This document shows positions 1 through 64,000 of a stretch of 64,000 nt of DNA, one piece after another. The DNA is from Haliclona indistincta (taxonomy: Eukaryota; Porifera; Demospongiae; Haplosclerida; Chalinidae): NCBI GenBank assembly GCA_964017065.1, contig OZ024784.1:1920598-1984597 (forward strand), written 5' to 3'. Every line of letters begins with the position of its first letter. The stretch's first letter is position 1. The notes below the pieces were generated by a model, which did not search any database, was not told the DNA's origin, and saw only the letters and a program-made list of their open reading frames with translations. Made by a program: the position numbers and the translations under genes.

Positions 1-573
1 TCTGTCCAGAGTGAACTGGTAGATCAGCACATGTTATATTATTCATTGTCTGTGTTAATGTGCTCTGGCTAACACATGTTGGTTGAGTGTAGTTCTCAGG
101 AGCCAGTAGAGTGAACACATTGCTCCTCATCAGAGGCTGGTCAGGATCAGCTGTTGTGTTGATCACCTGACACCAGTACTTGCCAAGATAGCTGGGGTTG
201 TACTGCTGGTTGATAAAGTCACTGTTATGATATCTTGAGAACCAGTGCATGCTTCCTAGTGATCTATCAGGATCACCAAGTCCCAGGTCCTCTACTGCTC
301 CAGCTGTGTTCTCTCTGAACCATCGTATTTCAAACTCATTAGTTTGATTCCTCACAGTACAGTCCAGTGTTATTGTAATGAATCCATTTTGATAAGGATT
401 ACAGCAGTTTAATGTAGTAGAAGGAGGTTGCCATGTGTACTCAAACATACACTGACCTGTGACAATAGAAAGTTATTGTCAAACTAAATTCACTAGACCA
501 TCTCACCTGAACAACACTGATTAAGCAGGCATAATATCATCTGTAAACTGATAGCTATGTGGTGGGACTCCAT
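1..573 (-). CDS. IgR1: single-Ig receptor, 5' part only (runs off left edge)
   Basis: Exon 1 (507-573) encodes a signal peptide beginning MESHHIAISLQ and ending CCSG at a phase-1 GTGAG donor. Exon 2 (from 456 leftward off the edge) encodes a V-like Ig domain: N-terminal Cys in QCMFEY, B-strand Cys, IRWFRENT Trp, then YNPSYLGKYWCQV with the F-strand Cys, followed by the conserved LLAPENYTQPTC. Its stalk and later exons lie outside the window. The exon-1 family (here SP-A) is shared with IgR5, 7, 12, 16 and 20. The reading frame is open as far as visible. The likely role is a cell-surface receptor; the ligand is unknown. Confidence 0.8.
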
Positions 574-593
574 TGATACTACAGTTGTGTGTA

Positions 594-1082
594 TTTTAGG
601 ACGAAATGATGCACTGCTAATGCATGTACTTAGTGTTTATTTATGCACTCAAACTGAATGATAACATCCAAAATATACAACAAAGCATTGATCATTGTAA
701 GTGTGAAGTCTGTCGTTTCACATATGACTTATAGTGATTCTTTCCTCAAGAAGGAAAGCTACTGCTGATACTTTACCTTGTCCTTGTGCTCTCACCTCTG
801 TTACAGTTTTTCTGCTCCCAAGTGCTCTTCATATTGCATTTGTCCTTTCAGTTATTGCAAATTTGTCAATATTTTGTACAATTTTCTGCGTATTTTACAG
901 ACGATGGCTTCAGTTAGTCACTGCTAATATCAATGATTTATGTACACTATAAACATTATCAGAGAAGCAGAGCACAAAGCAATCAGCTAGTCTCTGTACT
1001 GTGTATTTTGGTCTATACACTACAATACCAATCTAAGACTGTCCAGTATCTATATTCTATGATTACATTGTAGTCTGCAAAT
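594..1082. other. Repeated intergenic block downstream of IgR2
   Basis: No gene seen. This block recurs between the same kinds of receptor genes at about 13655-13995, 31865-32370 and 38080-38550, showing that IgR1/2, IgR5/6, IgR12/13 and IgR16/17 are copies of one segment. It probably holds the promoter of the right-hand gene's left neighbour boundary and the 3' UTR of IgR2, but no motif is decisive. Confidence 0.6.
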
Positions 1083-2715
1083 TTAATAATTATCTTCAAA
1101 AGGCTGATTGTAAATATCAATCTTGATCTTAGAATACTGTCCATCACTATCAGTATCATCTCTTTGTAGTGACTGCTGATCATCATGAGTGGTAGCTGAC
1201 AGCTGCATCTGATGGTTGAGAGAGCTGTACTGGTGATCCAACCCTCCAACACATCCTGTCATGTACACTGGATTATCTAGTGTGGGTGGTACCTCACTGA
1301 TACCAGGAGATGGTACTCCATCTTTGTCATCTTTGTTGCTCTTTCTCTTGGTTTTGTTAGCTAGATTCACAACACTGTAGACCACTTCAGGTTCTTGTTG
1401 CTGGTCATTGCTAGCAATGGGCATATCGTAAGTACGTGAGTTGCTAAAAGCACTCTCAGTTACAACAGATGATTCTAAATTCCTGTATGTACACACAATG
1501 AAGTGAGCACGTAATGGTATTATAGGACTCACTGTAGTGGAGGAGTGCTGATATTGTAACCATCTATAATAGATAAATATTTATTAAGTAATGCTGAATA
1601 ATAATTGTAACAGGAAGGCATATTATTGAGGTTGAGCACAGTATAGGAAAGCTTCCTATTTCACTCACTCTCGTTATAAGCTACTGATTATAATGACTAA
1701 GATGATGCAGAATTCCTTTAACTAACCTTTAACTTTATTGGTAGAGTTGTTTTGGGCCTTCTTCCTCCTCCTCTGGTGTATCACTATCAGTAATACAATC
1801 AGTGATGAGCAGACAATGAGTAGTAGAACTACTGCACACACTCCTACTACTGATCCAATGATAGGTGCTTCATTGAGTGTCACTGAGCTTGAGGATGTTG
1901 CTGTTGTAAATGATGACGATAATGGAGTTGAGCTGAGGAATGCTATAGAGAGGAGAACGAGAAAATATTATAAATGTGAATGCTAAAATATAGCACTATG
2001 CAGCACTGTATTACAATTGCTACTGTAATTCTTCAAAATTCTCATGTAATTGCATCCTTACCAACTGTTGTGTAGTATGATAATTGAGAAGAGCTGAATT
2101 TGTCCAAGTTTACATATGAACTCAGTGTAGTGGTAGGAGCAGGTAATGTAGTCTGTTCAGAGTGAACTGGTAGATCAGCACATGTTATATTCTCCATTGT
2201 CTGTGTTACTGTGCTCTGGTTAACACATGTTGGTTGAGTGTAGTTCTCAGGAGCCAGTAGAGTGAACACATTGCTTCTCATCAGAGGCTGGTCAGGATCA
2301 GCTGTTGTGTTGATCACCTGACACCAGTACTTGCCGAGATAGCTGGGGTTGTACAGCTGGCTGAAAAAACCATGATACCTAGACAACCAATGCATGTTTC
2401 CTGAGATGAAGTCTTCATTGTAGCCAAGTCCCAGGTCCTCTACTGCTCCAGTTGTGTTCTCTCTGAACCATCGTATTTCAAACTCATTAGTTTGATACCT
2501 CACAACACAGTCCATCACTATTGTCCGATATGATTGTAAGGATTACAGCTGTTTAATGTAGTTGAAGGAGGTTGTTGAGTGTACTCATACATACACTGAC
2601 CTGTGGTTGGCTATAAATTGTCAATAGCAACAACTGTACAGATTAGCTCACCTGAGCAATACTGAGCAATCTTGTCAAATATCAACAGTAAGGTGACAAT
2701 GTGATGAGACTCCAT
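1083..2715 (-). pseudogene. IgR2: single-Ig receptor, TM-A, tail I, frameshifted Ig exon
   Basis: Exons, gene order: 2652-2715 (signal peptide, MESHHIV type, SP-D), 2062-2600 (Ig and stalk), 1727-1942 (TM-A, core VGVCAVVLLLIVCSSLIVLL followed by a basic stretch), 1533-1563 (31-nt mini-exon, DGYNISTPPLQ) and 1083-1482 (tail I). Exon phases 1-1-1-2 fit. Exon 2 is 539 nt, 7 nt shorter than the 546-nt exon of the close paralog IgR17, because 7 nt are missing near 2523; this shifts the frame between signal peptide and Ig core. The tail has VVYSVV (ITIM-like), NPVYMTG, HQYSSL and GQYSKI. It is probably a pseudogene unless another start is used. The same deletion occurs in IgR3. Confidence 0.75.
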
Positions 2716-3024
2716 TTGTGCAAGCTATGAACACAAAAATCAATTTCTGTGTTTATTCTAATGAAAATAACTTTCATTCAGATAGATCACCTGTTTATCC
2801 TCAGGATTAATAATCACAGCTGTATGTGAACTAAAAAATATACACATGATACATTCATACACTGAGTCACCGTGTAAACCCTAGACCCTGTGTCCTTCTC
2901 TTACATACTGATATCTCACAATACACTCTGGTGTCATAAATATTGTGATGAATCTGTTATGATAAAGATTACAGCAGTTTATTGTAGTAGAAGGAGGTTG
3001 CTCAAACATTCCTAGTATGCAGTA
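2716..3024. repeat. Intergenic spacer with a relic Ig-exon fragment
   Basis: Bases about 2917-3019 match, on the minus strand, the start of a receptor Ig exon (the Cys-rich CNPY region and the LEC strand) with no open frame and no downstream exons. The same relic is at about 40389-40495. The transposon at 3025 is inserted directly beside it. Confidence 0.6.
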
Positions 3025-3330
3025 CAGGGCCGGCGGAACAGGCCCGGCAGACCCGGCAACCGCCGGACCAACATTTCGGCAAAGCTGATTGATAATTATT
3101 CATAAACAATTGCAAAGGGGCGGAGTCATACGCAATAAATATGAATATTAATGAGCTGCCGGTCCATTCAAAATGAATCCGGCTATCCGTCGGGATGCCC
3201 CTACGACATCACCATGACAACCATAAGCGCATGCGCACTCCACACAAAATTGACTTTAAAATAAAACTAACGCGCGGCCGCGGAACGTGAACTCTACGCG
3301 AGCAATGCTGTAGCACTGCATGCAGTTACT

Positions 3331-6300
3331 ATGGAACTCACTGCCTTGGATTCAGAGTTTTTTAGCAATCAATTGCTAATCACTACTCCTCCACTGAATT
3401 CTGGAATAAACGAGCCTGAATCGCTTTCAGAGACAGAACAATGCAAAGATCAAGAAATACCAGGGGTACTACTGTGCATGCAATTGTAACAACAAATCAA
3501 CAAATCTCTCATGCAGTCTAGTACCAGTCAGAGTGGTCCAAAGCAGTTTAACTGTACCATGTGCTCTAAAGGCTACAGCAGAAAGACAAAACTTAACTGC
3601 CACATGGAAGAAGCTCATGGAGTCAAAAGTCAACAGCTTTGGAGATTCCAATGCCCTCAGTGTAGTGAGAGGAAACCCTTCAGAACGCTCACTGCTATGA
3701 TGGCACATTGTAATGAGTGTCACCAAGTTGAATTCGGTATGAACAGTATAATGTTTTTCTCGAATGATTATCGATATACAATACTACTAGGCATTCAAAA
3801 TCATGACTTTCAATCACTGAAAGCGTTCATGGTCTGGAAAGAGCAAGAAGAGGAGAGTACACACACATTTTACACTCTTCATGATAAGCCACACAGGTTT
3901 TCCTCATGTGAATCTCCAAACGGTGATTGTAAACTAAATAGTACATGCCACATTATCATGAGTATGTCATTACTATAATAGATCCGAAGGTGCGTTACTA
4001 CTATGTTTGCTGCCGTGATGGTTCCTATCGGTCATCAAAAAAGAAGCGACAAACAGCAGAGACAAGGCCACATCAGAAACAAAGCCGTAAAATTGGAGAT
4101 GTTTGCATTTCAAGAATGTACGTTACAGAACTACAATCTGGAGCAGTGCAAGTAATGTACGTGTCGGCTCATTCAAACCATGAGACAGGAGAGAAGGAGG
4201 ATGCTTTCATACCACTGCCTACAAGTTCTAAAGAGAACATAGCCATGAAGATTAGTATTGGAATTCCAATTGAGCGAATTATGGAAGGTTGTAAATGCAC
4301 TTCTGAACCTCTGAACATGTCTTAATTATTTTTATTTAGATTTTCGTGAAGACATAGCTCATCGCACTCGTAGAAAGTCATTCTCTGAAAATGTTACTAG
4401 GAAGCACCTTGTAACAAGAAGGGACATTCTAAACATTAAGACTAGAGTGCAAGACCAGGCTATCATCAAGCACCAAGATGATGCAACCTCAGTGATGTTG
4501 GCAGTAGCAGAGCTTCAGCAAGAAGACTTCAACCCTGTTCTCTACTTCAAGCAACAGCATGTGGTGGATGAACAATACCCACAGTTCAGCAGAGAAGCAT
4601 TTCTGCTAATGTTTCAGTCAGAATTTCAGCAGCAGATGTATGTGCGTTTTGCTTCTAAAATTCTATGTATCGATTCCACACATGGCACAAATGCATACAA
4701 GTTCAAGCTACTGACAGCAATGGTTGCTGATGACTTTGCTGCTGGTAAGAACATCTGTTCATGTCTAGTGTTGGTATGTATGCATGTGCCTAGCAAGATG
4801 TCTGCACACATGGACAACTGTTATGTGCAGGTGCAAGTAATAATATTATACTTGAAACAAAAAACCTGTTAAGATTTGTCTTTACAAACTAAACTTGTGT
4901 GCAGGTCAACCAATTGCCTGGTGCATTACTGACAGAGAAGATCAGGATGTTGTGCAATTGTTTCTGCTGCTTGTTCAACAAAGGTCACCTAGTGTGGAAG
5001 TGAAAGTAATCATGACAGATGATGGTAAGCTCATGTTTACAAGATATGTAACAATATTATCATGAATATCTATACCAAAGACAACACTGGATGGAACTCT
5101 GCACAGCAGGTATATGGACAAGATGTTAAGCATTTGCTTTGTCTTTGGCATGTTGACAAGTGAGTATGTATCTAGAGTATCAATTCTTTAACACACAAGC
5201 AACTGTGCATGTAGAGCATGGAGAAGAAATGTCCTCTCAAAAGTCTCTTCAAGTAACCAGCTCGAAGTATATCAAATGTTGTGTGTACTTGAGAGTGAAC
5301 TAGATGAGAAAAAGTTCTTAACCATGTCTGACAACTTTATTCAGCGATGGAATCAGACTGAGACCGACTTTGTGATCTACATGCAAAGTAACTACTTCAA
5401 CAGACCAGGTAAGCATGCATAAACAAATTATTCTCTGGTCTTCAGCAGAATGTACAGAGAAATGGGCTAAATGCTACAGAAAATTTGAACATGCGGACAC
5501 AGACACAAATATGTATCTAGAAAGGTTAATCACATTTTTGACAATCTTAATGTTTCAATGTGCTGTAGCTTTCATAACAAGTTGAAAACATCCTACCTCA
5601 ATGGTAAGGTGAACAGGCGGGTGGATGTGCTTCTTGAAGTGTTACTAAAGATTGAGCATGATCAGTATTTCCAGTATGAGATGAAACATCGCCTACAACA
5701 GCAAAACAAGATAGTGAAGAGGGATCATTGTCGGCACAAACGTGGGATGAGTATTCCTTGCTCAAAAGTTGAGGTACTATTAATTTTTAGAGCATGAGCT
5801 GGTTAGATAATGTACGTGCAACCTGTAGGTTGTCAATGAAAATGAATGGCACATACCGAGTCAGTCTGGAACCAATAAGTCAGGATACACAGTCTGCAGA
5901 GTGTCAATGATGTGTCCTGAGACCAACTGCACCATGAAGTGTGTATCTCCAGAATGTGGAAGTCTGTGTTACCATAATACAATTGCGACAGTTTATGCTA
6001 CGACTACACAAATGGACACATATGCAAACACCTGCACAGAGTCCACTCAATGAGAGAAGCCACCACAGAGGTCGGGACAGAAGCAATGGTCAGCACAGAG
6101 GGTGGTGTAGAAACAGCATCATATTATCTACCACAAAAAAACGGAATGTCATCTTCAGGTTTGATTTATACACTATTCTGCATACAGACACTACACTGTA
6201 CACTACAGGTACACAAGCACAGCGTGAGATAGCCACATCCCTTTTAAATAAGCTACAAACAACTTTGACTGATGAAAGCAATGCTTTGAATTCTGTATTA

Positions 6301-7205
6301 CCGCACGTGAATTCCTTGCTGAGAAGTGCTGCTTCAGCATTTGAAGCAGCTATTGAGCTCAAGGAAAATTCAACACTGCCGTTCCTAAACAAGGAGACTG
6401 TTGCAGCTGGCAAGAAAATGGAGCTACAGCCACGCTTCACTGCAACAACCTCAGGTCCTGGGAGAAAAAACAAAAAACCCACACTATGGTAAACTGACCA
6501 AATATTAAGATTAACAATAAAAAAATTGTCTTACATGTAGCCATTCTGATGCTGAGAGTCGAGCTGGCATTGTAGAGCGTCTTCTGACAGATGAGGAAGC
6601 TGTAGTAGTACAGGAGGTAATACACAGTTACATGCACACTTATAATAATACTTAATACATATTTAGGTTGAGGACGGTGGTGACACAGCAAGTAAGAAAT
6701 CGGTTGATGAAGGTGACACAGCAAGTAAAAAATCCATCAGAAATCCAACAGGTAAGTTTTGAGTGAGACGCAACACATAATCATGAGCTATGAATGATAA
6801 AAGGGAGAAAGCGTAAGCGATGTGGGCAGTGTGGTGGATGTACTGCAGCTGATTGTGGCAGTTGCAAGTACTGCAGAGACAAGAAGAAGTTTGGAGGACC
6901 TGACAGGCTGAAACAGTCTTGTGTCAAACGTGTTTGTGGTACATTCTATTTGATTAAACGAATACAATTGTAATATTCTTACACCATAGTCTCTGTTGAA
7001 CAAGCTAAAGAAGCTATTGGTCTAGAGAAGGTTTCGTTAGAGCAGTACTATCGGGTAAGCTAATTCATATCACGATAATATCTTTAAAATAAAGTTATTT
7101 TTGGAGCAGGGGCTTCGATCAGGAAGATTTGTAAAGCCATCAACAGCCAGCTTTCCTGATGACCCAATACCTTTAGAATTTCTACATATGTTTCCTACTA
7201 AATAG
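3331..7205 (+). CDS. MULE-type transposase with C2H2, SWIM-like and CXXC zinc fingers
   Basis: Multi-exon gene inside the transposon. It starts at ATG 3331 (MELTALDSEF); a probable first intron ends at about 3512. In order it encodes two C2H2-like fingers (FNCTMCSKGY and FQCPQCSERK, about 3548-3722), a FAR1-like Cys/His region (YYVCCRDGSY, about 3990-4170), and a MULE transposase core with CIDSTHGTN (about 4665-4690), VKVIMTDD (about 5005-5025) and LCLWHVDKAW (about 5140 across an intron to 5225), then ESFHNKLK at about 5520-5590 split by an intron. A SWIM-like CxC..CxH stretch follows at about 5910-5975. A canonical zf-CXXC domain (CGQCGGC ... CGSCKYC ... KFGGPDR) lies at about 6809-6942. 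The end is taken as the TAG at 7203-7205. Intron borders are approximate. The frame looks largely open between introns, so the element may be recent. Confidence 0.75.
6803..6945 (+). other. zf-CXXC domain in the transposase
   Basis: The reading frame gives KRKRCGQCGGCTAADCGSC, then KYCRD, KKKFGGPDRLKQSC and VKRVC. This is the CGxCxxC...CGxCxxC...KFGG...KQxC..RxC pattern of CXXC fingers that bind unmethylated CpG in DNMT1, KDM2 and MLL proteins. It sits C-terminal to the transposase core. Confidence 0.85.
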
Positions 7206-7401
7206 TATGCATAGTTATGATATAAACTCACCTCAGCTCTCAATGGCTCTCGAGCACGCGCGACCTTTATGGGTGTGGTTTAATTCGAGGATCGGGTCGA
7301 GGCTAGGATCAGGAATGAAACCTGTTTTGTTGTCATGGAGACCACGAGGGGCATCCCGACGGATAGCCGGATTCAATGAAAATTTGCTTCCGCCGGGCCT
7401 G

Positions 7402-7687
7402 CAGTAGGAGATACCTTACTGTTACTATTATTAGTGGGTACTAATTTTAGCGAATTTTGCGATGACATCATAATAGCTAAAAATAGTACACGCCAAATTG
7501 TATTGACCTCAAATTAAATGGTCAGCATACTACATGTATGTGTTTGTCACTCATTCATGTGGCTCCATGTGTATACTACAACACATCTAGTAATAATGAA
7601 CACTCATTCAAAGAAATATTGAATGAGTTTAGTGGTGTTCACAGAACTACAAACGGTATTGCATACTAAACTAATGTTAAAAGTTTA
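7402..7687. other. Spacer between the transposon and IgR3
   Basis: It is the right half of the segment seen uninterrupted at about 40500-40784. It carries no gene and is the likely 3' flank of IgR3. Confidence 0.5.
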
Positions 7688-9612
7688 TCATTGTGGAATA
7701 GCGTAGGTGTGTTCCTCTCTACTAGTAGGGTCTACAATGGCGTACTCCTTGTCTCCTATCTTCACTGAGGGTGCTCCTTTCTTCCCAGCACTAGTGCAGG
7801 GTGTGGTGTACATACTGGTGTAGTCAGTGGTAACAGTGTCCAGTGGTTGGTAGTGGGAGCTCTGCTGGTCATCATTGTGAGTGTGTGGTGGGTTAACATC
7901 AAAATAGTGAGGATTCCAATATTGTGGATCTTTAGTCATTTGATAATCTACCAAATTAATCGATACAAACGCAATAAAATACCATTCTTACTTCCTATTT
8001 TTTCTTACCTGTGGATGGTGCTCCATCATTGCTATCCTTTTTATCATTTCCCTTGGTTTGGTTAGCTAGATTCACAACACTGTAGATCACTTCAGGTTTC
8101 TGTTTTTGTTGCTTTTCAATAGTAATGGGGATCTCATAAGCATGTGGATTGCTAGAACCACTATCTATTACGGCTAAATTCCTGAATGTACACATACAAC
8201 AAAATAGCAAGTATTGGATACTGATATCATTACTCACTGTAGTGAGGCAGTGTTGACATGGTAACCATCTACACAAAATGTATATAATAATGTATAAGCA
8301 TTGTATACGTACTTCTCTAGCTGACAGATATAATATCACTAACCATTATCTTTGCTCGTAGAGTAGCTTTGTCCCTTCTTCTTCCTCCTCCTCCTCTGGT
8401 GTATCACTATCAGTATTACAATCAGTGATAAGCAGACAATGAGTAGTAGAACTACTGCACACACTCCTACTACTGATCCAATGATAGGTGCTTCATTGGG
8501 ACGTGTCACTGAGCTTGAGATAGTTGGATTAGTGTCTGATACAGACAGATATGTAGTTTGCAATGTGTCCACTGTAGTATTAGTCGGCTGAGTAGACACA
8601 TGAGGTATTGTCAACAGTTTGGTAGTTGAGATAGTCGAGAGTGAGGGTTTTATCAGTGCTACTGTTGTAGTTTGATCAATTTCAGTGGTAGACACAAGTA
8701 TTGATAGTGAGAGTGAGTGTGAGGATTGCAATGGCACTGTAGTTGATACTGCAGTTGCTAAAAGTGATACATGTCATGAAGTCAGCAATAGAGTGAAGTT
8801 AGTTATAAGAATTCTGAGCTGGAATTTAAGGATTAATAGAGAATATCTATTCTTACCTACACATTCTTTTAGACAGTTTGTTGAACAACAGTATTTTACT
8901 GACACATATGAACTCAGTGTAGTGGTAGGAGCAGGTAATGTAGTGGTAGGAGCAGGTAATGTAGTGGTAGGAGCAGGTAATGTAGTGGTAGGAGCAGGTA
9001 ATGTAGTGGTAGGAGCAGGTAGTGTAGTGGTAGGATCAGGCAATGTAGTCTGTTCAGAGTGAACTGGTAGATCAGCACATGTTATATTAATCATTGTCTG
9101 TGTTACTGTGCTCTGGTTAACACATGTTGGTTGAGTGTAGTTCTCAGGAGCCAGTAGAGTGAACACATTGCTCCTCATCAGAGGCTGGTCAGGATCAGCT
9201 GTTGTGTTGATCACCTGACACCAGTACTTGCCGAGATAGCTGGGGTTGTACAGCTGGCTGAAAAAACCATGATACCTAGACAACCAATGCATGTTTCCTG
9301 AGATGAAGTCTTCATTGTAGCCAAGTCCCAGGTCCTCTACTGCTCCAGTTGTGTTCTCTCTGAACCATCGTATTTCAAACTCATTAGTTTGATACCTCAC
9401 AACACAGTCCATCACTATTGTCCGATATGATTGTAAGGATTACAGCTGTTTAATGTAGTTGAAGGAGGTTGTTGAGTGTACTCATACATACACTGACCTG
9501 TGGTTGGCTATAAATTGTCAATAGCAACAACTGTACAGATTAGCTCACCTGAGCAATACTGAGCAATCTTGTCAAATATCAACAGTAAGGTGACAATGTG
9601 ATGAGACTCCAT
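7688..9612 (-). pseudogene. IgR3: single-Ig receptor, TM-A, tail II, frameshifted Ig exon
   Basis: Exons: 9549-9612 (SP-D), 8857-9497 (Ig and stalk), 8344-8757 (Ser/Thr-rich stem plus TM-A), 8238-8268 (mini-exon DGYHVNTASLQ), 8009-8181 (tail part with VIYSVV) and 7688-7947 (tail II distal part with PHYFDV, SHYQPL, DYTSMY, KEYAIV, HTYAIP). Exon 2 is 641 nt; it lacks the same 7 nt as IgR2, which breaks the frame, although the structurally matching IgR18 is intact. The stalk has six 21-bp units (LPAPTTT, 8925-9047). Its proximal tail exon is of the tail-I kind but is joined to the tail-II distal exon, a hybrid shared with IgR7 and IgR18. Confidence 0.75.
8925..9047 (-). repeat. 21-bp stalk minisatellite, about 6 copies
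   Basis: In-frame tandem copies encode LP(A/D)PTTT in the receptor stalk of IgR3, a likely O-glycosylated Thr/Pro stem. Most paralogs have one unit at this place. Confidence 0.9.
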
Positions 9613-10337
9613 TTGTGCAAGCTATGAACACAAAAATAAATTTCTGTGTTTATTCTCTCATTCAAGTTTTAAATACAACAATGAAAATAACATTCATTCA
9701 GATAGATCACCTGTTTATCCTCAGGATCAATAATAACAGCTGTACGTGAACTAAGAATTTATATACACATGATACATCGTCACCATGTAAACCCTAAACC
9801 CTGATGCAAACACTTATAGTGGTCTGTATTAGTGAACACATTGCTCCTCATCAGAGGCTGGTCAGGATCAGCTGTTGTGTTGATCACCTGACACCAGTAC
9901 TTACTGAGATAGCTGGAGCTGTACTGCTGGTTGATAGTCACTGTCATGATATCTTGATAACCAAAGCATGCTTCCTTCTCTTACTTGAGTTAGTGATCCA
10001 CATAGTCCCAGGTCCTCTACTGCTCTAGTTCATAATTCGTCAATTAAACTCACTACTCTGATATTAATTTTAACAAAAATAATTCTGAACAACTCAAATA
10101 AACAGATATTTATGATCATCAATAAGCTGATAACAGTGTATCAATATACTCCATTGATTCACGGAGACTGGAAAGATCATGTCTATTGCATACACGCATA
10201 CACTTTAGATGGAGTGAAGAACTCCTCAATGGTATACTCTTACAAAGAAATGAGCAACAATACAAGCTGGTACAATGTACTCAAGTTTTTCATGGAATAC
10301 ATACATACTAATTTACTAAACTAATGTTAGAAGTTTA
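9613..10337 (-). pseudogene. Spacer with a relic Ig-domain exon (about 9827-10037)
   Basis: The minus strand of 9827-10037 matches the receptor Ig core from the WFRENTT region to the NVFT region but with indels and stops (for example at the former WFS position). No signal peptide, membrane or tail exon is attached. The rest of the interval up to 10337 resembles the 3' flank before IgR7 (about 16090-16280). A shorter, more decayed copy of the relic is at about 42890-42960. Confidence 0.7.
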
Positions 10338-11711
10338 TCATTGTGGAATAGCGTAGGTGTGTTCCTCTCTTCTAGTAGGGTCTGCAATGGCGTACTCCTT
10401 GTCTCCTATCTTCACTGAGGGTGCTCCTTTCTTCCCAGCACTAGTGCAGGGTGTGGTGTACATACTGGTGTAGTCAGTGGTATCAGTGTCCAGTGGTTGG
10501 TAGTGGGAGCTCTGCTGGTCATCATTGTGAGTGTGTGGTGGGTTAACATCAAAATAGTGAGGATTCCAATATTGTGGATCTTCAGTCATTTAATGATCTG
10601 CTGGAACATAATTGCAAACAAGATACAGTACAGTACACAGTAAAATACCATTCAGTGTTTCTTACTATTTCTGTAGATTCTACCTTTCTTTCTGAAGAAC
10701 TAGATATGTTACATATAATTTTAAAGTAGTTGTCTTTATTGTTGCTCACTTCTGATGTTTGTTATTCTGGGTTTGCTTTGCTGTAATTGATGATTCTAAT
10801 ACAGTTATGTAAATATTATTGCTTTATGCTAACCTCTTTTCTTTATTCTTTGTCTCTTTACTAGTAACAGTATGATAGTAACTGATATTACACTGACAAT
10901 AACAATGACAGCACTCAATACAGCTGCTACTGGATACACTATGAGCAATCCACTTGCTGTTGGACTAGCTGGAGAGATAGTGGAGGAGGTGATATTTGTA
11001 ACATAACTACCTGAAGTAGCATTAGTTAGTGAAAGACCAGTCATTGAACTGCATGTATACTTACCTTCTGTAGAGCTGTCTTGCATTTTGCAGCTTGATT
11101 TGTCCAATGAACTCAGTGTAGTGGTAGGAGCAGGTAATGTGGTCTGTTCAGAGTGAACTGGTAGATCAGCGCATGTTATATTATTCATTGTATGTGTTAC
11201 TGTGTTCTGGCTAACACATGTTGGTTGAGTGTAGTTCTCAGGAGCCAGTAGAGTGAACACATTGCTCCTCATCAGAAGCTGGTCAGGATCAGCTGTTGTG
11301 TTGATCACCTGACACCAGTACTTGCCGAGATAGCTGGGGTTGTACTGCTGGTTGCTAAAGTTCTTTCCATGATACTGTGAGAACCAATGCATGCTTCCTT
11401 GTGATCTATTAGGGTCACCAAGTCCCAGGCCCTCTACTGCTCCAGTTGTGTTCTCTCTGAACCATCGTATCTCAAACTCATTAGTTTGATGTCTCACATT
11501 ACACTCCAGTACTATTGCAATGAGTCCACTATGATAAGGATTACAGCAGTTTAGTGTAGTAGAAGGAGGTTGCTGTGTGTACTCAAACATACACTGACCT
11601 GCCAACAGGAGACCATTAATAAGAGCAGCTACAGAGCAACTCACCTGAACAACACAAATAATAGAGATGTAGTATCATCATTGTACTGAAAGCAGTGTAT
11701 TGAGACTCCAT
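10338..11711 (-). CDS. IgR4: single-Ig receptor, TM-B, tail II apparently out of frame
   Basis: Exons: 11645-11711 (signal peptide, MESQYTAFST type, SP-B), 11065-11598 (Ig and stalk), 10834-11010 (TM-B, hydrophobic from LLIVYPVAAVLSAVIVIV into the KRQRIKKRG stop-transfer), 10666-10691 (mini-exon) and 10338-10597 (tail II). The Ig and TM frames are open. The mini-exon is 26 nt instead of 30 (4-nt deletion), and the tail exon then meets a stop after four codons; skipping the mini-exon also gives an early stop. IgR4 is therefore predicted to be membrane-anchored but nearly tail-less. A GTAAG donor at 11060-11064 defines a 54-nt intron that other paralogs read as coding. Confidence 0.7.
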
Positions 11712-12017
11712 TGATCCAGTCGATCTGGACAGCTTCAGAGTATAATCCCAAAGGAAGTCGGACACTGCTTATACAATTGTGTTTGTTTACTAATTCATGT
11801 TGCTCCATGTACACTACAGCACAACTTGTAACGATAATGGAGATAAACATTCAAACTTCCAGTGGGTGCCCTCAAAACTAAAATCTTCATTCATACATGC
11901 ATGAACTTTAGTGAAGATTCTCATGAATAAGCAACAAAACTACTTGTACTACATAATTATAATTTCTAATCTCAACAGTCACTAAGTTGTTATCATACTA
12001 GTCTTGTCAGTAAATTA
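11712..12017. other. Intergenic spacer between IgR4 and IgR5
   Basis: No gene seen. It is closely repeated at about 20060-20313, 27780-29857 (there split by a foldback element) and 36470-36746, so it is part of a recurring duplication block. Confidence 0.55.
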
Positions 12018-13646
12018 TCATTGTGGAATAGTGTAGGTGTGTTCCTCTCTTCTAGTAGGGTCTACAATGGCGTACTCCTTGTCTCCTATCTTCACAGAGG
12101 GTGCTCCTTTCTTCCCAGCACTAGTGCAGGGTGTGGTGTACATACTGGTGTAGTCAGTGGTAACAGTGTCCAGTGGTTGGTAGTGGGAGCTCTGCTGGTC
12201 ATCATTGTGAGTGTGTGGCGGGTTAACATCAAAATAGTGAGGATTCCAATATTGTGGATCTTTAGTCATTTGATGATCTGCTGGAACATAATTGCAAACA
12301 AGATACAAGTACAGTACACAGTAAAATACCATTCAGTGTTTCTTACTGATTATTTCTGTAGATTCTACCTTTCTTTCTGAAGAACTAGATATGTTTGCAT
12401 ACAATTTTAAATTATTAATTTTGTCTTTATTGTTGCTCACTTCCGATGTTTGTTTCTCTGTGTTTGTTTTGCTGTAATTGATGATCCTTAAAATTATTGT
12501 GTAATATTATTGCTTTATGCTAACCTCTTTTCTTTAGTCTTTGTCTCTTTAATAGTAACAGAATGATAGTAACTGATATTACACTGACAATAACAATGAC
12601 AGCACTCAATACAGCTGCTACTGGATACACTATGAACAATACACTTGCTGCTGGACTAGCTGGAGAGATAGTGGAGGAGGTGATATTTGTAACTTATTAC
12701 ATAGTACGTCATCATGTTATTGCGCTCACAGTGATGAACTATGTAATAAATCATTTATTGCCCTACACAACTCGGGCATTAACCGACATTAATGACCTCG
12801 GGAAAGTCGGTTGCCCTCGTACAGTCTCGGGCTGCGCCCTTGACCGTAACTCGGGCAACCGACTTTCCCGCGGTCATTAATGTCGATTATTGTCCTCGTG
12901 TGAGGGCAATAACTAATACATAACTACCTGAAGTAGCATTAATAGTTAGTGAAAGACTCATACACTTTGCCATTGAACTGCATGTATACTTAGCTTCTGT
13001 AGGACTGTCTGATATTTTGCAGCTTAAATTGTCCAATGAACTTAGTGTAGTGGCAGGAGCATTTAATGTGGTCTCTTCAAAGTGAACTGGTAGATCAGCA
13101 CATGTTATATTCTCCATTGTCTGTGTTGTTGTGCTCTGGTTAGCACATGTTGGTTGAGTGTAGTTCTCAGGAGCCAGTAGAGTGAACACATTGCTCCTCA
13201 TCAGAGGCTGGTCAGGATCAGCTGTTGTGTTGATCACCTGACACCAGTACTTGCCGAGATAGCTGGGGTTGTACTGCTGGTTTAATAAACCATAATACCT
13301 TGACAGCCAATGTGTGTTTCCCGAGTTCAAGCTATCATTGTAGCCAAGTCCCAGGTCCTCTACTGCTCCAGTTGTGTTATCTCTGAACCATCGTATTTCA
13401 AACTCATTAGTTTGATGCCTCACAACACAATCTATTACTATAAAAATGTGACAATTAAATTGGTAAGGATTACAGTTGCTTAATGTAGTAGAAGAAGGTT
13501 GCCGTGTGTACTCAAACATACACTGACCTGTGATATAATAGAAAGTTATTGTCAAACTAAATTCACTAGACCATCTCACCTGAACAACACTGATTAAGCA
13601 GACATAATATCATCTGTAAACTGATAGCGATGTGATGAGACCCCAT
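12018..13646 (-). CDS. IgR5: receptor cut off before its membrane segment by a MITE
   Basis: Exon 1 13580-13646 (SP-A variant starting MGSHH) and the Ig exon, open from 13527 down to a stop at 12887-12889. The usual exon 2/3 donor is mutated (CTAAG instead of GTAAG), so translation runs through the 54-nt-type segment into GSYV and then into the inserted MITE, where it stops. The predicted product is a signal peptide plus Ig domain plus short stalk with no membrane anchor, i.e. secreted. Downstream TM-B (12525-12693), mini-exon (12347-12376) and tail II (12018-12277) remain in the DNA with intact frames but are uncoupled. It could be a soluble form or a recent pseudogene. Confidence 0.7.
12694..12919. 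mobile_element. Two adjacent hairpin MITEs inserted in the IgR5 TM-B exon
   Basis: Comparison with IgR4, 9, 12 and 16 shows a 226-bp insertion between GTAAC and ATAACTACC. It contains a short hairpin (TTATTACATAGT at 12694-12705 against ACTATGTAATAA at 12738-12749) and a longer foldback from TTATTGCCC (12755) to GGGCAATAA (12912) with arms of about 60 bp. Confidence 0.8.
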
Positions 13647-13995
13647 TGATACTATTTTAGGACGAAATGATGCACTGCTAATGCTTGTACTTAGTGTTTA
13701 TTTATGCACTCAAACTGAATGATAACATCCAAAATATACAACAAAGCATTGATCATTGTAAGTGTGAAGTCTGTCGTTTCACATAATGATTTATAGTGAT
13801 TCTTTCCTCAAGAAGGAATGCTACTGCTGATACTTTACCTTGTCCTTGTGCTCTCACCTCTGTTACAGTTTTTCTGCTCTCAATTGCTCTTCATGTTGCA
13901 TTTATTCTTTCAGTTATTGCAAATTTGTCAATATATTGTACAATTTTCTGTGTATTTTACAGACGATGGCTTCAGTTAGTCACTGCTAATATCAA
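13647..13995. other. Repeated intergenic block upstream of IgR5
   Basis: Matches 594-950 and 38080-38420 almost base for base. No coding potential beyond chance. Confidence 0.5.
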
Positions 13996-14670
13996 CTAGG
14001 CACCAAAGGTGCAGATGCCTCGGTGGAACATTTGACATACACAGTAACTGCAGCTATTATACCTTTCTGTGCAGCAATCACAAAGCAATAGTTATGCAAT
14101 CAGCTGAAGCCAATCAGTGCTGACCACAATTCAACTGGGCGTGTCTACAATGTTCAGTACTGCCCATGCACGTAACGAGCGAGATAGCTGGCATAGCTTG
14201 CTTACACAATTTCTCTGGACCAGCGCTGCTATCCTGTAGTGAAATTCTAACCTATCAGCTTCTAGGTAGTCAACTGTGGATAGCTTTGCCTTTGAAGAAC
14301 TCCAGATCGCCAGCAACAGCCATGATAAATCGCGAGGGAGCAAATTGCGCCATAACTCATGAACTAAGCTTCGTATGAAGTTTTCACATGATCGAAAGCG
14401 AGATATAATACCGTGTTCTACTTGCATTGCTAGTTTCAGAGCTTAACTTTCAGCGTGCGCCTACAAAACTTAACCAGGTGACGAGGTAACTCACGAACAG
14501 AGCCTTATAACCAAAATCCTTACAATTCATTTTCAAGCAAATATCGACTTTAGCTTGTGTTGCACGTTTCAGCGCTTAGTTTTCAGCGAGCGACGAGAAA
14601 TCCTGCCGACAGACAGACAGACAGATACACACATACAACCGAGCCCCGTGGCTCCGCCCACCGAGGCATA
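13996..14670. mobile_element. Non-autonomous repeat element, about 675 bp
   Basis: The flanking sequence ATATCAA/TGATTTATG is continuous in the paralogous block near 930 and 38410, so this stretch is inserted. ATGCCTCGGTGG near the left end (about 14014) is repeated inverted near the right end (about 14656-14668). A (GACA)n run lies at about 14611. No transposase is seen. Confidence 0.65.
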
Positions 14671-14811
14671 ATGATTTATGTACACTATAAACATTATCAG
14701 AGAAGCAGAGCACAAAGCAATCAGCTAATTTCTGTACTGGTCTATACACTACAATACCAATCTAAGACTGTCCAGTATCTATATTCTATGATTACATTGT
14801 AGTCTGCAAAT

Positions 14812-15949
14812 TTAATAATTATCTTCAAAAGGCTGATTGTAAATATCAATCTTGATCTTAGAATACTGTCCATCACTATCAGTATCATCTCTTTGTAGTG
14901 ACTGCTGATCATCATGAGTGGTAGCTGACAGCTGCACCTGATGGTTGAGAGAGCTTTACTGGTGATCCAACCCTCCAACACACCCTGTCATGTACACTGG
15001 ATTATCTAGTGTGGGCGGTACCTCACTGGTACCAGGAGATGGTGCTCCATCTTTGTCATCCTTGCTATCGTTTCTCTTGGTTTTGTTAGCTAGATTAACA
15101 ACACTGTAGACTACTTCAGGTTTCTGTTGCTGGTTATTGCTAGCAATGTCCATATCGTGAATACGTGAGTTGTTAAAAGCACTCTCAGTTACGACAGATG
15201 ATTCTAAATTCCTGTATGTACATACACGATGAAGTGAGCAAGGAATGGTATTACAGTACTCACTGTAGTGGAGGAGTGCTGATATTATAACCATCTATAA
15301 TAGATAAATTTATTAAGTGACGTTGAATATTTATAAAAAGGAAGGCATATTATTGAGGTTGAGCATAGTATAGGAAAGCTTCCTACTTCACTCACTCTAA
15401 TGACTAACCTTTAACTTTATTGGTAGAGTTGTTTTGTCCCTTCTTCTTCCTCTTCTGGTGTATCACTATCAGTATTACAATCAGTGATGAGCAGACAATG
15501 AGTAGTAGAACTACTGCACACACTGCTACTACTGATACAATGATAGGTGCTTCATTGGGTAACGCTAAACTAAATGTCGAATTCTTTGCTGTTGTAAATG
15601 ATGATGATAGTTGAGTTGAGCTGAAGATTGCTATAGAGAAGATAGTGCGTGAAAATAGTAGTGTGGTTAAAGTTTGAATGCTAAAATATAGCACTATGCA
15701 GCACTGTATTACAATTGCTACTGTAATTCTTCAAAATTCTCATGTCATTGCATCCTTACCAACTGTTGTGTAGTATGATAATTGAGAAAAGCTGAATTTG
15801 TTCAAGTTTACATATGAACTCTGTGTAGTGTAGATCAGCACATGTTATATTATCCATTGTCTGTATTGCTGTGCTCTGGCTAACACAAGTTGGTTGAGTG
15901 TAGTTGTCAGGAGCCAGTAGAGTGAACACATTGCTCCTCATCAGAGGCT
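14812..15949 (-). pseudogene. IgR6: truncated receptor pseudogene, TM-A, tail I
   Basis: Retains the 3' end of the Ig exon (15760 to about 15949, LLAPDNYTQPTC region), the TM-A exon (15409-15630), the mini-exon (15264-15294) and tail I (14812-15211). The Ig core and signal exon are gone; the break at 15949 joins sequence found elsewhere in an intergenic spacer (compare about 40575). About 38 nt of the stalk are missing. In the tail, the HQYSSL tyrosine codon is TAA (14956-14958), which would remove two phosphotyrosine sites. Non-functional. Confidence 0.85.
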
Positions 15950-16282
15950 ATCATGACCTCAAATTAAAATGATCAGTGCTTATACTACATGTATGTGTGT
16001 GTCACTCATTCATGTGGCTCCATGTGTATACTACAACACAACTAGTAATAATGAACACTCATTCAAAGAAATATTGAATGAGTTTAGTGGTGTTCTCAGA
16101 ACTACAAACAGTATTGCATACATGTACATGTATACACTTTAGATGGTAGTGAAGAGTCTCATCAATGGTATTCTCTTTAATCTCTTACAAAGAAATGAGC
16201 AACAATACAAGCTGGTACAATGTACTCAAGTTTTTCATGGAATACATACATACTAATTTACTAAACTAATGTTAGAAGTTTA
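15950..16282. other. Intergenic spacer, 3' flank of IgR7
   Basis: Similar to 7500-7687, 10100-10337 and 40575-40784. No gene seen. Confidence 0.5.
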
Positions 16283-17855
16283 TCATTGTGGAATAGCATA
16301 GGTGTGTTCCTCTCTTCTAGTAGGGTCTACAATGGCGTACTCCTTGTCTCCTATCTTCACTGAGGGTGCTCCTTTCTTCCCAGCACTAGTGCAGGGTGTG
16401 GTGTACATACTGGTGTATTCAGTGGTAACAGTGTCCAGTGGTTGGTAGTGGGAGCTCTGCTGGTCATCATTGTGAGTGTGTGGCGTTGGGCGAAGATCAT
16501 AATAGTGCGGATACCAATATTGTGGATCTTCAATCATTTGATGATCTACCATCATACAAGTAATCGATACAAATGCAATAAAATACCATTCAAAGTTTAT
16601 TTTTCTTACCAGGAGATGGTGCTCCATCTTTGTCATCCTTGTTGTCGATTCTCTTGATATGGTCTGCTAGATTCACAACACTGTAGATCAATTCAGGTTT
16701 CTGTTTTTGTTGCTTTTCACTAGCAATGGGCATCTCGTAAGCACGTGGGTTGCTAGAATCACTATCCATTATGGCTAAATTTCTGAATGTACACATACAA
16801 CAAAAAGAGCAAGTATTGGATACTGATATCATTACTCACTGTAGTGAGGCAGTGTTGACATGGTAACCATCTACACAAAATTTAGTTGACAGATTTGATA
16901 TCAATTTTTCACTAACCATTATCTTTGCTGGTAGAGCTGCTTTGTGCCTTCTTCTTCTTCTTCCTCCTTCTCTGGTGTATCACTATCAGTATTACAATCA
17001 GTGATGAGCAGACAATGAATAGTAGAACTACTGCACACACTCCTACTACTGATACTAGTACGATCATAGGTGCTTCACTAGGTATCACTGAGCTTGATGA
17101 GGTAGTTGAGACTACTGCAGTAACAAAAGGTGATAGTTGAAATGAAGTAAACTCTGGAATAAAGTATATTTCTGAGCTCGTATTTAAAACTTAAAGCCAA
17201 TGTTCTTACCTACATATTCTATTGGACAGTCTGACACATATGAACTCAGTGTAGTGGTAGGAGCAGGTAATGTGGTCTGTTCAGAGTGAACTGGTAGATC
17301 AGCACATGTTTCATTATTCATTGTCTGTACTGTTGTGCTCTGGCTAACACATGTTGGTTGAGTGTAGTTCTCAAGAGCCAGTAGAGTGAACACATTGCTC
17401 CTCATCAGAGGCTGGTCAGGATCAGCTGTTGTGTTGATCACCTGACACCAGTACTTGCCGAGATAGCTGGGGTTGTACTGCTGGTTGAGAAAGTCACTGT
17501 CATGATATCTTGAGAACCAATGCATGCTTCCTTGTGAGTTATCAGGGTCACCAAGTCCCAGGTCATCTACTGCTCCAGTTGTGTTCTCTCTGAACCATCG
17601 TATTTCAAACTCATTAGTTTGATGCCTCACAATACACTCCAGTGTTATTGCAATGAATCCATTATGATAAGGATTACAGCAGTTTAGTGTAGTAGAAGGA
17701 GGTTGCCATATGTACTCAAACATACACTGACCTGTGATAATAGAAAGTAGAGAGCTAATGTCAAACGAAATTCACTAGACCATCTCACCTGAACAATACT
17801 GATTAAGCAGACATAATATCATCTGTAAACTGATAGCTATGTGATGAGACTCCAT
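16283..17855 (-). CDS. IgR7: intact single-Ig receptor, TM-A, hybrid tail I/II
   Basis: Exons: 17789-17855 (SP-A), 17210-17731 (Ig and stalk), 16917-17114 (short stem plus TM-A beginning EAPMIVLVSVVGVCAVV), 16840-16870 (mini-exon), 16610-16782 (proximal tail; LIYSVV) and 16283-16545 (tail II distal). Phases agree and the total is 1254 nt, 417 aa. It is a predicted type I membrane protein: signal peptide, one V-like Ig domain, Thr/Pro stalk, one TM segment and a tail with about nine tyrosines, among them SHYQPL (fits S-x-Y-x-x-L) and KEYAIV. It likely signals through SH2 phosphatases or kinases, by analogy with ITIM receptors; this is inference. Confidence 0.82.
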
Positions 17856-18458
17856 TGATACAGACATGATGTAAGTCACTGTGCAAGTGTTTATTTATCT
17901 ACAATAAAGCTTTATGTACAAAACTACAATAGCATCCAAAAATAAACAAAAGCATACAAGCGGTAACCGCTTGAAATTTTGATCCAAGCAATTTTTTTTA
18001 CATATGCATAAAACTTGAATGGTGGAAAATTTTGTCTTAAGGATTAGCATGACTGTCACTGTTGCAATTATCATTGCCACTCGGCAATGATATGTAGCGA
18101 TGATACCGATAATAGTTGCCATTCGATATTGTAGAGTGCTAGTCATTCTGTCTACAAAAGTAAGTGCTATTGCTATGGTTTTTTATTCAGAGTAGAATAC
18201 CACGCTAAAAAAATTTTTCTCAAGCTCTCTCAATATAATTTCCTTTGTTATAGTTTTTCTGGCTCTCTATCATCTTTGCTGTGGAGTCACTGCTTATAAT
18301 TGATGATTTATGATATAAGTACACTACAATTAAACAGCATCAGATATACACAGTTACTTCTATACAGTCAGCAGCTATGTGACTAATTCAAATACATTAC
18401 AAATCAAAGACAGTTCAGTGATGTTAGCTATAACAATATTATGAAGTAGTCTGCAAAA
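17856..18458. other. Intergenic spacer, IgR7/IgR8
   Basis: No gene seen. Contains a perfect palindrome AAGCGGTAACCGCTT near 17970. The whole spacer is repeated at about 46779-47395, so IgR7-IgR8 and IgR20-IgR21 are related segment copies. Confidence 0.55.
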
Positions 18459-20009
18459 TTAAGAATTATCTTCAAACGGCTGATTGTAAATATCAATCTT
18501 GATCTTAGAATATTGTCCATCACTATCAGTATCATCTCTTTGTAGTGACTGCTGATCATCATGAGTGGTAGCTGACAGCTGCACCTGATGGTTGAGAGAG
18601 CTGTACTGGTGATCCAACCCTCCAACACATCCTGTCATGTACACTGGATTATCCAGTGTGGGTGGTACCTCACTGATACCAGGAGATGGCGCTCCATCTT
18701 TGTCATCTTTGTTGTCCTTTCTCTTGGTTTTGTTAGCTAGATTCACAACACTGTAGACCATTTCAGATTTCTGCTGTTGTTGCTTTTCACTAGTAATGGG
18801 CATCTCGTAAGCACGTGGGTTGCTAGAATCACTATCCATTACGGCAGATGATTCTAAAATTCTGTATATACACACACAATGAAATGAGCAGTAGTGAATG
18901 CATTATGCTAATACTCACTGTAGCGGAGCAATGTTGACATTGTAACCATCTACACAAAATGTATAAACATTTTCTTCACTGGGATGACTGTATTATTCAC
19001 TAACCATTATCTTTGCTGGTAGTGTAGCTTTGTCCCTTCTTCTTCCTCCTCTGGTGTATCACTATCAGTATTACAATCAGTGATGAGCAGACAATGAGTA
19101 GTAGAACTACTGCACACACTCCTACTACTGATACAATGATAGGTGCTTCATTGGGTGAGCTTGAGATAGTTGGGAATACTGCCATCACTGATGATGACAA
19201 AAATGGTGATTGATGTGTGTCTGCTAATGATGAGGGCTGAGTAGTTGAGTTAGATATGGCACTTTGGGTAAGTTGAAAGGAGATGCTAGTGGTAGTCAAA
19301 ACATTGTTAGCTGCAAATAAAGAATTAGTTAAAAACCTTTCTTGTCTTTGCATCTTTACCTATATAATCTGAAAAACTAGAGTTCACTAGCGCATATGAA
19401 CTCAGCGTAGTGGTAGGAGTAGGTAATGTGGTCTGTTCAGAGTGAACTGGTAGATCAGCACATGTTTCATTATTCATTGTCTGTGTTACTGTGCTCTGGT
19501 TAACACATGTTGGTTGAGTGTAGTTCTCAGGAGCCAGTAGAGTGAACACATTGCTCCTCATCAGAGGCTGGTCAGAATCAGCTGTTGTGTTGATCACCTG
19601 GCACCAGTACTTGCCGAGATAGCTGGGGTTGTACTGCTGGTTGATAAAGTCACTGTCATGATACATTGAGAACCTGTGCATGCTTCCTGGTGATCCAATA
19701 GGGTTACCAAGTCCCAGGTCCTCTACTGCTCCAGTTGTGTTCTCTCTGAACCATCGTATTTCAAACTCATTAGTTTGATGCCTCACAATACACTCCAGTG
19801 CTATTGTAATGTATCCATTATGATAAGGATTACAGCAGTTTAGTGTAGTAGAAGGAGGTTGCTGTGTGTACTCAAACATACACTGACTTGCTAGCAGGAG
19901 ACATTTTATTAAGAGCAGCTAAAATTTTACAGACCAACTCACCCGAGCAATACCAATTCAAGAGATGTAGTATCACCATTACACTGAAAGCAGCGTACCG
20001 AGACTCCAT
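18459..20009 (-). CDS. IgR8: intact single-Ig receptor, TM-A, tail I
   Basis: Exons: 19943-20009 (SP-B), 19360-19890 (Ig and stalk), 19005-19310 (Ser/Thr stem plus TM-A), 18919-18949 (mini-exon) and 18459-18861 (tail I). Total 1338 nt, 445 aa. The usual acceptor CAG/GTCAG is CAAGTCAG here; the AG 3 nt upstream (GATAG- or GCTAG-type) restores the frame by adding one codon, the same solution as in IgR15. Tail sites: MVYSVV, NPVYMTG, HQYSSL, GQYSKI. The SP-B ectodomain is attached to other tails in IgR4, IgR11 and IgR15. Confidence 0.82.
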
Positions 20010-20313
20010 TGATCCAGTCGATCTGGACAGCTTCAGAGTATAATCCCAAAGTAAGTCGGACACTGCTTATACTATTGTGTTTGTTTACTCATTCAAGGTG
20101 CTCCATGTACACTACAGCACAACTTGTAACAATAATGAAGATAAACACTCAAACTTCCAGTGGGTGACGTCGAAACTAAAATCGTCATTCATACATGCAC
20201 GCACTTTTTGTGAAATTTCTCATGAATAAGCAACAAAACATTTTGTACATAATTACATTTTCTAATCTCAACAGTCACTAAGTTGTTATTATACTAGTCT
20301 TGTCAGTAAATTA
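20010..20313. other. Intergenic spacer between IgR8 and IgR9
   Basis: Copy of the block at 11712-12017. No gene seen. Confidence 0.5.
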
Positions 20314-21704
20314 TCATTGTGGAATAGTGTAGGTATGTTCCTCTCTACTAGCAGGGTCTACAATGGCGTACTCCTTGTCTCCTATCTTCACTGAGGGTGC
20401 TCCTTTCTTCCCAGCACTAGTGCAGGGTGTGGTGTACATACTGGTGTAGTCAGTGGTAACAGTGTCCAGTGGTTGGTAGTGGGAGCTCTGCTGGTCATCA
20501 TTGTGAGTGTGTGGTGGGTTAACATCAAAATAGTGAGGATTCCAATATTGTGGATCTTCAGTCATTTTGATGATCTGCCGGAACATAATTGCAAACACGA
20601 TACAAGTGCAGTATACAATAAAATACCATTCAGTGTTGTCTTACTGATTATTTCTGTAGATTCTACCTTTCTTTCTGAAGAACTAGATAATGTTTACATT
20701 ATAATAATTTTTATTTAAGTAGTTGTCTTTATTGTTGCTCACTTCTGATGTTTGTTTCTCTGTGTTTGTTTTGCTGTAATTGATGATTCTAATACAGTTG
20801 TGTAAATATTATTGGTTTATGCTAACCTCTTTTCTTTACTCTTTGTCTCTTTACTAGTAACAGAATGATAGTAACTGATATTACACTGACAATAACAATG
20901 ACAGCACTCAATACAGCTGCTACTGGATACACTATGAGCAATACACTTGCTGCTGGACTAGCTGGAGAGATAGTGGAGGAGGTGATATTTGTAACATAAC
21001 TACCTGAAGTAGCATTAGTTAGTGAAAGACCAGTCATTGAACTGCATGTATTCTTAGCTTCTGTAGAGCTGTCTTGCATTTTGCAGCTTGATTTGTCCAA
21101 TGAACTCAGTGTAGTGGTAGGAGCAGGTAATGTGGTCTGTTCAGAGTGAACTGGTAGATCAGCACATGTTATATTATTCATTGTCTGTATTGTTGTGCTC
21201 TGGTTAACACATGTTGGTTGAGTGTAGTTCTCAGGAGCCAGTAGAGTGAACACATTGCTCCTCATCAGAGGCTGGTCAGGATCAGCTGTTGTGTTGATCA
21301 CCTGACACCAGCACTTGCCGAGATAGCTGGGGTTGTACTGCTGGTTGATAAAGTCACTGTCATGATATCTGGAGTACCAATGCATGCTCTCTTGTGTTCT
21401 ATTAGGATCACCAAGTCCCAGGTCCTCTACTGCTCCAGTTGTGTTCTCTCTGAACCATCGTATTTCAAACTCATTAGATCGATGCCTCACAACACAGTCC
21501 AACACTATTGTAATTCTTTTATTACTATCGAAAGGATTACAGTTTTGTGTGGTAGAGAGAGGTTGGTGTGTGTATTCAAAGATGCACTGACCTGCTATCA
21601 GTAAATCATGCTAATGACAGTATTCCTTAGTTTAGCTTACCTGAACAGCACTGAGCACACAGACACACTAATGTCAGTAAGAAGATAATACTTTGAGACT
21701 CCAT
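20314..21704 (-). CDS. IgR9: single-Ig receptor, TM-B, tail II shifted by 1 nt
   Basis: Exons: 21641-21704 (signal peptide, MESQSIIFLL type, SP-C), 20827-21591 (Ig, stalk and TM-B in one exon because the internal donor is CTAAG, so the 54-nt segment is coding), 20645-20674 (mini-exon) and 20314-20574 (tail II). The ectodomain and TM are open. The tail exon is 261 nt rather than 260: an extra T in the run at about 20566-20569 shifts the frame and gives a stop within five codons. The run makes a sequencing error possible; if real, IgR9 is tail-less. The TM is otherwise identical in style to IgR4. Confidence 0.72.
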
Positions 21705-22022
21705 CAAATCAACTATGAACCAGAAATCAGTCATCAATCAATCCATTCAGGCTTCACGTAACATCAATGACATCTATACTAGAATGTCAGTTATTAAATA
21801 CACATGACAATGTGATTTGTTGTAACAACAACACTCCAGTTGTGTTGTGTTTAAAAGTCAACAAATATTATCAGATGTTGTAGCAATAAAAATAATGTGG
21901 TTTCAATAACCAGTACTGCACAACCCACTCTGGCTAGTTTATTAGCTCCTTTCATACTAATAATATTGTATGAAAGAGAGAGAGGCTGAAGAGTCACATG
22001 CTACTGTGATGTTTGCAGAAAA
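21705..22022. other. Intergenic spacer between IgR9 and IgR10
   Basis: Repeated at about 23432-23727 and 34681-35013. No gene seen; a GA-rich run is at about 21980. Confidence 0.5.
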
Positions 22023-23431
22023 CTAGTCATGAATATCTAGCTTAGAATATTGTCCATCACTATCAGTATCATCTCTTTGTAGTGACTGCTGATCATCATG
22101 AGTGGTAGCTGACAGCTGCACCTGATGGTTGAGAGAGCTGTACTGGTGATCCAACCCTCCAACACATCCTGTCATGTACACTGGATTATCTAGTGTGGGC
22201 TGTGCCTCTCCATTATCAGTATTATTAACCGGTTTCACAACACTGTACTGTGCTTCAACAGTTTGTTGTTTTCTTGTACCAACAACAACAGGTACTTCAT
22301 ATGCAACTGGTTCATGACTAAATATGGCCTCATCACTCCTGTGTATAAACAATAAACCATGAAAGATAAACCAGCATGCATCACTTACTGCTGTATAACT
22401 ATGTTGCTATAGTCATCTATAGAATAAAGAATTAGTGTCAGTTTCTGTATTGAGTAGATATATTCACTTACTATTACACTCATTTAACACATACTGTTTC
22501 CTTCTTCTTCGTCGTCTCTGCACTAGTAGTCAGTAGAACTGCTCCAGTTGCTGCAGCTGCATATAGTATAGTAGTCTGCATCTCACTTCTAGACACCACT
22601 GAGCTTGAGATAGTTTCTGATACAGACAGTTGCAATGGCACTGTAGTTGATACTGCAGTCGCTAAAAGTGAAACATGTCATGAAATCAGCAATAGAGTAT
22701 AGTAGTGAAGTTAATTATAATAATTCTGAGCTGGTATTTAAAGATTAATAGAGAAAAATCTATTCTTACCTGCACATTCTTTTGGACAATCTGCTGGACA
22801 ACAATATTCATTGGAATTTACTGACACATATGAACTCAGTGTAGTGGTAGGAGCAGGTAATGTGGTCTGTTCAGAGTGAACTGGTAGATCAGCACATGTT
22901 AAATTATTTGTCTGTATTGTTTTGCTCCGGTTAACACATGTTGGTTGAGTGTAGTTCTCAGGAGCCAGTAGAGTGAACACATTGCTCCTCATCAGAGGCT
23001 GGTCAGGATCAGCTGTTGTGTTGATCACCTGACACCAGTACTTGCCGAGATAGCTGGAGTTGTACTGCTGGTTGAAGAAGTCACTGTCATGATATCTCGA
23101 GTACCAATGCATGTTCTCTTGTGTTCTATCAGGTTTACCAAGTCCCAGGTCCTCTACTGCTCCAGTTGTGTTCTCTCTGAACCATCGTATTTCAAACTCA
23201 TTAGTTTGATGCCTCACAACACAGTCCAACACTATTGTAATTCTTTTTTTACTATCGAAAGGATTACAGTTTTGTGTAGTAGAGAGAGGTTGCTGTGTGT
23301 ATTCAAAGATGCACTGACCTGCTATCAGTAAATCATGCTGATGACAGTATTCCTTAGTTTAGCTTACCTGAACAGCACTGAGCACACAGACACAATAACG
23401 TCAGTAAGAAGATAATACTTTGAGACTCCAT
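22023..23431 (-). pseudogene. IgR10: receptor with degenerate membrane exon, short tail I'
   Basis: Exons: 23368-23431 (SP-C), 22770-23318 (Ig and stalk, open), 22472-22661 (membrane exon), 22389-22416 (mini-exon DDYSNIVIQQ) and 22023-22338 (tail I', with VAYEVPV, AQYSVV, NPVYMTG, HQYSSL, GQYSKL). The membrane exon does not match TM-A or TM-B: only a weak hydrophobic run (TTILYAAAATGAVLL) is present, followed by Lys-rich sequence and TGA at 22480-22482. Unless another splice is used the tail is not joined. Probably a secreted or dead copy. Confidence 0.65.
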
Positions 23432-23727
23432 CAAATCAACTATGAACCAGTCAATCCATTTAGGCTTCACGTAACATCAATGACATTTATACTAGAACCT
23501 CGTTCATTAAATACACATGACCATGTGATTTGTAACAACAACACTCCAGTTGTGTTGTGTAGAAAAGTCAACAATTATTGTCGGCTGTTGTAGCAATAAA
23601 AATAACGTGTTTTCACTAACCAGTACTGCACAACCCACTCTGGCTAGTTTATTTTCATACTAGTAATATTGCATGGAAGAGAGAGAGAGGCTGAAGAGTC
23701 ACATGCTACCGTGATGTTTGCAAAAAA
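23432..23727. other. Intergenic spacer between IgR10 and IgR11
   Basis: Copy of the 21705-22022 block. No gene seen. Confidence 0.45.
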
Positions 23728-26700
23728 CTATTCATGAATATCTAGCTTAGAATACTGTCCATCACTATCAGTATCATCTCTTTGTAGTGACTGCTGATCA
23801 TCATGAGTGGTAGCTGACAGCTGCACCTGATGGTTGAGAGAGCTGTACTGGTGATCCAACCCTCCAACACATCCTGTCATGTACACTGGATTATCTAGTG
23901 TGGGCAGTGTTGATAAACAGTGTACGTCTTCATTTTCATTTCTCTTGCTGTCTTCATTGTTGACTGGTTTCACAACACTGTACTGTGCTTCAACAGTTTG
24001 TTGCTGTTGTTTTCTTGTACTAATAACTGGTACTTCATAAGCTGTTGGTTCATGACTAAAAACACTCTCATCTATAGCAGAGGTTTCTTTACACCTGCAA
24101 AGAAAATAGAAGCTGTGAGTTGGTATACAAACTAAGTATACTCACGGAGGATGAGTTATGATGTCATAGTAACCTAGTATAGAAAAGCCAACAATTATTA
24201 TCAGCTGTTGTAGCAATAATGATATTGTGGTTTCACTAACCAGTATCTTTGCTGGTAGAGCTGCTTTGTGCCTTCTTCTTCCTCTTCCTCTGGTGTATCA
24301 CTATCAGTATTACAATCAGTGATGAGCAGACAATGAGTAGTAGAACTACTGCACACACTCCTACTACTGATACTAGTACAATCATAGGTGCTTCACTAGG
24401 TATCACTGAGCTTGATGAGGTAGTTGGGTCTACTGCAGTAACAAAAGGCGATAGTTGAAATGAAGTAAAGTCTGTAATAAAGTGTAATACTGAGCTTGTA
24501 TTTAAAACTTAAAGAGAACATCCAATGTTCTTACCTACATAATATTCCATTGGACAGTCTGCATATTTATTAGGATTTACTGACACATATGAACTCAGTG
24601 TAGTGGTAGGAGCAGGTAATGTGGTCTGTTCAGAGTGAACTGGTAGATCAGCACATGTCATATTATTCATTGTCTGTGTTACTGTCCCCTGGTTAGCACA
24701 TGTTGGTTGAGTGTAGTTCTCAGGAGCCAGTAGAGTGAACACATTGCTCCTCATCAGAGGCTGGTCAGGATCAGCTGTTGTGTTGATCACCTGACACCAG
24801 TACTTGCCGAGGTAGCTGGGGTTGTACTGCTGGTTGAGAAAGTCACTGTCATGATATCTTGAGAACCAATGCATGATTCCTTGTGAGTTATTAGGGTCAC
24901 CAAGTCCCAGGTCCTCTACTGCTCCAGTTGTGTTCTCTCTGAACCATCGTATTTCAAACTCATTAGTTAGATGCCTCACAGTACACTCCAGTGTTATTGT
25001 AATGGATCCATTTTGATAGGGATTACAGCAGTTTAGTGTAGTAGAAGGAGGTTGCTGTGTGTACTCAAACATACACTGACCTGCCAGCAGGAGACATTTT
25101 AAAAGAAAATTGAATAAAGATTTCTGACGGCTATCGTGAACTCGTCGAATTTATATCGTCGTGATTTCGCTAAAAACTAAGTTCAAAAGGCACCTGCCAG
25201 GAGAATTTCACTGCTGTTCGCGGGTGTTTCGTGCTGGGCACTGCTCGCGTAAAGGTGCTAGGCGCGCTGAAGAAAGAAAGAAGAAGAAAACGAAGATTAC
25301 GAAATTCGATTTTCACCGTTCCACGTACTGCTTAGTCACTTTAGTAACAATTTCGAGCACGGCTGAGCCTTATGGGTAAAGAAAATAAAAAGATTTCTAA
25401 CGAAATCAAAGGGATGTAGGGATAAAGAAATCTGCTACTGGTCCACAATGTAAACCAACAAGGAGCAAGCATGGAATGGTAACACGATTGACTTGCTAAC
25501 AGACCATAGATCCCTACATCAGTGGCTGTACATAACATTTTGACTATACCAGTGGACTATACTATAATTATTTGTCACAAGCTAAATTCAATTCAATGCA
25601 TGTTAGGTATCAGTCAATAGCAACTAGCAGAACTGCTGTAGTCAGCCACTGATGTAGGGATCTATGGTTTGTTAGCAAGTCAATCGTGTTACCATTCCAT
25701 GCTTGCTCCTTGTTGGTTTACATTGTGGACCAGTAGCAGATTTCTTTATCCCTACATCCCTTTGATTTCGTTAGAAATCTTTTTATTTTCTTGTTTGTGT
25801 CCTTTTTTCTTTTACAGTGAGTTTCAAATTTTTGGTGCAGTTCGAATTCGGCAAGATAATGTATCTCTTTTTTGTTTCCATCATTGGTTTGGTTTGCTTT
25901 TCTTGATGATTGCTTTTTAACTTGTAGCTCCTAAATACTGAAACTAGCTCATGCATTCATGCATGCTGCAACCTGGATGCACAGCATACGAGCCCCGCCC
26001 ACTCTGGTTTAGAATTTTCTGTATGGCTGTGATACTATCTGGCAAGCAGCAGAACGGTGATACTACACGAGCTTACTCTGTGAGTTGTTCTTCGAAGACT
26101 CCAGACGCCAATATGCGCTCTCCATACGGTACGGCGATACTCTACTTCTTCTTCTTAGTTTTTGTTGCCTCCTCGAATGAGAAGAGTACCACCATCTGGT
26201 GGGGAAAGAAGAGAATGTAACAATTTAGCACGGTAGCTGTACAGATCTGCCAAGAATCGGAGAATCAGTTCTTGATCTTCAAACCAGGATCACGTGATTG
26301 ATTACTAGTGCAGAAGTGGGAGGGGACGAATAAATTTTAGGAAACGAACAGTCTGTAGTGCGGGACACTGGAACACAAAGTGCGCCAGATCTTCTGAAGA
26401 GTCAGTAGAGCATAGAAGACAAGAAGACGATCTAGGCGACTGGCCACGCGGAGTGTTAAAAACTGCAGTGTGAGAGGCGAGGGAAGTTGCGTGAAGGATG
26501 AGTCTTATCCGAAGATTAGAAAGACGCGATAGTGATAGATTGTGTTTGACTTTTTCAATAATAGGAGCGGGATGACCATATCTGATAGCAGGAGGGAGGT
26601 TAACAATATGGGAGAGAGATGGCAGGGTAGTTGACTCAATGGAATCACGGAATTCTTCAAAGACTAGGGTTTTAGTCAAAGCTTTCCAAGCTTTCTTCGA

Positions 26701-27705
26701 TGGCAGATCTGAAGCAAGTTCCAAGACCGATGGGAGGGAAAACGAGTCTAAGTGAGCAGAGAAAGAATTAATCAAGCTTTGAGAAGGAGGTGGACATTGA
26801 TTAGCTCGATAAATAAGAATATGGCGAGACACAGCATAATCAGGAAGAGCTAGCACATTTCTGACAAAATTTAACTGTCTATGGGCAATGAGGTAGGAGA
26901 TTGGGATAGTACCACAAAGATAATGTACACCAAGGGATGGTACATGAGATGGAACACCAAGAATAGTTCTTAAAATCTTAAGCTGAGATCTTTCCATCAT
27001 TATCTCAGTCTTGGTAGGAGCCCATACTTCAAAACCAAGCCCATACTTCAATACTCTACACGTGTGTTTGGTCACGTGCGTATTACGTAATCACAATAAT
27101 GGCGTCAAACACTTAGCTGACAACTGTTCGTGAGCTCGTCAAATGTATATCATCGTTTCGCTAAAAACTAAGTTCAAAAGGCACATGCCAGGAGAATTTC
27201 ACGACTGTTCGTGGGTGTTTTGATCTCGACACTGCTCGCGTAAAGGCGCTAGGCGAGTTGAAGAGAGAAAGAGAGAAAACGAAGATGACGAAAGTCGATT
27301 TTCACCGTTTCCAGGTTCGTCGCTTTAGTAATAATTTCGAGCAATCTCCTTGCTACTGTAAGATGGGGCAACGCCAGAGAGCAGATCTAAGTGTCTTTGG
27401 ACGTATACAATTCATCACCAGGCGAAATATCAGCGTTTGAACGCTAATACATTGTATGTAGCCGCCATCTTCTTTTCTCGTTCATCCCTACATAGGGAGT
27501 CACTACCGTGCCTCCCTAATTATGAATTGAGGCAACGCCAAAGAGCAGATCAATTGTAGCCGCCATTTTGTTTTTATACTATTAGACTACCGTGCGTCAC
27601 CCTAATAAGAGCAGCTATAGTTTTACAGAGCAACTCACCTGAACAACACAAATAATAGAGATGTAGTATCACCATTGTACTGAAAGCAGTGTATTGAGAC
27701 TCCAT
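23728..27705 (-). CDS. IgR11: intact single-Ig receptor, TM-A, tail I', intron 1 enlarged by transposons
   Basis: Exons: 27639-27705 (SP-B), 24535-25080 (Ig and stalk), 24241-24432 (stem plus TM-A), 24146-24173 (mini-exon GYYDIITHPP) and 23728-24094 (tail I'). Total 1200 nt, 399 aa; all phases agree. Intron 1 is about 2.56 kb instead of about 50 bp because of inserted DNA (about 25102-27602). Exon 1 is recognised by near identity to the SP-B exons of IgR4 and IgR8. Tail I' contains TAYEVPV, AQYSVV, NPVYMTG, HQYSSL and GQYSKL. Splicing across the enlarged intron is the main uncertainty. Confidence 0.75.
25381..25790. repeat. Foldback repeat with 147-bp arms
   Basis: Arms 25381-25527 and 25644-25790 are near-perfect reverse complements (one mismatch noticed) around a spacer of about 116 bp. 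Confidence 0.88.
26305..27075 (-). pseudogene. LINE ORF2 C-terminal remnant
   Basis: A 256-aa open frame resembles the region C-terminal to reverse transcriptase in non-LTR retrotransposons: an EIMMERSQLKILRTILGV-like stretch, then a terminal CLLC...HFVFQC zinc-knuckle-like motif (CxxC-x9-H-x4-C) near the end. No YxDD polymerase motif or endonuclease is present, so it is a 5'-truncated or fragmentary copy. Clade not assigned. Confidence 0.65.
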
Positions 27706-27950
27706 TGATCCAGTCGATCTGGACAGCTTCAGGGTATAATCCCAAAGGAAGTCGGACACTGCTTATACTGTTGTGTTTGTTTACTCATTCATGTTGCTCC
27801 ATGTACACTACAGCACAACTTGTAATGATAATGAAGATAAGCATTCAAACTTCCAGTGGGTGCCCTCAAAACTAAAATCTACATTCATACATGCATGAAC
27901 TTTAGTGAAGATTCTTATGAATAAGCAACAAAACTACTTGTACATAATAA

Positions 27951-29790
27951 TACGGTGGCCCTAAAGGTCGGCTCTCGCGACTCATGCCCTCGTCCCTCAC
28001 GACTCATGCCCTCGTCCCTCACGAACGTTCTCTCCTCCCTCACGAATGTTCCCTCATCCCTCAGGAATGTTCTCTCCTCCCTCACGAATGTTCTCTCGTC
28101 CCTCACGAATGTTCTCTCACGAACGTTTCTCGAAAGTTATTAAAGCGAGTATTAAGGTTACGGGATACACCACGCCCACTTACAAGCAAGCAGAAATGGT
28201 TGCCTGAAAAAAACACTCGTAGCATCGCGCTTGTTGGTTTGGCTGAATACAGCGCTGCATATCCAGTTAGAGCAAAGACTGCACTTCGTCTTCAGCAAAA
28301 GCGGTGGCTAGGCGCGCTACCATAGTGCGTTACGAAGTACACGAAATAACGAGCAGCTTCGTCAACTAAGAAATCGAAATTCTCGTTGTGGGCACTCTGT
28401 AGCACGACTAGACTTGGCATGCAGCTAGACAGCTTAGTTATCTAGGGACCCACGGATCCTTTTTTCGATATCAGCTTTAGTTGCCGAATTATGTTCACGC
28501 ATACACTCGAAAATTAGCTTTGACAAGCTTTTCGAGTGTATGCGTGAACATAACTCTGTAACTAAAGCTGATATCGAAAAAAGGATCCGTGGGTCCCTAG
28601 ATAACTAAGCTGTCTAGCTGCATGCCAAGTCTAGTCGTGCTACAGAGTGCCCACAACGAGAATTTCGATTTCTTAGTTGACGAAGCTGCTCGTTATTTCG
28701 TGTACTTCGTAACGCACTATGGTAGCGCGCCTAGCCACCGTTTTTGCTGAAGACGGAGTGCAGTCTTTGTTCTAACTGGATATGCAGCGCTATATTCAGC
28801 CAAACCAACAAGCGCGATGCTACGAGTGTTTTTTCAGGCAACCATTTCTGCCTGCTCGTAAGTGGGCGTGGTATCCCGTAACCTAGCTTAGCGCTTAAGG
28901 TTAATGGATACCACGCCTACTACGAGTAGCTACATGTAGCTAAGGAATGGTTGCCTGAAAAAAAACACTTGTAGCATCGCGTGTGTTGGTTTGGCTGGAC
29001 AAAGCATTGTATATCCAGTCAGAGCAAAGACTGCACTTTGTTGTTTGCAAAAGCGACGGCTCGACTCGTTACCATAGTGCAACGAGCAGTTTCGTCGACC
29101 GTAAAAGTCGAAATCTCGTTGTGGGCATCTGTAGCACGACTAGACTTGGCATGCTAGACTGCTTAGTTATCTAGGGACCCACGGATTAATTCATCGATAT
29201 CAGGTTTTAATTGCAGAGTTATGTTTTATACGCACGTACTCGAAAACTGAAGCTGGTCAAGGTTAATTCTGCGTCAACATAACTCGGCAACTAAAGCTGA
29301 TATCGATGAATGGATCCGTGGGTCCCTAGATAACTAAGCAGTCTAGCTAGCTACATGCCAAGTCTAGTCGTACGCGTGCTACAGAATGCCCACAACGAGA
29401 TTTCGACTTTTACGGTCGACGAAACTGCTCGTTGCACTATGGTAACGAGTCGAGCCGTCGCTTTTGCAAACGACAAAGTGCAGTCTTTGCTCTGACTGGA
29501 TATGCAATGCTTTGTCCAGCCAAACCAACACACGCGATGCTACAAGTGTTTTTTTCAGGCAACCATTCCTAGCTAGCTACATGTACTTGCTCGTAGTAGG
29601 CGTGGTATCCATTAACCTTAATACTCGCTTTAATAACTTTCGAGAAACGAACATTCGTGAGGGACGAGAGAACATTCGTGAGGGAGGAGAGAACATTCCT
29701 GAGGGATGAGGGAACATTCGTGAGGGAGGAGAGAACGTTCGTGAGGGACGAGGGCATGAGTCGCGAGAGCCGACCTTTAGGGCCACCGTA
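27951..29790. mobile_element. 1.84-kb foldback element between IgR11 and IgR12
   Basis: Starts TACGGTGGCCCTAAAGG and ends with its reverse complement. The outer arms carry tandem copies of a roughly 22-bp unit around CCTCACGAATGTTCTCTC (27995-28125, mirrored at 29640-29755). Inside are two large, mutually similar palindromes, centred near 28515 and 29255. The paralogous spacer at 11940-11960 lacks it. TAA flanks both sides, a possible target duplication. No transposase seen. Confidence 0.85.
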
Positions 29791-29857
29791 TAATTATACT
29801 TTCTAATCTCAACAGTCACTAATTAGTTGTTATCACACTAGTCTTGTCAGTATATTA

Positions 29858-31859
29858 TCATTGTGGAATAGTGTAGGTGTGTTCCTCTCTTCTAGTAGGG
29901 TCTGCAATGGCGTACTCCTTGTCTCCTATCTTCACTGAGGGTGCTCCTTTCTTCCCAGCACTAGTGCAGGGTGTGGTGTACATACTGGTGTAGTCAGTGG
30001 TAACAGTGTCCAGTGGTTGGTAGTGGGAGCTCTGCTGGTCGTCATTGTGAGTGTGTGGTGGGTTAACATCAAAATAGTGAGGATTCCAATATTGTGGATC
30101 TTCAGTCATTTGATGATCTGCTGGAATATAATTGCAAACACGATACAAGTATAGTACACAGTAAATACCATTCAGTGTTTCTTACTGATTATTTCTGTAG
30201 ATTCTACCTTTCTTTCTGAAGAGCTAGATAATGTTTACATTATATTTATTATTATTTAAGTAGTTGTCTTTATTGTTGCTCACTTCTGATGTTTGTCATT
30301 CTGGGTTTGCTTTGCTGTAATTGATGATTCTAATACAGTTATGTAAATATTATTGGTTTATGCTAACCTCTTTTCTTTATTCTTTGTCTCTTTAACCCTT
30401 TAACCCCTAATGTCGCCTTTTGGCGACATACATACTTCAGATGCCCTAACTTTATCAAAAAGTGTTAAAAAAGCCCAAAATTGAGCCAAATTGAAGAATA
30501 CAAATAACCGCAAAAAATTGACCGGTTTTTGGCGCGCCCCCTGCGCTAAACGTATTGGCTTCGGCATTTCTATGGCTTCAGTGCAAAATTCACAACATTT
30601 TAGGAAAAACAAAATGGCTGCCAAGAAAATTGGGACATTTTATGGCTTCAGGGTGCTCGGAAACACATTTTTGGACATTCTCTATGATCTGGGCTACATT
30701 TTGCACTCACCAAAACCACTGCTATTTGTGTGTACTTTTCAGCAGCCAGCCCCAAAGTACTAACTTTGAGCAAAATTTGACGAGGTCGTTGCACTTTATC
30801 GGCTTCACTTTCGAAGTGGGAGGGGCATATTGACCGACTTGAGTGTGGGCAATTGCGGCTACTCACTGGGGTAAAAGGACGCAAATTTGAGACCAGTAGC
30901 TCAAAAGACACACGAGATATTCACGAGAGAAGTGGTCAGCATTTACGAGGTTAAAATTTCAGCTGGATAATTTAGTAATTAAAGGGTTAATAGTAACAGG
31001 ATGATAGTAACTGATATTACACTGACAATAATAATGACAGCACTCAATACAGCTGCTACTGGATACACTATGAGCAATACACTTGCTGTTGGACTAGCTG
31101 GAGAGATAGTGGAGGAGGTGATATTTGTAACATAACTACCTGAAGTAACATTAGTTAGTGAAAGACTCATACACTTTTCCATTGAACAGCATGTATTCTT
31201 ACCTTCTGTAGGACTGTCTTGCATTTTGCTGCTTGATTTGTCCAATGAACTCAGTGTAGTGGTAGGAGCAGGTAATGTGGTCTGTTCAGAGTGAACTGGT
31301 AGATCAGCACATGTTATATTCTCCATTGTCTGTGTTACATTGCCCTGGCTAGCACATGTTGGTTGAGTGTAGTTCTCAGGAGCCAGTAGAGTGAACACAT
31401 TGCTCCTCATCAGAGGCTGGTCAGGATCAGCTGTTGTGTTGATCACCTGACACCAGTACTTGCCGAGGTAGCTGGGGTTGTACTGCTGGTTGATAAAGTT
31501 CCTTTCATGATACAGTGAGAACCAACGCATGGTTTCTTGCCCTTGTGATCCATCAGGATCACCAAGTCCCAGGTCCTCTACTGCTCCAGTTGTGTTGTCT
31601 CTGAACCATCGTATCCCAAACTCATTAGTTTGATACCTCACAATACACTCCAGTGTTATTGTAATGAGTCCATTTTGATAAGGATTACAGCAGTTTAGTG
31701 TAGTAGAAGGAGGTTGCCGTGTGTACTCAAACATACACTGACCTGTGATAATAGAGAGTTAATGTCAAACTAAATTCACTAGACCATCTCACCTGAACAA
31801 TACTGATTAAGCAGACATAATATCATCTGTAAACTGATAGTGATGTGATGAGACTCCAT
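29858..31859 (-). CDS. IgR12: single-Ig receptor, TM-B exon interrupted by a piggyBac-like MITE
   Basis: Exons: 31793-31859 (SP-A), 31203-31742 (Ig and stalk), TM-B exon from 31139 leftward, then mini-exon 30186-30215 and tail II 29858-30117. The TM-B frame is open through VTIILLL, then enters the 591-bp insertion and stops (LTL, stop at about 30979). The basic stop-transfer and tail are lost from the reading frame, though the mini-exon and tail sequences downstream look undamaged. Predicted product: Ig domain, stalk and TM without a tail. The stalk has LDKSSSKMQ; the internal donor GTAAG is present (63-nt intron). Confidence 0.72.
30396..30986. mobile_element. piggyBac-like MITE, 591 bp, TTAA target duplication
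   Basis: Ends CCCTTTAACCC and TTAAAGGG, flanked by TTAA at 30392-30395 and 30987-30990. The paralog IgR5 has an unoccupied CTTTAATAG at the matching place (about 12549-12557). The TTAA target and CCCTT terminus are the piggyBac pattern. No transposase inside. Confidence 0.88.
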
Positions 31860-32388
31860 TGATGCTATTTTAGGACGAAATGACGCACTGCTAATGCTTG
31901 TACTTAGTGTTTATTTATGCACTCAAACTGAATGATAACATCCAAAGTATACAACAAAGCATTGGTCATTGTAAAGTCTGCCGTTTCACATAAAAATTAT
32001 GACTTGTAGTGATTCTTTTTTCAAGAAGGAACGCTACTGCTAATACTTGAACTTGTCTTTGTGCTCTCACCTCTGCTACAGTTTTTCTGCTCTCAACCAT
32101 GTTCTGTGCTGTTCATGTTGCAAATTAGTCAATATTTTGTATATGTATTTTACAGACTTTGGCTTAAATTAGTCATTAATGCCGGATTTATGTACACTAC
32201 AAACATCATCAGAGAAGCAGAGCACAGCTAGTCTTAGCCTCGCTTCCTGGACTGGAGGCGAGGCTAAGCTAGTCTCTGTACTGTGTATTTGGTCTATACA
32301 CTACAATACCAATCTAAGACTGTCCAGTATTTCTAGCTATAATATTCTATGATTACATTGTAGTCTGCAAATTTAATAATTATTATCT
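31860..32388. other. Repeated intergenic block, IgR12/IgR13
   Basis: Copy of 594-1082 with small indels. A short inverted pair, TAGCCTCGCTTCC and its complement, lies at about 32235-32270. No gene seen. Confidence 0.5.
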
Positions 32389-33959
32389 TCAAAAGGCTGA
32401 TTCATTAATCTTGATCTTAGAATACTGTCCATCACTATCAGTATCATCTCTTTGTAGTGACTGCTGATCATCATGAGTGGTAGCTGACAGCTGCACCTGA
32501 TGGTTGAGAGAGCTGTACTGGTGATCCAACCCTCCAACACATCCTGTCATGTACACTGGATTATCTAGTGTGGGTAGTGTTGATAAAAAGTGTCCGTCTT
32601 CATTCTGATCTCTCTTGCTGTCTTCATTGTTTACTGGTTTCACAACACTGTACTGTGCTTCAACAGTTTGTTGTTGTTGTTGTTTTCTTGTAACAACAGG
32701 TACTTCATAAGCAGTTGGTTCATGACTAAAAGCACTCTCATCTATAGCTGAGGTTTCTTTACACCTGCAAAGAAATAGAAGCTGTGTTTTGGTATACAAA
32801 CTAAGTATACTCACGGAGGATGAGTTATGAAGTCATAGTAACCTAGTATAGAAAAGTCAGTAGTTTGAGCAATGAAAAATAATGTGGTTTCACTAACCAT
32901 TTTCTTTGCTCGTAAAGTATTTTTGTAGATTCTTTTTCCTCCTCCTCCTCTGTTGTATCACTATCAGTATTACAATCAGTGATGAGCAGACAATGAGTAG
33001 TAGAACTACTGCACACACTCCTACTACTGATACATATATCATGACATAACTTGAAGTAGGAGCAGTCTGTTCGGAGTGAACTGGTAGATCAGCACATGTC
33101 ACATTCTTTACTCTCTGCGTTACTGTTTTCAGGCTATCACATGTTGGTTGAGTGTAGTTCTCAGGAGCCAGTAGAGTGAACACATTGCTCCTCATCAGAG
33201 GCTGGTCAGGAACAGCTGTTGTGTTGATCACCTGACACCAGTACTTGCCGAGATAGCTGGGGTTGTACTTCTGGTTGAAGAAGTGATATAACCTTGAGTG
33301 CAATTGCATATTCTTTTGGAATTCATAATCACCAAGTCCCAGGTCCTCTACTGCTCCAGTTGTGTTCTCTCTGAACCATCGTATCTCAAACTCATTAGTT
33401 TGATTCCTCACAAAACAATCTAGTGCTATAAAAATAATACTACCATTAAATCGGTAAGGATTACAGCTGCTTAATGTAGTTGAAGGAGGTTGTTGAGTGT
33501 ACTCATAGGTGGCTGCAGGAATTTGAAGTAGCCCGGGCTCGTTTTAGCGGCGCGCTTGCGCGCCGCAAAAATTTTGCGTTAATGATATTCATATAGGGAC
33601 TGGGTGTGGTTTCACTATTTTAGTTCTCGCGAGTTCTCGTCACATTCTGCGAAGCGAAAAACGAGCTCATCTACTTGGTCTCACAGGTTCGAAGATAAGT
33701 CTCGTTACTACAAGCCTATTTATCCTTGAAAAATGCACGTTATATACGTTGCGCTCGCACATTAATATTTCAGCTAGCCAAGCCAGCCCGGGCATGCCCG
33801 GGCCTGCAGCCGCTTATGAGTGTACTCATACATACACTGACCTGTGGTTGGCTATAAATTGTCAATAGCAACAACTATACAGATTAGCTCACCTGAGCAA
33901 TACTGAGCAATCTTGGAAATAATGATCAGTAAGCTGACGACTATGTGACGAGACTCCAT
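32389..33959 (-). pseudogene. IgR13: receptor with fused Ig-TM exon, broken by a 311-bp insertion
   Basis: Exons: 33893-33959 (SP-D type), 32898-33841 (Ig, stalk and TM-A in one exon, split by the element 33507-33817), 32815-32842 (mini-exon GYYDFITHPP) and 32389-32764 (tail I', ending NESAF). A deletion joined CADLPVHSEQTAPTSS directly to VSVVGVCAVVLLL, removing the stem and intron 2 while keeping frame; without the insertion the fused exon would be 621 nt and in frame. The element interrupts codons just after the Cys-containing QCMYEY start, so the gene is probably dead. The Ig variable segment (GDYEFQKNMQLHS) is one of the most divergent. Confidence 0.78.
33507..33817. mobile_element. 311-bp element with 12-bp target duplication in IgR13
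   Basis: GAGTGTACTCAT occurs on both sides (33495-33506 and 33818-33829) and once in paralogs such as IgR17. Ends are AGGTGGCTGCAGG and CCTGCAGCCGCTT, imperfect inverted repeats. A GC-rich palindrome (GCGGCGCGCTTGCGCGCCGC) lies near 33547. Non-autonomous. Confidence 0.83.
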
Positions 33960-34129
33960 TTGAGCAAGCTATGAACAGAAAATCGATCACTGTTTACTCC
34001 CTCGATAAAGCTCTATGTACAACAATGAAAATTAATTTCCATTCAGACGCATCACCTTTTCTTGCAGTGGTACCCTCGGGATTACTAACAACTGTATACA
34101 TGTGAGCAATGTAACCACCATTTAGCTAC

Positions 34130-34680
34130 ATGTATAGTGGTAGAGGCAGATAGTGTATTTGTTGTGTACTGGTTAAAGCACATTGTGTAATTCTCAGGAG
34201 CCAGTAGAGTAAACACTGGCTCCTGAGAGGGTAGTCAGCTGTTGTGGGTAGTCAGCTGTTGTGTTGATCACCTGACACCAGTACTTGCCGAGATAGCTGG
34301 GGTTGTACTGCTGGTTGAAGAAGTCACTGTCATGATATCTTGAGAACCAATGCATGCTTCCTTCTCTTTGCGACCTATCAGGGTCACCAAGTCCCAAGTC
34401 CTCTACTGCTCCAGTTGTGTTCTCTCTGAACCATCGTATTTCAAACTCATCAGTTTGATGCCTCACAACACAGTCAAACACTATTGTAATTCTTTCATCA
34501 CGATTGAAAGGATTACGGTTTTGTGTAGTAGAGAGAGGTTGCTGTGTGTATTCAAATATGCACTGACTTGCTATCAGTAAATCATGCTGATGACAGTATT
34601 CCTTAGTTTAGCTTACCTGAACCACACTGAGCACACTGACACAATAATGTCAGTAAGAAGATAATACTTTGAGACTCCAT
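34130..34680 (-). pseudogene. IgR14: signal-peptide and Ig exon remnant
   Basis: Exon 1 34617-34680 (SP-C) and a partial Ig exon (to about 34570). The frame runs through YLGKYWCQVINTTA and then breaks in a rearranged stretch (GTAGTCAGCTGTTGT duplicated at about 34230-34262); TTTAC and stalk pieces remain to about 34130. The Cys of the NxCNP loop is Arg (CGT). No TM or tail exons follow before IgR13. Dead fragment. Confidence 0.85.
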
Positions 34681-35013
34681 CAAATCAACTATGAACCAGA
34701 AATTAGTCATCAGTCAATCCATTCATGCTTCACATAACATCAATGAAATTTATACTAGGAACCTCAGTCAATAAATACACATGACCATGTGATTTGTTGT
34801 AACAACAACACTCCAGTTGTGTTGTGTTGAGTTGAAAAGTCAACAATTATTATTATCAGCTGTTGTAGCAATAAAATATTGTGGTTTCACAAACCAGTAC
34901 TGCACAACCTACTATGGCTAGTTTATTAGCTCCTTTCATACTATTAATATTGTATATTGCATGAAAGAGAGAGAGGCTGAAGAGTCACATGCAACTGTGA
35001 TGTTTGCAGAAAA
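34681..35013. other. Intergenic spacer between IgR14 and IgR15
   Basis: Copy of the 21705-22022 block. No gene seen. Confidence 0.45.
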
Positions 35014-36421
35014 TTAGTCATGAATATCTAGCTTAGAATACTGTCCATCACTATCAGTATCATCTCTTTGTAGTGACTGCTGATCCTGCACCTGATGGTT
35101 GAGAGAACTGTACTGGTGATCCAACCCTCCAACACATCCTGTCATGTACACTGGATTATCTAGTGTGGGCAGTGTTGATAAACAGTTTCCGTCTTCATTT
35201 TCATTTCTCTTGTTGTCTTCATTGTTGACTGGTTTCACAACACTGTACTGTGCTTCAACAGTTTGTTGTTTTCTTGTACTAATAACTGGTACTTCATAAG
35301 CTGTTGGTTCATGACTAAAAGCACTCTCATCTATAGCTGAGGTTTCTTTACAACTGCAAAGAAAATAGAAGCTGTGTGTTGGTATACAAACTAAGTGTAC
35401 TCACGGAGGATGATTTATGATGTCATAGTAACCTAGTATAGAAAAGTCGACAATTATTATCAGCTGTTGTAGCAATAATGTTATTGTGGTTTCACTAACC
35501 AGTATCTTTGTTGATAGAGCTGCTTTGTCCCTTCTTCTTCCTCCTCTTCTTCTGGTGTATCACTATCAGTATTACAATCAGTGATGAGCAGACAATGAGT
35601 AGTAGAACTACTGCACACACTCCTACTACTGATCCAATGATGGGTGCTTCATTGGGTGTCACTGAGTTGGAAATACTGATGATGACAATAATTATGATGA
35701 TTGATGTTTGTCTACTAATGATGAGGGAATTAGTAAAAGCATAAAAACCTTTATTGTCTTTGCATCTTTACCTATATAATCTGAAGAACATGAGTTCACA
35801 AACACATATGAACTCAGTGTAGTGGTAGGAGCAGGTAATGTGGTCTGTTCAGAGTGAACTGGTAGATCAGCACATGTTTCATTATTCATTGTATGTGTTA
35901 CACTGCTCTGGCTAACACATGTTGGTTGAGTGTAGTTCTCAGGAGCCAGTAGAGTGAACACATTGCTCCTCATCAGAGGCTGGTCAGGATCAGCTGTTGT
36001 GTTGATCACCTGACACCAGTACTTGCCGAGATAGCTGGGGTTGTACTGCTGGTTGAAGAAGTCAATGTCATGATATCTTGAGTACCAATGCATTCTTCCT
36101 TGTGAGTTATTAGGAAAACCAAGCCCCAGGTCCTCTACTGCTCCAGTTGTGTTCTCTCTGAACCATCGTATTTCAAATACATTAGTTTGATACCTCACAA
36201 TACAATCCAGTGTTATTGTAATGGACCCATTTTGATAAGGATTACAGCAGTTTAGTGTAGTTGAAGGAGGTTGCCGTGTGTACTCAAACATACACTGACT
36301 TGCTAGCAGGAGACATTTTATTAAGAGCAGCTAAAATTTTACAGACCAACTCACCTGAACAATACCAATTCAAGAGATGTAGTATCACCATTACACTGAA
36401 AGCAGTGTATCGAGACTCCAT
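35014..36421 (-). CDS. IgR15: probably intact single-Ig receptor, TM-A, tail I'
   Basis: Exons: 36355-36421 (SP-B), 35772-36302 (Ig and stalk; acceptor shifted 3 nt as in IgR8), 35500-35661 (TM-A; acceptor taken as TTTCCAACTCAG, giving VTPNEAPIIG), 35405-35432 (mini-exon) and 35014-35353 (tail I'). Total 1128 nt, 375 aa. The Ser/Thr stem of IgR8 is largely deleted; longer choices for the exon 3 start are out of frame, so this start is inferred. The tail lacks seven residues (LSATTHD) through an in-frame 21-nt deletion but keeps all tyrosine sites. Confidence 0.68.
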
Positions 36422-36746
36422 TGATCCTGTCGATCTGGACAGCTTCAGAGTATACGTAATCCCAAAGTAAGTCGGACACTGTTTATACTATATTATTGTG
36501 TTTGTTTACTCATTCATGTTGCTCCATGTACACTACAGCACAACTTGCAACGATAATGAAGATAAACACTCAAACTTCGAAAATCTTCATTCATACATGC
36601 ATGCACTTTTAGTGAAGATTCTCATGAATAAGCAACAAAACATTTTGTACAATTTAATTTCTAATCTCAACAGTCACTATGTTATTATCATACTAGTCTT
36701 GTCAGTAAATTATCATTGTGGAATAGTGTAGGTGTGTTATTCTCTT
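36422..36746. other. Intergenic spacer between IgR15 and IgR16
   Basis: Copy of 11712-12017. No gene seen. Confidence 0.45.
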
Positions 36747-38074
36747 TTAGTCTACAATGGCGTACTCCTTGTCTCCTATCTTCACTGAGGGTGCTCCTTT
36801 CTTCCCAGCACTAGTGCAGGGTGTGGTGTACATACTGGTGTAGTCAGTGGTAACAGTGTCCAGTGGTTGGTAGTGGGAGCTCTGCTGGTCATCATTGTGA
36901 GTGTGTGGTGGGTTAACATCAAAATAGTGAGGATTCCAATATTGTGGATCTTCAGTCATTTGATGATCTGCTGGAACATAATTGCAAACACGATACAAGT
37001 ACAGTACACAGTAAAAAACCATTCAGTGTTTCTTACTGATTATTTCTGTAGATTCTACCTTTCTTTCTGAAGAACTAGATATGTTTACATATAATTTTAA
37101 AGTATTTGTCTTTATTGTTGCTCACTTCAGATGTTTGTTTCTCTGTGTTTGCTTTGCTGTAATTGATGATTCTAATACAGTTGTGTAAATATTATTGCTT
37201 TATGCTAACCTCTTTTCTTTATTCTTTGTCTCTTTACTAGTAACAGAATGATAGTAACTGATATTAGACTGACAATAACAATGACAGCACTCAATACAGC
37301 TGCTACTGGATACACTATGAGCAATACACTTGCTGTTGGACTAGCTGGAGAGATAGTGGAGGAGATGATATTTGTAACATAACTACCTGAAGTAACATTA
37401 GTTAGTGAAAGACCAGTCATTGAACTGCATGTATTCTTACCTTCTGTAGGACTGTCTGGTATTTTGCAGCTTAATTTGTTCAGTGTAGTGGTAGGAGCAG
37501 GTAATGTGGTCTGTTCAGAGTGAACTGGTAGATCAGCACATGTTATATTCTCCATTGTCTGTAATACAGCAGTCTGGTTAACACATGTTGGTTGAGTGTA
37601 GCTCTCAGGAGCCAGTAGAGTGAACACATTGCTCCTCATCAGAGGCTGGTCAGGATCAGCTGTTGTGTTGATCACCTGACACCAGTACTTGCCGAGATAG
37701 CTGGGGTTGTACTGCTGGTTGAGAAAGTCACTGTCATGATATCTTGAGAACCAATGCATGCTTCCTTGTGATCTATTAGGAAAACCAAGTCCCAGGTCCT
37801 CTACTGCTCCAGTTGTGTTCTCTCTGAACCATCGTATTTCAAATTCATTAGTTTGATGTCTCACAGTACACTCCAGTGCTATTGCAATTAATCCATCTTG
37901 ATAAGGATTACAGCATTCTAGTGTAGTAGAAGGAGGCTGCTGTATGTACTCAAACATACACTGACCTGTGATAATAGAAAGTTACTAAATTCACTAGACC
38001 ATCTCACCTGAACAACACTGATTAAGCAGACATAATATCATCTGTAAACTGATAGCGATGTGATGAGACTCCAT
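36747..38074 (-). CDS. IgR16: single-Ig receptor, TM-B, tail II with shortened end
   Basis: Exons: 38008-38074 (SP-A), 37441-37965 (Ig and stalk), 37210-37386 (TM-B), 37037-37066 (30-nt mini-exon ERKVESTEII) and 36747-36967 (tail II). Total 1020 nt, 339 aa. The 54-nt intron between exons 2 and 3 has a normal GTAAG donor. A change near 36747 gives a stop right after KEYAIVD, removing the last 13 residues and the HTYTIP tyrosine. PHYFDV, SHYQPL and DYTSMY remain. Otherwise intact and the cleanest TM-B/tail II gene in the array. Confidence 0.82.
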
Positions 38075-38551
38075 TGATACTATTTTAGGACGAAATGATG
38101 CACTGCTAATGCATGTACTTAGTGTTTATTTATGCACTCAAACTGAATGATAACATCCAAAATATACAACAAACCATTGATCATTGTAAACGTGAAGTCT
38201 GTCATTTCACATTATGACTTATAGTGATTCTTTCCTCAAGAAGGAATGCTACTGCTGATACTTTACCTTGTCCTTGTGCTCTCACCTCTACAGTTTTTCT
38301 GCTCTCAAGTGCTCTTCATGTTGCATTTGTTTTTGCAAATTTGTCAATATTTTGTACAATTTTCTGTGTATTTTACAGACGATGGCTTCAGTTAGTCACT
38401 GCTAATATCAATGATTTATGTACACTATAAACATTATCAGAGAAGCAGAGCACAAAGCAATCAGCTAGTGTCTGTACTGGTCTATACACTACAATACCAA
38501 TCTAAGACTGTCCAGTATCTATATTCTATGATTACATTGTAGTCTGCAAAT
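38075..38551. other. Repeated intergenic block, IgR16/IgR17
   Basis: Copy of 594-1082 and 13647-13995. No gene seen. Confidence 0.5.
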
Positions 38552-40183
38552 TTAATAATTATCTTCAAAAGGCTGATTGTAAATATCAATCTTGATCTTA
38601 AAATACTGTCCATCACTATCAGTATCATCTCTTTGTAGTGACTGCTGATCATCACGAGTGGTAGCTGACAGCTGCACCTGATGGTTGAGAGAGCTGTACT
38701 GGTGATCCAACCCTCCAACACATCCTGTCATGTACACTGGATTATCTAGTGTGGGTGGTACCTCAGGAGATGGTACTCCATCTTTGTCATCCTTGTTGTC
38801 CTTTCTCTTGGTTTTGTTAGCTAGATTCACAACACTGTAGACCACTTCAGGTTCCTGTTGCTGGTTATTGCTAGCAATGGGCATATCGTAAGTACGTGAG
38901 TTGTTAAAAGCACTCTCAGTTACGACAGATGATTCTAAATTCCTGTACGTACACACACAATGGAGCGAGCAAGTAATGGTATTATAGTACTCACTGTAGT
39001 GGAGGAGTGCTGATATTGTAACCATCTATAATAGATAAATTTATTAAGTAACACAGAATAATTATAACAAGAAGGCGGTTGAGCATAGTATAGGAAAGCT
39101 TCCTACTTCACTCACTCTTATTATAAGCTCCTGATTATAACGACTAAGATGATGCACAATTCCTTTAACTAACCGTTAACTTTATTGGTAGAGTAGTTTT
39201 GTGTCTTCTTCCTCCTCCTCCTTCTCTGGTGTATCACTATCAGTATTACAATCAGTGATGAGCAGACAATGAGTAGTAGAACTACTGCACACACTGCTAC
39301 TACTGATACAATGATAGGTGCTTCATTGGGTGTCACTGAGCCTGAGGATGTTGGGTTTACTGGTCTTGTAAATGATGACGATGATGGAGTTGAGCTGAGG
39401 ACTGCTATAGAGAGGAGAACGAGAAAATATTATAAATGTGAATACTAAAATATAGCACTATGCAGCACTGTATTACAATTGCTACTGTAATTCTTCAAAA
39501 TTCTCATGTCGTTGCATCCTTACCAACTGTTGTGTAGTTTGATAATTGAGAAGAGCTGAATTTGTCTAAGTTTACATATGAACTCAGTGTAGTGGTAGGA
39601 GCAGGTAATGTGGTCTGTTCAGAGTGAACTGGTAGATCAGCACATGTTATATTATTCATTGTCTGTATTGTTGTGTTCTGGCTAACACATGTTGGTTGAG
39701 TGTAGTTCTCAGGAGCCAGTAGAGTGAACACATTGCTCCTCATCAGAGGCTGGTCAGGATCAGCTGTTGTGTTGATCACCTGACACCAGTACTTGCCGAG
39801 ATAGCTGAGGTTGTACAGCTGGCTGAAAAAACAATGATACCTAGACAACCAATGCATGTTTCCTGAGATGGAGTCTTCATTGTAGCCAAGTCCCAAGTCC
39901 TCTACTGCTCCAGTTGTGTTCTCTCTGAACCATCGTATTTCAAACTCATTAGTTTGATACCTCACAGTACAGTCCATCACTATTGTAATGATTCCGATAT
40001 GATTGTAAGGATTACAGCCTCTTAATGTAGTTGAAGGAGGTTGTTGAGTGTACTCATACATACACTGACCTGTGGTTGGCTATAATTGTCAATAGCAACA
40101 ACTATACAGATTAGCTCACCTGAGCAATACTGAGCAATCTTGTGAAATATCAACAATAAGCTGACGATGTGATGAGATTCCAT
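38552..40183 (-). CDS. IgR17: intact single-Ig receptor, TM-A, tail I
   Basis: Exons: 40120-40183 (SP-D), 39524-40069 (Ig and stalk, 546 nt), 39174-39404 (stem plus TM-A), 38995-39025 (mini-exon DGYNISTPPLQ) and 38552-38942 (tail I). Total 1263 nt, 420 aa; every phase and splice site fits, making this the reference type-I gene. The domain order is signal peptide (about 1-22), Ig (about 25-150), stalk and stem, TM (about 235-257), and tail with VVYSVV, NPVYMTG, HQYSSL and GQYFKI. It is the intact counterpart of frameshifted IgR2 and truncated IgR6. Confidence 0.85.
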
Positions 40184-40784
40184 TTGTGCAAGCTATGAAC
40201 ACAAAAAATAAATTTCTGTGTTTATTCTAATGAAAATAACTTTCATTCAGATAGATCACCTGTTTATCCTCAGGATTAATAATAACAGCTGTATGTGAAC
40301 TAAAAAATATACACGTGATACACATGATACATTCATACATTGAGTCACCGTGTAAACCCTAAACCCTGTTTCCTTCTCTTACATGCTCTGATATCTCACA
40401 ATACACTCTGGTGTCATAAATATTGTGATGAATCTGTTATGATAAAGATTACAGCAGTTTATTGTAGTAGAAGGAGGTTGCTCAAACATTCCTAGTATGC
40501 AGTAGGAGATACCTTACTGTTACTATTATTAGCGTATCAGAGTATCAATATACTTCATTAATTCATGAAGACTGGATAGATCATGACCTCAAATTAAATG
40601 TTCAGTACATAATACTACATGTACATGTACATGTATGTGTTTGTCACTCATTCATGTGGCTCCATGTGTATACTACAACACAACTAGTAATAATTAACAC
40701 TCATTCAAAGAATTATTGAATGAGTTTAATGGTGTTCTCAGAACTACAAACAGTATTGCATACTAAACTAATGTTAGAAATTTA
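40184..40784 (-). other. Spacer with Ig-exon relic and unoccupied transposon site
   Basis: About 40389-40495 is the same Ig-exon relic as at 2917-3019. At 40491-40510 the sequence CCTAGTATGCAGTAGGAGAT shows a single CAGTA where the Mutator-like element sits in the other copy. No functional gene. Confidence 0.7.
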
Positions 40785-42688
40785 TCATTGTGGAATAGCA
40801 TAGGTGTGTTCCTCTCTTCTAGCAGGGTCTACAATGGCGTACTCCTTGTCTCCTATCTTCACTGAGGGTGCTCCTTTCTTCCCAGCACTAGTACAGGGTG
40901 TGGTGTACATACTGGTGTAGTCAGTGGTAACAGTGTCCAGTGGTTGGTAGTGGGAGCTCTGCTGGTCATCATTGTGAGTGTGTGGTGGGTTAACATCAAA
41001 ATAGGGAGGATTCCAATATTGTGGATCTTTAGTCATTTGATAATCTACCAAAGTAATTGATACAAACGCAATAAAATACCATCCTATTTTCTTACCTGGA
41101 GATGGTGCTCCATCTTTGTCATCCTTTTTATCATTTCTCTTGGTTTTGTTAGCTAGATTCACAACACTGTAGACCACTTCAGGTTTCTTTTGTTGTTGCT
41201 TTTCACTAGTAATGGGCATCTCGTAAGCACATGGGTTGCTAGAATCACTATCCATTATGGCTAAATTCCTGAATGTACACATACAACAAAAAGAGAGCAA
41301 GTATTGGATACTGATAACATTACTCACTGTAGTGAGGCAGTGTTGACATGGTAACCATCTACACAAAACGTATAATAATAATACTGTATAAGCATAGTAT
41401 ACGTACTTCTCTAGCTGACAGATTTAATATCAATTTTTCACTAACCATTATCTTTGCATGTAGAGTAGCTATGTCCCTTCTTCTTCCTCCTCCTCCTCTG
41501 GTGTATCACTATCAGTATTACAATCAGTGATGAGCAGACAATGAGTAGTAGAACTACTGCAAACACTGCTGCTACTGATACAATGATAGGTGCTTCACTG
41601 GGTGTCACTGAGCTTGAGATAGTTGGATTAGTGTCTGATACAGACAGATATGGAGTTTGAAATGTGTCCACTGTAGTATTAGTCGGCTGAGTAGACACAT
41701 GAGGTATTGTCAACAGTTTGGTAGTTGAGACAGTTGAGAGTGAGGGTTTTATCAGGGCTACTGTTGTAGTTGGATCAATTTCAGTGGTAGACACAAGTAT
41801 TAATAGTGAGAGTGAGAGTGAGTGTGAGGATTGCAATGGCACTGTAGTTGATACTGCAGTTGCTAAAAGTGATACATGTCATGAAGTGAGCAATAGAGTA
41901 TAGTAGTGAAGTTAGTTATAATAATTCTGAGCTGGTATTTAAGGATTAAGAGAAAATGTATTCTTACCTACACATTCTTTTAGACAGTTTGTTGAACAAC
42001 AGTATTTTACTGACACATATGAACTCAGTGTAGTAATAGGAGCAGGTAGTGTAGTGGTAGGAGCAGGTAGTGTAGTGGTAGGAGCAGGTAGTGTAATGGT
42101 AGAAGCAGGTAGTGTAGTCTGTTCAGAGTGAACTGGTAGATCAGCACATGTTATATTCTCCATCGTCTGTATTACTGTGCTCTGGTTAACACATGTTGGT
42201 TGAGTGTAGTTCTCAGGAGCCAGTAGAGTGAACACATTGCTCCTCATCAGAGGCTGGTCAGGATCAGCTGTTGTGTTGATCACCTGACACCAGTACTTGC
42301 CGAGATAGCTGGGGTTGTACTGCTGGTTGAAAAAACCATGATACCTAGACAGCCAATGCATGTTTCCTGAGATGAAGTCTTCATTGTAGCCAAGTCCCAG
42401 GTCCTCTACTGCTCCAGTTGTGTTCTCTTTGAACCATCGTATTTCAAACTCATCAGTTTGATACCTCACAATACAGTCCATCACTATTGTAATGATTCCG
42501 ATATGATTATAAGGATTACAGCTGCTTAATGTAGCTGAAGGAGGTTGTTGAGTGTACTCATACATGCACTGACCTGTGGTTGGCTATAAATTGTCAATAG
42601 CAACAACTATACAGATTAGCTCACCTGAGCAATACTGAGCTATCTTGTGAAATATCAACAATAAGCTGACGATGTGATGAGACTCCAT
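40785..42688 (-). CDS. IgR18: intact single-Ig receptor, TM-A, hybrid tail I/II, repeat stalk
   Basis: Exons: 42625-42688 (SP-D), 41968-42573 (Ig and repeat stalk), 41446-41862 (long Ser/Thr stem plus TM-A), 41328-41358 (mini-exon), 41096-41268 (proximal tail, VVYSVV) and 40785-41044 (tail II distal). Total 1551 nt, 516 aa. The intron between the two tail exons is only 51 bp and happens to be open in frame, so a retained-intron form is possible. Tail sites: VVYSVV, PPYFDV, SHYQPL, DYTSMY, KEYAIV, HTYAIP. It has four stalk repeats. It is the intact counterpart of IgR3. Confidence 0.83.
42031..42118 (-). repeat. 21-bp stalk minisatellite, about 4 copies
   Basis: In-frame LPA(P/S)(T/I)TT units in the IgR18 stalk; homologous to the arrays in IgR3 and IgR26. 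Confidence 0.88.
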
Positions 42689-43179
42689 TTGTGCAAGCTA
42701 TGAACACAAAAAATCAATTTCTGTGTTTATTCTCTCATTCAAGTTCTAAGTAGTAACAATGAAAATAACATTCATTCAGATAGATCACCTGTTTATCCTC
42801 AGGATTAATAATAACAGCTGTACGTGAACTAATAAAGTATACACTTATTTTTATAGATACATTCATACATTGAGTCACCGTGTAAACCCTAAACACTGAT
42901 GCAATCACTTCTGGTATTAGGAGTTGGTAATGTGATCTGTATTAGTGAACACATTCTCCTTCATTACAGTTTCTCTGGCTCTCGATCATCTTTTTGATAA
43001 TGGCTGTTGAGTCACTGCTTATAATTGATGATTTATGATATAAGTACACTAAAAACAGCATCAGATATACACAGTTACTTCTATACAGTCAGCAGCTATG
43101 TGACTAATTCAAACACATTACAAATCAAAGACAGTTCAGTATTGTTAGCTATAACAATATTTTGATGTAGTCTGCAAAA
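42689..43179. other. Intergenic spacer between IgR18 and IgR19
   Basis: Holds a short decayed Ig relic (about 42890-42960, related to 9827-10037), then a block repeated at about 18240-18458 and 47160-47395. No gene. Confidence 0.5.
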
Positions 43180-44650
43180 TTAAGAATTATCTTCAAAAGG
43201 CTGATTGTAAATATCGATCTTGATCTTAGAATACTGTCCATCACTATCAGTATCATCTCTTTGTAGTGACTGCTGATCATCATGAGTGGTAGCTGACAGC
43301 TGCACCTGATGGTTGAGAGAGCTGTACTGGTGATCCAACCCTCCAACACATCCTGTCATGTACACTGGATTATCTAGTGTGGGTGGTACCTCACTGATAC
43401 CAGTAGATGGTACTCCATCTTTGTCATCCTTGTTATCGTTTCTCTTGATTTTGTTAGCTAGATTCACAACACTGTAGACCACTTCAGGTTTCTGTTTTTG
43501 TTGCTTTTCATTGGTAATGGGCATCTCGTAAGCATGTGGGTTGCTAGAATCTCTATCCATTATGGCTAAATTCCTGAATGTACACATACAACAAAAAGAG
43601 CAAGTATTGGATACTGATATCATTACTCACTGTAGTGAGGCAGTGTTGACATGGTAACCATCTACACAAAATGTAATTGTATAAGCATTGTATACGTACT
43701 TCTTTAATATCAATTTTTCACTAACCAGTATCTTTGCTAGTAGAGTAGCTTTGTGCCTTCTTCCTCCTCCTCCTCTGGTATATCACTATCAGTATTACAA
43801 TCAGTGATGAGCGACAATGAGTAGTAGAACTACTGCACACACTCCTACTACTGATACTAGTACGATCATAGGTGCTTCATTGGGTGTCACTGAGCTTGAT
43901 GAGGTAGTTGGGACTACTGCAGTATCAAAAGGCGATAGTTGAAATGAAGTAAAGTCTGCAATAAAGTATGATTCTGAGCTTGTATTTAAGAAAAAATCCA
44001 ATGTTCTTACCTATTGTACAGTCTGCATATTTATTAGAAACATATGAACTCAGTGTAGTGGTAGGATCAAATAATGTGGTCTGTTCAGAGTGAACTGGTA
44101 GATCAGCACATGTTATATTCTCCATTGTCTGTGTTACTGTGCTCTGGCTAACACATGTTGGTTGAGTGTAGTTCTCAGGAGCCAGTAGAGTGAACACATT
44201 GCTCTTCATCAGAGGCTGGTCAGGATCAGCTGTTGTGTTGATCACCTGACACCAGTACTTGCCGAGATAGCTGGGGTTGTACTGCTTGTTCATAAAGTTC
44301 TTTCCATGATACTGTGAAAACCAATGCATGCTTCCTTGTGATCTATTAGGGTAACCAAGTCCCAAGTCCTCTACTGCTCCAGTTGTGTTCTCTCTGAACC
44401 ATTGTATTTCAAACTCTTTAGTTTGATACCTCACAATACACTCCAGTGCTATTGCAATGAGTCCTTTATTATAAGGATTACAGCAGTTTAGTGTAGTAGA
44501 AGGAGGTTGCCGTCTGTACTCAAACATACACTGAACTGCTTATGCAAAAATTATCACAACTTTATCTGGCCAGAAAAGCTCACCTGAACAACAACGACCA
44601 AGAAGACATAATATCACCAGTAAGCTGATAAAAAAGCAACAAAGCTCCAT
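43180..44650 (-). pseudogene. IgR19: single-Ig receptor, TM-A with 1-nt deletion, tail I
   Basis: Exons: 44584-44650 (signal peptide MELCCFFISL, SP-E), 44011-44535 (Ig and stalk, open), 43726-43916 (TM-A), 43631-43661 (mini-exon) and 43180-43573 (tail I). The TM exon is 191 nt; one A of the conserved GAGCAGACAATG is missing at about 43812, so the frame stops after VCAVVLLLIVAHH. If real, the product keeps a short TM but no tail; a single-base assembly error is the alternative. The tail exon itself is intact. Phases otherwise match IgR21 and IgR23. Confidence 0.72.
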
Positions 44651-44767
44651 CGATCGTGCTGCATGGAATATAAACGCAAGCTCATCAGTAAATAGCTTTA
44701 ATGTAGCATAGCCAGAATCAACATGCTTTTGATATTTTTTCAATCAACAATAACATCTCATACATCA

Positions 44768-44944
44768 CTCTCAAATGTTTATTCACTAGTATCCAATCAG
44801 ATTCTCTAGTGATGTTTTTTCCCATTTCTTTGTCTCTACTGACTTGTATATGGCCTTAGCAACCATCACTTCTCCCATACACATCTTCACTGTGTTCTTT
44901 ACTGGAACTCCCTTTGATAGAATATCCACAAACTCTTGCCTCTC
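44768..44944 (-). pseudogene. Relic of the Gfo/Idh/MocA gene 3' exon (copy 1)
   Basis: Nearly identical to 51537-51710, the end of the neighbouring oxidoreductase gene (the region encoding VKNTVEMCMGEVMVAKAIYK to the stop), then diverges. No upstream exons. It lies just upstream of IgR19, as the real gene lies just upstream of IgR23. Confidence 0.88.
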
Positions 44945-45169
44945 AATCATCTTGTGATAATGGCTGTGGATTTTATGGAGGTTGACTTTTTAATCAGTCA
45001 CTGGTTATTATAATTGATGATTTATAATAATTGACGATTTATAAAATAATTATAAGTACACTAAAACGCATCAGACATAAATGATTGTTTCTATACAGTC
45101 AGATTATGTGACTAATTCAAACACAAAGACAGTTCAGCTATAGCAATGTCAGCAAAATTAATAATTATC

Positions 45170-46778
45170 TTAAATAGGCTGATTGTAAATATCAATCTTG
45201 ATCTTAGAATACTGTCCATCACTATCAGTATCATCTCTTTGTAGTGACTGCTGATCATCATGAGTGGTAGCTGACAGCTGCACCTGATGGTTGAGAGAGC
45301 TGTACTGGTGATCCAACCTTCCAACACATCCTGTCATGTACACTGGATTATCTAGTGTGGGTGGTACCTCACTGATACCAGGAGGTGGTACACCATCTTT
45401 GTCATCCTTGTTGTCGTTTCTTTTGGTTTTGTTAGCTAGATTCACAACACTGTAGACCATTTCAGATTTCTGTTTTTGTTGCTTTTCACTAGTAATGGGC
45501 ATCTCGTAAGCATGTGGGTTGCTAGAATCACTATCCATTATGGTAGATGATTCTAAAATTCTGTATGTACACATACAATGAAATGAGCAGTAGTGAATGC
45601 ATTAAGTCCATGATACACTAGGCAACATTGTTGTATGCAACAAAGTTGCCTAGTGTATCATGGACTTTATGCTAATACTCACTGTAGTGGAGCAATGTTG
45701 ACATTGTAACCATCTGTATAAACATTTTCTGTACTTCACACACTGGATGACTGTATTATTCACTAACCAGTATCTTTGCAAGTAGAGTAGTTTTGTGCCT
45801 TCTTCTTCCTCCTCCTCCTCTGGTGTATCACTATCAGTATTACAATCAGTGATGAGCAGACAATGAGTAGTAGAACTACTGTACTACTGATACAATGATA
45901 GGTGTTTCATTGGGTGAGCTTGAGATAGTTGGAAATACTGCCATCATCGATGATGACAAAAATGATGATTGATGTGTGTCTACTAATGATGAGGGCTGAG
46001 TAGTTGAGTTAGATATGGCACTTTGGGTAAGTTGAAAGGAGATGCTAGTGGTAGTCGAAACATCATTAGCTGCAAATAAAGAATTAGTTAAAAGAATAAA
46101 AAAAATTTCTTGTCTCTGCATCTTTACCTATATAATCTGAAAAACTTGAGTTCACTGGTGCATATGAACTCAGTGTAGTGGTAGGAGCAGGTAATGTGGT
46201 CTGTTCAGAGTGAACTGGTAGATCAGCACATGTTATATTCTCCATTGTCTGTGTTACTGTGCTCTGGCTAGCACATGTTGGTTGAGTGTAGTTCTCAGGA
46301 GCCAGTAGAGTGAACACATTGCTCCTCATCAGAGGCTGGTCAGGATCAGCTGTTGTGTTGATCACCTGACACCAGTACTTGCCGAGATAGCTGGGGTTGT
46401 ACTGCTGGTTGATGAAGTTCTTTTCATGGTATCTTGAGAATCAATGCATGCTTCCTTGCCCTTGTGATATATCAGGGTCACCAAGTCCCAGGTCCTCTAC
46501 TGCTCCAGTTGTGTTCTCTCTAAACCATCGTATTTCAAACTCATTAGTTTGATGCCTCACAATACACTCCAGTGTTATTGAAATTAATCCATTATGATAA
46601 GGATTACAGCAGTTTAGTGTAGTAGCAGGAGGTTGCTGTGTGTACTCAAACATACACTGACCTGTGATAATAGAAAGTTAATGTCAAACTAAATTCACTA
46701 GACCATCTCACCTGAACAACACTGATTAAGCAGACATAGTATCATCTGTAAACTGATAGCGATGTGATGAGACTCCAT
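45170..46778 (-). pseudogene. IgR20: receptor pseudogene, nonsense in Ig and 10-nt deletion in TM
   Basis: Exons: 46712-46778 (SP-A), 46128-46661 (Ig and stalk), 45768-46069 (TM-A), 45683-45713 (mini-exon) and 45170-45560 (tail I). The Trp of the MHWFS segment is TGA (46441-46443). The TM exon lacks 10 nt at about 45880, shifting the frame after IIVSVV. Two independent lesions make it a clear pseudogene. The tail ends early (NQPI) and has GRLDHQ for GGLDHQ. Confidence 0.88.
45605..45669. mobile_element. Hairpin micro-element in IgR20 intron
   Basis: About 63 bp with perfect 22-bp inverted repeats (AGTCCATGATACACTAGGCA and complement) around a short loop; absent from the matching intron of IgR8 (about 18900), where a single TA is left. 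The pattern is that of a TA-targeting mariner-type mini-MITE. Confidence 0.82.
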
Positions 46779-47406
46779 TGATACAGACGTGATGTAAGTC
46801 ACTGTGCAAGTGTTTATTTATCTACAATAAAGCTTTATGTACAAAACTACAATAGCATCCAAAAATAAACAAAAGCATACAATACAAGCGGTAACCGCTT
46901 GAAATTTTGATCCAAGCAATTTTTTTTACATATGCATAAAACTTGAATGGTGGAAAATTTTGTCTTAAGGATTAGCATGACTGTTATTGCAATTATCATT
47001 GCCACTCGGCAATGATATGTAGCGATGATACTGATAATAGTTGCCATTTGATATTGTAGAGTGCTAGTCATTCTGTCTACAAAAGTAAGTGCTATTGCTA
47101 TGGTTTTTTTATTCAGAGTAGAATACCACACTAACAATTTTTTTTGTCAAGCTCTCTCAAAATAATTTCCTTTGTTATAGTTTTTCTGACTCTCTATCAT
47201 CTTTGCTTTGGAGTCACTGCTTATAATTAATGATTTATGATATAAGTACACTACAATTAAACAGTATCAGACATACACAGTTACTTCTATACAGTCAGCA
47301 GCTATGTGACTAATTCAAACACATTACAAATCAAAGACAGTTCAGTGTTGTTAGCTATAACAATATTATGAAGTAGTCTGCAAAATTAAGAATTATCTTC
47401 AAACGG
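46779..47406. other. Intergenic spacer between IgR20 and IgR21
   Basis: Copy of 17856-18458, including the AAGCGGTAACCGCTT palindrome. No gene seen. Confidence 0.5.
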
Positions 47407-48914
47407 CTAATTGTAAATATCAATCTTTATCTTAGAATACTGTCCATCACTATCAGTATCATCTCTTTGTAGTGACTGCTGATCATCATGAGTTGTAGCT
47501 GACAGCTGCACCTGATGGTTGAGAGAGCTGTACTGGTGATCCAACCCTCCAACACATCCTGTCATGTACACTGGATTGTCTAGTGTGGGTGGTGCCTCAC
47601 TGGTACCAGGAGATGGTACTCCATCTTTGTCATCCTTGTTGTCGATTCTCTTGGTTTTGTTAGCTAGATTCACAACACTGTAGACCATTTCAGATCTCTG
47701 CTGTTGTTGGTTTTCACTACTAATGGGCATCTCGTAAGCACGTGGGTTGCTAGAATCACTATCCATTACGGCAGATGATTCTAAAATTCTGTATGTACAC
47801 ATACAATGAAATGAGCAGTAGTGAATGCATATGCTAATACTTACTGTAGTGGAGCAATGTTGACATTGTAACCATCTACACAAAATGTATAAACATTTTC
47901 TGTACTTCACTGGATGACTGTATTATTCACTAACCAGTATCTTCGCTGGTAGTGTAGCTTTGTCCCTTCTTCTTCTTCCTCCTCCTCTGGTGTATCACTA
48001 TCAGTATTACAATCAGTGATGAGCAGACAATGAGTAGTAGAACTACTGCACACACTGCTACTACTGATACTAGTATGATCATAGGTGCTTCCCTAGGTAT
48101 CACTGAGCTTGATGAGGTAGTTGGGACTACTGCAGTCATGGTCAAATAAGGTAGTGATAAAGTTGAGTCGAAGTGTCCTAAAGACTGAGACACTAGTGTA
48201 GAAATCGAGTCTGGTAGTTGAGATAGTTCCACTGCGATGGTTGAATTTATACTATAAGTAAGACAATATTCACCTGTTGTTGTCACTGTTTCAGATTTCT
48301 CTAAGCTCACATACGAACTCAGTGTAGTGGTAGGAGCAGGTAATGTAGTCTGTTCAGAGTGAACTGGTAGATCAGCACATGTTATATTATTCATTGTCTG
48401 TATTGTTGTGCTCTGGTTAACACATGTTGGTTGAGTGTAGTTCTCAGGAGCCAGTAGAGTGAACACATTGCTCCTCATCAGAGGCTGGTCAGGATCAGCT
48501 GTCGTGTTGATCACCTGACACCAGTACTTTCCGAGATAGCTGGGGTTGTACTGCTTGTTAAAAAGGTTGTTTCTTGAGTACCACTGCATGTTCTGCTGGG
48601 ACTGATTAGGGTCACCAAGTCCCAGATCCTCTACTGCTCCAGTTGTGTTCTCTCTGAACCATTGTATTTCAAAATCATCAGTTTGATACCTCACAATACA
48701 GTCTATCACTATTGTAATGTATCCATCTTGATAAGGATTACAGCAGTTTTGTGTAGTAGAGCGAGGTTGCTGTGTGTACTCAATCGTACACTGACCTATC
48801 AGAAGCAATATATGTTTATGCAATTTAGCAGGCCAGCTCACCTGAAGAGCACTGATCAAAAAGACACAATACTGCAAGTACCAGTAAGCTGATAAAAATG
48901 TGGCAAAACCCCAT
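47407..48914 (-). CDS. IgR21: intact single-Ig receptor, TM-A, tail I
   Basis: Exons: 48842-48914 (signal peptide MGFCHIFISLLV, SP-E), 48274-48795 (Ig and stalk), 47935-48231 (stem plus TM-A), 47845-47875 (mini-exon) and 47407-47788 (tail I). Total 1305 nt, 434 aa. The intron between exons 2 and 3 is only 42 bp and its frame is open, so it may be retained; in IgR23 the same intron contains a stop, which supports splicing. The tail ends at TAG in place of the usual Gln codon, dropping the last six residues but no tyrosine motif except none of the four core sites. Confidence 0.8.
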
Positions 48915-49019
48915 CGGTTTCTCTGCATGAAATGTATGTTTACTCACTTTTGCAATTTATAAGTTCAATGTGGTCATAGTTCAGCATAGCCGGAATCAAC
49001 CTGTTTGTGTTATTTTAGT

Positions 49020-49288
49020 CATCTCAAATGTTTATTCACTAATATTTATCATATCAGATTATCTATTGATGTTTTTTCCCATTTCTTTGTCTCTACTGAC
49101 TTGTATATAGCCTTAGCAACAATCTCTTCTCCCATACACATCTCCACTGTGTTCTTTACTGGAACTCCCCTTGATAGAATATCCACAAACTCTTGCATCT
49201 GGCGCTGAAACGAGCCACCATATCCTCCGAGAGATTCAAAAGATTCAAAAGTGGATACTTGTCATTAAATGTGTATCACAATGTCACC

Positions 49289-49324
<36 letters not shown>

Positions 49325-49390
49325 GTGAGTGTGTGAGTGAGTGAGTGAGTGAGTGAGTGAGTGAGTGAGTGAGTGAGTGAGTGAGTGAGG
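49020..49390 (-). pseudogene. Relic of the Gfo/Idh/MocA 3' exon with its intron microsatellite (copy 2)
   Basis: 49020-49285 matches the last exon of the oxidoreductase gene (51540-51824) with substitutions and a duplicated AAAAGATTC; the splice acceptor side is followed by the same (GA)n and (GAGT)n run found in that gene's last intron. No other exons. The microsatellite (about 49292-49388) runs directly into the IgR22 fragment. Confidence 0.88.
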
Positions 49391-49397
49391 AAGGGAG

Positions 49398-49641
49398 ACT
49401 CACAGAACACTCCAGTGTTATTGTAATGAATCCATTTTGATCAATAGGATTACAGCAGTTTAGTGTAGTAGAAGGAGGTTGCCGTCTGTACTCAAACATA
49501 CACTGACCTGCTAACAGAAGACATTATAATAAGAGCAACAATAATATTCATAATAATTTTACAGACCAACTCACCTGAACAATACCAATTCAAGAGATGT
49601 AGTATCACCATTGTACTGAAAGCAGTGTATTGAGACTCCAT
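49398..49641 (-). pseudogene. IgR22: signal exon and first part of Ig exon only
   Basis: Exon 1 49575-49641 (SP-B, MESQYTAFST) and about 110 nt of the Ig exon (to ITITLECS), which then ends in the GAGT microsatellite. The join looks like a recombination product between a receptor exon and the oxidoreductase intron repeat. Confidence 0.88.
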
Positions 49642-49883
49642 TGATCCAGTCGATCTGGACAGCTTCAGAGTACAATCACAAAGGAAGTCAGGCACTGTGA
49701 TTATTCTCTCATTCAAAATAGCATTAGACTGTCATGATATCTTGAGTACTACAAACATACTTTGAGCAAACAAACACAATATTATTCAAACAGTCGGTTA
49801 TTTTGTCTGTGTACCTGCTAAATACAATGCAAATTGAAGACAGTTCACCAATTTAGCTATAGCATTCAGTGTAGTCTACAAAT

Positions 49884-51429
49884 CTAATAATTATCTTCAA
49901 TAGGCTGATGGTAAATATCAATCTTTATCTTAGAATACTGTCCATCACTATCAGTATCATCTCTTTGTAGTGACTGCTGATCATCATGAGTGGTAGCTGA
50001 CAGCTGCACCTGATGGTTGAGAGAGCTGTACTGGTGATCCAACCCTCCAACACATCCTGTCATGTACACTGGATTATCTAGTGTGGGTGGTGCCTCACTG
50101 ATACCAGGAGATAGTACTCCATCTTTGTCATCCCTGTTGTCGATTCTCTTGGTTTTGTTAGCTAGATTCACAACACTGTAGACCATTTCAGATTTCTGTT
50201 TTTGTTGCTTTTCACTAGTAATGGGCATCTTGTAAGCATGTGGGTTGCTAGAATCACTATCCATTATGGCAGATGATTCTAAAATTCTGTATGTACACAT
50301 ACAATGAAATGAGCAGTAGTGAATGCATATGCTAATACTCACTGTAGTGGAGCAATGTTGACATTGTAACCATCTACACAAAATAATGTATAAACATTTT
50401 CTGTACTTCACACACTGGATGACTGTATTATTCACTGACCATTATCTTTGCTGGGAGAGTAATTTTTTGCCTTCTTCCTCCTCCTCTGGTGTATCACTAT
50501 CAGTATTACAATCAGTGATGAGCAGACAATGAGTAGTAGAACTACTGCACACACTCCTACTACTGATACTAGTATGATCATAGGTGCTTCACTAGGTATC
50601 ACCGTGGTTGAGGTAGTTGGGACTACTGCAGTCATGGTCAAATAAGGTAGTGATAAAGTTGAGTCGAAGTGTCCTAAAGACTGAGACACTAGTGTAGAAG
50701 TCGAGTCTGGTAGTTGAGATAGTACCACTGTGATAGTTGAATTTATACTTTAAGTCTAAAGGCTAAGACAATATTCACCTGTTGTTATCACTGTTTCAGA
50801 TCTTTCTAAGCTCACATATGAACTCAGTGTAGTGGTAGGAGCAGGTAATGTGGTCTTTTCAGAGTGAACTGGTAGATCAGCACATGTTTCATCATCCATT
50901 GTCTGTACTGTTGTGCTCTGGCTAACACATGTTGGTTGAGTGTAGTTCTCAGGAGCCAGTAGAGTGAACACATTGCTCCTCATCAGAGGCTGGTCAGGAT
51001 CAGCTGTTGTGTTGATCACCTGACACCAGTACTTGCCGAGATAGCTGGGGTTGTACAGCTGATGTTCGAAGTCACTGTTATGATATCTTGAATACCAATT
51101 TGTGTTTCCAAGATCTTGTAACCTTGGTTCACCAAGTCCCAGGTCCTCTACTGCTCCAGATGTGTTCTCTCTGAACCATCGTATCCCAAACTCATAGATA
51201 GACTGATTTCTCACAATACAGTCTATAACTATTCTAATTTTATTATTTTGATAAGGATTACAATTATTTTTTGTGGTAGAGGGAGGTTGCCGTGTGTACT
51301 TAAACATGCACTGACCTATTAGCAGTAAAACGCTAGTGATGTAATTCACCAGACCGGCTCACCTGAACAGCACTGACCAAACAGACAAAATATTGTTAGT
51401 AAGCTGATAACGCAGTGACAAATCGCCAT
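49884..51429 (-). CDS. IgR23: intact single-Ig receptor, TM-A, tail I
   Basis: Exons: 51363-51429 (signal peptide MAICHCVISL, SP-E), 50779-51315 (Ig and stalk), 50440-50727 (stem plus TM-A), 50343-50373 (mini-exon) and 49884-50286 (tail I). Total 1326 nt, 441 aa. The intron between exons 2 and 3 is 51 bp and contains a stop, so splicing there is required. The Ig variable segment (GEPRLQDLGNTNWYSRYHNS) differs strongly from the others. Tail: MVYSVV, NPVYMTG, HQYSSL, GQYSKI. It lies immediately downstream (leftward) of the oxidoreductase gene. Confidence 0.83.
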
Positions 51430-51551
51430 CGATCCTGCACGCACACGTATTTTTCCTTAGTTGTGACCATAAAGTTAAACTGCTATTTTAATCAATAGCC
51501 AAAATCAACAATAACATCTCATACATCACTAGTCTCTCAAATGTTTATTCA

Positions 51552-51824
51552 CTAGTATCCAATCAGATTCTCTAGTGATGTTTTTTCCCATTTCTTTGTC
51601 TCTACTGACTTGTATATGGCCTTAGCAACCATCACTTCTCCCATACACATCTCCACTGTGTTCTTTACTGGAACTCCCTTTGATAGAATATCCACAAACT
51701 CTTGCATCTGGCGCTGAAACGAGCCACCATATCCTCCGAGAGATTCAAAAGTCTTGCCCTCGGGATACTTTTCATTACGGAGAGTCATTCCACCATAAAA
51801 ACTACCGTGTATTGCAATCTCACC

Positions 51825-51861
<37 letters not shown>

Positions 51862-53030
51862 AGTGAATGAGTGGGTGGGTGAGTAAGTGAGTGAGTGAGG
51901 GAAAATGACTGTAAAGACTCATATTAACTTGCACTGGAGTGATCCTGTATAGCACTCAGTTACAAGTCAGACAGTCGACTGTATCAATGCCGTTGCTTAC
52001 CTTAGTACCAAACACTTGGAAGAAAGGTAGCTGGGTCATTGGTATGTTCATGTAATGACAGTACAGAGATCCTGTCCTTCCATCCTTGAACCTGATCAAT
52101 GCGTTCGATAGTGACTCTCCATCAAATGGAGTGTAGGGATACCCTACTGTACCTATCACCTCATCTACCTCACCCATCCTGTGGTTGAACAATCAAATCG
52201 TGATAATCATTATCTGGTTGTTACTGACCATATTCTCAATGGTCTGATCCAGTGGGTCGCCCCTTGCATTAGAGTACCACCTCCTGCTTTAGCTGACTCA
52301 AAGGTCCAGTGATGCTCATTGTTTGCATATGTGAGACCTTCAAACACACCTTCTGGCCTGCAATAATGACACAATAAAATATAATTTTATAAGGTCAAAA
52401 GAATGCAAACATACCATGCTAGTCCTGGTCCCTCAAAGTAGTTAGCACATGCATAATACACTTTCCCAATCTCTCCCTCCTCGATCAGCTGTGATGCCTT
52501 CTGTACCTGCACACAGACGGACAGAGCATTAATTATCGTTTCAATTGTCCTGAGCGCGTATTACCTCAGGCCAGAACATGGAATTCTCTGCAACCACTAG
52601 CAGTTGCTTGCTCTTCTCTGCAACTGCTAGCAGTCTCTTGGCAGATTCAAGGGTGTGTGTGACTGGCTTCTCTACCAGCACATGTTTCCCAGCCTCAAGA
52701 CACTTGATAGCATGCTCCTCGTGGAGGTTATGAGGTGTCATGACTATTGCTACATCAAACAAACCACTGGCCAGTGCTTCGTCCAGACTAGTGAAGATCT
52801 TACAGTGAAAGAACACTACATGATTGCAGAGCTATAGTTGCTGATTTTAGGCTAACTTGACACGATTCTCCATTCTCAATATTCTTTCTCGTTTTCTCAG
52901 CTGCCTCTCTGTCAATATCCACCAGTGCTGTTATGAGGCAGGTTGGCGTTGCTGCCTGTAGACCGCGCAGATGACAGTTCACTATAGTCCCACATCCAAT
53001 TAGACCAAAGCGAAGGCGTGCTGCAGCCAT
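51552..53030 (-). CDS. Gfo/Idh/MocA-family NAD(P)-dependent oxidoreductase
   Basis: Six exons: 52857-53030, 52565-52798, 52415-52506, 52229-52357, 52001-52178 and 51552-51824; total 1080 nt, 359 aa, all phases consistent. The N-terminus has a Rossmann FGLIGCGTI dinucleotide-binding motif and VDID after the second strand; VLVEKPVTHT is the family EKP motif; the C-terminal part has the mixed-sheet dimerisation domain (GGGTLMQGATHWI with the active-site-region His). Length is typical. An upstream in-frame ATG at 53108 would add 26 residues; MAAARLRF at 53030 is preferred because it places the Rossmann fold near the start. Substrate unknown (trans-dihydrodiol or sugar dehydrogenases are relatives). 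Base composition fits its neighbours. It is single-copy apart from two 3' relics. Confidence 0.88.
51828..51900. repeat. (GA)n/(GAGT)n microsatellite in oxidoreductase last intron
   Basis: Purine-rich simple repeat; its expanded copy is at 49292-49388 beside the second relic. Confidence 0.9.
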
Positions 53031-53163
53031 TCCATCCAGCGATTTATTAGCCACACCCACATCACCTTTGCAACGTGCTGCGATGATATAAGCTGGTGGA
53101 CTCATCATTCAAAATTTAATATTTGAGATATTTGCAGCTCTTATAGTGTGATTGTTTTCTTCT

Positions 53164-54441
53164 CTAGCTTCTAGTAAGGTCTACAATGGCGTAATCCAGG
53201 TCTCCTATCTTCACTGAGCGTGCTCCTTTCTTCCCAGCACTAGTGCAGGGTGTGGTGTACATACTGGTGTAGTCAGTGGTAACAGTGTCCAATGGTTGGT
53301 AGTGGGAGCTCTGCTGGTCATCATTGTGAGTGTGTGCACGTGGCGGTGGAGATAATATGAGATAATCAACGTAGAGTGGATTCCGAAACTGTGGATCTGT
53401 AATAGCAGTTTGTGTACATGTAGCAAAAAGAGATCGGGTTATAAAAATTCCTTACCTTCACTTTTAATTTTCTTTTTTGTTGCTTCTAAATGATTTTCAG
53501 AAATTGTTTTATTGTGCTCTCGTCGCAGAGATTGCTGCTTTCTTTGTGGTTGATTTCCTGTAGATTGAAAAGAGCATATAAATCCTAACTACTGTCTTTT
53601 ATACCTATGCTATTTCTCTTTCTTCGTCTTCGTACTAGTAACAGAATGATAGTAACTGATATTAGACTGACAATAACAATGACAGCACTCAATACAGCTG
53701 CTACTGGATACACTATGAGCAATACACTTGCTGTTGGACTAGCTGGAGAGAAGATAACAATCCATGTAGAGCTTTACACATAATAAATTCTTATATACCA
53801 GGTGTACAACTGTCCAGTAATTTCCAACAGCTTGATGTAGAATGTGCAGATGTAGGCACAGGCGCAGGTACTGAAGTACTAAGTTCAGAGCAATCCATTA
53901 CACTATGAGCACATGTTATATTGCTCTCCCACTGCACTCCTGAGCATGTTAGATTAGTGTAGTTCTCAGGAGCCAGTAGAGTGAACACATTGCTCTTCAT
54001 CAGAGGCTGGTCAGGATCAGCTGTTGTGTTGATCACCTGACACCAGTACTTGCCGAGATAGCTGGGGTTGTACTGCTGGCTGAAGAAATCACTGTCATGA
54101 TATCTTGAGTACCAATGCATGCCTCCTTGTGAGTTATTAGGAAAACCAAGCCCCAGGTCCTCTACTGCTCCAGTTGTGTTCTCTCTGAACCATCGTATTT
54201 CAAATTCATTAGTTTGATACCTCACAACACATTCCAGCGATGTTTCAATTGTTCCATTGTAGTTATATGGACTACAATGTAGTGTATTAGGTGGTTGACG
54301 TATGTACTCAAGCTTGCAACAACTTCCTAATAGCAAAATAGTAAGTTTAGTATAATTACTACTGTCACAATACAAAACAGACTTGCCTGTACATAGAGCA
54401 ACCAGGCACAGCATTGCCAGTGAAACAATAACGAACTCCAT
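53164..54441 (-). CDS. IgR24: intact divergent single-Ig receptor, TM-B, tail II variant
   Basis: Exons: 54387-54441 (signal peptide MEFVIVSLAMLCLVAL), 53799-54326 (Ig and stalk), 53605-53742 (TM-B), 53456-53557 (a Gln/Arg/Lys-rich juxtamembrane exon) and 53164-53396 (tail II variant). Total 1056 nt, 351 aa; a start 18 nt upstream is possible. Intron 1 has a GC donor (GCAAG). Tail: NPLYVDY, SHYQPL, DYTSMY, LDYAIV; a stop after LTRS removes HTYTIP. The stalk (SVPAPVPTS) differs from the TTTLSS type. It is the first of a divergent group to the right of the oxidoreductase gene. Confidence 0.8.
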
Positions 54442-54684
54442 TAGCTGACCCAGCATCACTGTTTAAAATATCTTTCTGCTATTATATACATCTCACCAAT
54501 TCAATGTAAACTGCTTAAACGACACTCGTGACCAATTAGTACTATAACATAAACTCTGAAGTATTTTAACACTTTTGTTACGTTAAACAAACATTTCATT
54601 ACATCTGGTATGGGTACACTTTGCAAGTCAAAGTACAAGTTAAAGACAAGTACATCATTGTGGAATAGTGTAGGTGTGTTCCTC
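54442..54684. other. Spacer with former end of tail II
   Basis: 54655-54684 still matches the HTYTIPQ end of tail II, now beyond the premature stop of IgR25. Otherwise nothing seen. Confidence 0.5.
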
Positions 54685-55934
54685 TCATCTAGTAGGGTCT
54701 ACAATGGCGTACTCCTTGTCTCCTATCTTCACTGAGGGTGCTCCTTTCTTCCCAGCACTAGTGCAGGGTGTGGTGTACATACTGGTGTAGTCAGTGGTAA
54801 CAGTGTCCAGTGGTTGGTAGTGGGAGCTCTGCTGGTCATCATTGTAAGTGTGTGGCGGTGGAGATAATCTGCAATGATGGTGTTGTTCCACTGTCTGATA
54901 ACAGCCATATCCTATAGATAAGTAAACAAAAGTGCGCTACAATACCAATATTAAAATGCTTCTTGCCTCCATATTGAAGTGCTTCTGTTCTTGTTGTTGC
55001 AGTAGGATTTCGGTCATTTTGTATTGAGCTAAAATGTTGCATATAGTTGTGACAAGTACCTACATGTACAGCATACTCACTGAAGAGTAATTTGGCTTCT
55101 TTGATTTTTGTCTCCTGCAAGGTAATGTAACCAATTGCAGATGAGATTCTTTTACAATATTCAACTCACCACTGTTTTTCTTTCTTAACCTTATAAATAG
55201 AACGACAACTACTGCTATGATACCGACAATAACAATGACAACACTCATCGCAACAGCTATAATGTACACAGTGGGCGCTCCATTCAGAGGTCATATATCT
55301 TACCTACTGTTGTACATTCTGGTGTTCTTGAGCATGAACTCAGTGTAGTGGTAGGAGCAGGTAATGTGGTCTGTTCAGAGTGAACTGGTAGATCAGCACA
55401 AGTTATATTCTCCATTGTCTGTGTTTCAATTTGGTTAACACATGTTGGTTGAGTGTAGTTCTCAGGAGCCAGTAGAGTGAACACATTGCTCCTCATCAGA
55501 GGCTGGTCAGGATCAGCTGTTGTGTTGATCACCTGACACCAGTACTTGCCGAGATAGCTGGGGTTGTACGGCTGGTTGATAAACTTTGCATGATGGTACC
55601 TTGAAAACAGATCCTTACAATATGGAATGACGGGATCACCTAGTCCCAGCTCCTCTACTGCTCCAGCTAAATTCTCTCTGAACCATCGTATTTCAAACTC
55701 ATCTGTTTGATTTGTCACAACACAGTCCAGCACTATTCTGATCAATCCATAATGATTGTAAGGACTACAGTCCTCTAGTGTAGTACTGGGGGGCTGCCGA
55801 ATAAATTCAAACTCGCACTGACCTGTTGAAAGTACATGTATCACAATAATTTTCTAACTGACTGTCTCACCAAAGCACTGACCAGCCAGACACAGCATTG
55901 TCAATAACTTGATAACATTGTCGAGATATTTCAT
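54685..55934 (-). CDS. IgR25: intact divergent single-Ig receptor, TM-B-like, tail II variant
   Basis: Exons: 55871-55934 (signal peptide MKYLDNVIKLLTMLCLAG), 55304-55822 (Ig and stalk), 55170-55256 (TM, AVAMSVVIVIVGIIAVVVVL then RLRKKN), 55081-55114, 54967-55028 and 54685-54911 (tail). Total 993 nt, 330 aa. The intron before the last exon uses a GC donor. The tail has GCYQTV, SHYQPL, DYTSMY and KEYAIV, then TGA in place of the Arg codon after DPTR, losing HTYTIP. The Ig segment GDPVIPYCKDLFSRYH has an extra Cys. Six short exons were joined only by phase agreement, so the 55081-55114 exon is the least certain. Confidence 0.74.
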
Positions 55935-56125
55935 TGCTATTCCAGCTAAGCTACAAACAGAAGAAACTGGAGGAGACACATCTACTAGCGCTGTGCTTTA
56001 TCCATACCATACTTATAGAAAACAGATACTAAAATCATTATTATGTAACCATGTGTAACTGTTGGTAAATGTGTATATGTAGACTAGCAGCAGTAATCCC
56101 TTTATTATTATAATAGTACTGTTCA
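55935..56125. other. Short spacer between IgR25 and IgR26
   Basis: No gene seen; 5' flank of IgR25 and 3' flank of IgR26. Confidence 0.4.
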
Positions 56126-58306
56126 TCATTGTGGAATAGTGTAGGTGTGTTCCTCTCTTCTAGTAGGGTCTACAATGGCGTACTCCTTGTCTCCTATCTT
56201 CACTGAGGGTGCTCCTTTCTTCCCAGCACTAGTGCAGGGTGTGGTGTACATACTGGTGTAGTCAGTGGTAACAGTGTCCAGTGGTTGGTAGTGGGAGCTC
56301 TGCTGGTGAGTGTGTGGTGGTGGAGATGATATGTGATGATCAGCATAGAGTGGATTCTGAAATTGTGGAGTTCCAGTCACATCAGTAGGTTGGTGACCTA
56401 AACAACACATCATTTGTTACAATACACTCTACCCAACTCTTACCTTTATTTTTGAATGTATCTATCATGTCATTGGTCTTCTTTGAACTGCAGAATAAGG
56501 ATACCATATTGTGTCTATATACAATGACAAGCTTACAGAATGATTTGCTGATTTTTTTGAACAGGATTAACTGTCATATAAAGTCAGGCATAAACATTTC
56601 ATTTCTGGTGTTTACCGACCTTTATTTTGACTGTTTCTTCGTTTTCTTAACAGTAGCAGTAGGATTGTAATAGCTACTATACCAGAAACAATAACAATGA
56701 CAGCACTCAATACAGCTGCTACTGGATACACTATGAACAATCCATTTGGGCTAGCTGGAGAGAAAATACTGTAACATATAGTGAGAATAACCTGCATGAT
56801 TACCTGGAGTATAATTAGTTGAAGAAAAAACTGCCTTTGAACTAGTCTGTTCAATACTTGTTGCTACGCTATGTGACGTAATGAAGCAATTTGATTTGTC
56901 AAAGTTCAGCATGTAGTGGTAGGAGCAGGTAATGTAGTGGTAGGAGCAGGTAGTGTAGTGGTAGGAGCAGGTAATGTAGTGATAGGAGCAGGTAGTGTAG
57001 TGATAGGATCAGGTAATGTAGTGATAGGATCAGGTAATGTAGTGATAGGAGCAGGTAATGTAGTGATAGGATCAGGTAGTGTAGTGATAGGATCAGGTAG
57101 TGTAGTGATAGGATCAGGTAATGTAGTGATAGGAGCAGGTAATGTAGTGATAGGAGCAGGTAATGTAGTGATAGGAGCAGGTAGTGTAGTGATAGGATCA
57201 GGTAGTGTAGTGATAGGATCAGGTAATGTAGTGATAGGAGCAGGTAATGTAGTGATAGGAGCAGGTAATGTAGTGATAGGAGCAGGTAGTGTAGTGATAG
57301 GATCAGGTAGTGTAGTGGTAGGAGTAGGTAGTGTAGTGATAGGAGCAGGTAATGTAGTGATAGGAGCAGGTAGTGTAGTGATAGGATCAGGTAGTGTAGT
57401 GGTAGGAGTAGGTAGTGTAGTGATAGGAGCAGGTAGTGTAGTGGTAGGAGTAGGTAGTGTAGTGATAGGAGCAGGTAGTGTAGTGATAGGATCAGGTAGT
57501 GTAGTGGTAGGAGTAGGTAGTGTAGTGATAGGAGCAGGTAGTGTAGTGGTAGGAGCAGGTAGTGTAGTGGTAGGAGTAGGTAGTGTAGTGATAGGAGTAG
57601 GTAGTGTAGTGATAGGAGCAGGTAGTGTAGTGATAGGAGTAGGTAGTGTAGTGATAGGAGCAGGTAGTGTAGTGGTAGGCGCAGGTAGTGTAGTGGTAGG
57701 AGTAGGTAGTGTAGTGATAGGAGCAGGTAGTGTGGTCTGTTCAGAGAGAACTGGTAGATCAGCACATGTTTCATTAATTGTCTCTATTATTGTGCTCTGA
57801 GTAACACATGTTGGTTGAGTGTAGTTCTCAGGAGCCAGTAGAGTGAACACATTGCTCTTCATCAGAGGCTGGTCAGGATCAGCTGTTGTGTTGATCACCT
57901 GACACCAGTACTTGCCGAGATAGCTGGGTTTGTACTGCTGGTGGAAGAAATTACTTTTATGATATCTTGAGTACCAATGCATGCTTCCTAGTGATCCATT
58001 AGGATCACCAAGTCCCAGGTCCTCTACTGCTCCAGTTGTGGTCTCTTTGAACCATCGTATCTCAAACTCAAAAGTTTGATGCCTCACAACACAGTCTATC
58101 ACTATTCCAATGAATCCATTATGATAAGGATTACAGCAGTTTAGTGTAGTAGAGGCAGGTTGCTTTGAGTACTCAAACATGCACTGACCTGTACACAATG
58201 CTAGATTGTTACAACACAAATAAATTCAGCACTCACCCGACCCACACTGAGCAGTCAAGCATAATATAACAATCAGTAAACCAATAATAATGCAGCAAGA
58301 CTCCAT
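56126..58306 (-). CDS. IgR26: single-Ig receptor with giant Thr/Pro repeat stalk, TM-B uncoupled by frameshift
   Basis: Exons: 58237-58306 (signal peptide MESCCIIIGLL), 56804-58188 (Ig plus repeats), 56616-56754 (TM-B), 56444-56487 (mini-exon) and 56126-56397 (tail II with NPLYAD, SHYQPL, DYTSMY, KEYAIV, HTYTIP). The stalk has about 39 copies of a 7-residue unit LP(A/T/D)P(I/T)TT, giving a rod of about 270 residues. Exon 2 is 1385 nt, not a multiple of 3: just after the last repeat the frame ends (TTTC stop), while the following sequence LNFDKSNC is open in another frame and leads correctly into TM-B. The mRNA as read would make a secreted mucin-like Ig protein; a one- or two-base error in the repeat array would restore a full receptor. 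Confidence 0.7.
56916..57736 (-). repeat. 21-bp minisatellite, about 39 copies, encoding the IgR26 stalk
   Basis: Unit consensus on the plus strand GTAGTGATAGGAGCAGGTAAT with A/G variants. Higher-order patterns of units (for example blocks of GATC-, GAGC- and GAGT-type units) recur, as expected for unequal exchange. All frames are open on both strands because no stop occurs in the unit. Confidence 0.93.
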
Positions 58307-58399
58307 TGATCGAATATGAACTACGAAATCTGCTTTGTTCTAATAATTTCACTCCAAAATAATAAGCTGTGATGCTTATTTAAGAACTACAAAAAAAAA

Positions 58400-58915
58400 C
58401 ATTTATGTGGAATAGTGTAGATGTGATTCTCTCTTCTAGTAGGGTTTACAACAGTGTAATCCTGGTCTCCTTATCTTCACTGAAGGTACTACTGTTTCTC
58501 CAGTGTAGAGCATTGAGTACATACTGGTGTAGTCAGTGGTAACAGTGTCCAATGGTTGGTAGTGGGAGCTCTGCAGGTCATCATTGTGAGTGTGTGGTGA
58601 AGATATTGGGTGAACGTCAAAATAGTGCTGATTCCAATAATTTATTGTGAATCTTCTAATGATTTTCTGTAGCAGTTAGTTTGGTGACCTAAGAGCAGAG
58701 TGCATGTTGTTGATCTTTGCAGAGGTTGAAGTGCTTACCGTCAACTTTAAATGTATCATTCTGTTAGAGGAGCAACAATGTCTTTCTATAAATGGTTTAC
58801 TGCAACGAGACATAATTTTTGATTTCTGAAAGTTTCAACAGACCTTTCCTTTTTCTCTTCTTTGTCTCTTTACTAGTAACAGGACGACAGTAACTGATAT
58901 TTCACTGACAATAAC
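58400..58915 (-). pseudogene. IgR27: decayed tail II and TM-B fragments
   Basis: 58400-58660 matches tail II (GSHYQPL and DYTSMY regions recognisable) with frameshifts; 58850-58915 matches the TM-B exon start and then ends. No Ig or signal exon. It marks the right end of the array. Confidence 0.8.
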
Positions 58916-59134
58916 ACTCTCTACTAACTAATACTCTATTTACTCGTTAACATGTATTCTAAAATCATGGTTTATAGCATGCTTTGCTAGCACATCATAA
59001 TGTGGATCACTTGATCCATCCTTGCCCTGATTATGTAAGAATAGATACTCATTACTGCCAAAATAATATAATAACAATATAATAATAGGATATTTATAAC
59101 ACTAGAATAACTCAAACAACTATTATAGTCTGTT
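58916..59134. other. Array boundary / 3' flank of ABCD3-like gene
   Basis: AT-rich; nothing coding seen. Probable 3' UTR of the ABC gene. Confidence 0.4.
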
Positions 59135-60365
59135 TTAGGATCCGAACTCTTCAGTTGAGGAATCGATAGCCTTGTACTCGTATGCTCCACGACCATCGAA
59201 CTGAAGAACGTACTGCAAAGAAATACAATAATAGACATGTTACTCACACACTCGCTCTTTCTTACCTCGTGATGCTTCCAAAGTGACTTGCGATGAGACA
59301 CTGTGAACAGTGTGATCCCCCTCTGAGAAAGAAATTACAACGCATAAACACACACTTTGCTCACAAACACTAAAACACTTTAAAATAATGGTAAAGATTT
59401 TTGTTCTGTACTAACCTCACGACAATGAGAGTATATGAATCCTTCCACGTCCACACTGACAGCACTAGTGCACTCATCAAGAATAGCGAACTGAGGCGAA
59501 TGATAGAACAAGCGAGCCATCTATGAAGCAATGAGAAACGACTACTTTGGATTTCAGAATGTCAAACTCACAGCCATTCTCTGCTTCTCTCCACCGCTCA
59601 GTACATCCATCCAGTCCTGAATGCAAAGACGTGACTACCACTAACTAACACAACCCTTCTCTTACCTGCACCACATCCCAGCCTCCTTCTCTCTCCAGTA
59701 GGTAATGTAGCTGTACCTGTAGGACACAAGCACATCACAAAGAGTGTTTTCTACATCACACAATGCCTGCCTACCTGTTTCAGATACTCTTCTAGGTCTT
59801 TGTCAGTTACTCCTTTCTTGCGTTGCTCCTCTATACTGTGAGGATAGGTCACTTGGTCTCTCAGGGTGCCTAGAGTCTTGTATGGTCGCTGGAAACAGAA
59901 ATAAAGTCAGTCAGTGAGTTATCTACTAACCTGCGGAACATAGAAGAGCTTGCTCCTGTGTGGTTTCACTAATCTCCCACCAAACAGCGGCCATAGCTAG
60001 AGAGAGAGAGAGAGGAGCAAGATATAACCAACCAGTAGAGTAGGATCTTACCTCTCCAAGGATTCTGAACAGAGAGCTCTTGCCCCATCCATTGGGTCCA
60101 CACACCAACACATTCATACCTGATTTCACCTGAATCGCAACAATGGGAATGACTACTAGTATTCAAAATTATGGTGCAACTCACCTCAAAATTGAGATTC
60201 TTAACCAACACGTCACCATTGGGAGTCACAAGAGGTACTTGCTCAAACCTAACACAGAATACACATTATAGTAAACCTTTGACTCACATGATACTCTATC
60301 ATACACTGATCATACCTGATGATGTGGTTAGTCTCGGTAGTGAAACCACTGGTAGTGTTTGATGC
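59135..60365 (-). CDS. ABCD3: ABCD3 (PMP70)-type peroxisomal ABC half-transporter, ATPase domain exons
   Basis: Ten exons: 60316-60365, 60185-60248, 60052-60129, 59931-59996, 59775-59888, 59666-59716, 59572-59616, 59416-59520, 59266-59322 and 59135-59212; phases agree and give 235 aa to the stop. Visible: Walker [14 protein letters not shown]-loop FYVPQRPY, signature [11 protein letters not shown], Walker [13 protein letters not shown]-loop [14 protein letters not shown] and a C-terminus EEFGS as in PMP70. In other animals this protein is a peroxisomal membrane half-transporter for fatty acyl-CoA. The transmembrane half (about 400 residues) is not found in the 3.6 kb upstream, which is repeat-rich. 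Walker A has Trp where most family members have Cys. Confidence 0.88.
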
Positions 60366-60806
60366 CTATCTAGGGAGTAAGTGCACTATTCCAGATATAT
60401 ACATGTGCGATGGTGTATTTTTTTCGTTCACTCAGGACAGCGCTAGGCTTGTTGAAAGAAGAAATAACAATTCGTGTGGGCGGTGATTTTTGTTTACCAC
60501 TTTAGAAACGTCTGCCAGTTTCGCCAAAAGTATTTCCATGCTCAGAACAATCGTCTAATCAATGCTAGATGTCTGGAATCTCGAGAAACGCTAAAACAGC
60601 GAAGATCTGCAACGGCTCTCTGAGAGTCGCCATCTTGATTTTCGTCGTCAAGCAAGCAGTTCCGGCGACTTTCATAGACTTCCTACAAGCGCTTACACTT
60701 CAGATATAGTTAAAATGCGGTAGAAATGTATAACAATAGAGATATGTGCCAAAACTCATTGTCACACATGAGTAGCCGCCATCTTAATTCGAGGTCATCC
60801 TGTATC
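60366..60806 (-). other. Possible promoter and short first exon upstream of the ABC exons
   Basis: CAAGATGGCG (minus strand, ATG at 60630-60632) resembles a TSS-proximal start context but its frame closes after 22 codons. Another ATG at 60537-60539 opens MEILLAKLADVSKV and reaches a GTAAAC donor (exon 60498-60539, 42 nt, phase 0), which is in phase with the 60365 exon. Whether this makes a real short transcript is unknown. No transmembrane exons seen here. Confidence 0.3.
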
Positions 60807-60815
60807 ATTGCCGAT

Positions 60816-61405
60816 CAGGGGGGTACGACAAGCTAATTTATTCTGACGTAATGCTGACGTTGCTGCACGTAGGCAAAACTAAATACATTGCGACTTTCAT
60901 GGTCTGCTACGTCTTTAGAGGACAATTTGGACGGTAAGTATGTTGCGAAATGGATACTACTGCCCAAGAGCTTTCGTTTAAGCTATCTTACCCCACCCTT
61001 ACCTTTTTTAGTTTTTGCAGTACAGAGAGATGAAGATGGAGAATTGGTTGGCAAAACTATTCACCCAAGAAAGCACCAATGTGATCAAAACAGCATTGCT
61101 ATCATTCTTGAGCATCATTCGATTAATATTGTAAAGAAATTACGGCTGTGGCGCACAAACTCTGTCCAATCACTGTAACAGCAGATAACTTGTTTCAGCT
61201 ATTTTCAGTAGATTGTTCTGGAATATTACTTGCCTTGATCTGGAGTGTAAACAATGCACACTTGAGCTCGATATCATGTACTATAGCGTGATGGCAAACT
61301 GTTTAATACTATCCTGCATACATTCCAAACCATTATTGTTCGTTAGTGGGCGTGTCGTGTGTCAGCAATACGTCATATTAAAATAGCTTGTCGTATACCC
61401 CCCTG
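60816..61405. mobile_element. 590-bp element with 9-bp target duplication
   Basis: Ends CAGGGGGGTACGACAAGCTA and TAGCTTGTCGTATACCCCCCTG; ATTGCCGAT is duplicated at 60807-60815 and 61406-61414. The 9-bp duplication suggests a Mutator-like non-autonomous element. The 96-codon plus-strand frame inside has no recognisable domain. Confidence 0.85.
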
Positions 61406-61414
61406 ATTGCCGAT

Positions 61415-62160
61415 CGGCAATGATTATTACTAGAGTAATTCTTGCAAAATGCAATTTTGCTGACGAAGCGTTTTTTGCTTTTTGCAAATCTGAATCTAAT
61501 TTGACACTTTGCATCTTTATTGAAGTTCTGCTTATGATTCAAGGAATTTCAGAAAATTAGCGAAGAGATTCGAAATCTGCTGACTAAAATGCAGTGTTTG
61601 GTGGCTGGAACTGTTGTTTTTCGATGGCTCTATTTGCAGAAAGCAGTTGGCCACTTTTGACCACTGATCCTGGACAAGTGTTTTTTGGCCTTGCCATTTG
61701 TATTTTCTGTTTTTCACTTAGTGTGTATTAAGCTAGGTTTATATATGTTTACATTTAGTTCGCTATGCCTGCCAAATGTTTGAACAAATCTTTACCATAG
61801 GCTATATTCTGTACACATTCACGCACAAACTATGAAAGTTGACATAATATTTTTAGAGAGCCGATGCATGTGGTCTTGTACTAAGCCCATTGAAATTCTT
61901 CTCACTCGAAGAAGTAATGGATAAAACTTGTTCAAACATTTGCTTAATCATATTCATCAATACCACCATGCCTATAGCTATACTTTTTTCTTGATAGAGA
62001 GCACACACACAGAAGTAGGACAGGGAAAGGAGAAAAGAGTAAACAAGAATTGGACGTATTCATTGTAAGAAAAAGTCATCTGTTGTCCAGGCACGTTATT
62101 ATATTAATAAAAATAATTACTGTTCTTATTATTCCTGCACATGCATTATAGGAAGAAATT
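61415..62160. other. AT-rich non-coding stretch
   Basis: No gene, RNA or clear repeat seen. Confidence 0.4.
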
Positions 62161-62164
62161 TAAA

Positions 62165-62520
62165 TCTCTGTAGACTCCAGTGCTAACCTAAATGGCCAGG
62201 TATACTGTATGTTTTTCATAGTTTCCCTTGTTCCTGTATACTTACATGTATAGGAATATAACTCTACCAGCCCGCAATCAGAATCAACCATCCTAGTACC
62301 AGAATCATCAGGCTCAGTGAAAGATAAACTTGAGGATTAACTCTCTGGTGACACCAGCACCAACCTATGTGGGCAGGTATATTTTGCAAGCATTTACAGT
62401 TTTACACTATTTTATTTGTTCTTGTACATTTAGGAATATAACTCTACCGGGCCAGCCAATTGCAATCAGAATCAACCGATACCAGCCTACCAGCATCATC
62501 ATCAACAGTGAAAGATCAAC
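62165..62520 (+). repeat. Two tandem exon-like repeats of about 175 bp
   Basis: About 62165-62342 and 62337-62520 share an order of GACxCCAG, a CAGGTAT donor-like site, a pyrimidine tract and TAGGAATATAACTCTACC acceptor-like site, then a QSEST-like coding stretch. They look like duplicated exons of an unknown plus-strand gene or repeat; the first copy has an in-frame stop. Confidence 0.4.
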
Positions 62521-63002
62521 TAGGGCCTGACTTGGTTCTTCCATCCCGGTGGACAGATGTCTCTGGTGATAGTCGAGATCTTAGACTCCGAGGCTGTGTT
62601 GTGACTAGCCCCAAATTTTCGCAACGCGGAAACGCAACGGAACGAAACGGCGAAAATTGGGCCTGGTATGGTACCGGTACACACTGCACTGCAAGGGTAC
62701 TAATGCGCGTGCTCAGACTATACCCCGGTATATGGGGTATTCGTAATCTTTTTGGGAATTCTCGCTACATTACACCGTATAGATCTACTAGCCCGTTCCC
62801 GAAGCACCTTCCGTGTTCTTCCAAGACTAAAAGTATCGTACAGCTCGGTATTTGTGCTGTTCTCAGTGTTCTGCCTTGATCAACATGGTTTTACACTAAA
62901 CTGTAGGGTTCCCAATGAAAAAAAGGACAATCACAGATTCAGCGGGCTTGCGTCTCGGTGTGTAGAGTGGTTTGACCCGAACATGGAACGGACAAGATTT
63001 AC

Positions 63003-63580
63003 ACCCGTTTCGTCGACTCCCGATTCGTCGACTCTCGATTGGTCGACTAATTAATATTCATATTCGCGTTATTACCTGCGCGCGTGCCCGGCGCAGCGCT
63101 ACGATTGAGTTCGAACGACATTATGTAATAACTAAAATAATCCTAAACCCTAAACCCTAGAAACCTTCTCCTAACTGTGCAAAGTCGGGAGGGTGTCCTA
63201 AACCGGGCCTTCGGCCCTTGGTAAGCCTAAGGATCGTCGGGAGGGTGTCCTAAAGCGGGCCTTCGGCCCTTGGTAAGCCTAAGGATAGTCGAGAAGGTCG
63301 TCCTAAAGCGGGCCTTCTGCCCTTGCTAAAGATCGTCTAGAGCGTTGTGAATGGACAAAAAAACTTAAGTCCGTCTGTTCTTTACAATTCATACGAATTG
63401 TAAAGAACAGACGGACGTCACTTGAACAGTTTCCGTGGCCCACAGATCTACACAAAGGGCTAGGCAGTGCTTTCACGGAACAACGTAATTGAAATTCGCT
63501 GTAGTGGCCGCATAGCGACCGTACAGTGGGCGTAACCCAATAATTGACTAGTCGACGAATCGGGAGTCGACGAAACGGGG
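63003..63580. mobile_element. Foldback element with internal GC hairpin repeats
   Basis: CCCGTTTCGTCGACTCCCGA at the left (about 63004) is repeated inverted at the right (about 63558-63578). Inside are about three tandem copies of a roughly 52-bp unit around GCGGGCCTTCGGCCCTTGG (63188-63330), a hairpin at 63378-63409 (TTCTTTACAATTC pair) and CCTAAACCCTAAACCCTAG near 63140. No transposase. Confidence 0.7.
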
Positions 63581-64000
63581 ACAAGCCACGGACAAATAGA
63601 GAAGCGCCAAGTCTTTCCTTTTTGCAGGAAAAAATAAAAAACACTTGAAATAACTTGTCGATGCTAGCCAATCGCAAGCACTGAAATACTTTTTTAAAAC
63701 TACATTCAGCGCCAAAGCTTAGTTTTGTTGGTAAGGATGCACAGGATCACGCTGTCAAGATTTCCAAGCTCTTCGACGTCGCAGCGATCTTTATGCGTTG
63801 TTTCCAGGGTCTTTATCTTTATGCGGGGCCCCAAGACGATGACGAAAATAGACTTCGGACTCTAGCGCTTTTGTAAATTGTGCTGTAGCAATCCTCATGC
63901 AGAGTTTACTTAGTTAGGTGTCAAAACATCTGCACAGCAAGTTTCATGAAGTTCATACACTTCCTTCCATCTGGCTCAGAAAAAAACAGAAATATTTTGA
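63581..64000. other. Right-end unannotated sequence
   Basis: No gene or repeat recognised. Confidence 0.35.

Follow-up and report, generated by a model that had tools for sequence, protein, structure and literature searches.

In vertebrates, the Ig receptors of the KIR, LILR and CD300 clusters stand in tandem, carry tyrosine tails and are accompanied by remnants, as in the sponge receptor family described here. Among the invertebrate systems, the Alr complex of Hydractinia shares with this family clustered single-pass IgSF genes and many pseudogenes, and perhaps also its polymorphic Ig ectodomain and very divergent alleles (PMC11067881, in excerpt). In addition, ITIM/ITAM-type motifs have been reported for candidate genes, and the fester co-receptors (FcoR) of Botryllus likewise combine a V-type Ig domain with tails carrying tyrosine motifs (PMC12065747, in excerpt). 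In the excerpted text of this 2025 review, how allorecognition works in invertebrates is described as a complete mystery, and only candidate proteins are given for sponges, cnidarians and ascidians (PMC12065747). Ig-domain surface proteins of sponges are represented by the receptor tyrosine kinase (RTK) and GSAM of Geodia, as far as the partial sources describe them. No description of the present family was found in the literature searched, in line with the suggestion of an earlier note on this DNA that it is possibly undescribed.

Organisation of the receptor array

According to spliced models, an array of 34 related units (genes and gene remnants) extends on a single strand over 75.6 kb (C2:1,903,467-1,979,036) and therefore has its left end about 17 kb outside the window, the whole stretch of 64,000 nucleotides that was analysed. 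Within or reaching into the window, 26 units were located by tblastn and a purpose-written spliced aligner; the earlier note gave approximately 27 receptors. Extra Ig fragments are present near 3.0, 9.9 and 40.4 kb. The window holds 24 copies of a 57-nt pattern of the Ig exon (16 exact, 8 with one mismatch), every one of them on the minus strand, and shuffled sequence has none. This pattern and the spliced models bear out a tandem receptor complex with remnants on one strand, and the array is confirmed as a real receptor family. Related clusters are located on C8 and C10, so that together with C2 three chromosomes are involved.

The plan of a unit comprises a leader, one V-type Ig exon, a stalk, a membrane span and a tyrosine tail. 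Of the 34 models, 27 have a first intron of phase 1, and in 21 the first two introns called are both of this phase. Instead of the same exon plan throughout, as noted earlier, four tail classes exist. The claim that each gene is complete was too strong, since only 8 of 34 models are uninterrupted (Met start, neither stop nor frameshift); some of the breaks sit in the divergent stalk and may be artefacts of the aligner.

All units lie on the minus strand and are given here in window coordinates from the right. A remnant consisting of the end of a membrane exon and a broken tail A without an Ig exon (58408..58915) is followed by unit 0 (56129..58439, tail A), whose stalk contains an in-frame 21-bp repeat in about 39 copies; its modelled leader is doubtful, and a better ATG leader was seen by eye near 58306. 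Units 1 (54691..56083) and 2 (53142..54688), both with tail A, have interrupted models. Tail B is found in the uninterrupted unit 3 (49890..51429), and unit 4 (49288..49641) is a remnant with a leader and a fragment of Ig exon that continues into a TGAG repeat. Three further units with tail B are broken: unit 5 by one stop near its end (47389..48896), unit 6 by a stop within the Ig exon (45173..46778) and unit 7 in the stalk or membrane span (43183..44650). Unit 8 (40788..42688) is uninterrupted, with six exons and a hybrid B+A tail, unit 9 (38558..40183, tail B) was modelled with one frameshift in the stalk, and unit 10 (36716..38074, tail A) has a break near the end of the tail. Next come unit 11 (35017..36421, tail C) with an interrupted stalk, unit 12 (34100..34680), a remnant of the leader and the 5' portion of the Ig exon, and two uninterrupted models, unit 13 (32401..33959, tail C) and unit 14 (29861..31859, tail A), the latter with two tiny doubtful exons. 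Unit 15 (23731..25135, tail C) was modelled without a leader and with one stop, unit 16 (22026..23431, tail C) is interrupted and has a weak membrane span, and unit 17 (20317..21704, tail A) has one frameshift in its model. The B reference was taken from the uninterrupted unit 18 (18462..20009, tail B), which is followed by unit 19 (16286..17855) with a hybrid B+A tail and by unit 20 (14818..15947), a remnant of the 3' portion of the Ig domain, the membrane span and tail B. Unit 21 (12021..13646, tail A) is uninterrupted, whereas in unit 22 (10341..11711, tail A) a stop stands where the tail begins. The Ig domain is frameshifted both in unit 23 (7691..9612, hybrid B+A tail) and in unit 24 (1089..2715, tail B), and unit 25 (1..573) comprises a leader and an Ig exon, its remainder lying left of the window.

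Within the cluster there are also a transposon-like stretch (about 3.5-6.5 kb), a reverse-transcriptase-like ORF with a weak match (26.3-27.1 kb) and, by eye, oxidoreductase-like pieces (51.5-53.1 kb); an ABC-transporter-like gene was seen by eye beyond 58.9 kb. The window gave no Rfam match at gathering scores. The mitochondrial contig (C46) carries COX1 and an atp9-like gene, which probably supports the sponge host supposed before, as atp9 encoded in mtDNA presumably points to a sponge among animals. Cysteine-protease ORFs at two of the 12 loci returned (L034, L036) were rejected as silicateins, since they have the ordinary active-site cysteine.

The V-set domain and the tyrosine tails

The fold predicted for the Ig exon of unit 22 (pLDDT 84) matches V-set domains, and a V-set beta sandwich is present in the predicted model. 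The structure prediction proposed in the earlier note as a possible refutation thus gave an Ig fold, in agreement with its single V-like domain. The B-F cysteines, the strand-C Trp and the strand-F GxYxC are all present in the family; in an alignment of 103 rows W45, G91, Y93 and C95 are invariant and C32 is conserved in at least 90 %. The Pfam Ig models remain below their curated cut-offs (PF00047, 13.4 of 21.8 bits; PF13927, 16 of 30 bits) because these sequence models are too distant, and membership of the V-set is decided by the fold. No relative was detected by sequence search in the PDB (one chance-level row), and none was confirmed on viral or prokaryote contigs. KIR or Alr ectodomains are not among the matches of the VIA list, which excludes nothing.

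The stalk is rich in Thr and Pro. By best-scoring reference, the tails of the 34 models fall into class A (11), B (10), C (9) and hybrid B+A (4), with two tails counted twice because models 4 and 12 are remnants borrowing the exons of the next unit. The modelled tails are 72-174 residues long and no Pfam family was found in the two tail ORFs scanned, which argues against a kinase. A charged residue is absent from the most hydrophobic 19 residues in 33 of 34 models, an outcome favoured by choosing a hydrophobic stretch, and the sole charge, one E, belongs to a frameshifted model.

The relaxed motif YxxL-x6-Yxx[V/M/I] is present in 33 of 33 A-type tails, which were picked by likeness to that very stretch, and the strict ITAM, Yxx[L/I]-x6-8-Yxx[L/I], in one of 33; judged by these motifs, the spacing of the tandem tyrosines appears nearer to an ITAM than to an ITIM. 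When the pattern [S/I/V/L]xYxx[L/V/I] was tested, the A reference tail gave one ITIM match, a number also reached in 302 of 2000 shuffles; the C reference tail gave one as well (773 of 2000) and the B reference tail none. Of the 33 A-type tails, 17 contain SHYQPL, not above shuffles, and these 17 are confined to C2 and C8; among the 22 B/C-type matches, 7 read VVYSVV and 15 have another xxYSVV form. The tails on C10 are without the ITIM consensus residue at -2. The tails, described earlier as ITIM-type, are hence not clearly so.

Variable and frozen segments of the Ig exon

Two stretches of the exon, A'-B and C''-D-E, are variable. In every group the CDR2/HV4-like C''-D loop differs between members, and in C10 the BC loop does so. 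Strands F-G together with the CDR3-equivalent loop, however, hardly vary at all, not even at silent sites and not even from one chromosome to another, where the same codon is used in 90 % against 56.5 %; one of the 24 examples of this block in the window lies at 37619..37675 on the minus strand. This combination of C''-D (and C10 BC) variability with an F-G block frozen down to its silent sites is new. Positive selection was not clearly established in the codon analysis, into which the 26 of 34 units with an open Ig frame were entered.

The codon freeze, a question apart from receptor function, is accounted for, with somewhat better than even probability, by interlocus gene conversion which would homogenise F-G without any special function of the block, the remaining segments being kept distinct by selection. 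The same-codon rate of 0.991 in the block within C2 and C8 and the mosaic structure of the Ig exons, for which exchange is shown by PHI, argue for this. Overlapping antisense genes were rejected as the cause, as no frame is open in 49 of 49 copies, and so was RNA structure, no unusual fold being found in the one copy folded (z 0.01 and -0.96); both results are in keeping with gene conversion. On the other hand, C2/C8 and C10 have different fixed states at two silent sites in the block, so that conversion between C2 and C10 is not current, yet the rest of the Ig exon is mostly heavily diverged at silent sites between C2 and C10.

Receptor function and relation to known systems

Immune-type recognition is likely, with allorecognition as one option among others. 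With moderate confidence, we favour a sponge multigene family of single-pass surface receptors for varied ligands, with tyrosine signalling and diversity arising by turnover and exchange. One V-set domain would project on the Thr/Pro-rich stalk, its variable stretches may bind a variety of ligands, either markers of self type or microbes, and the frozen F-G edge may bind something common to all members, either a shared partner or each other. Ligand binding would lead to phosphorylation of tail tyrosines and recruitment of SH2 proteins; of SHP-type SH2-SH2-phosphatases, the genome has two complete genes and pieces of a third. The diversity would be maintained by duplication, gene death and the swapping of short parts of exons among the copies.

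Innate receptors for microbes or symbionts, comparable to KIR/LILR/CD300 but directed at microbial non-self and not at allogeneic cells, are an alternative to which we give less than an even chance. The large multi-cluster family, the mosaic variable surface, the tyrosine tails, the SHP-type partners and the way of life of sponges, which filter bacteria and harbour symbionts, are consistent with it, but the membrane charge typical of activating KIRs is absent. An antimicrobial role would mean that V-domain receptors resembling immunoreceptors, tyrosine tails included, form a family in an animal phylum that branched off early, and that their variable and frozen loops are arranged in the opposite way to those of antibodies.

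A polymorphic allorecognition (histocompatibility) complex like Alr, in which Ig ectodomains compare self types and tyrosine tails decide between fusion and rejection, is a tentative possibility. It agrees with the tandem Ig genes and many broken copies, known also from the Alr complex (PMC11067881, in excerpt). Among the 120 public Ig proteins listed, at least 18 belong to two further contigs (60,592 and 76,955 bases) and are 68.8-95.2 % identical to the best-matching copy in the stretches of this genome used for comparison, whereas 13 of 13 on a contig of 382,412 bases are 99.4-100 % identical to its copies. Alr alleles are likewise so divergent that alleles escaped recognition (PMC11067881, in excerpt). 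The 18 divergent proteins may, however, come either from haplotypes of extreme divergence or from a sister species, which would give the same picture. Furthermore, several clusters on different chromosomes exceed the needs of a one-locus system, and the terms "immunoglobulin" and "Ig-like" are absent from the main text of a transcriptome paper on Amphimedon grafts. With its V-type receptors and their tyrosine tails, the mapped cluster is a concrete, testable candidate for sponge allorecognition.

A non-immune family for homotypic adhesion in cell sorting, with the F-G edge as common adhesive face, is unlikely: the edge is nearly invariant across clusters and sponge IgSF proteins are tied mainly to adhesion and intercellular recognition in the excerpted text of a review (PMC11999971), but a rapid turnover of genes, loops that are hypervariable and tails of such elaboration would be unusual in housekeeping adhesion. 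Quite improbable, finally, is a histocompatibility-type complex of reversed logic, in which reshuffling among the genes affects the CDR1- and CDR2/HV4-like surfaces, the CDR3-equivalent F-G cassette, identical to silent positions, serves as common contact and as homology anchor for cassette swaps, and haplotypes share almost no Ig allele.

The favoured receptor family differs from each described system. In comparison to Alr, it has one V-type domain with the canonical B-F Cys pair and Trp, and its copies share a near-invariant F-G, whereas overall identity among Alr proteins is low. The FcoRs possess in addition one sushi and two C2 Ig domains as well as canonical ITIM/hemITAM motifs, according to the partial source, and the latter are not clearly present in the sponge family. 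The Geodia RTK and GSAM differ by their tails, the sponge-RTK-type cytoplasmic kinase domain being absent from the modelled ones (72-174 residues). KIR/LILR/CD300 receptors are distinguished from the sponge family by its single stalked V domain and uncharged membrane spans, and the PDB sequence search gave no relative. The V domains of PD-1 and of TCR and antibodies show 8-20 % identity among the matches listed, and the CDR3-equivalent loop, variable there, is frozen in the sponge family.

The tandem receptor locus and its neighbours

The units, receptor genes or remnants built on a plan of leader, V-type Ig exon, stalk, membrane span and tyrosine tail, were located along the minus strand by tblastn, the queries being a single Ig exon, two membrane exons and three tail exons. 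A purpose-written spliced aligner gave 34 units at C2:1,903,467-1,979,036 (on contig C2 the window spans 1,920,598-1,984,597), 26 of them inside or reaching into the window; among the 34 are models 4 and 12, remnants that received their missing exons from the following unit during alignment. Besides the units, tblastn found Ig fragments near 3.0, 9.9 and 40.4 kb of the window and, at 58.4-58.9 kb, a remnant made up of membrane and tail parts. The usual order is leader exon, Ig exon, stalk plus membrane exon and tail. Intron 1 is in phase 1 in 27/34 models; in 21 models phase 1 applies to each of the first two introns called. Eight of the 34 models are uninterrupted (Met start, no stops, no frameshifts), and the real number of intact genes may be higher or lower since the stalks have diverged from the reference sequences and the models are predictions from genomic DNA. 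The earlier note had proposed a complex of about 27 single-Ig receptor genes, and the tandem structure proved real and well supported. Immune-type recognition is the best reading of this locus, held with moderate confidence, and a role in allorecognition would be plausible. Among the open-access papers listed, no title or abstract opening describes single-Ig receptors encoded in tandem by a sponge.

In-frame 21-bp tandem repeats encode Thr/Pro-rich (TTTLPAP-like) stalk at window 56912-57733 (about 39 copies), with further ones at 8918-9049 (about six) and 42027-42118 (about four). Similar stalk repeats occur in the proteins P0014, P0023 and P0037 of a 76,955-base public contig, and therefore stalk length may vary between haplotypes. 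Plus-strand ORFs at window 3490-4869 are probably a DNA transposon within the receptor cluster: they show a C2H2-like finger (PF13894) that stays below cut-off and, above cut-off (E 6.1e-9), a profile match to the ZSWIM1-3 RNase H-like domain. A 261-residue ORF at 26305-27090, whose match to zf-RVT is weak and under the cut-off (E 0.0044), is probably a retroelement piece. The pieces at 51552-53108 and a similar one near 49.1 kb, which we take to resemble a Gfo/Idh-type dehydrogenase, probably represent a duplicated non-receptor gene fragment. The right boundary of the cluster is marked by minus-strand exons at 59130-60400, presumably of an ABC transporter nucleotide-binding half of the ABCD type. 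At its right edge (63004-63579) the window has a G+C-richer stretch with short 15-bp and 52-bp repeats.

The genome comprises 144.03 Mb in 46 contigs. Contig C46 was taken as the mitochondrial genome because COX1, read with two in-frame TGA codons, lies on it together with an ATP-synt_C match (5445-5633). An atp9 gene encoded in animal mtDNA would point to a sponge.

Receptor tails and putative SH2 partners

Tail A is a single exon, tails B and C open with a mini exon of 28-31 nt, and in four models the first half of tail B continues into tail A. The stretch YxxL-x6-Yxx[V/M/I] is present in 33/33 A-type tails, which is partly an outcome of selection because the tails were gathered by the pattern of this same stretch, with 6/16 residues free to differ. 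A strict ITAM occurs in one of these tails, an ITIM consensus at YQPL in 17 and, by eye, YxIV further on in 27. Compared with shuffled sequences (32 tests, 2000 shuffles each), single tail motifs were mostly unremarkable. The lowest counts were those for Yxx[L/I/V] in tail C (matched by 8/2000 shuffles) and tail A (30/2000), YxN in P0069 (27/2000) and YxxP in tail A (42/2000); Yxx[L/I/V] is not rare in tail B (169/2000) or P0069 (380/2000). The better argument for a tail function is conservation across chromosomes and in P0069, which is encoded on another contig. Two adjacent intronless SH2-SH2-phosphatase genes of the SHP type (577 and 564 residues) are located at C9:7648801-7654500, and a third such gene on C2 shows two SH2 matches and, by eye, a phosphatase piece.

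Copies in the genome and on public contigs

The receptor protein query located, elsewhere in the genome, three Ig copies on contig C8 (around 6.50 Mb) and many on C10 (0.27-0.31, 0.69-0.71, 0.92-1.06 and 4.90 Mb); the whole-genome search gave no other C2-like cluster. The motif of the F-G block, the near-invariant part of the Ig exon comprising strands F-G and the CDR3-equivalent loop, was counted 66 times in the stretches analysed (C2 33, C8 3, C10 30, the latter covered in part). Weaker relatives of tail A exist on C10, and tail B was found, among the matches listed, on C2 and C8 only. At C10:693-707 kb lies a diverged Ig subfamily whose F-G block differs from the usual one (IKTSVTPHQPLLRSN). 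Three truncated Ig copies (C2:1918969; C2:1930496, at about 9.9 kb of the window; C8:6503684) share the same break base after TTCAC and similar sequence beyond it, with a GGGTTTAGGGTTT-like stretch in two copies and part of the third; they appear to be a remnant copied between chromosomes.

A protein search of public contigs gave 235 relatives, 120 of which were listed and analysed, with identities referring to the analysed receptor stretches of the H. indistincta genome. Among the matches listed, all 13 proteins of a 382,412-base contig, P0096 included, are 99.4-100% identical, while best matches reach 75.8-92.3% for the 13 proteins of a 60,592-base contig and 68.8-95.2% for the five of the 76,955-base contig. 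The F-G block is at least 32/34 identical in 15 of the latter 18 proteins; P0023 and P0040 score 29, and P0015 scores 8, a deletion having put the alignment out of register. These two contigs may belong either to a second haplotype or to a closely related species.

The frozen F-G block

The most surprising feature is this frozen F-G cassette, which is absent from the earlier note. Among the C2 copies the synonymous difference is about 0 in the block versus 0.2-0.5 across much of the rest. Between C2+C8 and C10, windows within the block have pS values of 0.02-0.19; most windows outside it exceed 0.5, the exceptions being the block edges and a second block (FRENTTGAVEDLG). The same codon is used at the same degenerate amino acid in 10872/12034 cells of the F-G block, 5302/5803 of the second block and 12337/21837 of the rest of the exon, the cells being pairs of related copies and thus non-independent, and the blocks having been picked after viewing the windows. 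This analysis comprised 49/66 copies, three of which (C10c) belong to no comparison group; the 17 excluded contain all five of the diverged-block subfamily at C10:0.69-0.71 Mb. Two silent positions in the F-G block show a fixed difference between C2/C8 and C10. Past gene conversion, confined to segments that can be shared without harm, is the likeliest explanation of the codon freeze; constraint at the nucleotide level is possible.

For 26 C2 Ig exons the PHI statistic is 0.516, beyond all 300 permutations (lowest permuted value 0.524), which indicates that these exons are mosaics. Distances of the variable segments correlate partly (first-second r 0.47, first-third 0.56, second-third 0.00). 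Leaving aside windows with dS near 0, dN/dS rises above 1 at a single window within the fold itself (1.25) and again downstream of the domain (1.07-1.71). For C2+C8, pairs with low dS have dN and dS of about the same size; in the few C10 pairs dN is below dS in variable segment V1 and above it in V2. The pattern fits relaxed constraint or weak diversifying selection and is no proof of the latter.

Mean entropy per element (bits, C2+C8/C10) is 1.20/1.46 in A'-B, 0.74/1.97 in the BC loop, 1.56/1.87 in the C''-D loop and 1.03/0.79 in DE/E. It falls to 0.03/0.03 in strand F, 0.07/0.08 in the FG loop and 0.07/0.05 in strand G. With the CDR and HV4 labels understood as analogies from strand order in the predicted model, the equivalent of the antibody CDR3 is therefore the least variable loop.
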